From Pseudomonadota bacterium (GTDB taxonomy: Bacteria; Pseudomonadota; Gammaproteobacteria; Burkholderiales; Burkholderiaceae_C): a DNA stretch of 56,873 nucleotides. How positions within the stretch are numbered: the stretch's first letter is position 1; each line of letters starts with the position of its first letter. Below are positions 1 to 56,873 of this stretch, one piece after another. A program made the position numbers and the translations under genes. The notes beneath the pieces are model-generated. The model was not told the origin of the DNA, searched no databases, and saw only the letters and a program-made list of their open reading frames with translations. Location of the stretch: the NCBI GenBank assembly GCA_020161215.1, contig JAIUOM010000010.1:1-56873 (forward strand), written 5' to 3'.

Positions 1-188
1 CCACCGGTGCCGGGGGCGCCGGCACCTCGGCCGGGGTCAACAGGCGCGGCGACTTGTTGGTGCGCTGGGGGCGGGCGCTGGGGGTGTCCGGGGCGCGGGC
101 GGTGCCGGCCGCGCGGCGCGTGGCCAGGTCAATGACGTCCGGCGCGAGCCGGGCGCCGCGTTTGGCGGGCGGGGGAGGCAAAGGCATG
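1..188 (-). CDS. Probable PhoH-family protein, N-terminal end only (runs off window)
   Basis: An ATG at 186-188 opens a minus-strand frame that stays open to the window edge (62 codons). The peptide begins MPLPPPPAKRGARLAP and is rich in Pro, Ala and Arg, like the disordered N-terminus of Burkholderiales PhoH proteins (PIN domain plus PhoH ATPase). In Comamonadaceae, phoH commonly lies next to bcp in this orientation. No conserved domain falls in the window, so the name rests on start position, composition and neighbourhood. Frame is convincing; function is inference. Confidence 0.4.
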
Positions 189-218
189 CGGGTCAGCGAA
201 GGATCGAACGTGAGTCAC

Positions 219-241
219 GCCGCGGGCGCGACGCCCGCGGG
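219..241. repeat. Short perfect inverted repeat
   Basis: A 9-bp arm (221-229, CCGCGGGCG) pairs perfectly with 233-241 across a 3-base loop. It lies between the bcp terminator and the start of the left-edge gene. With no T-run on either side it may be a protein-binding dyad or an mRNA hairpin. Confidence 0.35.
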
Positions 242-246
242 ACAAA

Positions 247-278
247 TGAAAAAGCCGCCTGGTCGGCCAAGGCGGCTT
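247..278 (-). terminator. Rho-independent terminator downstream of bcp
   Basis: On the minus strand, arm 278-270 pairs with 260-252 (AAGCCGCCT / AGGCGGCTT) around a 9-base loop. It is followed directly by a T-rich tract ending near 247. It sits about 90 bp past the bcp stop codon and is oriented to stop bcp transcription before the left-edge gene. Confidence 0.75.
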
Positions 279-368
279 GATCGGGGCGCAAACGGATCGG
301 AGGCAACAGCATTCCGATCCATTATGCATGAGCGGGCGTGGCCGCCACGGGGCGGGCGGCCACGCGGC

Positions 369-845
369 TCAGGCGGCTTTTTTCAGGACTTTGACGGCCT
401 TCAGCACGTCGTCCACGTGGCCTGGCACTTTCAGGCCGCGCCACTCCTGCACCAGCAGGCCCTCGGCATTGATCAGGAAGGTGCTGCGTTCAATGCCCTT
501 GACCTTTTTGCCGTACATGATTTTATTTTTCACCACGCCGAACATGTGGCACATTTTCTCCTCGGTGTCGGCGATCAGCTCGAAAGGCAATTCAAGCTTG
601 GCCTTGAAATCGTCGTGTGATTTCATGTTGTCGCGACTGACGCCAAATACCACCGCGTCGGCCTTGACGAAATCCTTGTACTTGTCGCGGAACTGCATCG
701 CCTCGGTGGTGCAACCAGGGGTGTTGTCCTTGGGGTAAAAATACAGGATCAGGGCTTGGCCGGTATGGGAGGTATTGGTGACCTTGATGTCGCCGGTGGC
801 CATCGCTTCGAATTCGGGGAGGGGTTTGTTGACGACGACTGCCAT
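369..845 (-). CDS. bcp: Peroxiredoxin, BCP/PrxQ type
   Basis: A 158-residue thiol peroxidase of the AhpC/TSA fold that reduces hydrogen and organic peroxides in the cytoplasm, normally recycled by thioredoxin. The peroxidatic cysteine lies in YPKDNTPGCTTEA, the hallmark PxxxTxxC motif of this family. A second Cys (EEKMCHMFG) is further on, and the STFLI..G segment is typical. A longer frame reaches 932, but the ATG at 843-845 gives the expected family start (MAVVVNKPLPEF) with a GGAG 12 bases upstream. It is followed by its own hairpin terminator and appears monocistronic. Confidence 0.93.
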   Translation of the reverse strand: MAVVVNKPLPEFEAMATGDIKVTNTSHTGQALILYFYPKDNTPGCTTEAMQFRDKYKDFVKADAVVFGVSRDNMKSHDDFKAKLELPFELIADTEEKMCHMFGVVKNKIMYGKKVKGIERSTFLINAEGLLVQEWRGLKVPGHVDDVLKAVKVLKKAA

Positions 846-986
846 GGGTTCTTTGATCTCCGGAATATTGCTGAGCGAGTTGGCAAAATGCTGCGCCAAA
901 AAGCAAATCTCGCGCTGCCCGGGGGTGCGCATGCGCGAGAAAAGACGGCAACAATTGCCACCTCCTTATTTTAACCGATCCACCTG

Positions 987-1361
987 TCAGTCGTCTGTCT
1001 CCAGCAGTAAAGCCGCCACCACCTGACGGCCTTCTCCGGCCAAGATGTTGTAGGTGCGGCAGGCGGCCGGGGTGTCCATGCTCTCCAGTCCGATCCGGGC
1101 CTCGATCAACGGGCGGATCCAGGCCGGCTTGGGAAAACGCAGCCGCGAACCGCTGCCAAACACCACCAATTCGGGCCGGCTGTCGATCAGCGGCGCGAAC
1201 AGCTCGGCCGACAAATCCTCGAAACGCGCGCAGGCCCAGGTCTCGCGCCGGCCATCGCTGCGCAGGATCAGGCTGTGGGTGATGCGCTGGCCCGCCACCG
1301 TGATCCAGCCGGGGCCGTAGCCGGTGACGGCGGAGTCGAGGTGATCGGGCTGGAATTTCAT
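987..1361 (-). CDS. Mth938-like (DUF498/NDUFAF3-type) protein
   Basis: A 124-residue protein matching the Mth938 domain family, whose mitochondrial relative NDUFAF3 is a complex I assembly factor. The bacterial role is unknown. Visible family features are TGYGPGWITVAGQRI near the N-terminus, a central ELVVFGSGSRLRFP strand-turn, and ESMDTPAACRTYNIL near the C-terminus. Length matches the family (about 120-130). It is divergent from alaA with an 83-bp gap, so the two may share a promoter region. Family assignment is solid; function is not known. Confidence 0.8.
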   Translation of the reverse strand: MKFQPDHLDSAVTGYGPGWITVAGQRITHSLILRSDGRRETWACARFEDLSAELFAPLIDSRPELVVFGSGSRLRFPKPAWIRPLIEARIGLESMDTPAACRTYNILAGEGRQVVAALLLETDD

Positions 1362-1444
1362 TTGGGCGAAGGCATGCGGGAGGGTGGATGTGTTCCAATT
1401 GTAGGTTTCGCTGCCGCGAACCCGTGTCCGAGAGGTGTATTTGC

Positions 1445-2719
1445 ATGAAAACGATCCACAAGTCGGCCAAGCTGGCCAACGTGCTGTACGACGTACGCGG
1501 CCCGATCGTGGACGCCGCCAAGCAGATGGAGGACGAGGGCCAGAAGATCATCAAGCTGAACATCGGCAACATGGCCCCGTTCGGCTTTGATCCGCCCGAG
1601 GAAATCCAGCAGGACATGATCCGCAACCTGCCCGATTCGGCCGGTTATTCGGACAGCAAGGGCATCTTCGCCGCGCGCAAGGCGGTGATGCACTACTCGC
1701 AGCAGCAGGGCATCGCCGGGGTAACGCTGGACGACATCTACCTGGGCAACGGCGCCAGCGAGCTGATCGGCATGGCCACCAACGCGCTCTTGAACGACGG
1801 CGACGAACTGCTGGTGCCCTCGCCCGACTACCCGCTGTGGACGGCCGCCACCAGCCTGTCGGGCGGCAAGCCGGTGCACTACGTGTGCCGCGAGGACGAC
1901 GGCTGGATGCCCGATTTGGCCGACATGCGCGCCAAGATCACCCCGCGCACGCGCGGCATCGTGGTCATCAACCCGAACAACCCGACCGGCGCGCTGTACT
2001 CCGACGAGACGTTGCTGGGCATCATCCAGATCGCGCGTGAGCACGACCTGGTGCTGCTGGTCGACGAGGTGTACGACAAGGTGCTGTACGAAGGCGTCAA
2101 GCACACCGCCATGGGCAGCCTGTCGACCGACGTGCTGACGCTGACCTTCAACTCGCTGTCCAAGGCCTACCGCAGCTGCGGCTACCGCGCCGGCTGGATG
2201 ATTGTGTCCGGCCCCAAGGCGGCGGCGCGCGACTACATCGAAGGCCTGAACATGCTGGCCAACCTCAAGCTGGGCTCCAACGTGCCGGGCCAGTGGGCGA
2301 TCCAGACCGCGCTGGGCGGCTACCAGAGCATCAACGACCTGATCAAGGAAGGCGGGCGCCTGCGCCGCCAGCGCGATCTGGCCTACGAGCTGATCACCGC
2401 CATTCCGGGGGTCAGCTGCGTCAAGCCGCAGGCGGCGCTGTACATGTTCCCGCGGCTTGATCCCAAGCTGTACCCGATCGACGACGACCGCCAGTTCTTC
2501 ATGGAAGTGCTGCGCGCCACGCGCGTGATGCTGGTGCAGGGCTCGGGCTTCAACTACCCCGACCACCAGCATTTCCGCATCGTGTTCCTGCCGCACGAGG
2601 ACGACCTGCGCGAGGCCATCCACCGCCTGGCCAAATTCCTGGAGCAGTACCGCCAGCGCCACGCCAAGGCCAGCTCGGTGGTGCCGATGGCTCCCAAAAA
2701 AGAAGCTGCCCGGGCTTGA
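1445..2719 (+). CDS. alaA: Glutamate-pyruvate aminotransferase AlaA-type
   Basis: A 424-residue PLP-dependent class I/II aminotransferase, close in sequence to E. coli AlaA, which makes alanine from pyruvate and glutamate. The PLP Schiff-base lysine is K240 in SLSKAYRSCGYRAGW. INPNNPTGALYS (Asn contacting PLP) and VDEVYDKVLY (Asp bonding the pyridine nitrogen) precede it. The N-terminal IKLNIGNMAPFGFDPP segment is typical of AlaA. The frame is open from 1388, but the ATG at 1445 matches the family start. hom follows after 50 bp in the same direction and is probably co-transcribed. Confidence 0.9.
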   Translation: MKTIHKSAKLANVLYDVRGPIVDAAKQMEDEGQKIIKLNIGNMAPFGFDPPEEIQQDMIRNLPDSAGYSDSKGIFAARKAVMHYSQQQGIAGVTLDDIYLGNGASELIGMATNALLNDGDELLVPSPDYPLWTAATSLSGGKPVHYVCREDDGWMPDLADMRAKITPRTRGIVVINPNNPTGALYSDETLLGIIQIAREHDLVLLVDEVYDKVLYEGVKHTAMGSLSTDVLTLTFNSLSKAYRSCGYRAGWMIVSGPKAAARDYIEGLNMLANLKLGSNVPGQWAIQTALGGYQSINDLIKEGGRLRRQRDLAYELITAIPGVSCVKPQAALYMFPRLDPKLYPIDDDRQFFMEVLRATRVMLVQGSGFNYPDHQHFRIVFLPHEDDLREAIHRLAKFLEQYRQRHAKASSVVPMAPKKEAARA

Positions 2720-2769
2720 TGGGCGCCGGCCAGCACATTGTTTGACACCTGAAAACCAAAGAATCTGAG

Positions 2770-4095
2770 ATGAAAGCCATCCAAGTCGGCCTGCTGGGCA
2801 TCGGAACCGTCGGTGGCGGCACTTTCAACGTGCTGCGACGCAACCAGGAAGAAATCAAGCGCCGCGCCGGCCGCGGCATCGAGATCACCATGGTGGCCGA
2901 CCTGGACACCGAGCGCGCGCGGCAGGTCGTTGGCCCCGACGTCCAGGTGGTGGCCGATGCACGCCAAGTCATCGCCAACCCCGAGATCGAGATCGTTATC
3001 GAGCTGATCGGCGGCTACGGCATCGCCCGCACCCTGGTCATGGAGGCGATTGCCGCCGGCAAGCACGTCATCACCGCCAACAAGGCGCTGCTGGCCGTGC
3101 ACGGCACCGAGATTTTCGAGGCGGCGCAGGAAAAAGGCGTGATGGTGGCGTTCGAGGCCGCCGTGGCCGGCGGCATCCCCATCATCAAGGCGCTGCGCGA
3201 GGGCCTGACGGCCAACCGCATCCAGTGGATCGCCGGCATCATCAACGGCACCACCAACTTCATCCTGTCCGAGATGCGCGACAAGGGGCTGGATTTCGAG
3301 GTGGTGCTGAAAGAAGCCCAGCGTCTGGGCTACGCCGAGGCCGATCCGACCTTCGACATCGAGGGCGTCGATGCCGCGCACAAGGCGACGCTGATGAGCG
3401 CCATCGCCTTCGGCATTCCGGTGCAGTTTGACAAGGCCTACGTCGAGGGCATCACCAAGCTGTCGGCCACCGACATCCGCTACGCCGAGCAGCTGGGCTA
3501 CCGCATCAAGCTGCTGGGCCTGACCCGGCGGCGCGAAGGCGAGGGCGTGGAGTTGCGCGTGCACCCCACGCTGGTGCCGGCCAAGCGCCTGATCGCCAAC
3601 GTCGAGGGCGCCATGAACGCCGTGGTCGTGCAGGGCGACGCCGTGGGCACCACCTTGTACTACGGCAAGGGCGCCGGCAGCGAGCCGACGGCCAGCGCCG
3701 TCATCGCCGATCTGGTGGACGTGACCCGCCTGGCCACCAGCGACCCGCAGCACCGCGTGCCGCACCTGGCCTTCCACCCTGGGCAGATGCGCGACGTGGA
3801 CGTGCTGCCGATGGAGCGGGTCGTCACCAGCTACTACCTGCGCCTGCGCGTGGCCGACCAGGCCGGCGTGCTGGCGCGCGTGGCCGCTATCCTGGCCGAG
3901 GCCGGCATCAGCATCGACGCGCTGCTGCAGCGCGAGGCCGACGAGGTGGGCGGCGAGGGCAGCACCCAGACCGACCTGATCATCCTGACCCACGATGCGC
4001 GCGAAGGCGCCATGAACGCCGCCCTGGCCCAGCTGCAAGGCCTGCCCAGCGTGCTGGCGCCGATCGTGCGCATCCGCAAGGAAGAGCTGGCATGA
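2770..4095 (+). CDS. hom: Homoserine dehydrogenase
   Basis: A 441-residue monofunctional homoserine dehydrogenase reducing aspartate semialdehyde to homoserine, the branch point to threonine and methionine. The N-terminal Rossmann motif is GLLGIGTVGGGT. The family signature region is GIINGTTNFILSEM, followed by YAEADPTFDIEGVDAAHK with the catalytic Asp/Lys. A C-terminal ACT domain (YYLRLRVADQAGVLARVAAIL, about residues 355-435) is the usual threonine-sensing module. Its TGA overlaps the ATG of the DUF2322 gene by 4 bases. In many Burkholderiales thrC follows hom directly; here it does not. Confidence 0.95.
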   Translation: MKAIQVGLLGIGTVGGGTFNVLRRNQEEIKRRAGRGIEITMVADLDTERARQVVGPDVQVVADARQVIANPEIEIVIELIGGYGIARTLVMEAIAAGKHVITANKALLAVHGTEIFEAAQEKGVMVAFEAAVAGGIPIIKALREGLTANRIQWIAGIINGTTNFILSEMRDKGLDFEVVLKEAQRLGYAEADPTFDIEGVDAAHKATLMSAIAFGIPVQFDKAYVEGITKLSATDIRYAEQLGYRIKLLGLTRRREGEGVELRVHPTLVPAKRLIANVEGAMNAVVVQGDAVGTTLYYGKGAGSEPTASAVIADLVDVTRLATSDPQHRVPHLAFHPGQMRDVDVLPMERVVTSYYLRLRVADQAGVLARVAAILAEAGISIDALLQREADEVGGEGSTQTDLIILTHDAREGAMNAALAQLQGLPSVLAPIVRIRKEELA

Positions 4096-4409
4096 ACTTC
4101 CAGGACACCCTGGCCACCCTGCCGCCCACCGATGGGCTGCGCGGCCTGGATGTACTGGACGCCAGCGGCGCGGTGCTGCACCATGTTCCGGCGGCGCCGG
4201 GCAAGATGGGGTCGCTGCGCGTCTACCACGCGCTGGCCCAGGCCTTCGGCGGCGAGCTGAACGCCGCCGCCGTGCAACAAGGCCTGGCCTGGTTCGCCGA
4301 ACACACCGAGGACGCGCGCCAACGCCCCGGCGCGCACCCCAACATCGATCTGCTGCTGCGGCGTCGGCCTGGCGACGCGCCCTGGCGCCTGGTGCCGCTG
4401 CGCGCCTGA
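4092..4409 (+). CDS. DUF2322-family protein
   Basis: A 105-residue protein matching the small DUF2322 family as I recall it. The N-terminal half carries GLRGLDVLDASGAVLHHVPAAPGKMGSLRVYHAL and the C-terminal half HPNIDLLLRRRPGDAPWRLVPL. The function is not known. Translation is probably coupled to hom through the ATGA overlap at 4092-4095. No signal peptide or membrane segment is visible. Confidence 0.7.
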   Translation: MNFQDTLATLPPTDGLRGLDVLDASGAVLHHVPAAPGKMGSLRVYHALAQAFGGELNAAAVQQGLAWFAEHTEDARQRPGAHPNIDLLLRRRPGDAPWRLVPLRA

Positions 4410-4433
4410 GCGCTTCCCGTGTTCGCCCAATTC

Positions 4434-4499
4434 AGGGCCAAAATAGCCGTTGGCCGGCGCCAGAAAATCCTGAGTAGCTATCAATAAAGTAGCTAATCA
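4434..4499 (-). repeat. Interspersed about 60-bp repeat, copy A
   Basis: This intergenic block contains CAAAATAGCC, TTGGCCGGCGCC, ATCCTG, AGCTATC and AATCA in order. The same ordered blocks recur near 9950, 12219, 12996 and inside tex near 50459. It ends just before the ABC transporter ATPase stop codon and is the closest intergenic relative of the tex copy. Confidence 0.6.
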
Positions 4500-4511
4500 A
4501 GGTCGGTACGG

Positions 4512-5229
<718 letters not shown>

Positions 5230-5246
<17 letters not shown>

Positions 5247-5883
5247 TCAGCTTGGCCTCCAGCCGGCGCGCCATCAGGCTTACCGGAAAACACAGCACGA
5301 AGTACAGCAGCGCCACGCAGCCGTACACCAAGAAAGGGCGGAAGGTGGCGTTGGCGATCATGGTGCCGGCCTTGGTCAGCTCGATGAAGCCGATGATCGA
5401 GGCCAGCGCCGTGCCCTTGACGACCTGCACCAGAAAACCCACCGTGGGCGGAATGGCGATGCGCAGCGCCTGCGGCAGGATGACGTGGCGCAATTGTTCG
5501 CGCCAGTTCAAGGCCAGGCTTTGCGCCGCTTCCCACTGGCCGCGCGGAATGGCTTCCACGCAGCCGCGCCAGATCTCGGCCAGAAAGGCGCTGCTGTACA
5601 ACGTCAGCGCCAGCGCCGCGGCGGTCCAGGCCGAGGTGCGAAAGCCGAACAGCGCCAGGCCGAAGTAGGCCAGAAACAGCTGCATCAGCAGCGGCGTGCC
5701 CTGGAACAGCTCGACATAGGCCTTGACGAAAGTGCGCGCCGCCGGCGAACGGCCGATGCGCAGCACCAGCAGGGTCAGGCCGACCAGGCCACCGCCCAGG
5801 AAGGCGATCAGCGACAGCACGATGGTCCAGCGCGCGGCCAGGGCCAGGTTGCGCAACACGTCGAGCAGGGAAAAATCGACCAT
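5230..5883 (-). CDS. Amino acid ABC transporter permease (HisM/GlnP type), second
   Basis: A 217-residue inner-membrane permease of the His/Glu/Gln/Arg 3-TM family. The EAA loop that docks the ATPase is EAAQSLALNWREQLRHVILPQALRIAIPP, and YVELFQGTPLLMQLF is the usual motif after the first membrane span. Hydrophobic spans are visible near residues 18-40, 65-90 and 185-205. The frame extends far upstream as antisense read-through, but the ATG at 5881-5883 is chosen because it gives the family length and follows the upstream permease by 5 bp. It should pair with that permease as a heterodimer. Confidence 0.92.
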
Positions 5884-5888
5884 GGCGG

Positions 5889-6557
5889 CTAACCCTTTCG
5901 CCCGAACAGAAAACGCGGCCCCATCCACATCAGCAACTGCCGCAGCGCCATGGCCAGCAGCAGGTAGATCAGCGTGGCGATCAGGAAGGCCTCGAAGGCG
6001 CGGAAGTTGCGGCTTTGGATCAGGTTGGCGGCGTAGCTCAGCTCGGGCGTGGACAGCTGTCCGCACACCGCCGAGCCGAGCATGACGATGATGATCTGGC
6101 TGACCAGCGCTGGCCACACGCGCGCCAGCGACGGCGGCAGCACCACGCGCATGAACACCTGCAAGGGGGTCAGCGCCAGGCTTTGCGCGGCCTCGATCTG
6201 GCCGCGCGGCGTGGCTTGCAGGCCGGCGCGCACGATTTCGGTCGAATAGGCGCCCAGGTTCACCACCATGGCGATCACCGAGGCCAGCTCCGGCGTTAGG
6301 CGCACGCCGGCGGCCGGCAGACCGAAAAAGATGAAGAACAGCTGCACGATGAAGGGCGTGTTGCGGATCAGCTCCACGTAGGTGCCCACCACCCAGCGCA
6401 GCCAGCTTGGCCCGCGGCTGCGCGCCCAGGCGCAGGCCACGCCCAGGGCCACGCCGATCAGGGCGGAGATGACCGTCAGCCCGAGCGTCCAGTAGACGCC
6501 GTGGAGCAGCAGGGGCCATTCCGCCAGGACGGCGGCAAAGTCAAGCTGGACGCGCAC
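5889..6557 (-). CDS. Amino acid ABC transporter permease (HisQ type), first
   Basis: A 222-residue inner-membrane permease paralogous to the downstream one. It has TYVELIRNTPFIVQLFFIFFGLP and the EAA loop EAAQSLALTPLQVFMRVVLPP. The family-typical GAYSTEIVRAGLQATPRGQ precedes the loop. It starts 15 bp after the stop of the proximal binding protein. Two different permeases per operon is the standard arrangement for histidine, glutamate and arginine uptake systems. Confidence 0.92.
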   Translation of the reverse strand: MRVQLDFAAVLAEWPLLLHGVYWTLGLTVISALIGVALGVACAWARSRGPSWLRWVVGTYVELIRNTPFIVQLFFIFFGLPAAGVRLTPELASVIAMVVNLGAYSTEIVRAGLQATPRGQIEAAQSLALTPLQVFMRVVLPPSLARVWPALVSQIIIVMLGSAVCGQLSTPELSYAANLIQSRNFRAFEAFLIATLIYLLLAMALRQLLMWMGPRFLFGRKG

Positions 6558-6572
6558 CGGGCCGCGACCGGT

Positions 6573-7376
6573 TTACTGCGGCAGGTCGCCGGCCGGGCGA
6601 CCCAGCCAGCGCTTGGCCATGCGGTCGAGCTCGCCCGCCTTCTTGGCCTCGGCGATGATCTCGTTGACCTTCAGGCGCAGCTTGTCCTCGCCCTTGGCCA
6701 CGCCGATGAAGTTGGGGCTGTCCTTCAGCAGCAGCTTGTATTCGGCGTTCAGCTGGGGGTTGCGCGCCATCATGTTGCCGGCCACCGAGGCGCCGGTGGC
6801 GATCAGCTGCACCTGGCCAGAGACAAAGGCCGCCACGGTGGCGTTGTTGTCCTCGAAGCGGCGAATCTCGGCGCCGGTCGGGGCCACGCGGGAGAGCTCC
6901 TGGTCCTCGATGGCGCCACGCGTCACGCCCACGCTCTTGCCGTTCAGGTCGGCAAAGCTGGTGATGGGCATGCTCTTGGCGGCGAACACGGCCTGGAAGA
7001 AGGGCGAGTAGGCGGAGGTGAAGTCGATGACTTTCTCGCGCTCGGGGTTCTTGCCCAGGGTGGAGATGACCAGCGCGGCCTTGCCCGTTTGCAGGTAGGG
7101 GATGCGGTTGGCGCTGGTCACCGGGGCCAGCTCGATGGCCACGCCAAGCTTTTGCGCGATCAGGTTGGCCATGTCGATGTCCAGGCCCTGGGGCTTCAGG
7201 TCGGTGCCGACGAAACCATAGGGTGGGAAGTCGGTGGGGATGGCGATGATGATCTTCTTGGCCTTCATCACCTCGTCCAGCGCGTTTTGCGCGTGGGCCG
7301 TGACGGAGCCGAGCGCGAGCGCGGCGGGGACGAGGGCGGCAAGGCTTTTCAGCCAGAAGCGGCGGGCTTGAGACAT
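6573..7376 (-). CDS. Periplasmic amino acid-binding protein (SBP family 3), first paralogue
   Basis: A 267-residue family 3 substrate-binding protein. The signal peptide is MSQARRFWLKSLAALVPAALALGSVTAHAQ with cleavage probably after AHA. Family features include PYGFVGTDLKPQGLDIDMANLIAQ and VISTLGKNPEREKVIDFTSAYSPFF. The frame is open to 7493, but the ATG at 7374-7376 places the signal peptide correctly. It is closely related (well over half identical by eye) to the next gene upstream, so the pair is a tandem duplication. Confidence 0.9.
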   Translation of the reverse strand: MSQARRFWLKSLAALVPAALALGSVTAHAQNALDEVMKAKKIIIAIPTDFPPYGFVGTDLKPQGLDIDMANLIAQKLGVAIELAPVTSANRIPYLQTGKAALVISTLGKNPEREKVIDFTSAYSPFFQAVFAAKSMPITSFADLNGKSVGVTRGAIEDQELSRVAPTGAEIRRFEDNNATVAAFVSGQVQLIATGASVAGNMMARNPQLNAEYKLLLKDSPNFIGVAKGEDKLRLKVNEIIAEAKKAGELDRMAKRWLGRPAGDLPQ

Positions 7377-7456
7377 GGTGGAGGGGCTCCCTTTTCCTGA
7401 TGGTCGGACAACAAAAAACCGCGCCCTTGACAGCGCGGCACAGATTTTGGCGCGGC

Positions 7457-8281
7457 TCAGAGCGGCAGATCGCCGGCCGGGCGACCCAGCCATTTGCGCG
7501 CCAGGCGATCCAGTTCGCCGGACTTCTTGGCCTCGGCGATGATGCCGTTGACCATCAGGCGCAGGCGGTCCTCGCCCTTGGCGACGCCGACGTAGTTGGG
7601 GCTGTCCTTGATGAGCAGCTTGTATTCCATGTCCAGCTTGGGGTTGCGCACCATCAACATGCCGGCCGCCGAGGCGCCCATGGCCACCAGCTGCGCCTGG
7701 CCGGCGACGAAGGCGGAGGCGGTCTTGGTGTTGTCGTCCATGCGCCGGATGTCGGCGTTGGGCGGCGCCAGCTTGGTCAGCTCGATGTCTTCCAGCGCGC
7801 CCTTGGTGACGGCGATGGTCTTGCCGGACAGGTCGGCGGCGGTGCGCACACTCAGTGTCTTGGGGCCGAACACGGCCTGAAAGAACGGCGAATAGGCGGC
7901 GGCGAAGTCGATCTGCTTTTCACGCTCTGGGTTCTTGCCCAGGGTAGAGATGACCAGCTGTACCTTGCCGCTTTGCAAGTAGGGGATGCGGTTGGCGCTG
8001 ACCACCGGCACCAGATCGGCTTGCACGCCCAGCTTGCTGGCGATGTAGCGGGCCATGTCCACGTCCAGGCCGCGGAGGCTGAAGTCGGTGTCCATGAAGC
8101 CGTAGGGCGGCTGGTCGGGGGGCACGGCGACGATGATCTTGCGCACGCGCATGATCTGGTCGTAGGCCCCGTCGGTCGGTTGATTCGATCCTGAGCCGCC
8201 GGTCTGGGCCCAGGCAAGAGACGATGCCAACCCCAGGGCCGAGCCCACCAGTTGACGGCGACGCAAGGACGATTCGCGCAT
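7457..8281 (-). CDS. Periplasmic amino acid-binding protein (SBP family 3), second paralogue
   Basis: A 274-residue family 3 binding protein and first gene of the transporter operon. Its leader MRESSLRRRQLVGSALGLASSLAWAQ carries an RRRQLV stretch that is somewhat Tat-like, unlike the Sec-like leader of its paralogue. The core (PYGFMDTDFSLRGLDVDMARYIAS, VISTLGKNPEREKQIDFAAAYSPFF) and the C-terminus (KWLGRPAGDLP) align with the downstream copy. Ligand-pocket side chains differ in places, so the two may present different amino acids to one membrane complex. Confidence 0.9.
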   Translation of the reverse strand: MRESSLRRRQLVGSALGLASSLAWAQTGGSGSNQPTDGAYDQIMRVRKIIVAVPPDQPPYGFMDTDFSLRGLDVDMARYIASKLGVQADLVPVVSANRIPYLQSGKVQLVISTLGKNPEREKQIDFAAAYSPFFQAVFGPKTLSVRTAADLSGKTIAVTKGALEDIELTKLAPPNADIRRMDDNTKTASAFVAGQAQLVAMGASAAGMLMVRNPKLDMEYKLLIKDSPNYVGVAKGEDRLRLMVNGIIAEAKKSGELDRLARKWLGRPAGDLPL

Positions 8282-8508
8282 GAGATGAAGCCCTCTTATT
8301 CTTGTGTGTCCACCGGGCGGAAATCAGCCGCCACGACCGTGCAACTTGGTCTGACCATTTGTTGCACGGTTGCAGGGGATGCTACACGAGAAGTGCCGCG
8401 AAATGCGTCTTGCGCATGAGCTTGTCTCGGGCTTTTTGGCCTGGTGCGGCGTTCGCGCCACGCCGTGGCGATCCAGTGCGGCCCAGCGCGGTCGGCGTGG
8501 CGCGGGTG

Positions 8509-8988
8509 TCAGCGCTGGCGCTGTTTCATCGCGCGCTCGACCTCGCGCTTGCCTTCGCGCTCGCGGATGGTGTCGCGCTTGTCGTGCGTGGCCTTGCCCT
8601 TGGCCAGGGCAATTTCGCACTTCACCCGGCCGTTTTTCCAGTGCAGGTTGATGGGCACCAGGGTGTAACCTTTTTGCTCGACCTTGCCGATCAGGCGGCG
8701 GATTTCCTCGCCGTGCATCAGCAGCTTTTTTGAGCGCACCGAATCCGGTCGCACGTGGGTGCTGGCCGTGCCCAGCGGGTTGATCTGGCAGCCGATGACG
8801 AACAGCTCGCCGCCGCGAATCACCACGTAACCGTCGGTCAGCTGCGCCTTGCCGGCGCGCAAGGCCTTCACTTCCCAGCCTTCCAGCACCATGCCGGCCT
8901 CGAACCGCTCCTCGAAGAAGTAGTTGAAGGCGGCTTTCTTGTTGTCGGCGATGACGGGGTTGGGTGCCTTGGGTTTCTTGGTGGCCAT
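8509..8988 (-). CDS. smpB: SsrA-binding protein SmpB
   Basis: A 159-residue partner of tmRNA that delivers it to stalled ribosomes for trans-translation. Diagnostic segments are the N-terminal [29 protein letters not shown], the central [19 protein letters not shown], and the basic C-terminal tail [26 protein letters not shown], which folds into the decoding site. Length is normal. It is divergent from ratA with about 110 bp between starts, the arrangement common across beta- and gamma-proteobacteria. Confidence 0.96.
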
Positions 8989-9099
8989 GGGGAGCTATAT
9001 GGCGTGCAGCGTGCGCAATGCAAGCGCCGGGCGTGGGGGCCGCGGGATGGGCACGCCCGGGATGGGGACGCCCTAGAATCGTCGGTTGGCCCGCATTCT

Positions 9100-9546
9100 A
9101 TGAAATCCGTCCACAAGTCCGTCCTCATCTGGTACAGCGCACGGGAGATGTTCGACCTGGTGGTCGACGTCGAGCGCTACCCCGAGTTTCTGCCCTGGTG
9201 CGACCACGGCCGGGTGCTGGCGCGTGTCGAGAACGGCATGACGGCCGAGGTGGGGATCGCCTTCAAGGGCGTCAAGCAGACGTTCACCACCCGCAACGAG
9301 CATGTGCCCGAGCGCGAGGTCAAGCTGCACCTGGTCGATGGCCCGTTCTCCAAGCTGGAAGGGGTGTGGCGCTTTACCCCCGTCGGCGGTGGCGGCGAGC
9401 GGGCTTGCCGTGTCGACCTGACCATGGACTACGGTTTTTCCAGCACCCTGCTGGCCACCTTGGTCGGTCCGGTGTTCGACAAGATCGCCGGCAGCCTGGT
9501 GGACGCTTTCGTCAAGCGCGCCGAAACGGTGTACGGCGCGTCATGA
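9100..9546 (+). CDS. ratA: RatA/COQ10-type START-domain protein
   Basis: A 148-residue lipid-binding START-domain protein (polyketide cyclase family). E. coli RatA was described as an inhibitor of 70S assembly, and relatives bind coenzyme Q. The start MKSVHKSVLIWYSAREMFDLV and the VERYPEFLPWC signature are diagnostic. A longer frame from 8755 crosses the smpB region antisense and is ignored. Its stop overlaps the rnfH start (ATGA at 9543-9546), and the ratA-rnfH pair next to smpB is conserved. Confidence 0.92.
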   Translation: MKSVHKSVLIWYSAREMFDLVVDVERYPEFLPWCDHGRVLARVENGMTAEVGIAFKGVKQTFTTRNEHVPEREVKLHLVDGPFSKLEGVWRFTPVGGGGERACRVDLTMDYGFSSTLLATLVGPVFDKIAGSLVDAFVKRAETVYGAS

Positions 9547-9887
9547 CGGCGCCGCTGCTCGGGGTCACCGTGGCCTACGCGCCGGGGCCGCGCCAGCTCG
9601 AGGAGACCGCGCTCAGCTTGCCGGCCGGCAGCACGGTGGGCGACGCGCTGGCGGCCAGCGGCCTGGCCGCGCGCTATCCGGACATCGACCTGGGCCCCGG
9701 CCATGTCGGGGTGTGGGGCCGCAAGACCGGGCTTGAACACGCGCTGCGCGAGGGCGATCGGGTGGAGGTCTGGCGCGCGCTGCGCGTCGACCCCAAGCTG
9801 GCGCGGCGTGAGCGCTTCGGCCGGCAGGGCGCGCGCACGGCCGGCCTGTTCGCCAAGCGGCGGCCGGGGGCCAAGCCCGGGTATTGA
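9543..9887 (+). CDS. rnfH: RnfH-family ubiquitin-like protein
   Basis: A 114-residue small protein of the RnfH (UPF0125) family with a beta-grasp, ubiquitin-like fold. The family pattern is visible: VTVAYAPGPRQLEETALSLPAGSTVGDAL, then VGVWGRKTGLEHALREGDRVEVWRAL and DPKLARRERF. The gene overlaps the ratA stop by four bases. The C-terminal basic tail (about 20 residues, FAKRRPGAKPGY) is longer than in E. coli but common in Burkholderiales. Molecular function is not established. Confidence 0.9.
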   Translation: MTAPLLGVTVAYAPGPRQLEETALSLPAGSTVGDALAASGLAARYPDIDLGPGHVGVWGRKTGLEHALREGDRVEVWRALRVDPKLARRERFGRQGARTAGLFAKRRPGAKPGY

Positions 9888-9909
9888 GCGGCCCGATAGT
9901 CGGGGCATG

Positions 9910-9932
9910 AAAAAGCGCGCCGGGCGGGCGCG
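9910..9932 (-). terminator. Rho-independent terminator for the DUF4124 gene
   Basis: A GC-rich stem (GCGCGCC at 9915-9921 pairing with GGCGCGC at 9926-9932) is followed on the minus strand by a run of T (the A-run at 9910-9914 on the plus strand). It lies about 90 bp past the DUF4124 stop. It faces the convergent end of rnfH and could work partly in both directions. Confidence 0.6.
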
Positions 9933-9950
9933 CCGATGGGGTGGTGAACC

Positions 9951-10008
9951 GCTCCTGTTTTAATAGCCAAACAGGATGATTCGGCGCCGGCCAATGCCGG
10001 TTTTTCAC
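9951..10008 (+). repeat. Interspersed about 60-bp repeat, copy D
   Basis: The intergenic block starts GCTCCTG and contains ATAGCC, CAGGAT and GGCGCCGGCCAA. Read on the opposite strand, it shares TTGGCCGGCGCC and ATCCTG with copy A at 4434-4499. It occupies most of the gap between rnfH and the DUF4124 gene. Confidence 0.55.
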
Positions 10009-10019
10009 CTTAATCCAGG

Positions 10020-10541
10020 CTATTTGCAGTCTTGCGCGATGATGGCTTCCAGGCGCCGCTGCTCGGCCGCGCGCTGGGTGTCGTCGAGGATCTCGCGCTC
10101 GCCCTTGTCGTTCATGCGGCCCATGCGGATGCCCGAGTCCAGCCCGGCCTTGGCGTTCATGGCACGCTTGCAGTTCTCGCTGCGGGCGGCGGCCACGCGT
10201 TCTTGCTCGGCTTTCACCTTGGCGGCTTCGGCGGCCTCGGCCTGCTTTTTTTTCTCTTCCAGGGCCTTGTCCACCCCCGACGGGGCTGGCGCGCTGGCGG
10301 CGGCGGCAGCGGACGCCGCCGAGGTGGCCGGTGTCGCGGGGCGGGTCACCGCGGCGGTGGTGGTGGCGGGGCGTGCGCCGCGCGGTTGTGACAGGATGTT
10401 GCCCTGCGGAACCTCCGCCGACGGCGGCCGGTCGCTGAACACGCGGCGGCCGTCCTTGTCGATCCACTGGTACTGGGCCGTGGCCGACAGGCTGGCCGTC
10501 AGGGCCAGCGCGGTCATCAGGGCGCGGAAAATCAGTTTCAT
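10020..10541 (-). CDS. DUF4124 domain protein, periplasmic
   Basis: A 173-residue exported protein. A signal peptide (MKLIFRALMTALALTASLSATAQ) is followed by the DUF4124 motif YQWIDKDGRRVFSDRPPS at residues 24-41. Next come a Thr/Ala/Pro-rich linker (about 60-90) and a charged Lys/Glu/Ala helix (about 92-118), probably coiled coil. The C-terminus has a conserved-looking Cys pair (SENCKRAMNAK and IIAQDCK). DUF4124 proteins are widespread in beta-proteobacteria with no established role. It is divergent from guaB. Confidence 0.82.
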   Translation of the reverse strand: MKLIFRALMTALALTASLSATAQYQWIDKDGRRVFSDRPPSAEVPQGNILSQPRGARPATTTAAVTRPATPATSAASAAAAASAPAPSGVDKALEEKKKQAEAAEAAKVKAEQERVAAARSENCKRAMNAKAGLDSGIRMGRMNDKGEREILDDTQRAAEQRRLEAIIAQDCK

Positions 10542-10708
10542 GGCTGGAGTGTAGCCCCCTCAAACGCGGGGGAGACTTGGGGTTCAGCACGAAGTTTGCA
10601 CCACCCCATCCTCACGTACAAAGAAAAATGCGTGTCATTTCGCTTCTGGCGCAACGGGCTGGCGCCGGGCTTACCCTGGCCGGCGCAGGGGCGGGAGCGC
10701 TCCAGTAG

Positions 10709-12202
<1,494 letters not shown>

Positions 12203-12218
12203 AGCGGGTTCTGGCTGC

Positions 12219-12285
12219 GCTCCTGAATTTGTAGCGGCCCAGGAAGTCCCCACGCCGGCCTGGGGCTGAAATCGTGGCTATTTTG
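12219..12285 (+). repeat. Interspersed about 60-bp repeat, copy B
   Basis: It begins GCTCCTGAATTTGTAGC and continues with CCAGGAAG, CGCCGGCCT and GGCTATTTTG. On the opposite strand it opens CAAAATAGCC exactly like copy A. It fills the gap between guaB and the LysE-type gene, and together with copy C it brackets that gene in the same orientation. Confidence 0.55.
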
Positions 12286-12332
12286 CGGTTTCGCGACCCT
12301 GGCCCGTGCTCTCAACCTTCCGGATGCTCGCC

Positions 12333-12959
12333 ATGCCCAGCCTCGACACCACCTCCGCCTTCTTCGTCATCGCCCTGGTGCTGGGCTTCACGCCCGGGCC
12401 GGACAACCTGTTCGTGCTGATGCAGGCCGCCTCGCAAGGGCGCAAGGCCGGGGTCTTCGTGGTGCTGGGCCTGTGCACCGGCTTGCTGGTGCACACGGCG
12501 GCGGTGGCGCTGGGTCTGGCGGCGGTGTTCGCGGCCTCGGCCACGGCGTTCACGGTGCTGAAGTTCGCCGGCGCGGCCTACCTGGCGTTCCTGGCCTGGC
12601 AGGCCTGGCGCGCACCGGCCGCGGGCGTGGTCGGTGCCGGGGCGCCGGCGGTGGCGCCGGGGCGGCTGTTTCTGCGAGGCATCGTCATGAACCTGACCAA
12701 TCCCAAGGTGGTGCTGTTCTTCCTGGCCTTTTTGCCGCAGTTCGTCGACACGGCGCGCGGGCCGGTGGCGCTGCAGGTGCTCACCCTCGGGGCGGTGTTC
12801 ATCCTCGCCACCTTGCTGGCGTTTGGGCTGATCACCTACCTGGCCGGCACCCTGGGGCAGTGGCTGCGCCGCTCGCCCGGGGTGCAGACCGGGATGAACC
12901 GGGCCACGGCCGTGGTGTTTGCCGGGCTGGCGCTGCGCCTGGCGACCTCGGCGCGTTGA
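12333..12959 (+). CDS. LysE/RhtB-family exporter
   Basis: A 208-residue inner-membrane exporter of the LysE/RhtB superfamily, which exports amino acids or related metabolites. The family signature near the N-terminus is LVLGFTPGPDNLFVLMQA, and NLTNPKVVLFFLAFLPQF is the second conserved motif. About six hydrophobic spans are visible. The frame opens at 12306, but the ATG at 12333 (MPSLDTTSAFFV) fits the family better. The substrate cannot be predicted. Confidence 0.85.
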   Translation: MPSLDTTSAFFVIALVLGFTPGPDNLFVLMQAASQGRKAGVFVVLGLCTGLLVHTAAVALGLAAVFAASATAFTVLKFAGAAYLAFLAWQAWRAPAAGVVGAGAPAVAPGRLFLRGIVMNLTNPKVVLFFLAFLPQFVDTARGPVALQVLTLGAVFILATLLAFGLITYLAGTLGQWLRRSPGVQTGMNRATAVVFAGLALRLATSAR

Positions 12960-12995
12960 GGCGGGCGCGGACGCTGGGCCCGGTACGGCTTGAGC

Positions 12996-13057
12996 GCTTC
13001 GTAATTCATAGCTGCCCAGGAAGCATCCACGCCGGCCTCGGCCAGAAAACCCTTGAA
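12996..13057 (+). repeat. Interspersed about 60-bp repeat, copy C
   Basis: GCGCTTCGTAATTCATAGCTG is followed by CCCAGGAAGCATCC and ACGCCGGCCT. It matches copy B over CCAGGAAG and ACGCCGGCCT with similar spacing. It lies between the LysE-type gene and the stop of the GntR gene. Confidence 0.55.
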
Positions 13058-13077
13058 ATTGGAGCGATCGACAGGTC

Positions 13078-13869
13078 TCAGCGCCGCACCACCGCCCGGT
13101 AGGTGAACTGGTCCGGCCGGAACCACACCTCGGCGTAGATCAGTGCCTGACCGGTCAGGTCGTGGGGGATGAAGCGCATGCGCAGCAGCGGCGTGTCGGC
13201 CGGCACGCCCAGCAGCACGCCATGGCGTCTGCCGGCCGGCACGGCGGTGGCGCTGATCTGGGTGAACTCCAGTCGGAAGCCCAGCTCGGTTTCGAGCAAG
13301 GTCATGGCGTCTTCCTGGTGCACCCGCTCGGCCAGCAGCTCACGGCCCTGGGTCGGCTCGTAGTACAGCAGGGCGTAGGACACCGGAATGCCGTTGGCCG
13401 TGCGCACCGTGCGCACCGCGCTCACCGGCTGGCCGGCGGGCAGCCGCAGCGCGCGCGCCACATGCGGCGGCGCCGGGCCGGTGCGCGCGCTGAGGATGCG
13501 CCCGCCGGTCTCGCGGCCGTGGGCGCGCATGAAGTCGTGGTAGCCGGCCAGCATGCCCAGGCGCGGCGCGTCGGCCGGGCGGGTGACGAAGCTGCCCTTG
13601 CCGTTGAAGGTTTCGATCAGGCCCTCGGTCTGCAATTCGGCCAGCGCCTGCCGCACGGTGATGCGGCTGACGCCGAAAGCGGCCTGCAGCTTGGCCTCGG
13701 AGGGCAGTTTCTGCCCCGCCGTGAGGCGTTTTTCCAGGATGTCCTGGCGCAGCCGGGCCTTGATCTGCGCGAACAGGGGCAGGGGCGCGGTCGGAGCCGG
13801 AGCCGCCTCGAGGGGCGTCGTCGCGGAGGCGGCCGAATCCGGAACAGGAGCGGGGGCGAGGGTGTTCAT
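13078..13869 (-). CDS. GntR-family regulator, HutC/UTRA type
   Basis: A 263-residue transcription factor. The winged-helix DNA-binding domain (about residues 32-100) has LPSEAKLQAAFGVSRITVRQALAELQTEGLIETFNGKGSFVTRP, the classic GntR pattern. A UTRA effector domain follows (about 115-260, with VSAVRTVRTANGIPVSYALLYYEP). The first 30 residues are an Ala/Pro-rich extension. It is divergent from the Bug/acyl-CoA dehydrogenase operon with 149 bp between starts. Two palindromes in that gap are its likely operators, so I infer local repression relieved by a pathway metabolite. Confidence 0.9.
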   Translation of the reverse strand: MNTLAPAPVPDSAASATTPLEAAPAPTAPLPLFAQIKARLRQDILEKRLTAGQKLPSEAKLQAAFGVSRITVRQALAELQTEGLIETFNGKGSFVTRPADAPRLGMLAGYHDFMRAHGRETGGRILSARTGPAPPHVARALRLPAGQPVSAVRTVRTANGIPVSYALLYYEPTQGRELLAERVHQEDAMTLLETELGFRLEFTQISATAVPAGRRHGVLLGVPADTPLLRMRFIPHDLTGQALIYAEVWFRPDQFTYRAVVRR

Positions 13870-13908
13870 GTGAGCGCTGGGGGCTGGGCAAAGTGTAGCG
13901 CACCCAAA

Positions 13909-13924
13909 ACCTGTTATGTCAGGT
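13909..13924. promoter_or_regulatory. GntR operator dyad 1
   Basis: ACCTG-TTATGT-CAGGT is a perfect 5-bp inverted repeat. With flanking bases it approximates the palindrome AACCTGTCATGACAGGTT. It lies between the regulator start and the second dyad, about 37 bp centre to centre from it (3.5 helical turns). Confidence 0.65.
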
Positions 13925-13925
13925 C

Positions 13926-13954
13926 TTGCGAAACAGGGGCGATTAACCTATCAT
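13926..13954 (+). promoter_or_regulatory. Probable sigma-70 promoter of the acyl-CoA operon
   Basis: TTGCGA (13926-13931) and TATCAT (13949-13954) are separated by 17 bases, 65 bp upstream of the Bug gene ATG. The -10 hexamer lies inside operator dyad 2, so a bound regulator would block polymerase. Confidence 0.55.
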
Positions 13955-13962
13955 GACAGGTT
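13945..13962. promoter_or_regulatory. GntR operator dyad 2
   Basis: AACCTATCATGACAGGTT is an 18-bp near-palindrome with one mismatched pair. It shares the half-site of dyad 1 and overlaps the proposed -10 element of the downstream operon. Confidence 0.7.
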
Positions 13963-14018
13963 GAGGCCAACAGCCGCGCTCAAGCCGGCGCCTCAACCCT
14001 CATACAAGGAGACCGTTC

Positions 14019-14984
14019 ATGACATCCCGAACCCTGTTCCGCCCGCTGTTTGCGGCGCTGTGGTGCGCCGGCCTGGCCGCCTCGGCGTGGGCCGCGGACC
14101 CCTATCCCTCGCGCCCCATCAAGGTCATCGTGCCGTACCCGGGTGGCGGGGTGGTGGACGTGCAGACGCGCGTGCTGACCCAGACCATGGCCGAGATACT
14201 GAAGTCGCCCGTGGTGGTCGAGCCCAAGCCCGGCGCCAGCGGCAGCATCGCCGCCGAATCCGTGGTCCATGCCGACCCCGACGGCTACACGCTGATGGTG
14301 TCGGCCAGCTTCATCAACACCCAGCCGCTGCTGGAGAGCAACCTGCGCTGGTCGACCCAGCAGTTGACGCCGGTCGGGCGTTTTGCCCTGTCCACCAGCT
14401 ATTTCGTGGTGCCGATGAGCTCCAAGGCCAAAACGCTGAAGGAGTTTGCCGAGATCGCGCGCGCCGCCAAGCCGCCGCTGCAGTACGCCAACCTGGGTGA
14501 GGGCACGCCGCAGACCATGTCCAATGAGCTGTTCCGCGTGGCCGCCAACATTCCCCTGGAGCCGGTGCGCTACAAGGGCGCGCCGCCGGCCGTGCCGGAT
14601 CTGATCAACGGCCTGGTGTCGATCACGGTGCTGCCCTCGTCGGTGGCGATCCCGCAGATCAAGGGCGGCAAGCTGCGTGTGCTGGCCAACGCGGCCGGCC
14701 GGCGCTCGGTGCAGTTGCCGGACGTGCCCTCGATGACCGAGGCCGGCTACCCCAGCGCCGCGGTCGAGTCGTGGTACGGCCTGCACGCGCCGGCCGGCAC
14801 GCCGCCCGAGGTGATTCGGGTGCTGGAAGAGGCGATGCGCAAGGCCACGGCCACGCCAGAGTTCAAGCAACGCATGATCAATGCCAGCGGCGAGGAGGCT
14901 TTCCTGGGCACCAAGGGTTTCACCGCCTTCCTGGCCAAGGACGCGGAGCAATGGGCCAAGGCCGTGAAGGCGGTCGCCCGATGA
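14019..14984 (+). CDS. Bug-type tripartite tricarboxylate transporter binding protein
   Basis: A 321-residue periplasmic binding protein of the Bug/TctC family, which captures carboxylic acids. A signal peptide (MTSRTLFRPLFAALWCAGLAASAWA) precedes the family hallmark YPSRPIKVIVPYPGGGVVDVQTRVL. PDVPSMTEAGYP near residue 230 is also typical. It is the first gene of the operon downstream of the GntR operators, and its TGA overlaps the next ATG. No TctA/TctB membrane genes are nearby, which is common for the expanded Bug families of Burkholderiales. The ligand is presumably the acid degraded by the operon. Confidence 0.9.
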   Translation: MTSRTLFRPLFAALWCAGLAASAWAADPYPSRPIKVIVPYPGGGVVDVQTRVLTQTMAEILKSPVVVEPKPGASGSIAAESVVHADPDGYTLMVSASFINTQPLLESNLRWSTQQLTPVGRFALSTSYFVVPMSSKAKTLKEFAEIARAAKPPLQYANLGEGTPQTMSNELFRVAANIPLEPVRYKGAPPAVPDLINGLVSITVLPSSVAIPQIKGGKLRVLANAAGRRSVQLPDVPSMTEAGYPSAAVESWYGLHAPAGTPPEVIRVLEEAMRKATATPEFKQRMINASGEEAFLGTKGFTAFLAKDAEQWAKAVKAVAR

Positions 14985-16147
14985 GCACCCGCCCGCCGGC
15001 CGACCATGCCGCGCTGATCGAGAACCTGCGCGATTTCATCGACACCGAGGTCATCCCGCGCGAAGACCTGAAGGCCGCGCACGACGGCCAGGCGGTGGAC
15101 CGGGTGGCGGCCGAGCTGTACGCCATCGCGCGCTCGCGCGGCCTGGGCGCGCCGCGCGGGCGCCCCGAGGACGGTGGCCTGGGCCTGAGCTGGACCGAGT
15201 GCTGCGCCTACCTGGAGCAGGCCGGGCGCAGCTTTCTGGGCCCGCACGCGCTGCGCTGCGGGCCGCCGACGCAGCCGGACATGTTCGCCCTGGACAAGCT
15301 GGCCACGCCGGCGCAGCGCCAGCGCTACCTGGAGCCGCTGTTGCGTGGCGAACGCAAGTCCTGCTTTGCCATGACCGAGCCGGCGCCCGGCGTGGGCTCG
15401 GACCCGCGCATGCTGCTGGCCAGCGCCCGCCCGGACGGCGACGGCTGGGTCATCAACGGCCACAAGTGGTTCATCACCGGCGCCATGAAGGCCGACTTCG
15501 CCATCGTGGTGGCGCGCACCGAGGCCGGGCCGTCATGGTTCTTGGTGGACGCCGACACGCCCGGCTACCAGATCGTGCGCGACATCCCGACCCTGGAGCC
15601 CTTCGATCTGGGCGGCCACGCCGAAATCAAGCTCACCGACTGCCGGGTCGGCCCCGACGCCCTGGTCGGCGAGCAGGGACAGGGCCTGGCGCATTCGCAG
15701 CTGCGGCTGGAGGGTGCGCGCCTGTTCCATTGCATGCGCTACATCGGTCTGGCCTCGCGCGCCATGGCCATTGCGCAGGACTACGCCACGCGGCGCGAAT
15801 CGCAGGGCGTGAAGCTGGCCGAGCTGCAGATGGTGCAGGCCATGGTGGCCGACGCCCACATCCAGCTGTATGCCGCGCGCACGATGACGCTGGACGTGGC
15901 GCGCCGGCTCGACGCCGGCGAGTCCATCCGCCACCACTCGTCGATGGCCAAGGTGTTCGTGGCCGAGGCCGTGAACCAGGTGGCCGATTCGGCGGTGCAG
16001 ATTTGCGGCGCCCTGGGTGTGTCGGAGGACACGCCGGTGTCGATGATCTTCCGCATGCTGCGGCCGTTCCGCATTTACGACGGCGCCTCGGAAGTGCACC
16101 GCTCGGCGATCGCCAAGCGCGCCTTGCGCCACGGCCTGGCCGCTTGA
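14981..16147 (+). CDS. Acyl-CoA dehydrogenase (first of three)
   Basis: A 388-residue FAD enzyme introducing an alpha,beta double bond into an acyl-CoA. Visible features: CFAMTEPAPGVGSDP (flavin-binding region), GWVINGHKWFITGA, and a C-terminal YDGASEVHRSAIAKRAL carrying the probable catalytic Glu. RRESQGVKLAELQ stands where RxxFGxxL is usual in mammalian enzymes. The ATG at 14981 overlaps the Bug stop by four bases. Unlike the next two genes it seems self-sufficient. Substrate is unknown; the context suggests a branched or unusual carboxylic acid. Confidence 0.88.
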   Translation: MSTRPPADHAALIENLRDFIDTEVIPREDLKAAHDGQAVDRVAAELYAIARSRGLGAPRGRPEDGGLGLSWTECCAYLEQAGRSFLGPHALRCGPPTQPDMFALDKLATPAQRQRYLEPLLRGERKSCFAMTEPAPGVGSDPRMLLASARPDGDGWVINGHKWFITGAMKADFAIVVARTEAGPSWFLVDADTPGYQIVRDIPTLEPFDLGGHAEIKLTDCRVGPDALVGEQGQGLAHSQLRLEGARLFHCMRYIGLASRAMAIAQDYATRRESQGVKLAELQMVQAMVADAHIQLYAARTMTLDVARRLDAGESIRHHSSMAKVFVAEAVNQVADSAVQICGALGVSEDTPVSMIFRMLRPFRIYDGASEVHRSAIAKRALRHGLAA

Positions 16148-16167
16148 GTCAACCCAAAGGAGAAACC

Positions 16168-17358
16168 GTGTTCGAAGCCACTGAAGACCTGGCCGGCTTT
16201 CGCCAGGACCTGCGCCGCTTTGTGCGGCAGCACCTGCCGGATGAGCTGCGCCAAAGCGTGCGCCAGGGCCAACAGCCCACGCGCGAGCAGCAGACACGCT
16301 GGCACGAGCTGCTGGCGGCCCAGGGCCTGCTGGTGCCGCATTGGCCCGCCAAATGGGGCGGCCGCGGCTGGAGCGTGCCCCAGCAGATGATCTACGACGA
16401 GGAAATGGCGCTAGGCGACGCCCCGGAGCTGAACAGCGTCACCTTCGACATGATCGGTCCGGTGCTGGCGCGCTACGGCAACCCCGAGCAGCAGCAGCGC
16501 TTTCTGCCCGCCATCGCCTCCGGGCGCCAGTGGTGGTGCCAGGGCTATTCGGAGCCCAACGCCGGGTCCGATCTGGCCAGCGTGGCCACGCGCGCGGAAC
16601 GCGACGGCGACGACTACGTGATCAACGGCGCCAAGATCTGGACCAGTTACGCGCAGTACGCCGACTGGATCTTCGCCCTGGTGCGCACCGACCGAGAGGT
16701 CAAGCCCCAGGCCGGCATCAGCTTCGTGCTGATCGACATGAAGGCGCCCGGCATCACCGTGCGGCCCATCGTCGGCATCCACGGCTGGGTGGTGTTCAAC
16801 GAAGTGTTTTTCGACAACGTGCGCACCCCGGTGACGTTGCGCGTGGGCGAGGAGAACCAGGGCTGGACCCTGGCCAAGTCGCTGCTGGAGTTCGAGCGCC
16901 TGAAGCTCGCGCGCATTGGCGAAAACAAGCGCCGCATGGCGCGCGCGCGGGAAGTGGGCTTGACGCGCACGCGCGGCGGCCGGCGCGTGGCCGATCTGCC
17001 GTGGTTCCGCGAGCGCTTTGCCGAGTTGCATGCGCGCCTGATCGCGCTGGAAGCCAATGCCGGGCGCTTCGTGGCGCGCCAGGCGGCCGGCGAGAAGCTG
17101 GGCGCCGAGGTGTCGATGCTGAAGATGCGTGGCAGCCGGCTGATTCAGCTGTGGGAAGAGCTCACCGTGGACGCCTTGGGCGCCGAGGCCATGCCGCTGG
17201 CGCAAGACTGGCTGCTGGGCACACCCGGTGCCGCGCCGCGGGATGCCCTGGCCGGCACCGCCTCGTCGCGGCGCTTTCTGGGGCGCGGCTACACCATCGC
17301 CGGTGGCAGCAGCGAAATTCAACACAACATCTTGGCCAAACAGGTGCTTGGGCTATGA
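16168..17358 (+). CDS. Acyl-CoA dehydrogenase, catalytic-subunit-like (second of three)
   Basis: A 396-residue acyl-CoA dehydrogenase starting at GTG 16168, with AAAGGAG 5-12 bases upstream. It has GYSEPNAGSDLASVATRAERDGDDYVINGAKIW and ends GGSSEIQHNILAKQVLGL, with the family Glu. It lacks the RKQFG motif that contacts FAD across the dimer interface; the equivalent region reads LEFERLKLARIGENKRR. That motif is present in the next gene, which overlaps by ATGA. This split of residues resembles heteromeric acyl-CoA dehydrogenases of steroid and bile acid side-chain degradation (FadE28/29-like). Confidence 0.88.
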   Translation: MFEATEDLAGFRQDLRRFVRQHLPDELRQSVRQGQQPTREQQTRWHELLAAQGLLVPHWPAKWGGRGWSVPQQMIYDEEMALGDAPELNSVTFDMIGPVLARYGNPEQQQRFLPAIASGRQWWCQGYSEPNAGSDLASVATRAERDGDDYVINGAKIWTSYAQYADWIFALVRTDREVKPQAGISFVLIDMKAPGITVRPIVGIHGWVVFNEVFFDNVRTPVTLRVGEENQGWTLAKSLLEFERLKLARIGENKRRMARAREVGLTRTRGGRRVADLPWFRERFAELHARLIALEANAGRFVARQAAGEKLGAEVSMLKMRGSRLIQLWEELTVDALGAEAMPLAQDWLLGTPGAAPRDALAGTASSRRFLGRGYTIAGGSSEIQHNILAKQVLGL

Positions 17359-18467
17359 CCACCGATACCGAAGAGCAGCAGATGCTGATCGACAGTGCGC
17401 GCCGTTGGGGCGAGCGCGCCTGCACGCCCGCCGAGCGCGCGCGCGTGTCCGCCCATCCCGTGGGTTGCCCGCCCGAGCGCTGGACCAAGCTGGCCGAGCT
17501 GGGCTGGCTGGGCGTGGCCTTGCCCGAGGCCGATGGCGGCCTGGGCGCCGGCCTGCCTGAAATCAGCCTGCTGGCCGAACAATTGGGCCGCGCACTGGCG
17601 GTGGAGCCCTATGTGCCGAGCGTGGCGCTGGCCAGCGAGCTGCTGGCCGAGGTGGCTACGGGCGCGTTGCGTGGCGACTGGCTGCCGGCCCTGGCCAGCG
17701 GCGAGCGCCGCCTGGCCTGGATGGCCTGGGAGCCCGATGGCGCGGCAACGCTCGGCGTGCCCGCGGCCAGCGCCCAAGCCGACGGCGATGGCTGGCGCCT
17801 GAACGGCGACAAGGGCTTGATGCCTGGCGCCGGCGGCGCCGACGCGCTGCTGGTGACCGCGCGCCTGGCCGGCGACGGCGACCGGCTGGGCCTGTTCCTG
17901 GTTCAGGCCGATGCGGCCGGGGTTGAATTGCAGAGCACGCCACTGTACGACGGCCGCCACGCCGCCCGGCTGCGGCTGACCGACGCACCGGCCCGGCTGC
18001 TGCGCGACGGGGCCGCCGCCGATCTGCTGGCCCTGCTGCAGCGCGCGCTGGACCGCGCCGTGGTGGCGCATGGCGCCGAAACCCTGGGCACCGCGCAGGG
18101 CGCCCTCGACATCACCCTGGACTACCTGCGCACACGCAAGCAGTTCGGGCGCGTGCTGGGCCAGAACCAGGTGTTGCAGCACCGGCTGGTGGACTTGTAC
18201 GTCGAGCAGCAGGAAGCCCGGGCGCTGTGCCTGGCCGCCGCCGCCGACCCCAGCCCCCGGCTGGTGGCCGCCCTGGGCGTGCGCGTTGCCGAGGTGGCGC
18301 GCCACGCCTGGGAGGAGGGCATCCAGCTGCACGGCGCCATCGGCATGACCGAGGAATACGCCCTGGGCGAATACGTGCGCCGCTTGGCCCTGGCGGCCGA
18401 TCTGTACGGCAACGCCGCCGACCACCAGGAGCGCCTGGCTCAACTTGCATTGGAGACACACGCATGA
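17355..18467 (+). CDS. Acyl-CoA dehydrogenase, FAD-binding partner-like (third of three)
   Basis: A 370-residue member with divergent N-terminal and central regions: no clear TEP..GSD flavin loop and reduced conservation around LNGDKGLMPGAGGADALL. It retains the interface motif TRKQFGRVLGQNQVLQHRLVDLY. The C-terminus HGAIGMTEEYALGEYVRRL lacks the GGSSEI-type catalytic Glu. It probably forms a hetero-oligomer with the preceding protein. It overlaps both neighbours (ATGA at 17355 and 18464), so stoichiometric translation is likely. Confidence 0.85.
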   Translation: MTTDTEEQQMLIDSARRWGERACTPAERARVSAHPVGCPPERWTKLAELGWLGVALPEADGGLGAGLPEISLLAEQLGRALAVEPYVPSVALASELLAEVATGALRGDWLPALASGERRLAWMAWEPDGAATLGVPAASAQADGDGWRLNGDKGLMPGAGGADALLVTARLAGDGDRLGLFLVQADAAGVELQSTPLYDGRHAARLRLTDAPARLLRDGAAADLLALLQRALDRAVVAHGAETLGTAQGALDITLDYLRTRKQFGRVLGQNQVLQHRLVDLYVEQQEARALCLAAAADPSPRLVAALGVRVAEVARHAWEEGIQLHGAIGMTEEYALGEYVRRLALAADLYGNAADHQERLAQLALETHA

Positions 18468-18838
18468 GCACCCCCGACATTCCCAAGGACGCCGTGCTGG
18501 TCGAACGCCGTGACGGCGTGATCCAGCTCACCCTGAATGCCCCGGCGAACCGCAACTCGTTGCAGTCGCCCGGCGTTTACGAAGGCTTGATGGCCGGCCT
18601 GGACGAGTTCGAGCGCGATCCGGCGCTGCGCGTGGCCATCCTGACGGGGGCCGGCGGTGCCTTCTGCTCGGGCGGCGACCTGCGTCAGCTGTCGGAAGGC
18701 GGTGAAGACAGCGCCCGCGCCGCGATGACGCGCAACGCCTGGCTGTACCGCCGCATCGCCCTGGCCGACAAGCTGATCGTGGCGGCAGTCGATGGCCCGG
18801 CCTATGGCGCCGGCCTGAGGGTCGGCCGTGATTCCTGA
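18464..18838 (+). pseudogene. Enoyl-CoA hydratase, 5' half, interrupted by transposon
   Basis: Residues 1-118 of a crotonase-family protein, including AILTGAGGAFCSGGDLRQL (oxyanion region) and VAAVDGPAYGAGL. Host sequence ends at 18816. The last codons (RVGRDS and TGA) are read from the transposon's left inverted repeat. The missing half is at 39923-40369. Joining 18464-18811 to 39923-40369 restores one frame of 264 residues across GPAYGAGLGLAAACD, the expected length. The fragment lacks the C-terminal active-site region and should be inactive. Confidence 0.93.
18812..18816 (+). repeat. Target-site duplication, left copy
   Basis: GGCCT immediately precedes the left inverted repeat and is repeated at 39923-39927 after the right one. 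Five bases is the duplication length of Tn3-family transposition. Confidence 0.9.
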
Positions 18839-18854
18839 AAAATCCGCAGAAACG
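18817..18854 (+). repeat. Left terminal inverted repeat of the transposon
   Basis: 38 bp matching the reverse complement of 39885-39922 at 36 positions. Mismatches are at repeat positions 22 (A/C) and 37 (C/A). The inner block ATCCGCAGAAA resembles the ends of other Tn3-family elements. Confidence 0.92.
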
Positions 18855-18876
18855 ACCCTAAGTCGTTGTCACGCTT

Positions 18877-21837
18877 CTAGAATTTGATCTTATAGTCGAT
18901 AGGATCGATTGCCCTAGACAGATCCAGCGTGTAATCGCCGTAGCGGTTGATATGCGTCGTCCGGTATGGCGATAGCGCTTTCAGCACCGGCTCGCCCACT
19001 TGGTAGCCCTGAACCTGCAGCTCCTTGAGCTTGCGTGACATCCACTGCACGTTGTGAAGTATCACCATGTTGGCCACCAGCTGGCTGTACTTGATGACTT
19101 TGCGCTGCTCGTGCCGGACGTTCTCGGCAATGATCCCCTCCCCGCCGAAGAACAGCCACTTCACGAAGTTGTTGAACTCCTCACTCTTGTTGGTAGCGGC
19201 ATGTATCGAACGGCGCAACTCCACGTCGTTGATGTAGTTAAGCAGGAACATCGTACGGATCACCCGGCCGAGTTCCCTGAAGGCGAAGTAGAGCTTGTTC
19301 TTGCGGCTGAAGGTGCCCAGGCGACGCAGGATCATCGACGGGGTAATCTTGCCGAGCTTTATCGAAACCGCCACGCGCAGCATGTCCCGGTAGTGCACGG
19401 CCAGCAAGTCCCAGTCGATGGTGCCGCGAAACAGGCACTGGATGTGCGTGTACGGGACGCCCGGCTCGGCCTTGAAAAAAACCAGTTCCTTGATGTTGCG
19501 GATGCGAGGCATTAGCTTGATGCCCAGCAAGTGGGCCAAACCGAACACCGGGGCGCTCTGTGCTTGCGTGTCGCCGTGCAGGGTGTCGGGCTGAATGTCT
19601 GACTCGTTCTTGACAAGGCCGTCGAGGATGTAGACCGCCTCGTACACGCCGCAAGGGATGAAGTTGCCGAACAGCGCGATATACATGTCCGAAACATGGT
19701 AGTAGCCGATGCCGCCGTAGCCGCCATAGCGCAGGTGGTACTCGGACATCAGGTTCTGCTCGTACACATTCCACTTGGTGCCGTCGGCCGAGGCGCTCTT
19801 GCCGGTGCCCCAATACTGCGGCAGCGAGAAGCGGTTGTAGGCATTGACCACTTTAAAAATCGCCTTGTCCAGCCGCTCCTCTGTCACATGATGCAGGTTG
19901 AGCCAGGCCACCTGCTTGCGGGAGAGCCCCTTCACCGATAGGGCCGTTTGCGTCGGCCCGAGATTGCAGCCATAGCAGAACAAGGTGGTGAGGAAGCGTT
20001 TGCGCGGGTCGTCGACCTTGCTCTCGAAACCGGAGAGCGGCCCAAAGAGCTTGTGCAGATCAAGCCAGCGCTCGGTTTCCGTCAGCACATCCAGGATGCT
20101 GGTGGTGGCCATCGAGTTCGTGATGGCCTGATCGATCTCGGGCAGGCCTTCCGGTGGCGGCGCCCGGTCGGTGCGCCGGATCAGCAGGCCAGTCTCTGTG
20201 ATGGCCGCATGCTCATTGTCCGGGAAGCGGTCATCCACCTTTTGCGACACGTCCAGCAATTGCTGCTTGAGCAACGCAACCAAGGCATCACCGTCGGCCG
20301 GCAGACCCACCATCGCGCTGTAGTCGCCCACCTCGGCTTCGAACTGCTCCCAGCTGACCAGGTGATCGCGGTAGTCGTCGAACTGGTCGCTATTCTGCAC
20401 ATAAAGGTCACCGGACTTCAGTTCCTCCATCACATGCGAGAACACGCACAGTTCCAAGTACTTTCGGTGCACCAGACCCGAGGAGGCATCGCTGCCCTCG
20501 ATCAGCGCACGCCACTTCTTGTCGGTCAGCCAATCCAGGTCGACGACGCCGAAGCCGGTATCGGCGCGCACATGCTCCTTGTGGCTGGAGCGGAACTGGG
20601 TGATCCAGGAAATGGCGCGCAACAGGCTTTCGTCGGGCGACGAGGACTTCAGCAGCATCGCGTCCAGGCACTGGAACAGCAGGGCGCGCTTGCTGCGGTA
20701 GGGCTGCAGCATGAACGGGTAGTAATTGTTCCCGGCGAAGGCGATGTGCTCGTCGCAGCGCTCAATCCAGGTGGTTGGGTCATCGCCCAGCACACCGCGC
20801 ATCTTCTCGATCCGTTCGGGGTCGCTTCCATCGTCATCGAACGCGGTCAACACCTCGCGGAACTGGGCGATTAAGGCCTCGCCTTGCTCGACGTGCTCCA
20901 GCTGATATTCCTTCAGCCGCTCGCGCGCGACGTTGTGCATATTGCGGACTGAGCGGATGAAGATCTCAGCGATGTCGTCCACCGCCTTCTGCAACTGGGC
21001 GTGAATCAACAGGACGGCCAGCGCATAGCGTTTGATGGCCTTTAGGGCCATCATCTCGCGCACGTTCAAGGCCCGGGCTTCGAGCACGAACTGAGTGCGC
21101 TTGGACACGGGAACATCCTCAGGCTGGGGCAGGCCGTCGGCCAGCTTTCGCACCGCCTCGATGTGCGTCAGAAAGCTCGCCACCTCCCGCACATTGGGCT
21201 GCTTGGGTTCGCGCTTGAGCTGCTCCCATTGACTGCGGCCGGCGCGGGTGGTGAACAGACGGTCGATCTGTCCAAGCTGTTTGTCATTTAGAGCGGACGC
21301 GATCCGGCGCTGAATCTCATCATTGACTTTGGTCCTGACCCGGGACGCGGCGCGGGACAAGGTGACGAAGCCAGGTAGCTCATAGCGATGATGGAGCAAC
21401 TCCTCCAGCAGCACGTTGATGATGTCCGGTAACTCCTGCTTGGTCTGCGCCGCCTTGACGGCTTGCGCCTCCAGCCAGACATGCCCTTCAACCCCCAGAA
21501 CACGCAGCCCCACGTATTCGCGCAACAGGCGCTGATGGATCGACTTGCTGCCGGACTCGTCATAGGTCTTCAGCGCATCGGAAGAGAAGACCGGAATGCG
21601 CATCCGCTTGCAGATGTGCCGGACGATCACCTCCGGCACATCGACCATCATGGTGAAGTAGCCCAGACGCTGCAGCACCTTGAGTTGGATGGCGATAAGG
21701 GCCTGAGTGGTCACGCGCCGGTAGGCGTCGGCGATGAAGCGCCGCTCCTGCAAAGTTGGCGTGAACAGCGCGAGAAGGTCCTTCTCGGCAAGGTCGGTAC
21801 GCAACTGCGGGTAGGCCGTTTCGTTGATGCTGCTCAT
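18877..21837 (-). CDS. tnpA: Tn3-family transposase
   Basis: A 986-residue DDE transposase, full length for the family (about 960-1010). The N-terminal region (DUF4158-like, residues about 5-170) includes FYTMMVDVPEVI-like sequence around YFTMMVDVPEVIVRHICKRM. The catalytic acidic residues are visible: D685 in SADGTK, D756 in HGDTQAQ and E886/E887 in NKSEEFNNFVKWLFF. It reads toward the left inverted repeat, with the stop 23 bp inside it. No frameshift or internal stop is seen. It cuts both element ends and, by replicative transposition, produces cointegrates to be resolved by the recombinase at the other end. Confidence 0.95.
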   Translation of the reverse strand: MSSINETAYPQLRTDLAEKDLLALFTPTLQERRFIADAYRRVTTQALIAIQLKVLQRLGYFTMMVDVPEVIVRHICKRMRIPVFSSDALKTYDESGSKSIHQRLLREYVGLRVLGVEGHVWLEAQAVKAAQTKQELPDIINVLLEELLHHRYELPGFVTLSRAASRVRTKVNDEIQRRIASALNDKQLGQIDRLFTTRAGRSQWEQLKREPKQPNVREVASFLTHIEAVRKLADGLPQPEDVPVSKRTQFVLEARALNVREMMALKAIKRYALAVLLIHAQLQKAVDDIAEIFIRSVRNMHNVARERLKEYQLEHVEQGEALIAQFREVLTAFDDDGSDPERIEKMRGVLGDDPTTWIERCDEHIAFAGNNYYPFMLQPYRSKRALLFQCLDAMLLKSSSPDESLLRAISWITQFRSSHKEHVRADTGFGVVDLDWLTDKKWRALIEGSDASSGLVHRKYLELCVFSHVMEELKSGDLYVQNSDQFDDYRDHLVSWEQFEAEVGDYSAMVGLPADGDALVALLKQQLLDVSQKVDDRFPDNEHAAITETGLLIRRTDRAPPPEGLPEIDQAITNSMATTSILDVLTETERWLDLHKLFGPLSGFESKVDDPRKRFLTTLFCYGCNLGPTQTALSVKGLSRKQVAWLNLHHVTEERLDKAIFKVVNAYNRFSLPQYWGTGKSASADGTKWNVYEQNLMSEYHLRYGGYGGIGYYHVSDMYIALFGNFIPCGVYEAVYILDGLVKNESDIQPDTLHGDTQAQSAPVFGLAHLLGIKLMPRIRNIKELVFFKAEPGVPYTHIQCLFRGTIDWDLLAVHYRDMLRVAVSIKLGKITPSMILRRLGTFSRKNKLYFAFRELGRVIRTMFLLNYINDVELRRSIHAATNKSEEFNNFVKWLFFGGEGIIAENVRHEQRKVIKYSQLVANMVILHNVQWMSRKLKELQVQGYQVGEPVLKALSPYRTTHINRYGDYTLDLSRAIDPIDYKIKF

Positions 21838-21906
21838 CGGGCCAGATCCTTGATAGGGTCGGCTTCAAGCCGAATTCCAGTTGGATCGTGGCCCCAGGAC
21901 TGCAGC

Positions 21907-22494
21907 GGTGTGGGGCAGGTGGTTGATGCCGCCATCGTCGATGGCAGCGCCAACCTGATGAATCTGCTGTTGTCGGTGCATGCCGCCGGACAGCAACCCT
22001 TCGAGCGTGGCAGTGGCTTGCTCGATGGGCCGGCCTGGGTCGGCAGCTACGCCTGCGCCGATGGCCACTTCATCAGCATCAGCCCGCTCGAGCCCCAGTT
22101 CAATGCCCTGCTGTTCAGCAAACTCGGGCTGGGTGACGACCCCGAGTTCAAACGCGCCTACGAGCCACGGCTCTATGCCCACTTGCGCGAGCGGTTGACT
22201 GCGCTGTTCGCCAGCCAACCGCGTCTTCACTGGATCAACCTGCTCGAAGGTACCGACGCCTGCTTCGCGCCGGTACTGACACCGGCCGAGGCGATGGAGC
22301 ATCCGCACATGGCCGCCCGAGGTGTCTACACCCGGCAAGACGGTGTGCTGCAAGCCGCCCCGGCGCCGCGCTTCTCGGCGACGCCGGCCGGCGTGCCCGG
22401 TGCCGTGCCGCGGCGCGGTGAGCACGGTGTCGACATCTTGCGCTCGGCGGGCTTGAGCGAGGCAGAAATTGCGCAATTGCTGGCTGGCGATTGA
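21907..22494 (+). pseudogene. CoA-transferase (CaiB/AMACR-like), C-terminal fragment
   Basis: About 195 residues starting GVGQVVDAAIVDGSANLM, the midpoint of alpha-methylacyl-CoA racemase-type family III proteins, and running to a natural-looking end (GLSEAEIAQLLAGD). Conserved C-terminal pieces are WVGSYACADGHFISISPLEPQF and GTDACFAPVLTPAEAMEHPHM. The N-terminal half with the catalytic Asp region is absent. The junction lies about 70 bp outside the tnpA start codon. This is probably a scar left when tnpA and the cargo were joined. It converges with the AtuA gene. Confidence 0.85.
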
Positions 22495-22509
22495 CCCAGG
22501 CCGACTGCT

Positions 22510-24375
22510 CTATCGGTCTTGTTGGGCTGCCCACCAACGGGCGGACACCGGGACCGGCATTGTCAGCACAATTTGCGCCATCCCTTTGCCCAAGGCGTCG
22601 TTGCGCAGGGAGGCCATTCCGCCGCCATCAAGTGCCTGTTCACAGACAAAGTTCAGCGCATGGATGCCGGGTACGTCATAGCGCACAACACGGCCTTTGA
22701 CCAGGTGAGCCAACCATTGTGCAAGGTGCTCTTCGGTCAACCGCGCGCGCAGCAGCGGCAGCCACTCTGGGCGGCGCGCGATGATGCCGATGTTGGAGGT
22801 GTTTCCCTTGTCGCCACTGCGGGCCCAGGCCAATTGCAGCAACGGAACTTCGATGTCCGCGGGCTCTGTGGCTGTATCCAGATGGGGCGCCGATACAGCG
22901 GACGAATTTGCGGGTGCCGCAATGATGGGCGCGGCGATGGACGCCGGATTCGCGCTCGGTGGTGGCAGATCCACATGGATGATCTGCCCATCCAGTTCGA
23001 CAACAGGATGCAACCGTTGCTTGTCCAGTAAAAAGGCAAACTGCTTGATGCATGGCGATGCACTGGGACGCCCTTCGGCTCCCGTGGTACCTGGTGACCA
23101 GCTGGTACCTGCAGCGGCGATCTCTTTGGAAAATAGCTCGAGCGCAGCACGTACCGGGTGCATCACGGCCACGCGCAAAACCACCTCGCGCGCGTCCAGC
23201 GTGCGTGCCTGTGGACCGAAGTTTCCGGCTTCGCTGCCCAGCACTTCAATATGGGTGCGGCTGTAGTCGCCAAGGCCGTGCGACGCGAACAGCTCGCGCG
23301 TGCGCGCCAAGATCGCTTCACCGGTACGGCGCGCCTTGCGCACGGCATCCGTGCCGACAAAGGTCAGCTGGGCGTTGCAGCGGAAACCGTCGATATAGGT
23401 GGACGAGACCTTGTACGTCGTGCTGGGCGCCAGGCCCCGTGCGCCGCGCACTGCCACGCGGTTCTCGCCCTCCTGCTCCAGTTGGACCTGCGTGAAGTCG
23501 CAAATCACATCCGGCAAAAGGTAGCGCGCGGGATCGCCAATCTCATAAAGAATCTGCTCGCTGATGACGGCGGTGTTGACCAATCCGCCAGTCCCAGCCG
23601 GTTTGGTTGCCACAAAGCTTCCGTCAGCGTGGCACTCCAGGATGGGGTAACCGATGTGCGGCCAGTCCGGTACAGATTCCCAGTCGGTATGCAGGCCGCC
23701 GGTGGCTTGGCACCCGCATTCAATGATGTGGCCAGCCAGACTGCCTTGGGCCAGCAAGTCATGGTCAGAAGGGGACCAGGCAAACGCGTGCATCAGCGCG
23801 CCGAGTGTCACGGCGCTGTCAACGCAACGGCCGGTGATGACAATCTGCGCACCTTCGTCCAGCGCTCGCTTGACCGGCAACGCGCCCAGATAGGCGTTGG
23901 CCGTCAGGACATTGGCGGGCAGGGTGGCGTCCGCCGCGCAGGCATCCAGGCTGCTCACGCCCTCGGTGCGCAATTGCGGTAGCAACGGCGTCACGTCGTC
24001 GCCCACCACCACGGCAATTCGGACCGACACGCCTTGCTCGGCCGCCAGCTCTCGGATGGCTTGAGCACAGGCCTGTGGATTGACGCCGCCAGCATTGCTG
24101 ATGACGCGAAGGCCCTGGGCCGCAACGTCTTTCAGAATGCTCTTCATGGTGACGGTCACGAAATCGGTGGCATAGCCGAGTTCGGGTTTCTTGGCGCGCG
24201 CCGCGGCAAGAATCGACATGGTGAGTTCGGCCAGGTAGTCAAACACCAAATAGTCGAGCTGACCGTGCTTGACCAACTGCGGCGCGCCTACGCTGCTGTC
24301 GCCCCAAAAGCCCGAGGCACCGCCAATTCGCACCACTTTTCTTTTCGCCTTCGCGGCTGCATCCGACACGATCAT
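22510..24375 (-). CDS. AtuA-family acyclic terpene utilization protein (DUF1446)
   Basis: A 621-residue homologue of AtuA, which is required for citronellol/geraniol use in Pseudomonas but has no defined reaction. The N-terminal domain (to about 450) shows VRIGGASGFWGDS, GQLDYLVFDYLAELTMSIL, NAGGVNPQACAQAI and VITGRCVDSAVTLG. The C-terminal domain (about 510-615) has LAWARSGDKGNTSNIGI and YDVPGIHALNFVCEQAL, the AtuA-like ferredoxin-fold part often fused or encoded separately. It is the last gene of the cargo operon and overlaps the preceding hydratase gene by ATGA. Its presence beside a biotin carboxylase is the main pointer to a terpenoid-like substrate. Confidence 0.88.
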   Translation of the reverse strand: MIVSDAAAKAKRKVVRIGGASGFWGDSSVGAPQLVKHGQLDYLVFDYLAELTMSILAAARAKKPELGYATDFVTVTMKSILKDVAAQGLRVISNAGGVNPQACAQAIRELAAEQGVSVRIAVVVGDDVTPLLPQLRTEGVSSLDACAADATLPANVLTANAYLGALPVKRALDEGAQIVITGRCVDSAVTLGALMHAFAWSPSDHDLLAQGSLAGHIIECGCQATGGLHTDWESVPDWPHIGYPILECHADGSFVATKPAGTGGLVNTAVISEQILYEIGDPARYLLPDVICDFTQVQLEQEGENRVAVRGARGLAPSTTYKVSSTYIDGFRCNAQLTFVGTDAVRKARRTGEAILARTRELFASHGLGDYSRTHIEVLGSEAGNFGPQARTLDAREVVLRVAVMHPVRAALELFSKEIAAAGTSWSPGTTGAEGRPSASPCIKQFAFLLDKQRLHPVVELDGQIIHVDLPPPSANPASIAAPIIAAPANSSAVSAPHLDTATEPADIEVPLLQLAWARSGDKGNTSNIGIIARRPEWLPLLRARLTEEHLAQWLAHLVKGRVVRYDVPGIHALNFVCEQALDGGGMASLRNDALGKGMAQIVLTMPVPVSARWWAAQQDR

Positions 24376-25175
24376 GGCGCCGTACCTCCCAAGTTGTTTG
24401 CCCAGCGGGGTTTGCGCTTTTCCTGAAATGCCTTCTGACCCTCCCGTGCATCGTCGGTCAGCGTGAACAGTGCGATCTGGCTTTCGGTAAACGACATGCT
24501 TTCTTCAAATGGCATTGCCTCAATTTTTTTCATCGTGTACAGGCCGCGCCGGATGGCTTCAGGTGATTTGTCGAGCAACCGCTCGAGCAGCCACTGCAGC
24601 TTGGTATCGACGTCGTCGTCGACGTAGTTCACCAGGCCGAGAGCCAAGGCTTGAGCGGCGGTGAAGGGCTCGCCAGTGATGCACATTTCGGCCAGCTGAC
24701 GGCGCGGGACCAAGTGCTGCAGGACGCTCAGTACTTGCGCCGGAAACACGCCCACCTTGACCTCGGGGAGGCCGAAAACGGCATGGCTGCTGGCAACCGC
24801 CAGGTCGCACATCGCCAGCAGGCCCATGCCTCCAGCCATGCAGGCGCCGTTGATGCGGGCCACCAGTGGGATGTTGCTGGCCTTTGCTCGCCGCAGCAGG
24901 AGGGCCATGGGGCCATACGGCTCGGAATAGTCGGTGACGAAAGCCTGGGCCGACTGCAGATCGGCTCCCGCACAAAATGCTTTGTCCCCTGCGCCTGAAA
25001 TGACGATGGCGCGAATGGCACGATTCGCCTGCGCCGCGTCAATGGCTTGCGCCATGCTCGCGAGCACGCCGTGGCTGACGGCGTTGCGCCGCTGTTCTCG
25101 GTTGATCGTCAACCAGAGCACCGGGCCGCGCTGGTCTACCAGCAGTTCAGGGGAATGGGGTGTAGAGGGTGTCAT
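24372..25175 (-). CDS. Enoyl-CoA hydratase, glutaconyl-CoA-hydratase-like
   Basis: A 267-residue crotonase-family protein. The oxyanion motif is SGAGDKAFCAGADLQS and the second active-site region is ACMAGGMGLLAMCDLAVASSHAVFGLPEVKVGVFP. It lacks the first catalytic Glu of short-chain enoyl-CoA hydratase (GGMGLL instead of GGGCEL). It keeps the Glu of LPEVKVG, a pattern seen in methylglutaconyl- and isohexenylglutaconyl-CoA hydratases (LiuC/AtuE). This fits hydration of the carboxylase product. The ATG at 25175 is chosen over an upstream start because it overlaps the preceding stop by ATGA. Confidence 0.85.
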   Translation of the reverse strand: MTPSTPHSPELLVDQRGPVLWLTINREQRRNAVSHGVLASMAQAIDAAQANRAIRAIVISGAGDKAFCAGADLQSAQAFVTDYSEPYGPMALLLRRAKASNIPLVARINGACMAGGMGLLAMCDLAVASSHAVFGLPEVKVGVFPAQVLSVLQHLVPRRQLAEMCITGEPFTAAQALALGLVNYVDDDVDTKLQWLLERLLDKSPEAIRRGLYTMKKIEAMPFEESMSFTESQIALFTLTDDAREGQKAFQEKRKPRWANNLGGTAP

Positions 25176-26206
25176 GTTTGCGCCAGTGAATGAGTCGATG
25201 CGGGCGAGCCTTGGGGATTCAGGCCCCATTGCGAGCCAATGGCCGTGCTGGCGCGGTACGCGTCTGCATACTCCGAGCGAAGCTGCTCAATGAGTTCCCG
25301 CGTGGCGGAGATGCCCTTGATCGCACCGATTCCCTGCCCGGCACCCCAGATCGTCTTCCACCTCAAGGCCGCATCGGTGTCGCTCGTTGCGGCAAGCGAA
25401 ACGGAGCCCACCTCTCTGGCCGGTAGCCGATCGGGATCCAGACCGGATGCCACCAACGAAGGACGGAGGAAATTGCCGTGCACGCCGGTGAAGTGATTCG
25501 TATAAATGATGTCCTCTGCGCCGCAATCAACCAGCATCTGCTTGTACTGTTGCGCTGCGTTGGCCTCGGGCGTCGCGATGAAGGCGCTGCCCATGTAGAC
25601 CAGATCGGCGCCCATCACCTGAGCGGCAAGAATCGCCCTTCCATTGGCAATCGAGCCGGCCAGAACCAACGGTCCGGCGAACCAGGCGCGAATTTCCTGC
25701 ACCAGCGCAAATGGCGATGTCGCTCCGCTGTGGCCACCGGCGCCTGAAGCCACGGCGATGACACCATCGGCGCCCTTGGCGATCGCGCTTTTCGCGTGGC
25801 GATTGGTGATCACATCGTGCAGAACGAAGCCGCCATAGGAATGAATCGCGTCATTCAGTTCCGGACGAACCCCCAGGGAGGTGATGACGATCGGGACCTT
25901 GTGTTCCACGCAAATCGCCAGGTCATGGTCGAGCCGTTCGTTGCTTCGATGGGCGACCAGATTCACCGCATACGGTGCGGCCGGCGTGTCGGGGTGCGCT
26001 GCATCGTGTTCGGCCAGAGCGGATCGAATCTTGCTCAACCACTCGCCCAGAAGCTCCTTGGGACGTGCATTGAGCGCGGGGAAGGAGCCCACGATGCCGG
26101 CCTTGCATTGCTCTATGACGAGATCCGGGTTGGAGATGATAAAAAGCGGTGCCCCGATCACGGGCAAACGCATCGATCGATGAAGCAGAGGAGGGCGTGA
26201 CATCAC
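25172..26206 (-). CDS. Nitronate monooxygenase-family flavoprotein, first
   Basis: A 344-residue TIM-barrel FMN protein of the 2-nitropropane dioxygenase/nitronate monooxygenase family. Family marks are MRLPVIGAPLFIISNPDLVIEQCKAGIVG at the N-terminus, VASGAGGHSGATSPFALVQEI (flavin loop) and GADLVYMGSAFIATPEA (phosphate-binding end). Such proteins recur in acyl-CoA degradation clusters, where a role on nitroalkanes is unlikely; some relatives are enoyl reductases or isomerases. It overlaps genes on both sides by 4 bases. True reaction unknown. Confidence 0.85.
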   Translation of the reverse strand: MMSRPPLLHRSMRLPVIGAPLFIISNPDLVIEQCKAGIVGSFPALNARPKELLGEWLSKIRSALAEHDAAHPDTPAAPYAVNLVAHRSNERLDHDLAICVEHKVPIVITSLGVRPELNDAIHSYGGFVLHDVITNRHAKSAIAKGADGVIAVASGAGGHSGATSPFALVQEIRAWFAGPLVLAGSIANGRAILAAQVMGADLVYMGSAFIATPEANAAQQYKQMLVDCGAEDIIYTNHFTGVHGNFLRPSLVASGLDPDRLPAREVGSVSLAATSDTDAALRWKTIWGAGQGIGAIKGISATRELIEQLRSEYADAYRASTAIGSQWGLNPQGSPASTHSLAQT

Positions 26207-26964
26207 GTTGGGACCTTGCTGCGGCTGCTCATTGCAGCGACGCTGGCTTGAACTTCAGGCGAGTGCAGCCGCTCGGTAAAGAGGCCGTGTTCGCGAGCTA
26301 TCACACGCCGAACCGCGTCGCGGTGGCCCTCGCGCATCAGCATCTTGGTCAGGCGGATGGAGTCAACCGATTTGGCGGCAATGGCTTGTGCGCTTGCCAG
26401 TGCCCGCTGCAGCGCTTCGCCATCGGCGGTGGCTTGGGTCACCATGCCGACTTCGCTTGCGGTGTCCACACCGAAGTACTCCCCCAACATCAAGAGTTCC
26501 GCTGCCTTCCGGTAGCCAGCAATCAGTGGCAGGTAGTAGCTTGAGGCACCTTCCGGGCAGGTCCCCAGATGCGTGAAAGGCAATCTGAAACGCGCACTGC
26601 GAGCCGCATACACGAGATCGAAGTGCAGCAGCATCGTGGCACTGCCGCCCACCGCGAGTCCTTCGACCGCAGCGATAAGAGGCTTTGTTGCGTCGTTCAA
26701 CGCTTCCATCATGCGCTGACCTACAGGCGGATCGGTGCGCAAATCCAGCTGCTGAAATTCAGTCAGATCGCCGCCGCTGGAGTAATTTCCCCCGGCACCG
26801 GTGACGACAATGGCGCGAATATCGGGGTCGTCATTCGAGGCTTCAATTGCATCGATGAACGCGTTCGTCATCTCGTGAACGAGCGCGTTCTTTCGCTCCG
26901 GCCGATTTAGCGTCAGGAGAAGGACGCCGGGAGAGGGGCTCTCGCAAAGCAGATATGGAGTCAT
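26203..26964 (-). CDS. Enoyl-CoA hydratase/isomerase family protein
   Basis: A 253-residue crotonase-family protein. The oxyanion loop is VVTGAGGNYSSGGDLTEFQ and the second motif is AAVEGLAVGGSATMLLHFDLVYAARSARFRLPFTHLGTCPEGASSYYLP. The VGGSATMLLHFDLVYA pattern resembles delta3,delta2-enoyl-CoA isomerases more than hydratases, so a double-bond shift is possible. It follows the carboxylase alpha gene by 43 bp and overlaps the next gene by ATGA. Confidence 0.83.
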   Translation of the reverse strand: MTPYLLCESPSPGVLLLTLNRPERKNALVHEMTNAFIDAIEASNDDPDIRAIVVTGAGGNYSSGGDLTEFQQLDLRTDPPVGQRMMEALNDATKPLIAAVEGLAVGGSATMLLHFDLVYAARSARFRLPFTHLGTCPEGASSYYLPLIAGYRKAAELLMLGEYFGVDTASEVGMVTQATADGEALQRALASAQAIAAKSVDSIRLTKMLMREGHRDAVRRVIAREHGLFTERLHSPEVQASVAAMSSRSKVPT

Positions 26965-27007
26965 GGCAGAGTTCGAGTGTTGGCGTTGCGACTGCGATGT
27001 CGCGGAT

Positions 27008-28983
<1,976 letters not shown>

Positions 28984-28987
<4 letters not shown>

Positions 28988-30615
28988 GGCCGCGCCACTC
29001 CGAATTGAATGGGGCGCACCGTACGCCGCGCCGCCTCGTTGAGAACTGTCAGGCTCAGGGCAAGCACATCACGTGTGTCGCGCGGGTCGATCACGCCGTC
29101 GTCGAGCAACAGGCTGGAGGTGGCGATCGCGCTCTGCTGGCGCTCGAAGGTGTCGACGATCGCCTTGTCCTGCGCGTCCAACGCCGCCTCGTCAACATCG
29201 AGACCCTTGCGCTTGGCACCGGCCTCGGCAACGATGCGCATCGTCATGGCGGCTTGCTCCCCTCCCATGACCGCGGTGCGCGCGTTGGGCCAGGAAAACA
29301 GGAAACTGGGCTCGTACGCCCGACCGCACATGCCGTAGTGGCCAGCGCCGAACGAGGCGCCGCACATCACGGTCAACTGGGGCACGGTCGCGTTGGCCAC
29401 CGCCTGGATCATCTTGGAGCCGTGCTTGATCATGCCGCCGCGCTCGTAGGCCTGGCCGACCATGTAGCCGGTGGTGTTCTGCAAGTAGACGATGGGCGTT
29501 CCGCTCTGGCAGCAGGCCTGGATGAAGTGCGTCGCCTTGTTGGCGCCGTCCGGATCGATCGGGCCGTTGTTGGTGATGATGCCGATGGCGTGGCCCCGTA
29601 TCGCGGCATGCGCGGTCACGGTGGAGGGCCCGTAGAGGGACTTGAACTCGAGGAAGTCCGAGTCATCGACGATGCGCGCGATGACTTCGCGCATGTCCGC
29701 GGGCTTGCGGCCGTCCGGGGACATGATGCCCAACAGATCCTCTGAATCGAAGCGCGGGCCTCGCACCTCGCTGCCTTGCGCGAGGGCGCCCGGCGTGAGA
29801 TGCCGCGACCATTGCAGTCGCTTCACCACTTCACGCGCCAGACGAACGCCGTCGGCATCGTTTTCGGCCATGTACTCACCCAGGCCGGACACGGCTGTGT
29901 GCATCTCGGCGCCGCCCAGGTTCTCTTCGGTCGCGATCTCGCCGGTCGCGGCCTTGAGCAAGGGCGGCCCGGCCAGAAAGGCGCGCGCCCGTCCGCGCAC
30001 CATGATCACGTAATCCGACAAGCCGGGCATGTAGGCCCCACCCGCCGTCGACGAGCCGTGCACAACGGTCACCACGGGCAGTCCTGCAGCCGACAAGCGC
30101 GCCAGATTGCGAAACATGGCGCCGCCGCCGACAAAGCCTTCGACCTTGTAGCGCAGCAGGTTGGCGCCCGCGCTCTCCACGAGATGGACGAAGGGCAGCT
30201 TGTTGTCCAGCGCAATGCGCTGCGCCCGCAGGATTTTCTCCAGCGCCATGGCCCGGAACGAGCCTGCCTCGATGCCCGAGTCGGAGGCCACGACCATGCA
30301 GCGCGTGCCGCCCACCATGCCGATGCCGGTGATGACGCCCGCGCCCGGCACGCACTTCGCCGGGTCCGGATGGTCGAGACCGAAGCCCGCGAGCGCCGAG
30401 AGTTCCAGGTAGGCACTGCCTGGATCGAGCAGCAGCGCGATCCGGTCCCGTGGCAACAACTGACCCCGCTTGTCGAATAGCGGTTGGGATTGCGCCGAGC
30501 GATCGCGCGTGCGCTGCTCCAGCGCCCGCACTTCGGCCAGCATGCGCAGCATGTGATCGCGGTTGGCCGCAAAGGCTTCGCTTCGCGGGTCGATGCGGGA
30601 ATCGAATAGGGGCAT
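28984..30615 (-). CDS. Acyl-CoA carboxylase beta subunit (carboxyltransferase)
   Basis: A 543-residue carboxyltransferase of the MCC/GCC beta type. The N-terminal half has RIALLLDPGSAYLELSALAGFGL, SGIEAGSFRAMALEKILRAQRIAL and HGSSTAGGAYMPGLSDYVIMVRGRARAFLAGPPLLKAATGE. The C-terminal half has IVYLQNTTGYMVGQAYERGGMIKHGSKM and ASFGAGHYGMCGRAYEPSFLFSWPNAR. These are the two crotonase folds forming the active site between monomers. Length and motifs agree with AtuC/LiuB. It is the fifth gene of the cargo operon and precedes its alpha partner. Confidence 0.93.
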
Positions 30616-30660
30616 GGTGAATCCGGGATGGGGGAACAGGCTTGCAGGTTGGACGGAAAG

Positions 30661-31902
30661 TCAGGCGGCCGGCACCACGTAAGGCGAATCGGCGATGGTC
30701 CAGGACGGTCCCTGCTCGGTGCGGAATATCTGCCGCAGGTGCACCTCATCGGGGCCGTCGCCAATGCGCAGACTGCGCGCGTAGACGTAGGCGTGGTGAA
30801 TCAGCAGTTGGTCGCTGCCGCCCATGGCACCGAAGATCTGCATGGCGCGGTCGGCCACCTGCTGCAGCATGTTCGGAACGGCGACCTTGGAGATCGACAC
30901 GTCGCGCCAGGAACCGCGATGCCCCTGCTGGTCGATCAGCCAGGCGGTGCGCTGCACCATGATCCGGGCCAGTTCGATATCGATGCGCGACTGTGCAATC
31001 GAGCGCTGCACCGTGTCGTAGTCGATAACGGCGCGCCCGAAGGTGCTCCGCTCCTTGGCCCGCGCGACCATCAGTTGCATCAGCACCTCGGCCATGCCGA
31101 TGAGCCGCGTGCAATGGTGCACGCGCGCCGGCCCAAGGCGGGTTTGTGCGCCGCTGAAGCCCGCGCCTTCCTCGCCCAGCAGGTTGCCCACCGGCACGGC
31201 CACATTGACGAACTCCAGCTCGCCGATGGGCGCCACGTGGTCCTCCCATCCCATGAACCGTTGGGAGCGCACCACCCGAAGGCCAGGGGTGTCCATGGGA
31301 ACGATCACCATCGAATGCTGGGCCGTGCGTTGCCCCTCGGGATTGCTGCGACCGACCACCACCACGAACTTGCAATCCGGGTGCGCGGCGCCGGTGATGA
31401 ACCATTTGCGCCCGTTGATGATGTACTGGTCACCACGGCGTTCCATGCGCGTGTCGATGTTGGTGGCATCCGACGACGCGGTGTCGGGCTCGGTCAGCGC
31501 GAACGCCGACTTGGCCTCGCCTTCGAGCAACGGCCGCAGCCAGCGCTGTTTCTGCTCGGGATTGGCGACCTGCTGCAGCAAGGCCATGTTGGGCACATCC
31601 GGCGCGTGGCAATTGAACACCTCCGAGCCCCAGGGCAGGCTGCCCATGAGTTCGCACAACGGGGCGAACTCGACGTTCGACAGCTGCGTGCCAGGCTCGT
31701 CGGGCGCCAAGGCGGGCAGTGCGAGATTCCAAAGGCCCTGTTCGCGCGCCGCGGCACGCAAGGCGGGCATGAATGCCGCCTGTTGCTTGCGCACGACAAC
31801 GGCGTCATGCCATTCACGGTGCCGAGGAAGCACTTGCGATTGGAAGAATGCCGTGAAGCGTTCGCGTATGTCACGCGCCCTGGGTGATTCTGAAAAGTCC
31901 AC
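30661..31902 (-). CDS. Acyl-CoA dehydrogenase (ACAD10/11-like)
   Basis: A 413-residue acyl-CoA dehydrogenase. Features: FALTEPDTASSDATNIDTRMERRGDQYIINGRKWFITGA (flavin loop), RSTFGRAVIDYDTVQRSIAQSRIDIELARIMV, and RIGDGPDEVHLRQIF with the probable catalytic Glu. The sequence is nearer the long-chain or branched ACAD10/11 branch than isovaleryl-CoA dehydrogenase, which argues against a simple leucine pathway. It would make the enoyl-CoA used by the carboxylase, 45 bp upstream of the beta-subunit gene. Confidence 0.88.
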   Translation of the reverse strand: MDFSESPRARDIRERFTAFFQSQVLPRHREWHDAVVVRKQQAAFMPALRAAAREQGLWNLALPALAPDEPGTQLSNVEFAPLCELMGSLPWGSEVFNCHAPDVPNMALLQQVANPEQKQRWLRPLLEGEAKSAFALTEPDTASSDATNIDTRMERRGDQYIINGRKWFITGAAHPDCKFVVVVGRSNPEGQRTAQHSMVIVPMDTPGLRVVRSQRFMGWEDHVAPIGELEFVNVAVPVGNLLGEEGAGFSGAQTRLGPARVHHCTRLIGMAEVLMQLMVARAKERSTFGRAVIDYDTVQRSIAQSRIDIELARIMVQRTAWLIDQQGHRGSWRDVSISKVAVPNMLQQVADRAMQIFGAMGGSDQLLIHHAYVYARSLRIGDGPDEVHLRQIFRTEQGPSWTIADSPYVVPAA

Positions 31903-31929
31903 AGTGTTGTCTCGCGGTGATATTGATGT

Positions 31930-33030
31930 TCAGTTGCCGCTGAGCCGGGCGTTCATCTGGTCCAGCGCGCCTTGGGTTTCGGATACGAGGCGCTCGACGA
32001 TCTCATCCACCGTCTTCAGTTCGTTGAACCAACCCACACCCTGGCCCGCGCCGGTATAGGAAAGGGCCTCGATGCCATGCTCCTCGACGGCCGCGAGCAA
32101 CTCGCCGGTCAGCACCTGCTGGTAGGGCATGGGCAAGGGTTTGGGTGCCGAAGGCGCTTCCCATTCGTCGGTCCATGCGCTGCGGATCAAACGGGCCGAT
32201 TTGCCACTGTGGCTTTTGGAGATCACCGTGTCCTCTCCACGGGCGGCCAGCACCTGGCGCAGCAAGATCTCGTTGAACGCGTGTTCGCGGCTGGTGAGCC
32301 ATGCCGTGCCCAGCCAGACACCTTGCGCACCCAGCCCAAAGGCCGCCGCGATGTGCCTGCCGTGGCCCACGCCCCCGGCCGCCAGCACCGGCACGTCCCC
32401 GGCCGCTTCCACCACTTGGGGTACCAAGGAATAGGTGCCGATCGGTCCGGTGTGGCCTCCCGCATCGGCACCCTGCGCAACGATCAGGTCGACACCCGCT
32501 GTCTTCGCGGCCACGGCATGTTTTGCCGAACCCACCAGCGAGATGGTGAATTTTCCGCATTGCGCTGCGCGCTGGATGACACTGGCCGGAAGCCCGATGC
32601 CAGCCGCAAAAGCGTCAGCGCTTGAGCCGAGCACAGCGTCAATCTGTTCGGCAAACAATTGCTGCGAGCGGATCTGGCTGGAGAAGAAGGTCGCTTTTGT
32701 GGCGGGAGGTACGTTGTACTTGGTCCGCAACTGCTCAATGAACGCCTTGTTTTCTGCAGGCAGTCCGGCCACGACCGCTGCGCGATCGGTTTCGCTGCCC
32801 ACGCCCGATGGCAACAGGAGGTCAACACCGAATTTCCCCGTGCCGATGCGTTCGCGGATTTCCTTGAGGTGGCTGACGATCTCGTCCGGCATATCGCGCG
32901 TGGCCCCGTAGATCGGAAAGCAGCCTGCGTTGGCCAGCGCGACCGTCACGTCGACGCTGTGAGAGAAACCAAAGATGGGGTAGCGGATGCCCAGTCGACG
33001 GCACAGCGTGGTGTTCAATGGCGTGCTCAT
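31930..33030 (-). CDS. Nitronate monooxygenase-family flavoprotein, second
   Basis: A 366-residue TIM-barrel flavoprotein of the same broad family as the protein at 25172-26206 but clearly divergent. It has RLGIRYPIFGFSHSVDVTVALANAGCFPIYG, IVAQGADAGGHTGPIGTYSLVPQVV (flavin loop), VLAAGGVGHGRHIAAAFGLGAQGVWLGTAWL, and a C-terminal extension with YTGAGQGVGWFNELKTVDEIV. Its start shares one base with the Bug stop (TAATG). The two family members may act at different steps or as an unusual enoyl reductase; no substrate is established. Confidence 0.85.
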   Translation of the reverse strand: MSTPLNTTLCRRLGIRYPIFGFSHSVDVTVALANAGCFPIYGATRDMPDEIVSHLKEIRERIGTGKFGVDLLLPSGVGSETDRAAVVAGLPAENKAFIEQLRTKYNVPPATKATFFSSQIRSQQLFAEQIDAVLGSSADAFAAGIGLPASVIQRAAQCGKFTISLVGSAKHAVAAKTAGVDLIVAQGADAGGHTGPIGTYSLVPQVVEAAGDVPVLAAGGVGHGRHIAAAFGLGAQGVWLGTAWLTSREHAFNEILLRQVLAARGEDTVISKSHSGKSARLIRSAWTDEWEAPSAPKPLPMPYQQVLTGELLAAVEEHGIEALSYTGAGQGVGWFNELKTVDEIVERLVSETQGALDQMNARLSGN

Positions 33031-34004
33031 TAGTTCACCTTGATATTGGCGCGCTTGATCAGCGTCGAATACCTTTCGGTGTCCGACTTGATCAACTGAT
33101 CGACATCGGCCGATGTCATGGGGCGCACGAGTTCTGCGCCGAGCTTGACAAGCTGCTCGCGCACTTCGGGCAATTTCAGGACTTCGTTCATTTCGTTGTT
33201 GATTTGATGAATGATGGCTGCGGGGGTGCCACGTGGTGCCACGAACCCATACCAGGGAATGAGTGCGGCTTCGGCGTAACCCGCCTCGGCGAATGTCGGC
33301 ACGTCGGGAAGTAACGACGAGCGTGAAGCGGAGCCGGAAGCAATGGCCTTGATGCGACCGGACTGAATCTGGGCCAGCGCCACGGTGAGCGGGAGCCCGG
33401 TAATCTGCACATTCCCGTTGATCAGATCGGCCACGATCGGTGGCGCACCTGCATAGGGCACCATCAGGAAATCTGCGCCAGATGCATGTTTCAGTGCCTC
33501 GAGGAGAAATTGACTGGAAGACCCATTCATCGTCCCCGCTGTTATCTCTTTGGGCTTGGCCTTGGCGAGTTCGACGACATCGCGCAGCGTCTTCACGGGC
33601 AGCTTTTCAGTGGCCACAATGATCATTGGCGAGTAGCCGACGACCCCCAAACCGACGAAATCCTTCATGGGATTCCAAGCGGCATCTTTTGATAGCGATG
33701 GGTTGGCGGCAAACGATGGCCCGACCATCAACCAGGTATATCCATCGGGTTCGCTGCGCAGTGCCGCCAGCGTTCCGATGTTGGATGACGCGCCTGGTCG
33801 GGGTTCGACAACGATCGACTGCGACCACCGCTTTGCCATGGCGTTGGTCACGACGCGCGCGAAAAGGTCAACGACACCGCCAGCGGGGTAAGGAACGATG
33901 ACCCGAATCGGCTTCGATGGATAAGCGCTTTGAGATAGTGCGGGACTGGCTATGGCGACGGCCGTCAGCAAGACGGCGAAGAACCGGGTGGTCAGGTGTC
34001 TCAT
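33030..34004 (-). CDS. Bug-type tricarboxylate transporter binding protein (transposon-borne)
   Basis: A 324-residue periplasmic binding protein. A signal peptide (MRHLTTRFFAVLLTAVAIASPALSQ) precedes YPSKPIRVIVPYPAGGVVDLFARVV, the Bug hallmark. PDVPTFAEAGYAEAALIPWYGFVAP is the usual later motif. It is related in fold, but not closely in sequence, to the host operon's Bug protein at 14019. It presumably captures the acid that the cargo operon degrades. No TctAB membrane components are on the element, so uptake would need host permease proteins. Confidence 0.9.
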   Translation of the reverse strand: MRHLTTRFFAVLLTAVAIASPALSQSAYPSKPIRVIVPYPAGGVVDLFARVVTNAMAKRWSQSIVVEPRPGASSNIGTLAALRSEPDGYTWLMVGPSFAANPSLSKDAAWNPMKDFVGLGVVGYSPMIIVATEKLPVKTLRDVVELAKAKPKEITAGTMNGSSSQFLLEALKHASGADFLMVPYAGAPPIVADLINGNVQITGLPLTVALAQIQSGRIKAIASGSASRSSLLPDVPTFAEAGYAEAALIPWYGFVAPRGTPAAIIHQINNEMNEVLKLPEVREQLVKLGAELVRPMTSADVDQLIKSDTERYSTLIKRANIKVN

Positions 34005-34163
34005 GGATATCTTTCTAGGTGTGGTTTCGGGTAGGCGGTGATCTCATGCGGCAATCGATGGCGCGTGGGAATCGACAATTCAGGCGCGCGCATGCGCCAT
34101 GTGCGATGTGTGGATAGGGATTGCTTGTTTTTCCAGTTGGGCTTGTGCTTGGAAAACACCGGA

Positions 34164-35360
34164 TCACACGACCGATTTCTCGCGCAGAGTCTGTAGTTGG
34201 GCTTCGGATAAACCCATTTGCCGGGTATAAAAATCCTGGTTGTATTCGCCCAGAGTGCCGGCGGTCGACCGGACCGCGCCCGGATTGCTCACGAAGCGAG
34301 GCACCACGTTTTGCATGCGCACCGACCCGAAGTCCGCGTCTGGCACAGAGACGATGGCTTCTCGCGCCACCATCTGGGGATCGTTGACGATCTGGTCGAT
34401 GGAATAGATCGGCGCAATTGCTCCGCCTTCGCGCTCGAACGCTTCGAGGATTTCGTCCAGGGTGTGCTCACCCATCCAGCGGGAGAACACCTCATTCAAT
34501 TCGGCCGAGTAACCCATTCGCAAACTATTGGTCATGAAACGCGGATCCTCTGGCAGGTCAGGGCGACCAATGGAGCGGGCGTTGGCGACAAAAATCGCGT
34601 TGGTGCTGCCCGACAGCGAGACATAGCGTCCGTCTCGACTTGAATACACCGCAGAGGGGGCGGAGTACTGGTTGGCATTGCCCGAACGCTCGCGCACTTC
34701 TCCCAACTGGTCGTGCTCGATCGGCAGGAAATCGAGCAAGCGAAGCACGGCCTCCGTCATCGACAGGTCGATCTCCTCGCCAGGCGCATCGGGCTCCATG
34801 ACACGCCGGCACAAGGCGGCCAGCACGCCGATGGTGCCGAACAGGCCACCGATCGCATCCCCCATCGGGTACCCGGTATGCATCGGTGCGCCTTCCGGCT
34901 CACCGGTGATATAGGTGAGTCCGCCCATGGCTTCAAACAACCGGGCAAAGCCGGCCCGATCACGGTAGGGGCCCGTCTGGCCAAAACCTGTGGCACGCAA
35001 GATCACCAGACGCGGCTGCAGTTCCCAGAGGACTTCGCGCGTCAAACCCCAGCGGTCCAGCGTACCGGGCCGGAAGTTCTCCACCAGCACGTCGAAGCCC
35101 TTGATCATTTGCTTGAACAGAGCCAGGCCTTCAGGCAGTCGCAAGTCGAGCGTAATGAACTTCTTGTTGCGGTTGATGGCCTTCCACCACAACGATTTGC
35201 CGTCCTTGAAAGGAGGGAAGTCTCGCGCACCGTCGCCGTGGCCAGGAAGCTCCATCTTGATGACGTCAGCGCCATAGTCGGCGAGCAAGGTCGCGCAGGA
35301 GGGCGCCGCGATGATCGTCGCGATGTCGAGAACCTTCAATCCGCTCAGCGGTCCGCTCAT
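34164..35360 (-). CDS. CaiB/BaiF family III CoA-transferase (transposon-borne)
   Basis: A 398-residue CoA-transferase. GLKVLDIATIIAAPSCATLLADYGADVIKME is the N-terminal family signature, NRNKKFITLDLRLPEG follows, and the catalytic Asp is in YPMGDAIGGLFG. The first gene of the cargo operon, it would activate the incoming acid by moving CoA from a donor such as succinyl-CoA. No acyl-CoA synthetase is present on the element, so this is the likely entry step. 159 bp separate it from the Bug gene. Confidence 0.9.
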   Translation of the reverse strand: MSGPLSGLKVLDIATIIAAPSCATLLADYGADVIKMELPGHGDGARDFPPFKDGKSLWWKAINRNKKFITLDLRLPEGLALFKQMIKGFDVLVENFRPGTLDRWGLTREVLWELQPRLVILRATGFGQTGPYRDRAGFARLFEAMGGLTYITGEPEGAPMHTGYPMGDAIGGLFGTIGVLAALCRRVMEPDAPGEEIDLSMTEAVLRLLDFLPIEHDQLGEVRERSGNANQYSAPSAVYSSRDGRYVSLSGSTNAIFVANARSIGRPDLPEDPRFMTNSLRMGYSAELNEVFSRWMGEHTLDEILEAFEREGGAIAPIYSIDQIVNDPQMVAREAIVSVPDADFGSVRMQNVVPRFVSNPGAVRSTAGTLGEYNQDFYTRQMGLSEAQLQTLREKSVV

Positions 35361-35853
35361 GGTTGTTTCCTGTTGCTTGTTCCATCGTTTCTAGAGGCCA
35401 ACGCAGGCACTCAGAACAAATAAATGGATCAAAAATCTTAAAGTGTTCCTGTATTTTGAACTTCGTGGATAAATTGGTCAATGCCTCTCATCGCGCGGCC
35501 TGCTCGTTGAGCCGCCGCTGCATCCGCTGTTGTGATGAAGAAGAAAACAGCCAAGCAGCCTCGATCAGTGCTGGGCTGCGGGTGCGCTGATGTGTTTGAG
35601 AGATGGCGCACCACAGTGGTCGGTGCGCTTGCGTGCGCTGTGGGCGCCCCCTGCGGCCGGACAGATCGTGGCGCGCCAGGGCAAGGCGCTCAGGCCCAGG
35701 GCGGTGACGCGCTAAACTTTGGCCTGATTCCGTCGACCGAAGTCAACCCGATCGAGCGCCTATGGAAGGCCATGCGCGAGGACTGCCATGGCAACCATTT
35801 CATGGCCGCTTTTTATGCCTTCGAGAGCTCCGCCGCGGATGCGGCAGCCGGCT
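35361..35853. promoter_or_regulatory. Intergenic region upstream of the cargo operon
   Basis: 493 bp between the IclR stop and the CaiB-type start. The first 100 bp before CaiB are AT-rich (35415-35480) and the likely promoter zone. A loose dyad (AAGTGTTC ... GAACTT, 35441-35464) could be an IclR site but is weak. The rest holds the IS630 remnant at 35712-35825 and no intact gene. Confidence 0.4.
35712..35825 (+). pseudogene. IS630-family transposase remnant
   Basis: In one frame the sequence reads STEVNPIERLWKAMREDC followed by HGNHFMAAFYAFE. This is the C-terminal (L/S)NPIE.LWK...HN..F motif carrying the last catalytic Glu of IS630 transposases. Only about 38 codons are recognisable; neither the rest of the gene nor IS ends were found. 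It marks an old insertion between regulator and operon. Confidence 0.6.
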
Positions 35854-36666
35854 TTATGGCTTCCACATGGTGCGAATGCTGGCTGCCAGTGCGACGGCGC
35901 GTGGCGCGACATCATTCTCTAGCTGCCCGTAACCAAGTCGGAACGCTGGAATGCCGCAATTCATCGCCAGCGCTGTCCCATCGGGCAAGGTCAGCAAGGG
36001 CACGCCCACCGCGTGCACTCTGGGATCGAAGTCGCCGTAAGACAGGCAGTAGCCCTGACGCGCGCAATCCTGCACGGCCTCGGCCGCCTTGGCATGGTGG
36101 CGCTCCCACAGGTCTGGCATGTCGGTGCGGGTTTGCTCGAGAACGCGCATTCGTGTTGCTTCATCGAGCTGCGCCAGCAATGCCCGACCGATCGCCGTCT
36201 GGATCAAAGGCGCATTGTTGCCCACGTCGGGCGACCGTGGGTGGGGGTCGGTGCTTCGAGCCGTTTCAACGTAAATCAGGCTGAGACGATCCAGGGCACC
36301 CAGCGAGACCGCACCGCGGATTTCGCGTGCAACCTCCAGCATCAACGGCCGCGCGACCAGCCGGATCGTCAAGCTGCGCAGTACAGGGTAGGCCAAGGCG
36401 AGCAAACGCACGCCAGGGCGAAACTTGCCTTCGTCGTTGCGGGTCAGAAAGCCCAGTTCAATGAGGGTTGAACTCAAGCGGGAAACGGTCGGCTTCGATA
36501 GACCTGTGCGCCGCGAAAGTTCGGCATTGCCAAGCCAGGTATCTTCAGGACCGAAGGCCTCGATGAGAGAGAGTCCGCGCGCCAACGTGGTTGCAAACCA
36601 TTCGCCGTGTTCGCTCTCATCTCGGACGGTTTTGGTCGTGGGCGGCTGTATTTCGGGTTTGGGCAT
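35854..36666 (-). CDS. IclR-family transcriptional regulator
   Basis: A 270-residue regulator. The helix-turn-helix (about residues 25-85) reads ARGLSLIEAFGPEDTWLGNAELSRRTGLSKPTVSRLSSTLIELGFL. The effector domain (about 100-265) includes AVSLGALDRLSLIYVE, TAIGRALLA and GYCLSYGDFDPRVHAVGVPL. The frame extends to 36924, but the ATG at 36664-36666 gives the normal IclR length. It sits upstream of the cargo operon in the same orientation and probably controls it. Whether it activates or represses cannot be told from sequence. Confidence 0.88.
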   Translation of the reverse strand: MPKPEIQPPTTKTVRDESEHGEWFATTLARGLSLIEAFGPEDTWLGNAELSRRTGLSKPTVSRLSSTLIELGFLTRNDEGKFRPGVRLLALAYPVLRSLTIRLVARPLMLEVAREIRGAVSLGALDRLSLIYVETARSTDPHPRSPDVGNNAPLIQTAIGRALLAQLDEATRMRVLEQTRTDMPDLWERHHAKAAEAVQDCARQGYCLSYGDFDPRVHAVGVPLLTLPDGTALAMNCGIPAFRLGYGQLENDVAPRAVALAASIRTMWKP

Positions 36667-36853
36667 GATTGGAACATTTTCCCATAAACGTTTCGAAACT
36701 CGATGGAGGATGCGGTGAGACGTATTGATGGTCTCCGAGGCTTTGGCACTGGGCACGTCCAGGAGCCGCGCGTGGCCAGGGCAGGCCAGAGTTCCGCCGG
36801 GAACTCGCGCATAGCTCGACGCACTTCTTGACGTAGACGCTGGCGCACGTGGG

Positions 36854-37915
36854 CTATGCAAGCAGCTTGGAGGCGGGGGTGTTGGACAGTCCACCGCGGC
36901 GCTGATATCCAAGCACCACGGCAACGGACTGATGGCCTGTCATCGCCATCGTGTCGGCGATCGAGACGTTCTGTGCAGCCGCTTCGGTGACGAAGCCAGA
37001 CCGCAATGAGTGTGCAGAAAACTTCCCCTCAACCCCCGCCAACAAACACCGCACTTGCACGATGTCGCGCACGGCTGCAGCCGACAGTGGCCCACCCAGG
37101 TGGCCGCCCTTGAGCACGCGGCGGAAGAGGGCGCCCTCGCGGATCCTACTCACCGACAACCAGTCTTCCAGCGCTGCACCCGCAGCACCGAGCACGGGCT
37201 TGTGGTTCTCGGGCCGGTCGACGCCGCTCTGGTTCGTTTTCGAGAAGACCAGCTCGTAAGAAAACTCCCCCGATCCGGTCTTCTTCAGGAACTTCATGTC
37301 CGCCGCGGCCACTTCGGAGCGCCGGCGCCCACCACTGGCCCAGGCAAAGAGGAGGAGGGCGCGATCGCGTTTGCCTTTCAATGTCTCATCGCAGGTGGCC
37401 AGCACAAGCTGCAGCGGATCCTTGGTCAGCGCGTCTTTTTTCTTGGGCAACTCGCCGCGCTTGGCGTAGGCCTTGCGCGTGCGCGAGAGCAGCTCGCGCA
37501 CCTTGGGGTCCTGACACGGGTTTTTCACCTCGCGCATCTGGTGGGCTTTGGAGAGCACCGCCAGGCGGTGCACGAGCGTGTTGTGCGCCATCGGTCCCGC
37601 CTTTCCCTTGTAGCCGGCCTGAACCAGGGCGGTGTCAATCCCGGCCGGGAGCTCGTGCACCAGGCCCTTGGGCGTGCTGCGCTGCGCGTGGTCGACGATG
37701 AACTGCAGCACGCAAGCCGCTGGCAACGGCAGGCTGATCTGCGCCCCGTAACGAATCCCGTACCAGGCGGCCCAATATCGAAGTGCGCTGCGGTAGCTCA
37801 GCTGCGTATTGAGCGATTCACCTTCGCGCAGCAGGTCGGCCACGGCCTGCGCGGTCACATCGCTGAGCTCATGCGGCTGCAGGGCGGGGGTTTTCTGGAG
37901 GATGGGCAGGCGCAT
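36854..37915 (-). CDS. tnpS: Tyrosine recombinase, TnpS-type cointegrate resolvase
   Basis: A 353-residue tyrosine recombinase. A core-binding domain (about 20-150) precedes the catalytic domain with R197-R199 (ASGGRRRSEV), H302 and R305 (HSLRSGF), H328 (TGHQS) and the nucleophile Y337 (LGYQRRGG). Tn4651-type elements use such an enzyme (TnpS) instead of a serine resolvase to resolve cointegrates. It is divergent from the TnpT-like gene with 129 bp between starts, exactly the Tn4651 layout. The symbol is given by homology and context; no alignment was run. Confidence 0.85.
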   Translation of the reverse strand: MRLPILQKTPALQPHELSDVTAQAVADLLREGESLNTQLSYRSALRYWAAWYGIRYGAQISLPLPAACVLQFIVDHAQRSTPKGLVHELPAGIDTALVQAGYKGKAGPMAHNTLVHRLAVLSKAHQMREVKNPCQDPKVRELLSRTRKAYAKRGELPKKKDALTKDPLQLVLATCDETLKGKRDRALLLFAWASGGRRRSEVAAADMKFLKKTGSGEFSYELVFSKTNQSGVDRPENHKPVLGAAGAALEDWLSVSRIREGALFRRVLKGGHLGGPLSAAAVRDIVQVRCLLAGVEGKFSAHSLRSGFVTEAAAQNVSIADTMAMTGHQSVAVVLGYQRRGGLSNTPASKLLA

Positions 37916-38044
37916 GTTCAGGGCAGGGTGACGAATGGAGTTTTATCGCACATACTATGTATGATTTGATACGAAACGGGTCGATAAATCACGATAAGTA
38001 TCCCTTATCGTTGGTAATTTACAGTGTGAAGCAGGGCGGTGCAA
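37916..38044. promoter_or_regulatory. Candidate resolution (res/rst) site and divergent promoters
   Basis: The AT-rich 129 bp between the divergent tnpS and tnpT contains two dyads. One is CATAC-TAT-GTATG (37951-37963). The other is ACGATAAG-TATCC-CTTATCGT (37991-38011), with perfect 8-bp arms and a 5-bp spacer. The second has the geometry of a tyrosine recombinase core site. In Tn4651 the resolution site also lies between tnpS and tnpT. Confidence 0.6.
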
Positions 38045-39022
38045 ATGAAAAGTTCGAGAGTCTCCCGAGGCGTTCAGGTCGATGAGGTCTGGGGCGCGGC
38101 CGACGCCGTGCTCGCCCAAGGCGAGCGGCCCACGATTGAGCGCGTGCGCGCGCACCTCGGACGAGGATCGCCGAACACCGTGGCGCCCATGCTCGATGCC
38201 TGGTACGCCTCGTTGGCCAAACGACTGGGGGGTGGCGATGAGGGCGTCGGGGAGCAGGGCGCCCTGCCAGCACCGGTTCTGCGGGCGGCCAAGGCGCTGT
38301 GGGGTCGCGCCCAGCAGCACGCCCAGGAGCAGGCGGCGCAATCGGTACAGGTCGATCGAGACGCACTGGAAAGGTTAGTAGAGCGGCTCGCGGCCGAGCG
38401 AGTCACCCTCGATCAAGAACAGCAACGGCTGAACGAGCGCTCGGAAGCACTGGGCGCCGCGCTTCAGGCCAAGGACCACCAGCTTGCGGATCTGCTTCGC
38501 CAGGTTACCGACCTGCAAAAAGGGCTGCTGGGCCGGGACGCTGAAATTGAATCCGTGCGCGCCCAGAATGCTGCGGCAACGCAAGCGTTGCAAGCCGAGC
38601 GTGGTCGCCTCAATGCGCTGAACGAGGAGCACCGGCAGGAGCGTGAGCGCCTGGAACAACGAGCTTCAGCTCAAGAAAGACGGCTGTTGGAGGACGTCGA
38701 TAGGGCGCGACAGGAACTCAAACGCGTCACCCTCTTGCTCGCAGATGAAAACAAAAAGGCGGCCAAGGCGTTGGGAGATTCGCACGAGCTGGCCCAGTCT
38801 CTTCGGGTGCAGGTCAGCGCACTGAGCGCTGAGAAAGCCGGCTTGGCCCGTGAGATCCTTTCTGCACGCGAGGACTTGCAAACAGCCCAGTCGCAACAGG
38901 CGCAGTTCCGAAAAAACACGACGGAGCTGTTGGTCGAGCTCAAGACACGTCTTCCCAAGGGAGACGCCAACGCTGGGACACCCGCGAAGCGGTCCAAAAC
39001 GAAGAACGTGCTCAAACGCTAG
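38045..39022 (+). CDS. tnpT: TnpT-type coiled-coil DNA-binding protein (KfrA_N-like)
   Basis: A 325-residue protein. The N-terminal DNA-binding domain (about 8-80, VDEVWGAADAVLAQGERPTIERVRAHLGRGSPNTVAPML) is of KfrA_N type. A long heptad-rich coiled coil (about 110-300) follows, rich in Gln, Glu, Leu and Ala (for example LEERLEQRASAQERRLLEDV-like runs around 195-225). A basic tail (AKRSKTKNVLKR) closes it. In Tn4651, TnpT is required with TnpS for resolution. The ATG at 38045 follows AGGGCGG; a GTG at 38039 is possible. Confidence 0.83.
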   Translation: MKSSRVSRGVQVDEVWGAADAVLAQGERPTIERVRAHLGRGSPNTVAPMLDAWYASLAKRLGGGDEGVGEQGALPAPVLRAAKALWGRAQQHAQEQAAQSVQVDRDALERLVERLAAERVTLDQEQQRLNERSEALGAALQAKDHQLADLLRQVTDLQKGLLGRDAEIESVRAQNAAATQALQAERGRLNALNEEHRQERERLEQRASAQERRLLEDVDRARQELKRVTLLLADENKKAAKALGDSHELAQSLRVQVSALSAEKAGLAREILSAREDLQTAQSQQAQFRKNTTELLVELKTRLPKGDANAGTPAKRSKTKNVLKR

Positions 39023-39120
39023 TAGCGCAACAGCACGATACTTCGCGCCGGATGGTTGGCGGTCAACCAATCCGCAGAACACACAAAATAAAGTTCTATC
39101 CCTGTTAGTTGCCAGGACGG

Positions 39121-39414
39121 TTATGCGGCAGCCGGAACTTTGGCGGTCAGCTCGATGCCCAAGGCTTTCATGACCGCCAGAGTCGTCTTTAGGGTCGGGT
39201 TGCCGTTCTCGCTGAAAGAGCGGTAAAGCTGCTCGCGGGAAAGCCCGGTTTGCCCAGCAATCTGGGCCATTCCCTTGGCACGCGCGACGACCCCCAGCGC
39301 GTGCGCGATATAGCCGACGTCATTCGTCTGGAACGCTTCCGCCATGAAGATCGCAATGGCTTCGTCCGAAGTCAGATCCTCGGCGGGATCATAGGTAGTC
39401 AGTTTTTCAGCCAT
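39121..39414 (-). CDS. Antitoxin, HTH type (HigA-like addiction module antidote)
   Basis: A 97-residue protein matching the putative addiction module antidote family. TYDPAEDLTSDEAIAIFMAEAFQTNDVGYIAHALGVVARAKGMAQIAGQTGLSREQLYRSF contains the Cro/C1-type helix-turn-helix (about 50-85). It is the second gene of a toxin-first pair, starting 1 bp after the toxin stop, as in higBA-type systems. It should neutralise the toxin and repress the operon. Toxin-antitoxin pairs are known parts of many Tn3-family elements, usually near the resolution module as here. Confidence 0.88.
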   Translation of the reverse strand: MAEKLTTYDPAEDLTSDEAIAIFMAEAFQTNDVGYIAHALGVVARAKGMAQIAGQTGLSREQLYRSFSENGNPTLKTTLAVMKALGIELTAKVPAAA

Positions 39415-39415
39415 T

Positions 39416-39712
39416 TCATTCGCTCCATGCTTCAGCCAGGCGCTTTGCAGCCTTGATGTCCTTCGCTTGCGTGCTTTTGTCACCGCCGCACAGCAAGACG
39501 ATGATCGTGCTTCCTCTCTTCTGGAAGTAGATGCGGTATCCAGGGCCATGGTGAATACGCAATTCGCTGACTCCCTGCCCCACGGGCTCCACATCGCCCG
39601 CAAGACCAAAGGCGAGGCGGTCCAGTCGGGACGCCACCAAGATGCGCGCTCGTTCGTCCTTGAGCCGCGTTCGCCATTTCCTGAATGTCTCTGTTTGTTT
39701 TAACTCGATCAT
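39416..39712 (-). CDS. Toxin, RelE/HigB-like addiction module killer protein
   Basis: A 98-residue RelE/ParE-superfamily toxin. ETFRKWRTRLKDERARILVASRLDRLAFG, then GVSELRIHHGPGYRIYFQKRGSTIIVLLCGGDKSTQAKDIKAAKRLAEAW, is typical of the killer-protein family, which cleaves mRNA on the ribosome in related cases. It is the first gene of the pair and lies between tnpT and the right end. It probably stabilises the element after insertion. Confidence 0.9.
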   Translation of the reverse strand: MIELKQTETFRKWRTRLKDERARILVASRLDRLAFGLAGDVEPVGQGVSELRIHHGPGYRIYFQKRGSTIIVLLCGGDKSTQAKDIKAAKRLAEAWSE

Positions 39713-39725
39713 TGATGATCGAACT

Positions 39726-39741
39726 GTAGTTTATGGACTAC
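39726..39741. promoter_or_regulatory. Operator dyad upstream of the toxin-antitoxin operon
   Basis: GTAGT-TTATGG-ACTAC is a perfect 5-bp inverted repeat starting 14 bp before the toxin start codon, within the likely promoter. This position suits autorepression by the antitoxin or toxin-antitoxin complex. Confidence 0.55.
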
Positions 39742-39884
39742 TGCCTGTCAACCAAGCCTTGGCTGCGCATCAACCTACGCTGTACAGCGTATGGAATGCT
39801 TTGAGCACACAGTCCAAGACGCGTTGGATAGTGGCTACGTTCATAAAGTCGGAAAAAATCTTAGTTAAATCAAATACTTAACTG

Positions 39885-39922
39885 CTTTTCTGCGGATTTT
39901 GCAGGAATCACGGCCGACCCTC
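39885..39922 (-). repeat. Right terminal inverted repeat of the transposon
   Basis: Reverse complement of the left repeat except at two of 38 positions. It is followed immediately by the second GGCCT target duplication. Confidence 0.92.
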
Positions 39923-39927
39923 GGCCT
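39923..39927 (+). repeat. Target-site duplication, right copy
   Basis: GGCCT, identical to 18812-18816, directly abutting the right inverted repeat. Confidence 0.9.
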
Positions 39928-40369
39928 GGGCCTGGCCGCGGCCTGCGACGTGGTGGTGGCGGCGCAAAGCACGGTGTTCTGCTGCGCCTTTGTCCGCGTT
40001 GGCGCCATGCCCGACGGCGCCCTGTTCTGGTCGCTGCCGGCACGCGTGGGCGTGGCCAAGGCACGCCAACTGATGCTGTGGGCCACCGAGGTGAAAGGCC
40101 CCGAGGCCGTGGCCATGGGCCTGGCCGACGACTACGTCGACGCCGCCAGCGCGCTGCCGCAGGCGCACAAGCTGGCCCAGCGCATCGCCCGTGGGCCGAC
40201 CCGGGCCTACGGCCGCATCAAGGCCGGCCTGCGCCAGGCGCCCATGTCGATCGAGCCGGCGCTGGCCTACCAGCTCGACAACGCGCCGGGGCTGTTCAAC
40301 AGCGCCGACTTCCAGGAGGGCGCCACCGCTTTCCTGGAAAAGCGCAAGCCGGTTTTTGGCCGTGGCTGA
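39923..40369 (+). pseudogene. Enoyl-CoA hydratase, 3' half, after the transposon
   Basis: 148 residues beginning GLGLAAACDVVVAAQSTVFCCAF, in the frame that continues the 5' half at 18464-18816. GLADDYVDAA and FQEGATAFLEKRKPVFGRG are the usual hydratase C-terminus. It has no start signal of its own apart from what transposon sequence may offer. The host sequence resumes with the duplicated GGCCT. The ancestral protein had neither usual catalytic Glu clearly (GAGLGL; VRVGAMPDGAL), so it may not have been a standard hydratase. Confidence 0.93.
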
Positions 40370-40399
40370 GCAGCGCACTACCCACCCAGGAGTTTCACC

Positions 40400-41572
40400 A
40401 TGAATACCGCCAACGCGCCATCGGGTGCGGCCGACGATCTGCCGCTCAAGGGCCTGCGCGTGCTGGAGCTGGGCCAGTTCATCGCCGCGCCGGCCGCCGG
40501 CCAGGCGCTGGTCGACCTGGGCGCCGACGTCATCAAACTGGAGCCGCCCGGTGGCGACGCCGCGCGCCAGAGCGGCTGGTCGAAAGACGCGTTTGGCCCC
40601 ATGTTCAGCGCCTACAACCGCGACAAGCGCTCGGTGGTGTTCAACCTGCGCAGCGACGCCGGCCGCGCCCAGGCCCAGCGCCTGGCGCTGAGCTGCGACG
40701 TGGTGCTGGCCAACGCCCGCCCCGGCGCCATGGAAAAGCAGGGCTTGGGCGCCGCGCAACTGATGGCCCAGGCCCCGCGCCTGATCTACGGCCGTGTCAG
40801 CGCCTTTGGCCAGACCGGGCCGTCCAGCACCCGCGCGGGCCTGGACATCGCCGCCCAGGCCGAAAGCGGCATCATGAGCATGAACGGCTTTGCCGACCGC
40901 GAGCCGGTGCGCGTGGGCTACACCGTGGTCGACGTGCTGGCCGCCAGCGCCCTGACCAGCGGCGTGCTGGCCGCGCTGCTGCGGCGCGGCACCACGGGGC
41001 GCGGGGGGCTGGTCGAGCTGTCCTTGATCGACGTGGCCGTGGCCTCCATGGCCTACCCCTGGGCCGAATACCGCCTGCTGGGCCAGATGCCGCTGCGCCG
41101 TGGCAATGGCCAGGCCACGGTGGCGCCGGCGGCGGAGGTGATCGCCACCCGCAACGGCATGATCGTGCTGTCGGCCTACACCGAGGAGCACTTTCCGCGC
41201 CTGTGCGCGGCCATCGAGCGGCCTGAATTGGTCGGTGACCCGCGCTTTGCCACCAACGCGGCGCGGGTGCAAAACCGCCCGGCGCTGCTGGAGGTGTTGC
41301 ACGACGCACTGAGCCACTTTGAAACCGATGCCCTGGTCGAGATGCTGAACAACGGCGGCATCGTGGCCGGGGCGGTGCGCACCATGGCCCAGGTGCAGCC
41401 GGGAAAATTCGGCGTGGCGGCCGACCTGTTTGTCGACGCGCTGGGCGGCGAGCGCGAACCGACCTCCGTTCCCGGGCAGCCGATGCAGCTCGACGGCGTG
41501 CCCCGCCGGGCGGGCCGCCTGCCGGCGGTGGGCGAGCATACGCAGCAGGTGCTGGACGAACTGGGCGCCTGA
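40400..41572 (+). CDS. CaiB/BaiF family III CoA-transferase (host operon)
   Basis: A 390-residue CoA-transferase closing the interrupted host operon. KGLRVLELGQFIAAPAAGQALVDLGADVIKLEPPGGD is the family N-terminus, NRDKRSVVFNLRSDAGR follows, and the catalytic Asp is in YTVVDVLAAS. AGGAG lies 8 bases upstream of the ATG. Before the insertion it was 30 bp behind the hydratase and under the GntR-controlled promoter; now 21 kb of transposon intervenes. Expression may be lost or depend on read-out from the element's right end. Confidence 0.9.
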   Translation: MNTANAPSGAADDLPLKGLRVLELGQFIAAPAAGQALVDLGADVIKLEPPGGDAARQSGWSKDAFGPMFSAYNRDKRSVVFNLRSDAGRAQAQRLALSCDVVLANARPGAMEKQGLGAAQLMAQAPRLIYGRVSAFGQTGPSSTRAGLDIAAQAESGIMSMNGFADREPVRVGYTVVDVLAASALTSGVLAALLRRGTTGRGGLVELSLIDVAVASMAYPWAEYRLLGQMPLRRGNGQATVAPAAEVIATRNGMIVLSAYTEEHFPRLCAAIERPELVGDPRFATNAARVQNRPALLEVLHDALSHFETDALVEMLNNGGIVAGAVRTMAQVQPGKFGVAADLFVDALGGEREPTSVPGQPMQLDGVPRRAGRLPAVGEHTQQVLDELGA

Positions 41573-41647
41573 CCAGGTCTGGGGCTGCGGCGTGCCCTGG
41601 CCGAAGAGGGGGATGCTGTCAGGCCATAGGTCGGCGCCAGCATGGGT

Positions 41648-41680
41648 GATGTAGCTATCATTTTTGTAGTTTTTGGTGCC
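41648..41680 (+). repeat. Partial interspersed repeat upstream of guaA, copy E
   Basis: GTAGCTATCATTTTTGTAG resembles the TAGCTATCAATAAAGTAG part of copy A (4434-4499). Only this part of the repeat is recognisable here. Confidence 0.35.
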
Positions 41681-41772
41681 TATCGCCGGAGCCAACTTGG
41701 GTCAAAAAGGTTAAAATACCCGGTTTTGCAGGCGGCGGCCCAGGCCCATGCCGGCACCTTGGCCCTAGCCCC

Positions 41773-43392
41773 ATGCAACACGACAAAATCCTCATCCTCG
41801 ACTTCGGCTCCCAGGTCACCCAGCTCATCGCCCGCCGTGTGCGCGAAGCGCATGTGTTCTGCGAGGTGCACCCCTGCGACGTCAACGACGATTGGGTGCG
41901 CGAGTACGCCGCAGATGGCGCGCTGAAAGGCGTGATCCTGTCCGGCAGCCATGCCAGCGCCTACGAGGAAAGCACCGACCGCGCCCCGCAGGCTGTGTTC
42001 GATCTGGGTGTGCCGGTGCTGGGTATCTGCTACGGCATGCAGACCATGGCGCAGCAGCTCGGCGGCAAGGTCGAAAGCGGCCACCAGCGCGAGTTTGGTT
42101 ATGCCGAGGTGCGCGCACGCGGCCACACCGCGCTGCTGAAAGACATCCAGGACTTCCACACGCCCGAGGGCCACGGCATGCTCAAGGTGTGGATGAGCCA
42201 CGGCGACAAGGTGACCGAGCTGCCGCCCGGCTTCAAGCTGATGGCCAGCACGCCCAGCTGCCCCATCGCCGGCATGGCCGACGAAGAGCGCGGCTACTAC
42301 GCCGTGCAGTTCCACCCCGAGGTCACGCACACGGTGCAGGGCCGGGCGATCCTGGAGCGCTTTGCGCTCGACATCGCCCGTGCCAAGCCCGACTGGGTGA
42401 TGCGCGACCACATCGCCGAGGCGGTCGACGCCATCCGCGCCCAGGTGGGCGACGAAGAGGTCATCCTGGGCCTGTCGGGCGGGGTCGATTCCAGCGTGGC
42501 CGCGGCCCTGATCCACCGCGCCATCGGCGACCAGCTGACCTGCGTCTTCGTCGACCATGGCCTGCTGCGCCTGAACGAGGGCGACATGGTCATGGAGATG
42601 TTCGCCGGTCGCCTGCACGCCAAGGTGGTGCGTGTTGACGCCAGCGAATTGTTCTTGAAAGAGCTGGCCGGCGTCAGCGACCCCGAGCAGAAGCGCAAGA
42701 TCATCGGCCGCCTGTTTGTCGACGTTTTCAAGGCAGAGGCCGGCAAACTGACTGCGTCAGGTGCTTCCAAAAACGGAGCAAAATGGCTGGCCCAGGGCAC
42801 CATCTACCCCGACGTCATCGAGTCTGGCGGCGCCAAGAGCAAGAAGGCCGTCACCATCAAAAGCCACCACAACGTCGGCGGTTTGCCCGAGCAACTGGGC
42901 CTGAAGCTGCTGGAGCCGCTGCGCGATCTGTTCAAGGACGAGGTGCGCGAGCTGGGCGTGGCCTTGGGCCTGCCGCACGACATGGTCTACCGCCACCCCT
43001 TCCCCGGCCCGGGCCTGGGCGTGCGCATCCTCGGTGAAGTCAAGAAAGAGTACGCCGACCTGCTGCGCGAGGCCGACGCCATCTTCATCGAAGAGCTGCG
43101 CTCCACCATCGAGCCGAACAGCGGCAAGAGCTGGTACGACCTGACCAGCCAGGCCTTCACCGTCTTTCTGCCCGTCAAAAGCGTGGGCGTGATGGGCGAC
43201 GGCCGCACCTACGACTACGTGGTGGCCTTGCGCGCCGTGCAGACCAGCGACTTCATGACCGCCGACTGGGCCGAACTGCCGTATGCGCTGTTGAAAAAGG
43301 TCTCCAGCCGCATCATCAACGAGGTGCGCGGCATCAACCGCGTGACCTACGACGTGTCCTCCAAGCCGCCGGCGACGATTGAGTGGGAGTGA
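41773..43392 (+). CDS. guaA: GMP synthase (glutamine-hydrolysing)
   Basis: A 539-residue enzyme aminating XMP to GMP. The N-terminal class I glutamine amidotransferase (to about 205) has the nucleophile in VLGICYGMQ and the His-Glu pair in QFHPEVTHT. The ATP pyrophosphatase domain has the PP-loop [15 protein letters not shown]. The C-terminal dimerisation domain ends [19 protein letters not shown] -10-like box is at 41712-41717. The segment around [23 protein letters not shown] is several residues longer than in E. coli and resembles the interspersed repeat at DNA level. Confidence 0.97.
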
Positions 43393-43479
43393 AATCAGGT
43401 CCTTCGGGGACTATCGCCAGTTATCGAAAATATGGCGTAACGTGTTGATTTAATAAGAAATACGTCACGAAAACTATCG

Positions 43480-43671
43480 GTGGCCATCGCCGACCAGCGA
43501 AAGGGCCAACCCGACCATCTCAAGCCAAAGCCCGTTCGACTCGAAAAAAAACTCGAAACCTCGTGGCCTCCGCCCAAATTGCCGAACGATTCGCGGCGCA
43601 TCGTGCCACGCATCAAATCACGGCCGACGAGCATGCGCGACGCCGAGTCATCGAACTCGGTGAATGGGTGA
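43480..43671 (+). other. Small open frame, possible frameshifted N-terminus of the PIN-like gene
   Basis: A GTG-initiated frame of 63 codons with high GC at third positions. It ends at TGA 43669-43671, overlapping the ATG of the next gene by one base. At 43544-43551 it contains eight consecutive A. Reading A-AAA-AAA there with a -1 shift leads into ACT at 43551, in the frame of the PIN-like protein, which is open from there on. So this may be a separate coupled leader gene, a programmed frameshift, or one protein broken by an indel. Confidence 0.45.
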
Positions 43672-44687
43672 TGGCAAGAGATCGCATCTACCTCGACAAG
43701 TGCTTCTGGATTTACCTGCGGTGCGCGCGCATGCGGGTGCAGAGCCCACCAGGCGCGTCGGATCTTTTGGAAGCCCTCGTTGCGGGTGTCACTGCAGGGA
43801 GGCTGATCTGTCCCATAAGCGATGCGCTGTTCCTTGAACTGATGAAGCAGTCGGACCTGGCCACGCGGGGGGCGACTGCCGAGTTGATCGACGAACTGAG
43901 CTGCGGCGTCACGCTTTGCTGCGAACCGACACGCGTGGCGACGGAAGTCGCTCACTTCTTTCATGCGAACGCCGGTCACAGCGTGTATCCGCTGGAACAC
44001 TTGGTCTGGACAAGGGTCCCGTACATCTTGGGTATTCAGCATCCGGGGGCCACGGCCTTCCAAGAAGATGAGCAACTTGTGATCCGGAAGGCGTTCTTCG
44101 ACCACCTGTGGGAGCTTTCACTTTCGACGATGGTGGAGGCCATCGGGAACGCCTGGCCGCAAGCTTCGCCGTTCGACGACTTCGCGAATCGGTTGAACCG
44201 TGATAACGCGGTGCATGCACCATCAACGAAGAGCTTCGCGCAGGTCTACCGGGACGAGATCAATGGCGTGCTGGAACTCGCAGCCCCGATTGCTGCCGAC
44301 GTGCTGCACGACATGGCCAGGAAGGCTTTTGGTCCTACTGCACAGCCCTCGACAGGAGAGCGGGAAGAGATCACCAGGCAGTGTCTCGGCCTACTGCGGG
44401 CGGCCATCCAGAAGCCCGCCGGTCGGCGGGCTTTGCGTACTTTGCAGGTCGGTGCTCTGTTGCATGCGGCTTTGCGCTGGAATCGCACGCAGAAGTTGAA
44501 CGCCAACGATATGTTCGACTTTCACCATGCAGGAGCGGCGTTGGGCTACTGCGACGTATTCCTGACCGATGGGCCAATGCACGCGCTCTTGAGGCAGCGG
44601 AATCTCGCCATTGAGCGCGATTTTCCGTGCCGAGTCATGTCTTCCGTTGAGGATGCTGCTGATTGGGTTCGGTGCCGCACTGCGTAG
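43671..44687 (+). CDS. PIN-like domain protein, uncharacterised
   Basis: 338 residues from the ATG at 43671; the frame is also open upstream (GTG 43563, and back to 43551 by the possible frameshift). Acidic residues are placed as in PIN-type ribonucleases: D9 in RIYLDKCFWIYL, E56 in ISDALFLELMKQ, and D280/D283, D295 and D300 in NDMFDFHHAGAALGYCDVFLTDG. The middle is helical with no known domain. It sits in a lower-GC patch after guaA, a frequent site of accessory DNA. Catalytic activity is an inference; I know no named family for it. Confidence 0.6.
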   Translation: MARDRIYLDKCFWIYLRCARMRVQSPPGASDLLEALVAGVTAGRLICPISDALFLELMKQSDLATRGATAELIDELSCGVTLCCEPTRVATEVAHFFHANAGHSVYPLEHLVWTRVPYILGIQHPGATAFQEDEQLVIRKAFFDHLWELSLSTMVEAIGNAWPQASPFDDFANRLNRDNAVHAPSTKSFAQVYRDEINGVLELAAPIAADVLHDMARKAFGPTAQPSTGEREEITRQCLGLLRAAIQKPAGRRALRTLQVGALLHAALRWNRTQKLNANDMFDFHHAGAALGYCDVFLTDGPMHALLRQRNLAIERDFPCRVMSSVEDAADWVRCRTA

Positions 44688-45052
44688 TGCGTGGATGACG
44701 GCCGTTCCCGCAAGTTGGATTGCACTGCCGTGTAACGGCTGAAGTTTTGACCCTTGTTCGGTATGAGGTGAGTTGATTGATTGATGACGGTGTTGCCAGA
44801 GCCGCCGCCCTGCAAATCGCTCCATCTCCCGGGCAGCAGTAAAAGATGCGCGCTTGCTACGTTAGAAGCGACGGTAATCCCATGGTGATCACAGCCAAGA
44901 CATTTAGCCATGTGGGCTTGGGCAACTTGTTGACGATGACACCACATCGTCGCCCATTTTCCTGCTGCGAATGCAGCGCCTCGTCGGATGCGCTCAGCAA
45001 GTCGCGGCCCGCTCCCACACGCCGCGGCGGCGGCTCGCGCTAGAGTCGGCTC
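44688..45052. other. Intergenic stretch without recognisable gene
   Basis: About 365 bp of lower-GC sequence between the PIN-like gene and the diacylglycerol-kinase-like gene. It contains a short dyad GACGAT-GACACCAC-ATCGTC (44931-44950) and several stop codons in all frames. No IS end, tRNA or integrase fragment was recognised, although the composition suggests the accessory patch extends to about 44990. Confidence 0.5.
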
Positions 45053-45985
45053 ATGCCGTCTGCTCCCCCGCTGTTCATCGTGCTCAACGCTGCTTCTGGC
45101 AGCGACGACGCGCGGCGTGCCGGAGAGGCCTTGTCGGCGCGACTGGAGGTAAGCGGGCGGACGCACCAATTGCTGCGGGTAAGCCGCCCGGACGAGTTGG
45201 GCGCCGCCATCGGGCGCGCCGTGCTGGCGGCGCGCGAGGCGCGTGGCGTGGTGGTGGCCGCTGGCGGCGACGGCACCATGAACGCGGTGGCGCAGGCGGC
45301 CTGGAACGCCGACTTGCCGATGGGTGTGCTGCCGCTGGGCACGTTCAATTACTTCGCGCGGGCACACGACATTCCGGTCGAGCCAATGGCGGCGCTGGCC
45401 GCGCTGTTGAACGCCCGCGTGGCGGAGGTTCCGGTTGGGCGCGTCGGCGAGCGCGTGTTCCTGGTGAATGCCAGCGTCGGCCTGTACCCGCGTCTGTTGG
45501 AGCAGCGCGAGCAGGCCAAGCGGCGCTTTGGCCGGCATCGGCTGGTGGCCTTGTTGTCGGGCCTGGGCAGTTTGCTGGGCGGGCGCAGCGTGCTGACGCT
45601 GGAGCTGCACCACGCCGGCCAAACGCGGGTGGCGCGCACCCGTACCCTGTTCGTGGGCAACAACCGGCTGCAGCTGTGCGAGTTGGGGTTGCCCGAGGCG
45701 CTGGCCGTCGGGCGAGGGCGCCTGGCCGCGATCACCCTGCAACCGCTGTCCATGCCGCGCACGCTGTGGTTGGTGTTGCGCGGCGCGGTCGGTCGGCTGG
45801 ATGGCGCCGAGGGCGTGGACAGTTTCGATTTTGACCACCTGGTGGTGCGCCCGCGCCGCGCCGGGCGCACCATCAAGGTGGCCGTGGACGGGGAGGTGCT
45901 GCGCCTGCCCGCGCCCCTGGTGTTCGAGACCGCGCCGCATCCGCTGCGCTTGCTGGTGCCCAGCGGACCGAGGCCGGCCGAATGA
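45053..45985 (+). CDS. Diacylglycerol kinase-family lipid kinase
   Basis: A 310-residue soluble lipid kinase of the DAGK catalytic family (DgkB/YegS-like). FIVLNAASGSDDAR near the N-terminus and VVVAAGGDGTMNAVAQAAW followed by MGVLPLGTFNYFARAHDIP form the nucleotide-binding GGDGT and GTxNxFA motifs. The C-terminal beta-sandwich carries FVGNNRLQL and VAVDGEVLRLP. Substrate may be diacylglycerol, another lipid or a sphingoid base. It overlaps the metallophosphoesterase gene by 4 bases; the pair is commonly adjacent. Confidence 0.88.
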   Translation: MPSAPPLFIVLNAASGSDDARRAGEALSARLEVSGRTHQLLRVSRPDELGAAIGRAVLAAREARGVVVAAGGDGTMNAVAQAAWNADLPMGVLPLGTFNYFARAHDIPVEPMAALAALLNARVAEVPVGRVGERVFLVNASVGLYPRLLEQREQAKRRFGRHRLVALLSGLGSLLGGRSVLTLELHHAGQTRVARTRTLFVGNNRLQLCELGLPEALAVGRGRLAAITLQPLSMPRTLWLVLRGAVGRLDGAEGVDSFDFDHLVVRPRRAGRTIKVAVDGEVLRLPAPLVFETAPHPLRLLVPSGPRPAE

Positions 45986-46833
45986 TCCTGCACCTGAGCG
46001 ACCCGCACTTCGGCGCCGAGCGCCCGGGCGTGGCCGCCGCGCTGGTCGAGCTGGCGCGCGCCCGGCGCCCGCGGCTGGTGGTGTTGTCGGGCGATTTGAC
46101 ACAGCGCGCGCGGCCGGCCGAGTTTCAGGCCGCGCGTGATTTTCTGGATGCGCTGTGCGCCGCCAGCGGGCTGGACGCACGCCGCCACGCGCTGGTGGTG
46201 CCCGGCAACCACGATATTCCCCTGCTCAACCTGCCGCGCCGCCTGTTCAACCCTTATGGCGCCTATGCGCGCTGCTTTGGTGCGCCGCACGACGCGGTGC
46301 TCGCCGATCCGCAGGCCTGGATCGCGGGCGTCAACACCACCCGGCCGTGGCGCCATCGGCACGGCGAGGTCTCCGCCGCCCAGGTCTCGCGCGTGGCCGA
46401 GCGGTTGCGCGCCGCGCCGAACGGCCGGCTGCGCCTGGTGGTCACGCACCAGCCACTGATGGTGGTGGAGCCGGCCGATCGACGCCACCTGCTGCGCGGC
46501 CACGCAGGCGCGGCCCAGGCCTGGGCCGCCGCCGGGGCCGACTTGCTGCTGGCCGGGCATATCCACCAGTCCTTCGTGGCGCCGCTGGCGGCCGAGCCTG
46601 GCGGCACCTGGGTGGTGCAAACCGGCACGGCGGTGTCGCGCCGCACCCGCGAGCAGGTGCCCAACAGCGTGCACCTGATCCGCCTCAGCGACTTGCCGGG
46701 CGACACGCGCGCCGTGGTCGAGCGCTGGGATTGCCAGGAGGCCGAGGCGCGGGCCGGCCGGGGATGCTTTCGGCAGATGACCGAGACGCCGATTCCGGTG
46801 CGCCGCACGTCCGCCGGGCCGGCATCGGCATGA
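45982..46833 (+). CDS. Calcineurin-like metallophosphoesterase
   Basis: A 283-residue dinuclear-metal phosphoesterase. All five family motifs are visible in order: DPHFG (residues 6-10), SGDLTQRA, PGNHD, VVTHQP and GHIHQ. This resembles the 3',5'-cyclic nucleotide phosphodiesterase (CpdA) branch but with a shorter C-terminus. Its start overlaps the lipid kinase stop. The substrate is not predictable. Confidence 0.88.
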   Translation: MILHLSDPHFGAERPGVAAALVELARARRPRLVVLSGDLTQRARPAEFQAARDFLDALCAASGLDARRHALVVPGNHDIPLLNLPRRLFNPYGAYARCFGAPHDAVLADPQAWIAGVNTTRPWRHRHGEVSAAQVSRVAERLRAAPNGRLRLVVTHQPLMVVEPADRRHLLRGHAGAAQAWAAAGADLLLAGHIHQSFVAPLAAEPGGTWVVQTGTAVSRRTREQVPNSVHLIRLSDLPGDTRAVVERWDCQEAEARAGRGCFRQMTETPIPVRRTSAGPASA

Positions 46834-46923
46834 CAAGCCGCTCCTGACCCCGCGGGAAGCTGCGCAGGCCGACTCGGGGTTCACCCGGGTCCGGGGGGCA
46901 CGTTGCGGAAGTGCGGGGGCCGT

Positions 46924-46951
46924 GGAACCATCTGGTCCGTTCTGTTACTCA
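46924..46951 (+). promoter_or_regulatory. HrpL/BtrS-type ECF sigma promoter candidate
   Basis: GGAACC (46924-46929), 15 bases, then TTACTCA (46945-46951). The known hrp box is GGAACC-N15/16-CCACTCA, so the -35 matches fully and the -10 at five of seven positions. The chaperone ATG is 45 bp downstream. The arrangement fits type III secretion genes controlled by an ECF sigma factor, but a single match of this length could be chance. Confidence 0.5.
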
Positions 46952-46995
46952 GTTCCGGAATCGGTCCGCCCATCACACCACAGAGGAATGCCGCC

Positions 46996-47460
46996 ATGCA
47001 GGAAAACTTCTCGCGCGTCTTGAACGAGTTTGGCGACAGCCTGGGCCTGCCGGGGCTGGTGCTGGACGAGGGCGGCTACTGCGGCCTGCGCTTTGACGAT
47101 ATACCCGTTCATCTCGAACTGCTGGGCGAACGCCAGCAGGTGTTGCTGCACACCTGCTTGGGCAGCGTGCCCGCCCAGGCCGACAAGGCGTTCCACGCGC
47201 GCCTGCTGCACGGCAATCACTTTTTTGCCGGCACGGCAGGGGCGACTATCGGCGTGCATCCCGAGAGTGGCAGCATCGACATGGCCCTGGTGCTGGAAGG
47301 CGAGCGCCTCACGCTGGAAGGCTTCGAGCGCGCCTTGAAGGCCTTCGTCGACATGGCCGAGGCTTGGCAGCGGGAGCTTGCGGGCGGCCACCAACCCGAG
47401 GCCGAGGATGCCACGTCCGCACAAGTTTTGCCGCGCGACTGGTCGTCGCTGCGTGCCTGA
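46996..47460 (+). CDS. Type III secretion chaperone, CesT/Tir family
   Basis: A 154-residue small acidic protein with the CesT fold pattern: FSRVLNEFGDSLGLPGLVLDEGGYCGLRFDDIPVHLELLGERQQVLLHTCLGSVP, then LLHGNHFFAGTAGATIGVHPESGSIDMALVLEGERLTLEGFERALKAFVDMAEAW. These proteins dimerise and keep an effector's N-terminus secretion-competent. It ends 12 bp before the effector-like gene, the usual chaperone-effector order. A spurious extension to 46903 exists in frame; the ATG at 46996 has a GGAATG-type site upstream. Confidence 0.85.
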   Translation: MQENFSRVLNEFGDSLGLPGLVLDEGGYCGLRFDDIPVHLELLGERQQVLLHTCLGSVPAQADKAFHARLLHGNHFFAGTAGATIGVHPESGSIDMALVLEGERLTLEGFERALKAFVDMAEAWQRELAGGHQPEAEDATSAQVLPRDWSSLRA

Positions 47461-47472
47461 AGGAGTACGGCG

Positions 47473-49128
47473 ATGCCCGTTGACTTCAGCAATCTGGCCT
47501 CTACCGTCGCCCGCGCGGGCGCCAACGACAACCTGCGCCTTTCAGGTGGCGGTGATCAAGTCGAGATCAGTGGGAAAAAGAGCTTCTTCGGCAGGGCGAC
47601 AGGCTGGCAATCTTCCGGCGACGCCGCTCAGAACAAGGCCGTTCGCCAATCGGTGCTGGAGTCCTTGCTCTTAACCTATGGTCAAGAGCGTCGTGTGCAC
47701 CCGCGTGATCTGAAGGTCGTGCTCGAAAAGTTCGACGTGTCCAGCGAAAAACCCTTGTCGGCAAGACAGGTGTCCCGGCTCATCAAGGAGCTGGATATAC
47801 GCAAGGCGGGCTCCTACGTAGATTTGCATCTGCGAGGTGAAGTGAAGCCGCTCGGCAGTGGTCAGGTCAATACCGTGTACCTGGGCAATTGGCGTCTGGA
47901 CCGGGAGGTGGCGACGAAAACGATGGTCTTCAAGGCCGAGCCTTCCCCCAACACCAAGTTGCAGCCCGATGCGAATCAGATTGGTATTCCCGAAGATCAC
48001 CCGCATCTGGCGGCGCGCAACGTTGCCACCTACGAGTTGAGCCAGGCCTTGGGGTTGGACGTGATCCCCGAGACACACTTTGCCGCGCACCAGAAGCAGA
48101 CGGGATCGGTCATGGCGTTGGCGCCAGGCAATTCGGCGCAGGGCGACGGGCCGCTGCGCGTGCATACGGGCGTGACAGGCGCTCAAATGCAGGCCCATCG
48201 CGCCGAACTGGACGAATTCTTGGCGGAAAAGGGCTTGCGTATCAAGGAGGTGGGTCAGGGCGGGTCGCTGACGCTGGAGGTACACCCTGAGTCTGAGATC
48301 GTACAAGAACGCAAGAATGCACTGATCCAGGCGTACGCTGGGATGAAAGGGTTAGACCAGTTGACCGAGGAGCAGCTGCGCACGATTGCCCTCAGAGGTG
48401 AGGACAAGACCCTCCTGAGCGATGAATACGTGAAAAGGCTGGACATGCTCGAGAAGCCTTTCGTCACCATCGACGTAAACGACGCCGGACTACGCAGAGG
48501 CGTGAATCAATTGCAATGGCTGGACTGCCTGTGCGGGCAGGCGGACCGCCACCCAGGGAACATCTTGATCGATCGGGGGCCCGATGGCCGGGTGAGCGGG
48601 GTCAAGGGCATCGACAACGATATGTCCTTCGGGGTCAATTCCGATACTGCGTATGCCAATTCCAAGAGTACCGGAAAGCCGCCGCCTGGCGTGAACACTC
48701 AAGGCAAGTACCCCGCCGTGCCGCCTATGATCGATGCCGCTTTGCGAAAGCAACTGGTGGACATGGCGGCCAGATCTGCTGACGCCCCGGGCAGTATCGA
48801 GAGCGTGCTGAAGGGCAAACTTTCTCCAGCTGAAATCGCGCAGACGCGCGAGCGTCTGACCCAGCTTGTGGCCAGACTGGGCCCCGACGACGTTCCCCCC
48901 AACACTGCTCCGGAAGTCCATCGCGTCAACAATGATGCCGGCTGGGGCAGCGATAAGGTAACTCAATTGCTCGACGCTTCCAGTCGACCGCGCCCGGATG
49001 GGGCCAATGGCAGCTATTTGGATGCATGCAAGATCGGTCAACTGGGAGCCGCTCAAGAGGCAAACCCGATTTTTGTGGACATGGTGGAACTGCAAGCCGA
49101 GATCACGGCACTGCTGTCACGGCCCTGA
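47473..49128 (+). CDS. Candidate type III effector with PI3/4-kinase-like domain
   Basis: 551 residues. The N-terminal 120 are Ser/Gly/Gln-rich and then helical, suiting a secretion signal and chaperone-binding region. A kinase-like core follows: a glycine loop LGSGQVNTVYLG (127-138), a lysine in MVFKAE (K154), NVATYELSQALGLDVIPETHFA (183-204), the catalytic-loop pattern QADRHPGNILID (D358, N363) and the metal motif GIDNDMSFG (D381-D383). This order is that of PI3/PI4-kinase and HipA-like folds. AGGAG precedes the ATG. No secretion apparatus is in the window. Kinase activity and secretion are inferences. Confidence 0.7.
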   Translation: MPVDFSNLASTVARAGANDNLRLSGGGDQVEISGKKSFFGRATGWQSSGDAAQNKAVRQSVLESLLLTYGQERRVHPRDLKVVLEKFDVSSEKPLSARQVSRLIKELDIRKAGSYVDLHLRGEVKPLGSGQVNTVYLGNWRLDREVATKTMVFKAEPSPNTKLQPDANQIGIPEDHPHLAARNVATYELSQALGLDVIPETHFAAHQKQTGSVMALAPGNSAQGDGPLRVHTGVTGAQMQAHRAELDEFLAEKGLRIKEVGQGGSLTLEVHPESEIVQERKNALIQAYAGMKGLDQLTEEQLRTIALRGEDKTLLSDEYVKRLDMLEKPFVTIDVNDAGLRRGVNQLQWLDCLCGQADRHPGNILIDRGPDGRVSGVKGIDNDMSFGVNSDTAYANSKSTGKPPPGVNTQGKYPAVPPMIDAALRKQLVDMAARSADAPGSIESVLKGKLSPAEIAQTRERLTQLVARLGPDDVPPNTAPEVHRVNNDAGWGSDKVTQLLDASSRPRPDGANGSYLDACKIGQLGAAQEANPIFVDMVELQAEITALLSRP

Positions 49129-49212
49129 CCCGCCAATGAGCCACGCGCCCGCTGACCCTGTGGCACACTCCGGCGTTTTTCTCCCGAACGCCGCCGTGGG
49201 GCGGGTTGCCGC

Positions 49213-51612
<2,400 letters not shown>

Positions 51613-51653
51613 AGTCTCGCCGACCGGCCTACTTGGCCCGCAAGGAGCCCCCC

Positions 51654-52079
51654 ATGACCACCGCCATCGCCCCGTTTCACCTCGCCTTTCCGGTCCACGA
51701 CCTGGACGCGGCGCGCCGCTTTTATGGCGAACTGATGGGCTGCGCAGAGGGCCGCAGCACCGAGGCCTGGATCGATTTCAACTTTTTCGGCCACCAGCTG
51801 GTGGCCCACCGGGTGCCCGGCGCCCGAGGCCACGACGACACCAGCCCGGTGGACGGCCACAACGTGCCCGTGCCGCATTTCGGCGTGGTGCTGTCGATGG
51901 CCGACTGGCAGGCCCTGGCCGAGCGGTTGCGCGCACGTGGCGTCAAGTTTGAGCTGGAGCCGCAAATCCGCTTCCAGGGCCAGGTCGGCGAGCAGGCCAC
52001 CATGTTCTTCTTCGACCCTTCGGGCAACGCCTTGGAGTTCAAGGCCTTCCAGGACATGGGTCAGTTGTTCGCCAAGTAA
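51654..52079 (+). CDS. VOC-family (glyoxalase/bleomycin resistance-like) protein
   Basis: A 141-residue vicinal-oxygen-chelate fold protein. [23 protein letters not shown] at the N-terminus carries the first metal ligand. Later motifs are [18 protein letters not shown] and [16 protein letters not shown] with the final Glu. AGGAG is 8 bases before the ATG at 51654. It follows tex by 41 bp and may be co-transcribed. Reaction unknown; relatives include dioxygenases and lyases. Confidence 0.85.
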
Positions 52080-52204
52080 AGCCGCCGGCCGAAGGGATCG
52101 TGCAGGGCTTCGACCAGCTCAGCCCGAACAGGTTTTATAAATTCAGCGCCCGCACCACCTCTCGAATGGCCGCGGAGCAGGCCAGCCCAGCGGCAGCCGT
52201 GGCC

Positions 52205-52389
52205 GGGGTTTCCCCGGTCAGTGGCTGCGCCCCCGGATGGGGGGAGGCGCAACATCGCGAAGCGAGTGGAGCCTGGGGGCGAGGGTCACTCCACGGCGGA
52301 GCATTCCAAGCCAGGGGCCGCTGCGCACGGCCGCTCCGAAGCGGCCGGCCCGCCCCCTGGGGGGAGGCGCCGCAGGCGCTTCGGGGGGG
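52205..52389. repeat. GC-rich palindromic repeat region
   Basis: Two related units: one near 52220-52300 (GGATGGGGGGAGGCGCAACA) and one near 52345-52389 (CCCCCTGGGGGGAGGCGCCG, then AGGCGCTTCGGGGGGG). Both share GGGGGGAGGCGC and form strong hairpins. Such C/G-tract repeats are frequent in Comamonadaceae intergenic DNA. No gene is seen in the 310 bp between the VOC gene and nirN; the second unit may also terminate transcription. Confidence 0.55.
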
Positions 52390-54006
52390 TTAATGCGACG
52401 TACCCTCGGAGCGCATGATCTTGTTGAACACGTTGTACTTGCCCACCGGCTTGCGCATGGGCAGGCGCTTGACTTCCTTGAAGGTGGCCGCGTCGTAGAC
52501 GATCAGCGCGCCGTCGTCTTCCCACAGGCTGGCCAGGGCGTACTTGCCGTCCTTGGTGAATTCGATGTGCGCCAGCGTCTTGCCCGGCTCGCGCACGCTG
52601 GCCACGGGCTGGAGCGTGCGTTTGTCGATGATGGTGAGCGTGTCCTTGGCCTTCGGGCTCATCATCGAATCGACCCAGGCGTAGGGCGTGGCCTCGTGGC
52701 TGCGCATGAAAAAGCCGGGGCCGGGCGTGTCGATGGTGGTGACCAGGCCCCAGGTCTTCATGTCGATCACCGTCACGGCGCCGCTTTGCAGGTTCGGGCT
52801 GGCCAGCACGCGCCGACCCTGGTGGTCGAAGGTGATGCCCGAGCCCAGGTGCGGCATGCCCTTGATGGGCAGGGGGGCGATCTTGCGGCGCGCATCCAGG
52901 TTCACCACCTGGCCGGACGGGCTGCCGTCGGCGTGCGGGCGCGCCGCGCCCAGGGCGTAGGCGTAGTCTTGGCTGAAGAAGAAGTCGTCCAGCGGCTCAT
53001 CCAGCGGCGTGCGGCGCACGCCCAGAAAGCCCGGCTTGGCGATGCCTTCCTTCATCTTGTAGTCGTGCACCAGGCCGTCGTAGATGGGCGGCGCCTTGGG
53101 GTCGTAGCTGATCTCCCACAGCTCGGGAAGGTCTTTCAGGGCCACCACGAAGCTCTTGCGCGGCGTGGCGTCGTACACGGCCGACACGCGCGAGCTGCCG
53201 CCACCGTCCAGCGCGCGGGCCGGGTAGCTGCGCTGGGGCTTCAGGTCGGCGTCGAACAGCACCACGGTGTGCGGCAGGTAGTTGGCCGCCATCACCCACT
53301 GGCCGTCGCCGCTGACGGCGATGTTGCGCATGTTGATGCCGGCGCGCACCTCGGCCACCACCTTCAGGTTCCACAGGTCGTACTTGGTGATCCAGCCGTC
53401 GCGCGAGCCGAAATACACGTAGCGCCCGTCGGGCGTGAATTTTGGGCCGCCGTGCAGCGCAAAACGGCTGGCAAAGCGGTGGATGGGCTCGAACTTGTCG
53501 CCGTCGACCAGGGACACATGGTGGTCGCCGCCTTCCACCACCAGGAACAGGTTCATGGGGTCGGCGGACCACTGAGGCTTGGCCGGCCAGTCGCGCCAGC
53601 CGGCGGTTTCGGTGCGGCTGGCCGCGATGTCGGCCTCGCTCCAAGTGGGGGCAGGGGTGACGGGGGTGTAGATCCAGTCGGCCAGGGCGGCGATGTCTTG
53701 CGCGCCCAGCGTGGCCGCAAAGCCCTGCATCTGCGTGGCGGTGCGGCCTTGCTGAATCACCTTCAGGGCTTCGGGCTTGCGCAGCCGCGCCAGGCTTTCG
53801 GGCAGCAGGGCCGGGCCCATGCCGCCCAGGCGCTGCGCGCCGTGGCAGCTGGCGCAATGCTGCTGGTACAGGGCCGCGGCGTCGGCGTGGGCCGTGGGCG
53901 CCGCGGGTGCGGTCTGGGCGCTGGCGCCGCCGAACAGGGCGGCCAGGGCCAGCGCGGCCAGGGCAGGGCCGGGTCGGGTCGGGGCCCAGAATGCTTCAAA
54001 AATCAT
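52390..54006 (-). CDS. nirN: NirN-like cytochrome c / heme d1 protein
   Basis: A 538-residue periplasmic protein. A signal peptide (ALAALALAALFGGASAQ) is followed by a cytochrome c domain with CASCH at residues 51-55 and then an eight-bladed d1-type propeller (about 150-535). The propeller includes FALHGGPKFTPDGRYVYFGSRDGWITKYDLWNLKVVAEVRAG and VMAANYLPHTVVLFDADLKP. NirN oxidises dihydro-heme d1 in the last step of heme d1 maturation. NirS (nitrite reductase) has the same architecture; the pairing with nirJ and the propeller sequence favour NirN, but NirS is not fully excluded. Confidence 0.75.
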   Translation of the reverse strand: MIFEAFWAPTRPGPALAALALAALFGGASAQTAPAAPTAHADAAALYQQHCASCHGAQRLGGMGPALLPESLARLRKPEALKVIQQGRTATQMQGFAATLGAQDIAALADWIYTPVTPAPTWSEADIAASRTETAGWRDWPAKPQWSADPMNLFLVVEGGDHHVSLVDGDKFEPIHRFASRFALHGGPKFTPDGRYVYFGSRDGWITKYDLWNLKVVAEVRAGINMRNIAVSGDGQWVMAANYLPHTVVLFDADLKPQRSYPARALDGGGSSRVSAVYDATPRKSFVVALKDLPELWEISYDPKAPPIYDGLVHDYKMKEGIAKPGFLGVRRTPLDEPLDDFFFSQDYAYALGAARPHADGSPSGQVVNLDARRKIAPLPIKGMPHLGSGITFDHQGRRVLASPNLQSGAVTVIDMKTWGLVTTIDTPGPGFFMRSHEATPYAWVDSMMSPKAKDTLTIIDKRTLQPVASVREPGKTLAHIEFTKDGKYALASLWEDDGALIVYDAATFKEVKRLPMRKPVGKYNVFNKIMRSEGTSH

Positions 54007-54045
54007 AGCTTGTCTGGCTTATTCCACGCCGACTGATGGCATGTT

Positions 54046-55284
54046 TTATTCAGAATCTGCCGGCACCAGGCCGATCACGCGTCGGCGCGCCGAAAAGGCC
54101 GTGGTGGTCACGCGCGGGCCGCCGCCGGCCACGCCGATCTCTTCGTCGGTCAGGTAGCAGCCCGGGTCTTCGGCCCAGGCGTCGCCCGTCACCTGCTGGG
54201 CGCGCACGCGGGTGTTGCCGTTGCAGATGGCCAGGTGTCGGCAGCAGGCGCAGCGGCCAGTGACCGGGCGCGGGTGGATTTTCAGGCCGGCCATCAGCGG
54301 GTCGCTGGTGTCCTGCCAGATGGCCGAGAACGGGCGCGCCTTGACGTTGCCCAGGCCGTAGTGCCACCACATGGTGTCGGGGTGCACGTCGCCCAGGTTG
54401 TCGATGTTGGCCACGTTGACCCCGCTGGAGTTGCCGCCCCAGGCCACCAGGCGCTCTTGCACGGCGTCGTGCCAGCGCGGCAGGTGCTGCTGCACCCATT
54501 GCAGCAGGTACACGCCGTCGGCGTCGTTGTTGCCGGTGACGTACTCGTGCCGGCCGCCGGCCTGGGCATCGGCCCAGGCGGTGTCGTACAGCAGATCGAG
54601 CGCGCGGCGCGTGGCCAGATGGCGCGCGTCCTGCCCGCGGTGGATGTTGCCGCGCCCGGCGTAGTTGAGGTGGCTGAAGTAGAACTTGTCGACGCCCTCG
54701 TCCTGCATCAGCTGCAGCAGCGGGGGCAGGTCGTGCGCGTTCAGCTCGGTCATGGTAAAGCGCAGGCCCACCTTGGTGCCCAGCTTCTGCAGGTGGCGCA
54801 CGGCGCCCAGGCTGCGGTCGAACGCGCCCTGCAGCCGGCGGAACTTGTCGTGCGTGGCGCCGATGCCGTCCAGGCTGATGCCGACGTAGTCAAACCCCGT
54901 GCCGTGGATGCGCTCGGCCAGGGCTTCGTCGATCAGCGTGCCGTTGGTGGACAGGCCGACGTAGAACTTCATGGCCTTGGCGCGCTCGGCGATCTCGAAG
55001 ATGTCGGGCCGCAGCAGGGGCTCGCCCCCCGAGAGGATCAGCGCCGGCACCTGGAAGCTTTTCAGGTCGTCCATCACGCCAAACACCTGTTCGGTGGACA
55101 GCTCGCCGGGGTAGTCGTGGTCGGCGCTGAAGGCGTAGCAGTGCTTGCAGGTGAGGTTGCAGCGGCGGATCAGGTTCCAGATCACCACTGGCCCCGGCGG
55201 GCCGCCGCGCCGTGCGGGCAGCGGGTAGCTGCCCGTGGCTTCGGCGCGCGCCAACTCGTGCATGAACTGGGAAATGCGGAACAT
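54046..55284 (-). CDS. nirJ: Heme d1 biosynthesis radical SAM protein NirJ
   Basis: A 412-residue radical SAM enzyme that removes two propionate side chains during heme d1 synthesis. The 4Fe-4S motif CNLTCKHC is at residues 42-49, followed by LILSGGEPLLRPDIFEIAERAK and YVGISLDGIGATHDKFRRLQGAF. A C-terminal SPASM-like cluster region has GRCACCRHLAICNGNTRVRA and DPGCYLTDEEIG. The frame opens at 55428, but the ATG at 55284 gives the NirJ start MFRISQFMHEL. It precedes nirN by 39 bp. The other heme d1 genes (nirE, nirF, nirDLGH) are not in the window. Confidence 0.88.
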   Translation of the reverse strand: MFRISQFMHELARAEATGSYPLPARRGGPPGPVVIWNLIRRCNLTCKHCYAFSADHDYPGELSTEQVFGVMDDLKSFQVPALILSGGEPLLRPDIFEIAERAKAMKFYVGLSTNGTLIDEALAERIHGTGFDYVGISLDGIGATHDKFRRLQGAFDRSLGAVRHLQKLGTKVGLRFTMTELNAHDLPPLLQLMQDEGVDKFYFSHLNYAGRGNIHRGQDARHLATRRALDLLYDTAWADAQAGGRHEYVTGNNDADGVYLLQWVQQHLPRWHDAVQERLVAWGGNSSGVNVANIDNLGDVHPDTMWWHYGLGNVKARPFSAIWQDTSDPLMAGLKIHPRPVTGRCACCRHLAICNGNTRVRAQQVTGDAWAEDPGCYLTDEEIGVAGGGPRVTTTAFSARRRVIGLVPADSE

Positions 55285-55344
55285 GGGCGATGGCCTTGCG
55301 AAAGAGGATGTGCCCCATGCTAGGCCGCAGCGGGCCCCTGGCCC

Positions 55345-55358
55345 ATGACTTGTGTCAA
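55345..55358. promoter_or_regulatory. FNR/Dnr-type regulator box
   Basis: ATGAC-TTGT-GTCAA (minus strand TTGAC-ACAA-GTCAT) matches the TTGAY-N4-RTCAA consensus at all but one base. It lies 61 bp upstream of the nirJ start and 39 bp upstream of the divergent flavodoxin start. It suits oxygen- or NO-responsive control of nirJ-nirN and possibly of the flavodoxin. Confidence 0.65.
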
Positions 55359-55396
55359 TTTTGGCCGCCGCCAGCGGCGTGCTAGGCTGGGTGGCG

Positions 55397-55915
55397 ATGG
55401 CCCAGATCACGACCCACCCGCCCCGCAAGACGCTGCTGATCGTCTACCACTCCGCCACCGGCGGCACGCGCCAGATGGCCGAAGCCGCCGCCGAAGCCGC
55501 GCGCGGGCAGGAGGGCGTGGCCGTGCGCCTGCTGCGCGCGCCCGAGGCCGGCCCGGACGACCTGCTGGCCGCCGACGGCTACCTGTTCGCCGCGCCCGAG
55601 AACCTGGCCGCCATCGCCGGCGTGATGAAGGATTTTTTCGACCGCTGCTACTACCCCGTGCTGGAACGCCTGAACGGCCGGCCGTACGCCGTGATGGTTT
55701 GCGCCGGCAGCGACGGCGGCAACGCCCAGCGCCAGATCGAGCGCATCGCCACCGGCTGGCGCCTCAAGCAGGTGGCCCCGACGATCATCGTCTGCACCCA
55801 CGCCCAGACGCCGGAGCGGATTCTGGCCGCCAAGACGATTGGCGCGCCCGATTTGGCGCGTTGCGCCGAACTGGGCGAAGGGCTGGCGGCGGGCTTGGGG
55901 GCGGGGGTGTTTTGA
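55397..55915 (+). CDS. Flavodoxin-family protein
   Basis: A 172-residue FMN-binding protein. The phosphate loop is IVYHSATGGTRQMAEAAAEAA, and DGYLFAAPENLAAIAGVMKDFFDRCYYPVLERLNGRPYAVMVCAGSDGG matches the NADPH-dependent FMN reductase/flavodoxin pattern. The ATG at 55397 is preferred over one at 55352, which lies within the FNR-type box. It is divergent from nirJ and may share that box. An electron-transfer role to the radical SAM enzyme is attractive but unproven. Confidence 0.82.
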   Translation: MAQITTHPPRKTLLIVYHSATGGTRQMAEAAAEAARGQEGVAVRLLRAPEAGPDDLLAADGYLFAAPENLAAIAGVMKDFFDRCYYPVLERLNGRPYAVMVCAGSDGGNAQRQIERIATGWRLKQVAPTIIVCTHAQTPERILAAKTIGAPDLARCAELGEGLAAGLGAGVF

Positions 55916-55948
55916 GCCAGGCCCCCGAGAAGGCCTGGCGCCACCGGC

Positions 55949-56873
55949 TTACTTGAAGCCGACGCGGTCCAGCATCTGCTGCACCTTGAGTTGGTTGGCG
56001 CCGACCGCGCTGACCGGAATGGTCTCGGCCTTGAACTGGCCGCCGCCGGCCATGGCTTTCAGCGCCGGGTTGTCGGTGGTCACGCCCTTGGCCACCGGCC
56101 ATTCGTTGTTGCCGTTGGCGAAATAGTTCTGCGCCGAGGGGCTGGCCAGGTATTCGAGGAACTTGACGGCGTTGTCCACATGCTTGGCGTGGCGTGCCAC
56201 GGCAGCGCCGGCCACGTTGACGTGCGTGCCCCAGGTGCCTTGGTTGGGAAAAACCACGCCCACGCGCTCGACCACGGCGCGGTCGTCGGGGTTGCTGGAA
56301 CGCATCAGGCGCGCCAGGTAGTAGCTGTTGGTGACGGCGATCTGGCATTCGCCGGCCGCCACGGCCTTGATCTGGTCGGTATCGCCGCCCTTGGGTGAGC
56401 GGGCCATGTTGTCGACCATGCCTTTCAGCCAGGCCTCGGTCTTTTGCGCCCCCAGGTGCTCGGTGACGGCGCCGAACAGGCTCAGGTTGTAGGGGTGGGC
56501 GCCGCTGCGGATGCACAGCTTGCCCTTGTTCTTGGGATCGCCCAGTTCCTCGTAGGTGTCGACGTCGTCGCGCTTGACCTTGATCTTGTCGTACACCACG
56601 ACCCGCGCGCGGGTGGAAAAGCCGAACCAGGGGATGCCGCCGCCGGCCACCGGTTGGGCGCGCAGGCTGGCGGGGATGGCGTCGTTCAGCAGTTTGGACT
56701 GGATGGGCAGGAACAGGCCGTCTTGTTCGCCGCGCCACAGCCGGGCGGCGTCGACCAGCAGGATCACGTCGGCCGGCGAGGCGCTGCCTTCGGCCTTCAG
56801 GCGCGCGATGATGCCGGCGTCGTCGGCGTCCACGCGGTTGATCTTGATGCCGGTGGCCTTGGTGAAGTCGTTG
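55949..56873 (-). CDS. Ferric-iron ABC transporter substrate-binding protein (partial, 5' end outside window)
   Basis: About 308 C-terminal residues of a family 1 iron-binding protein (FutA/AfuA/FbpA type). The tandem tyrosines in TNSYYLARLM are the Fe(III) ligands typical of the class. IPWFGFSTRARVVVYDKIKVKRDDVDTYEELGDPKNKGKLCIR, NQGTWGTHVNVAGAAV and FLEYLASPSAQNYFANGNNEWPV are further family marks. The frame is open to the window edge, so the signal peptide and start are missing. It is convergent with the flavodoxin gene. Confidence 0.9.
   Translation of the reverse strand, partial: NDFTKATGIKINRVDADDAGIIARLKAEGSASPADVILLVDAARLWRGEQDGLFLPIQSKLLNDAIPASLRAQPVAGGGIPWFGFSTRARVVVYDKIKVKRDDVDTYEELGDPKNKGKLCIRSGAHPYNLSLFGAVTEHLGAQKTEAWLKGMVDNMARSPKGGDTDQIKAVAAGECQIAVTNSYYLARLMRSSNPDDRAVVERVGVVFPNQGTWGTHVNVAGAAVARHAKHVDNAVKFLEYLASPSAQNYFANGNNEWPVAKGVTTDNPALKAMAGGGQFKAETIPVSAVGANQLKVQQMLDRVGFK

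Follow-up and report, generated by a model that had tools for sequence, protein, structure and literature searches.

A complete Tn3-family transposon of the TnpS/TnpT type, probably recently mobile and carrying a predicted terpenoid-acid operon, inside an enoyl-CoA hydratase gene

In the stretch of DNA analyzed here (the window, 56,873 nucleotides), an enoyl-CoA hydratase gene of a Burkholderiales relative of Curvibacter is split by 21 kb of other genes, raising the question of what separated its halves and whether this DNA has moved recently. Our preferred answer, to which we assign a probability of about 0.9 from sequence comparison, is that a complete Tn3-family transposon, of the type with a TnpS/TnpT tyrosine-recombinase system, moved there recently, most likely with cargo for terpenoid-type acids and by a conjugative vehicle. 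The sequence itself shows that it is complete and has moved recently: its ends and both target duplications are in place, two unrelated sites hold identical 21,106-bp copies, the transposase frame is intact and keeps its three catalytic residues, and the resolution module has TnpS/TnpT-type anatomy. The insertion is bounded as follows.

18464 to 18816, + strand: interrupted enoyl-CoA hydratase, 5' part, ending in one GGCCT (restored frame, orthologues)
18812 to 18816, no strand: left copy of the target duplication GGCCT (sequence)
18817 to 18854, + strand: 38-bp inverted repeat adjoining tnpA (sequence, repeat scan)
39885 to 39922, - strand: 38-bp inverted repeat of the other end, 2 mismatches (sequence, repeat scan)
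39923 to 39927, no strand: right copy of the target duplication GGCCT (sequence)
39928 to 40369, + strand: interrupted enoyl-CoA hydratase, 3' part (restored frame, orthologues)

The element proper spans 18817 to 39922 (21,106 bp), while 18812 to 39927 takes in both copies of the 5-bp direct repeat GGCCT. The terminal inverted repeats, starting GAGGGTCGGCCGTGATTCCTG... at 18817 to 18854 and present as the reverse complement at 39885 to 39922, differ at exactly two positions; on a uniform-base estimate, chance would give about 1e-10 such pairs in a window of this size. Terminal repeats of about 38 bp are expected of the Tn3 family, as is a target duplication of 5 bp, sometimes 6 bp, and both lengths have been reported for Tn3-derived elements in the available text of PMC4133298. 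The 38-bp repeat (≤9 mismatches) was also present in 12 of 27 relative loci scanned. Removal of the element together with one GGCCT gave a single open frame with a 264-residue crotonase-type hydratase; the ends, the duplication, and the restored frame reported in the initial annotation were all confirmed. The check it proposed, for an empty site in related genomes, was also positive. At E ≤ 1e-60, 4 of 149 genomes (the host's included) matched: the host with the two halves of its gene, and three others with uninterrupted orthologues (73, 73, and 65% identity). Both orthologue loci fetched (2 of 3), from genomes of the host's genus, were intact and syntenic with the host (dehydrogenase-dehydrogenase-hydratase-CoA transferase). 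The insertion has almost certainly abolished the host hydratase. The element is single copy in the host genome. A composite structure with IS copies at its borders was rejected, as the longest repeat besides the ends did not exceed 36 bases.

Genes for transposition, resolution, and retention lie toward the two ends.

18877 to 21837, - strand: tnpA, Tn3-family transposase, 986 aa, DDE residues present (profiles, alignment, tree)
36854 to 37915, - strand: tnpS-like tyrosine recombinase, 353 aa (PF00589, BLASTP, tree)
37991 to 38011, no strand: possible resolution-site core, ACGATAAG-TATCC-CTTATCGT (palindrome search)
38039 to 39022, + strand: tnpT-like partner, 327 aa, KfrA_N domain and coiled coil (profiles, BLASTP)
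39121 to 39609, - strand: antitoxin, HI1420 family, second gene of the pair (profiles)
39416 to 39712, - strand: toxin, RelE/ParE superfamily, HI1419/Gp49 family (profiles)

TnpA is a large Tn3-type DDE transposase, scoring 681.9 bits against NF033527 (cut-off 500) and 488.5 bits against PF01526. Its D, D, and E residues, counted in the printed alignment, align with D679, D751, and E881 of Tn4430, which we take to be the catalytic triad of that transposon. These scores and residues bear out the family originally proposed. The frames of TnpA, the recombinase, and the partner protein are open and of usual length, in keeping with the earlier view that transposase, recombinase, and helper genes are intact. 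The divergent arrangement of a tyrosine recombinase (PF00589) and a KfrA_N protein is that of TnpS/TnpT-type modules; the palindrome between their genes has 8-bp arms, and a smaller one, CATACTATGTATG, lies at about 37951 to 37963 (by eye). The antitoxin domain occupies residues 69 to 156, which makes an internal start likely. By analogy with the family, TnpA would transpose the element replicatively, linking its 38-bp ends to a new target and duplicating 5 bp (window) or 6 bp (second copy, below), the TnpS-like recombinase and TnpT-like partner would resolve the cointegrate at the palindrome, and the toxin-antitoxin pair may aid retention.

Between these modules lies a 15-kb cargo with an Atu-like operon.

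21901 to 22494, + strand: N-terminally truncated CoA-transferase family III gene, C-terminal ~198 aa, beginning where backbone and cargo meet (profile)
22510 to 24375, - strand: AtuA-like protein (PF07287 and PF23544)
24372 to 25229, - strand: enoyl-CoA hydratase/isomerase next to the AtuA-like gene, a pairing also seen in relatives' chromosomes (profile)
25172 to 26206, - strand: nitronate-monooxygenase-family flavoprotein (profile)
26203 to 26964, - strand: second enoyl-CoA hydratase/isomerase (profile)
27008 to 28987, - strand: biotin carboxylase and biotin carrier, acyl-CoA carboxylase alpha, AtuF-like (profile, PDB match)
28984 to 30615, - strand: carboxyltransferase beta, AtuC-like, geranyl-CoA-carboxylase type (profile, alignments)
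30661 to 31902, - strand: acyl-CoA dehydrogenase (profile)
31930 to 33030, - strand: nitronate-monooxygenase-family flavoprotein (profile)
33030 to 34004, - strand: TctC/Bug-type periplasmic solute-binding protein (profile)
34164 to 35360, - strand: CoA-transferase family III, intact (profile)
35854 to 36666, - strand: IclR-family regulator (inferred start; program-made ORF extends to 36924)

Judged by its gene content, the cargo is an operon that the transposon captured, with an IclR regulator and a solute-binding protein of its own, and it probably serves the breakdown of branched, terpene-like acids. The CoA transferase would most likely activate a branched, terpenoid-like acid as its CoA ester, the acyl-CoA dehydrogenase oxidize this ester, and the geranyl-CoA-carboxylase (GCC)-type enzyme carboxylate it before hydration of the product. 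The full Atu set is presumably atuABCDEFGH, to which the cargo does not extend: AtuA-, C-, D-, E-, and F-like genes are present, and no AtuB, AtuG, or AtuH homologue (short-chain dehydrogenase AtuB/G, lyase) was recognized among the annotated cargo genes. This gap leaves some room for a tentative alternative, in which the encoded pathway would break down leucine/isovalerate (Liu-type, methylcrotonyl-CoA) or another branched acyl-CoA rather than acyclic terpenoid acids. Several of the acyl-CoA genes are generic, and the best solved match of the alpha subunit is 3-methylcrotonyl-CoA carboxylase (MCC), which counts against our reading. The beta subunit, however, scores 615 bits to GCC vs. 487 to MCC and, aligned to 5ikl_B and 3u9r_B, carries both published GCC features, Gly at the position of MCC Phe191 and absence of the 3-residue MCC insertion (available text of PMC4673880), and the AtuA-like gene also argues for terpenoid-type acids.

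Genome stretches of relatives contained homologous cargo segments without transposon genes. Stretches were fetched from 8 of the 89 other genomes in which AtuA had a match; all 8 contained the AtuA-hydratase pair but, at E ≤ 1e-15, no further cargo gene, and the pair alone was rejected as cargo donor. The carboxylase part is carried by genomes of genus g137, in whose fetched stretches no TnpA, TnpS, or TnpT was found. The atu-like cluster of G472 has the same order, NMO-ACAD-carboxylase beta-alpha (72 to 86% protein identity), and that of G336 the same relative order, ACAD (contig end)-beta-alpha-AtuA (63 to 82%); unlike the element, both chromosomal-type clusters hold parts of the cargo only. 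The other three g137 stretches shared only the beta-alpha pair with good identity, and no whole-cargo donor was found among the relatives' stretches examined.

The whole 21,106-bp element was also found, with zero differences, at another site in the MAG KLAP82. This copy lies inside a DUF2958 gene, bracketed by the 6-bp duplication TATTCA, and independently confirms the ends and size of the window element; the same 21 kb lacking these ends, the first counter-evidence envisaged in the initial annotation, was not what KLAP82 contained. The insertion flanks match conjugative plasmids, in a Tn4371-ICE-like region; in these plasmids both flanks are adjacent, overlapping by 4 aligned bases, or 6 counting two left unaligned. 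Beside the empty site on NZ_CP044976 the order RepA-ParA-ParB-TraF-relaxase agrees with the Tn4371-family ICE core in the available text of PMC2789088, while the KLAP82 contig covers only ~1 kb each side. KLAP82 RpoB falls on the gammaproteobacterial side of an rpoB tree. A search at E ≤ 1e-100 found GuaA in 11 of 13 genomes but not in KLAP82, so the MAG is incomplete or distant and GuaA of no use for placing it. As the contig looks plasmid/ICE-borne, its binning, and hence the host of the second copy, is uncertain; KLAP82 was not mentioned in the literature searched.

Zero differences from a copy elsewhere with its own duplication support the recent insertion proposed earlier. On this comparison the element has moved recently, since its identical copy sits elsewhere, in DNA attributed to a second bacterium, and the location of that copy makes conjugative plasmid/ICE-like elements the likely vehicle from species to species. 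That the transposon moved in the past, lost the tnpA control region on cargo capture, and is fixed today seems improbable. For it speaks the tnpA upstream leader common to four relatives (L004, L007, L008, and L017), which is cut at 21901 (by eye) and counts against our reading, as well as a search for sigma-70-like promoters, the one type searched, which found none at 21700 to 22700 (0.1 expected by chance). The exact KLAP82 copy, however, has the same cut leader, so at least one transposition took place after the element had acquired this form; the potential activity first suggested is thus well motivated, tempered by the cut leader. An assembly artefact, the 21 kb being misjoined into the hydratase or into both contigs, is scarcely credible: the host genome comprises 250 contigs with an 87-identical-base contig overlap suggestive of short reads, and KLAP82 is a MAG, but a misjoin would give neither target duplications exactly at the inverted repeats in both contigs nor empty sites known from other records, and a join at 18816 or 39923 is very unlikely given the same ends in another contig.

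A broader reading, in which Tn4371-type conjugative elements are now spreading a self-contained terpenoid-acid degradation transposon among beta- and gammaproteobacteria, we consider unlikely. There, with its own upstream region lost, tnpA would be expressed by read-through from the catabolic operon pointing at it, and cells growing on the substrate would thereby promote transposition too. With the two exact copies, this large catabolic transposon can be viewed before and after insertion: one site is seen empty and filled, and another is filled in conjugative-type surroundings. The insertion had a cost, one carboxylase/hydratase pathway being gained and a resident hydratase almost certainly lost. 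The element would link a terpenoid-type acyl-CoA carboxylase pathway to Tn3 transposition; neither this link nor a Tn3 transposon with GCC-type cargo appeared in a paper among the literature matches listed (for some searches the best 8 to 12 of 29 to 56).

TnpA seems rare among close kin, as a search of 149 genomes at E ≤ 1e-100 returned only the host's own, the family member G042 (81, 81, and 52%), and the order member G127 (51%). A tblastn search of plasmids gave at least 5,000 records, two at 95 to 99% among the 5,000 listed. Megablast of the element gave no match in phages and 118 plasmid records, none covering 80% of it; the toxin-antitoxin DNA had only 60 to 80% relatives, in 82 plasmid records. 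Like Tn4651, the toluene catabolic transposon of pWW0, whose record's generically named genes we take to belong to it, the element has a Tn3-family transposase at one end, catabolic cargo between, and at the other end a divergent tyrosine recombinase and KfrA-like/TnpT partner with palindromes between them. Unlike Tn4651, it carries other cargo and has no recognized tnpC, which in pWW0 lies beside tnpA. TnpA is 35% identical, TnpS 23%, and TnpT matches over 43 residues only; BLASTP similarity of TnpS (4.5e-13) and TnpT (1.6e-4) is weak, with E-values for a 12-protein database, and counts against our reading. In a tree of 17 rows, flagged for long branches, in which the subgroup references besides Tn4651 were TnAs1, TnShfr1, and Tn4653, TnpA fell away from these three, on a branch separate from Tn4651.

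Closer relatives were found on Hydrogenophaga plasmid pPBL-H3_B2-1 and in a second MAG. In the Hydrogenophaga element (NZ_CP044976, 129934 to 150414) the 38-bp ends recur, with an identical IRL and the same 2 changes in IRR; at DNA level its tnpA is 90 to 94% and its tnpS-tnpT region 84% identical, and the palindrome of the possible resolution site is kept with 7-bp arms. Its cargo comprises ring-hydroxylating dioxygenase, aldolase/acetaldehyde dehydrogenase, and TRAP transporter genes; it is without the toxin-antitoxin pair, and, counting against our reading, its tnpA is broken by ~1.66 kb and its flanking 5-mers are not duplicated. The MAG UWPOB_BURK1 element (G150:C138:20548-46341) has a 92% identical TnpA, the same type of ends, a 5-bp duplication (ATGTT), and, as in the window, a tyrosine recombinase and KfrA_N protein, although this pair had no BLASTP match to the window's at E ≤ 1e-3; unlike the window's, its cargo includes metal-efflux-type and TIR/ThsB-domain genes. 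Among these relatives, cargo, resolution module, and toxin-antitoxin pair thus appear to be exchanged separately around one transposase. In a 2020 collection (available text of PMC7157771), TnHdN1 is the only TnpS/TnpT transposon that likewise has a toxin-antitoxin pair, but its PIN_3/RHH_6 pair lies between tnpS and tnpA, whereas the Gp49/HI1420-type pair here lies between tnpT and the end repeat. Catabolic Tn3 transposons of the TnpS/TnpT type are already known; this element is set apart by its cargo and by the sequence evidence of its recent movement.

Both structural claims of the initial annotation, 38-bp inverted ends differing from each other at 2 positions and a 5-bp target duplication (GGCCT), were present in the window sequence, and the restored hydratase was borne out too; the overall interpretation holds, and the finding is real. 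The element proper spans 18817-39922 (21,106 bp), and by a uniform-base estimate about 1e-10 such end pairs (38 bp, 2 differences) would be expected by chance in the window. Its GC content is 62.2%, against 68.0 and 67.0% in the host flanks, where the interrupted hydratase adjoins acyl-CoA dehydrogenase and CoA-transferase genes. Matches to the hydratase at E<=1e-60 occurred in 4 of 149 genomes, own included, namely the host itself, with the gene in two halves, and three genomes with an uninterrupted orthologue (G011, 73%; G004, 73%; G140, 65%), thereby providing the empty site sought in related genomes. In the two stretches inspected, those of G011 and G004, the hydratase was in one piece and the order dehydrogenase-dehydrogenase-hydratase-CoA transferase was as in the host. 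In the host genome the left end occurred once, apart from its counterpart at the other end of the element and a match of 30 bases, and the window copy of TnpA was the sole one. The host's partial RpoB (92% identity) grouped with Curvibacter, and its GuaA was 93% identical to that of the same Curvibacter genome. Separately, window positions 52102-52393 belong to a dispersed repeat family with about 40 more scattered matches in the host genome (about 57-230 bases, 78-99% identical).

A TnpA search of genome contigs returned 26 loci, one of them at 100%, in the MAG KLAP82 ('Pseudomonadota bacterium'), where contig positions 1011-22116 matched the element with zero differences across 21,106 bases and the flanks were unrelated to those of the window. 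The left flank (1,010 bp) was 95.2% identical to the Hydrogenophaga plasmid NZ_CP044976 at 210120-211125, and the right flank (1,164 bp) was 83.8% identical to the adjacent stretch from 211122 and about 90.5% to Delftia plasmids. Since the left flank ends at 211125 and the right starts at 211122, the aligned parts of the two share 4 bases of the empty plasmid, and 6 if the right flank's two unaligned first bases are counted; TATTCA lies on either side of the KLAP82 copy and a single TGTTCA on the plasmid. The insertion is inside a DUF2958 gene with uninterrupted plasmid relatives up to 98% identical. Plasmid records matched were typed conjugative in 110 of 111 cases for the left flank and 58 of 58 for the right, with 6 records for each covering at least 80% of the query. 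Beyond the site, NZ_CP044976 encodes RepA, ParA, ParB, an S26 peptidase and a relaxase, the core order given for Tn4371-family ICEs in PMC2789088.

KLAP82 RpoB was 72% identical to that of Kangiella and 65% to that of the window host, and in a tree of 11 rows it fell to the gammaproteobacterial side; GuaA was not found in KLAP82. Among 59 genomes (KLAP82 and relatives), DUF2958 relatives occurred in just KLAP82 and one other, the latter at 47%, and the site therefore lies outside the lineage's core genome. Because plasmid-like contigs are commonly misbinned, the presence of the same element in two classes is conditional on the KLAP82 contig having been binned correctly. In exactly its present form, the element has been resident at two sites, with a separate duplication at each. 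The most valuable addition to the initial observation is this identical copy in a conjugative-type setting.

TnpA (986 aa) scored above the NCBI equivalog cut-off, and its D, D and E aligned, by positions counted in the printed alignment, with Tn4430 positions 679, 751 and 881, the catalytic triad. It was 35 and 27% identical to two pWW0 transposases, presumably those of Tn4651 and Tn4653, respectively (the record calls both just 'Tn3 family transposase'). A tree of 17 rows, in which long branches were flagged and only some subgroups were represented, placed TnpA away from TnAs1, TnShfr1 and Tn4653; together with Burkholderiales relatives it formed a distinct branch, separate from Tn4651.

By eye, a leader upstream of tnpA is common to four relatives (L004, L007, L008 and L017, the last two looking identical); in the window element it breaks off at 21901, the start of a headless CoA-transferase gene. 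At 21700-22700, neither a sigma-70-like promoter (0.1 expected by chance) nor a terminator (0.9 expected) was found. As both copies have the 21901 junction and the element has moved, tnpA must have some means of expression; the cargo operon points at tnpA, and our guess is read-through from it.

The cargo consists of an IclR-type regulator and ten genes that share one orientation:
CoA transferase
TctC/Bug binding protein
two nitronate-monooxygenase-like flavoproteins
acyl-CoA dehydrogenase
carboxylase beta and alpha subunits
two enoyl-CoA hydratases
AtuA-like protein
A short frame at 35700-35850, lying between the regulator and CoA-transferase genes, looks by eye like the C terminus of an IS630-type transposase; the ORF holding it had no Pfam match.

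The carboxylase beta subunit has glycine at the Phe191 position of 3-methylcrotonyl-CoA carboxylase (MCC) and lacks the MCC 3-residue insertion, the two features that, according to PMC4673880, separate geranyl-CoA carboxylase from MCC. Among solved structures, geranyl-CoA carboxylase is the best match to the beta subunit (615 bits vs 487 for MCC). We lean toward a terpenoid-type substrate for the pathway, a reading weakened by an alpha subunit nearest to an MCC alpha, by a dehydrogenase nearest to 4hr3, a putative acyl-CoA dehydrogenase, with ACAD11 next, and by the absence from the cargo of genes like AtuB, AtuG and AtuH.

Among 399 sampled family genomes, own included, AtuA matched in 90 (E<=1e-150) and the beta subunit in 134 (E<=1e-190), the nearest beta subunits (79-86%) being in five genomes of a single genus, g137. 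Nitronate monooxygenase-dehydrogenase-beta-alpha followed the cargo order in G472, G336 held dehydrogenase (at the contig end)-beta-alpha-AtuA, and G529, G410 and G233 had good identity for beta-alpha only. None of the 7 stretches searched had a match to TnpA, TnpS or TnpT. Given this, and the cargo parts shared by g137 genomes, the cargo appears to be a chromosomal cluster that was captured; its exact donor was not found in the relatives' genomes searched. The host genome has a further AtuA (67%) and a further beta subunit (65%) at other loci.

The end opposite tnpA encodes a tyrosine recombinase of 353 aa and, divergently, a KfrA_N protein of 327 aa, both matching their pWW0 counterparts weakly in a 12-protein database (23% over 348 columns, E 4.5e-13, and 42% over 43 columns, E 1.6e-4, respectively). 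The palindrome between their genes has 8-bp arms, of which 7-bp arms are kept in the Hydrogenophaga element. An HI1419/HI1420-type toxin-antitoxin pair adjoins the end repeat; the Hydrogenophaga element lacks it, having 23 bases between the matching sequences on either side vs about 720 in the window (39038-39756). In a 2020 survey (PMC7157771), 39 of 190 Tn3 transposons carried toxin-antitoxin pairs, TnHdN1 being the sole TnpS/TnpT transposon among them, with a pair different in kind and place from that of the window element.

Both ends, together with the flanks, could be inspected in four elements (those of the window, KLAP82, Hydrogenophaga and UWPOB_BURK1), the Variovorax element being left out as it stops at a contig end. 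Three of the four had target duplications (5, 6 and 5 bp in the window, KLAP82 and UWPOB_BURK1, respectively), unlike the Hydrogenophaga element (CATAC vs GCCAT). The latter has tnpA and the recombinase pair in common with the window element, whereas its cargo (dioxygenase, aldolase and TRAP-transporter genes) differs. Its tnpA is split by about 1.66 kb (L004 21608-23265), a stretch with no gene listed; the matched parts overlap by 5 bases, as expected from an insertion with a 5-bp duplication. Away from the transposon, NZ_CP044976 carries a second recombinase-region copy (293953-295015, 77% similar). TnpA of UWPOB_BURK1 is 92% identical to the window's, but its recombinase and partner, though of the same Pfam families, had no BLASTP match to the window's pair at E<=1e-3. 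Its cargo includes P-type ATPase, RND pump, TIR and ThsB-TIR genes, the last two of which may serve in anti-phage defence. This element, at G150:C138:20548-46341, is 25.8 kb long, with metal-efflux-type genes and the duplication ATGTT. Modules are thus exchanged among elements of this group. Curvibacter delicatus NBRC 14919 probably holds several copies of the element found there, since TnpA relatives (81%) lie on two of its contigs (C41 and C42), the first with the end repeat at both ends.

The kind of system is already known, and the element is a good addition to it and no new class; its cargo type, toxin-antitoxin placement and modular relatives are what set it apart within that kind.
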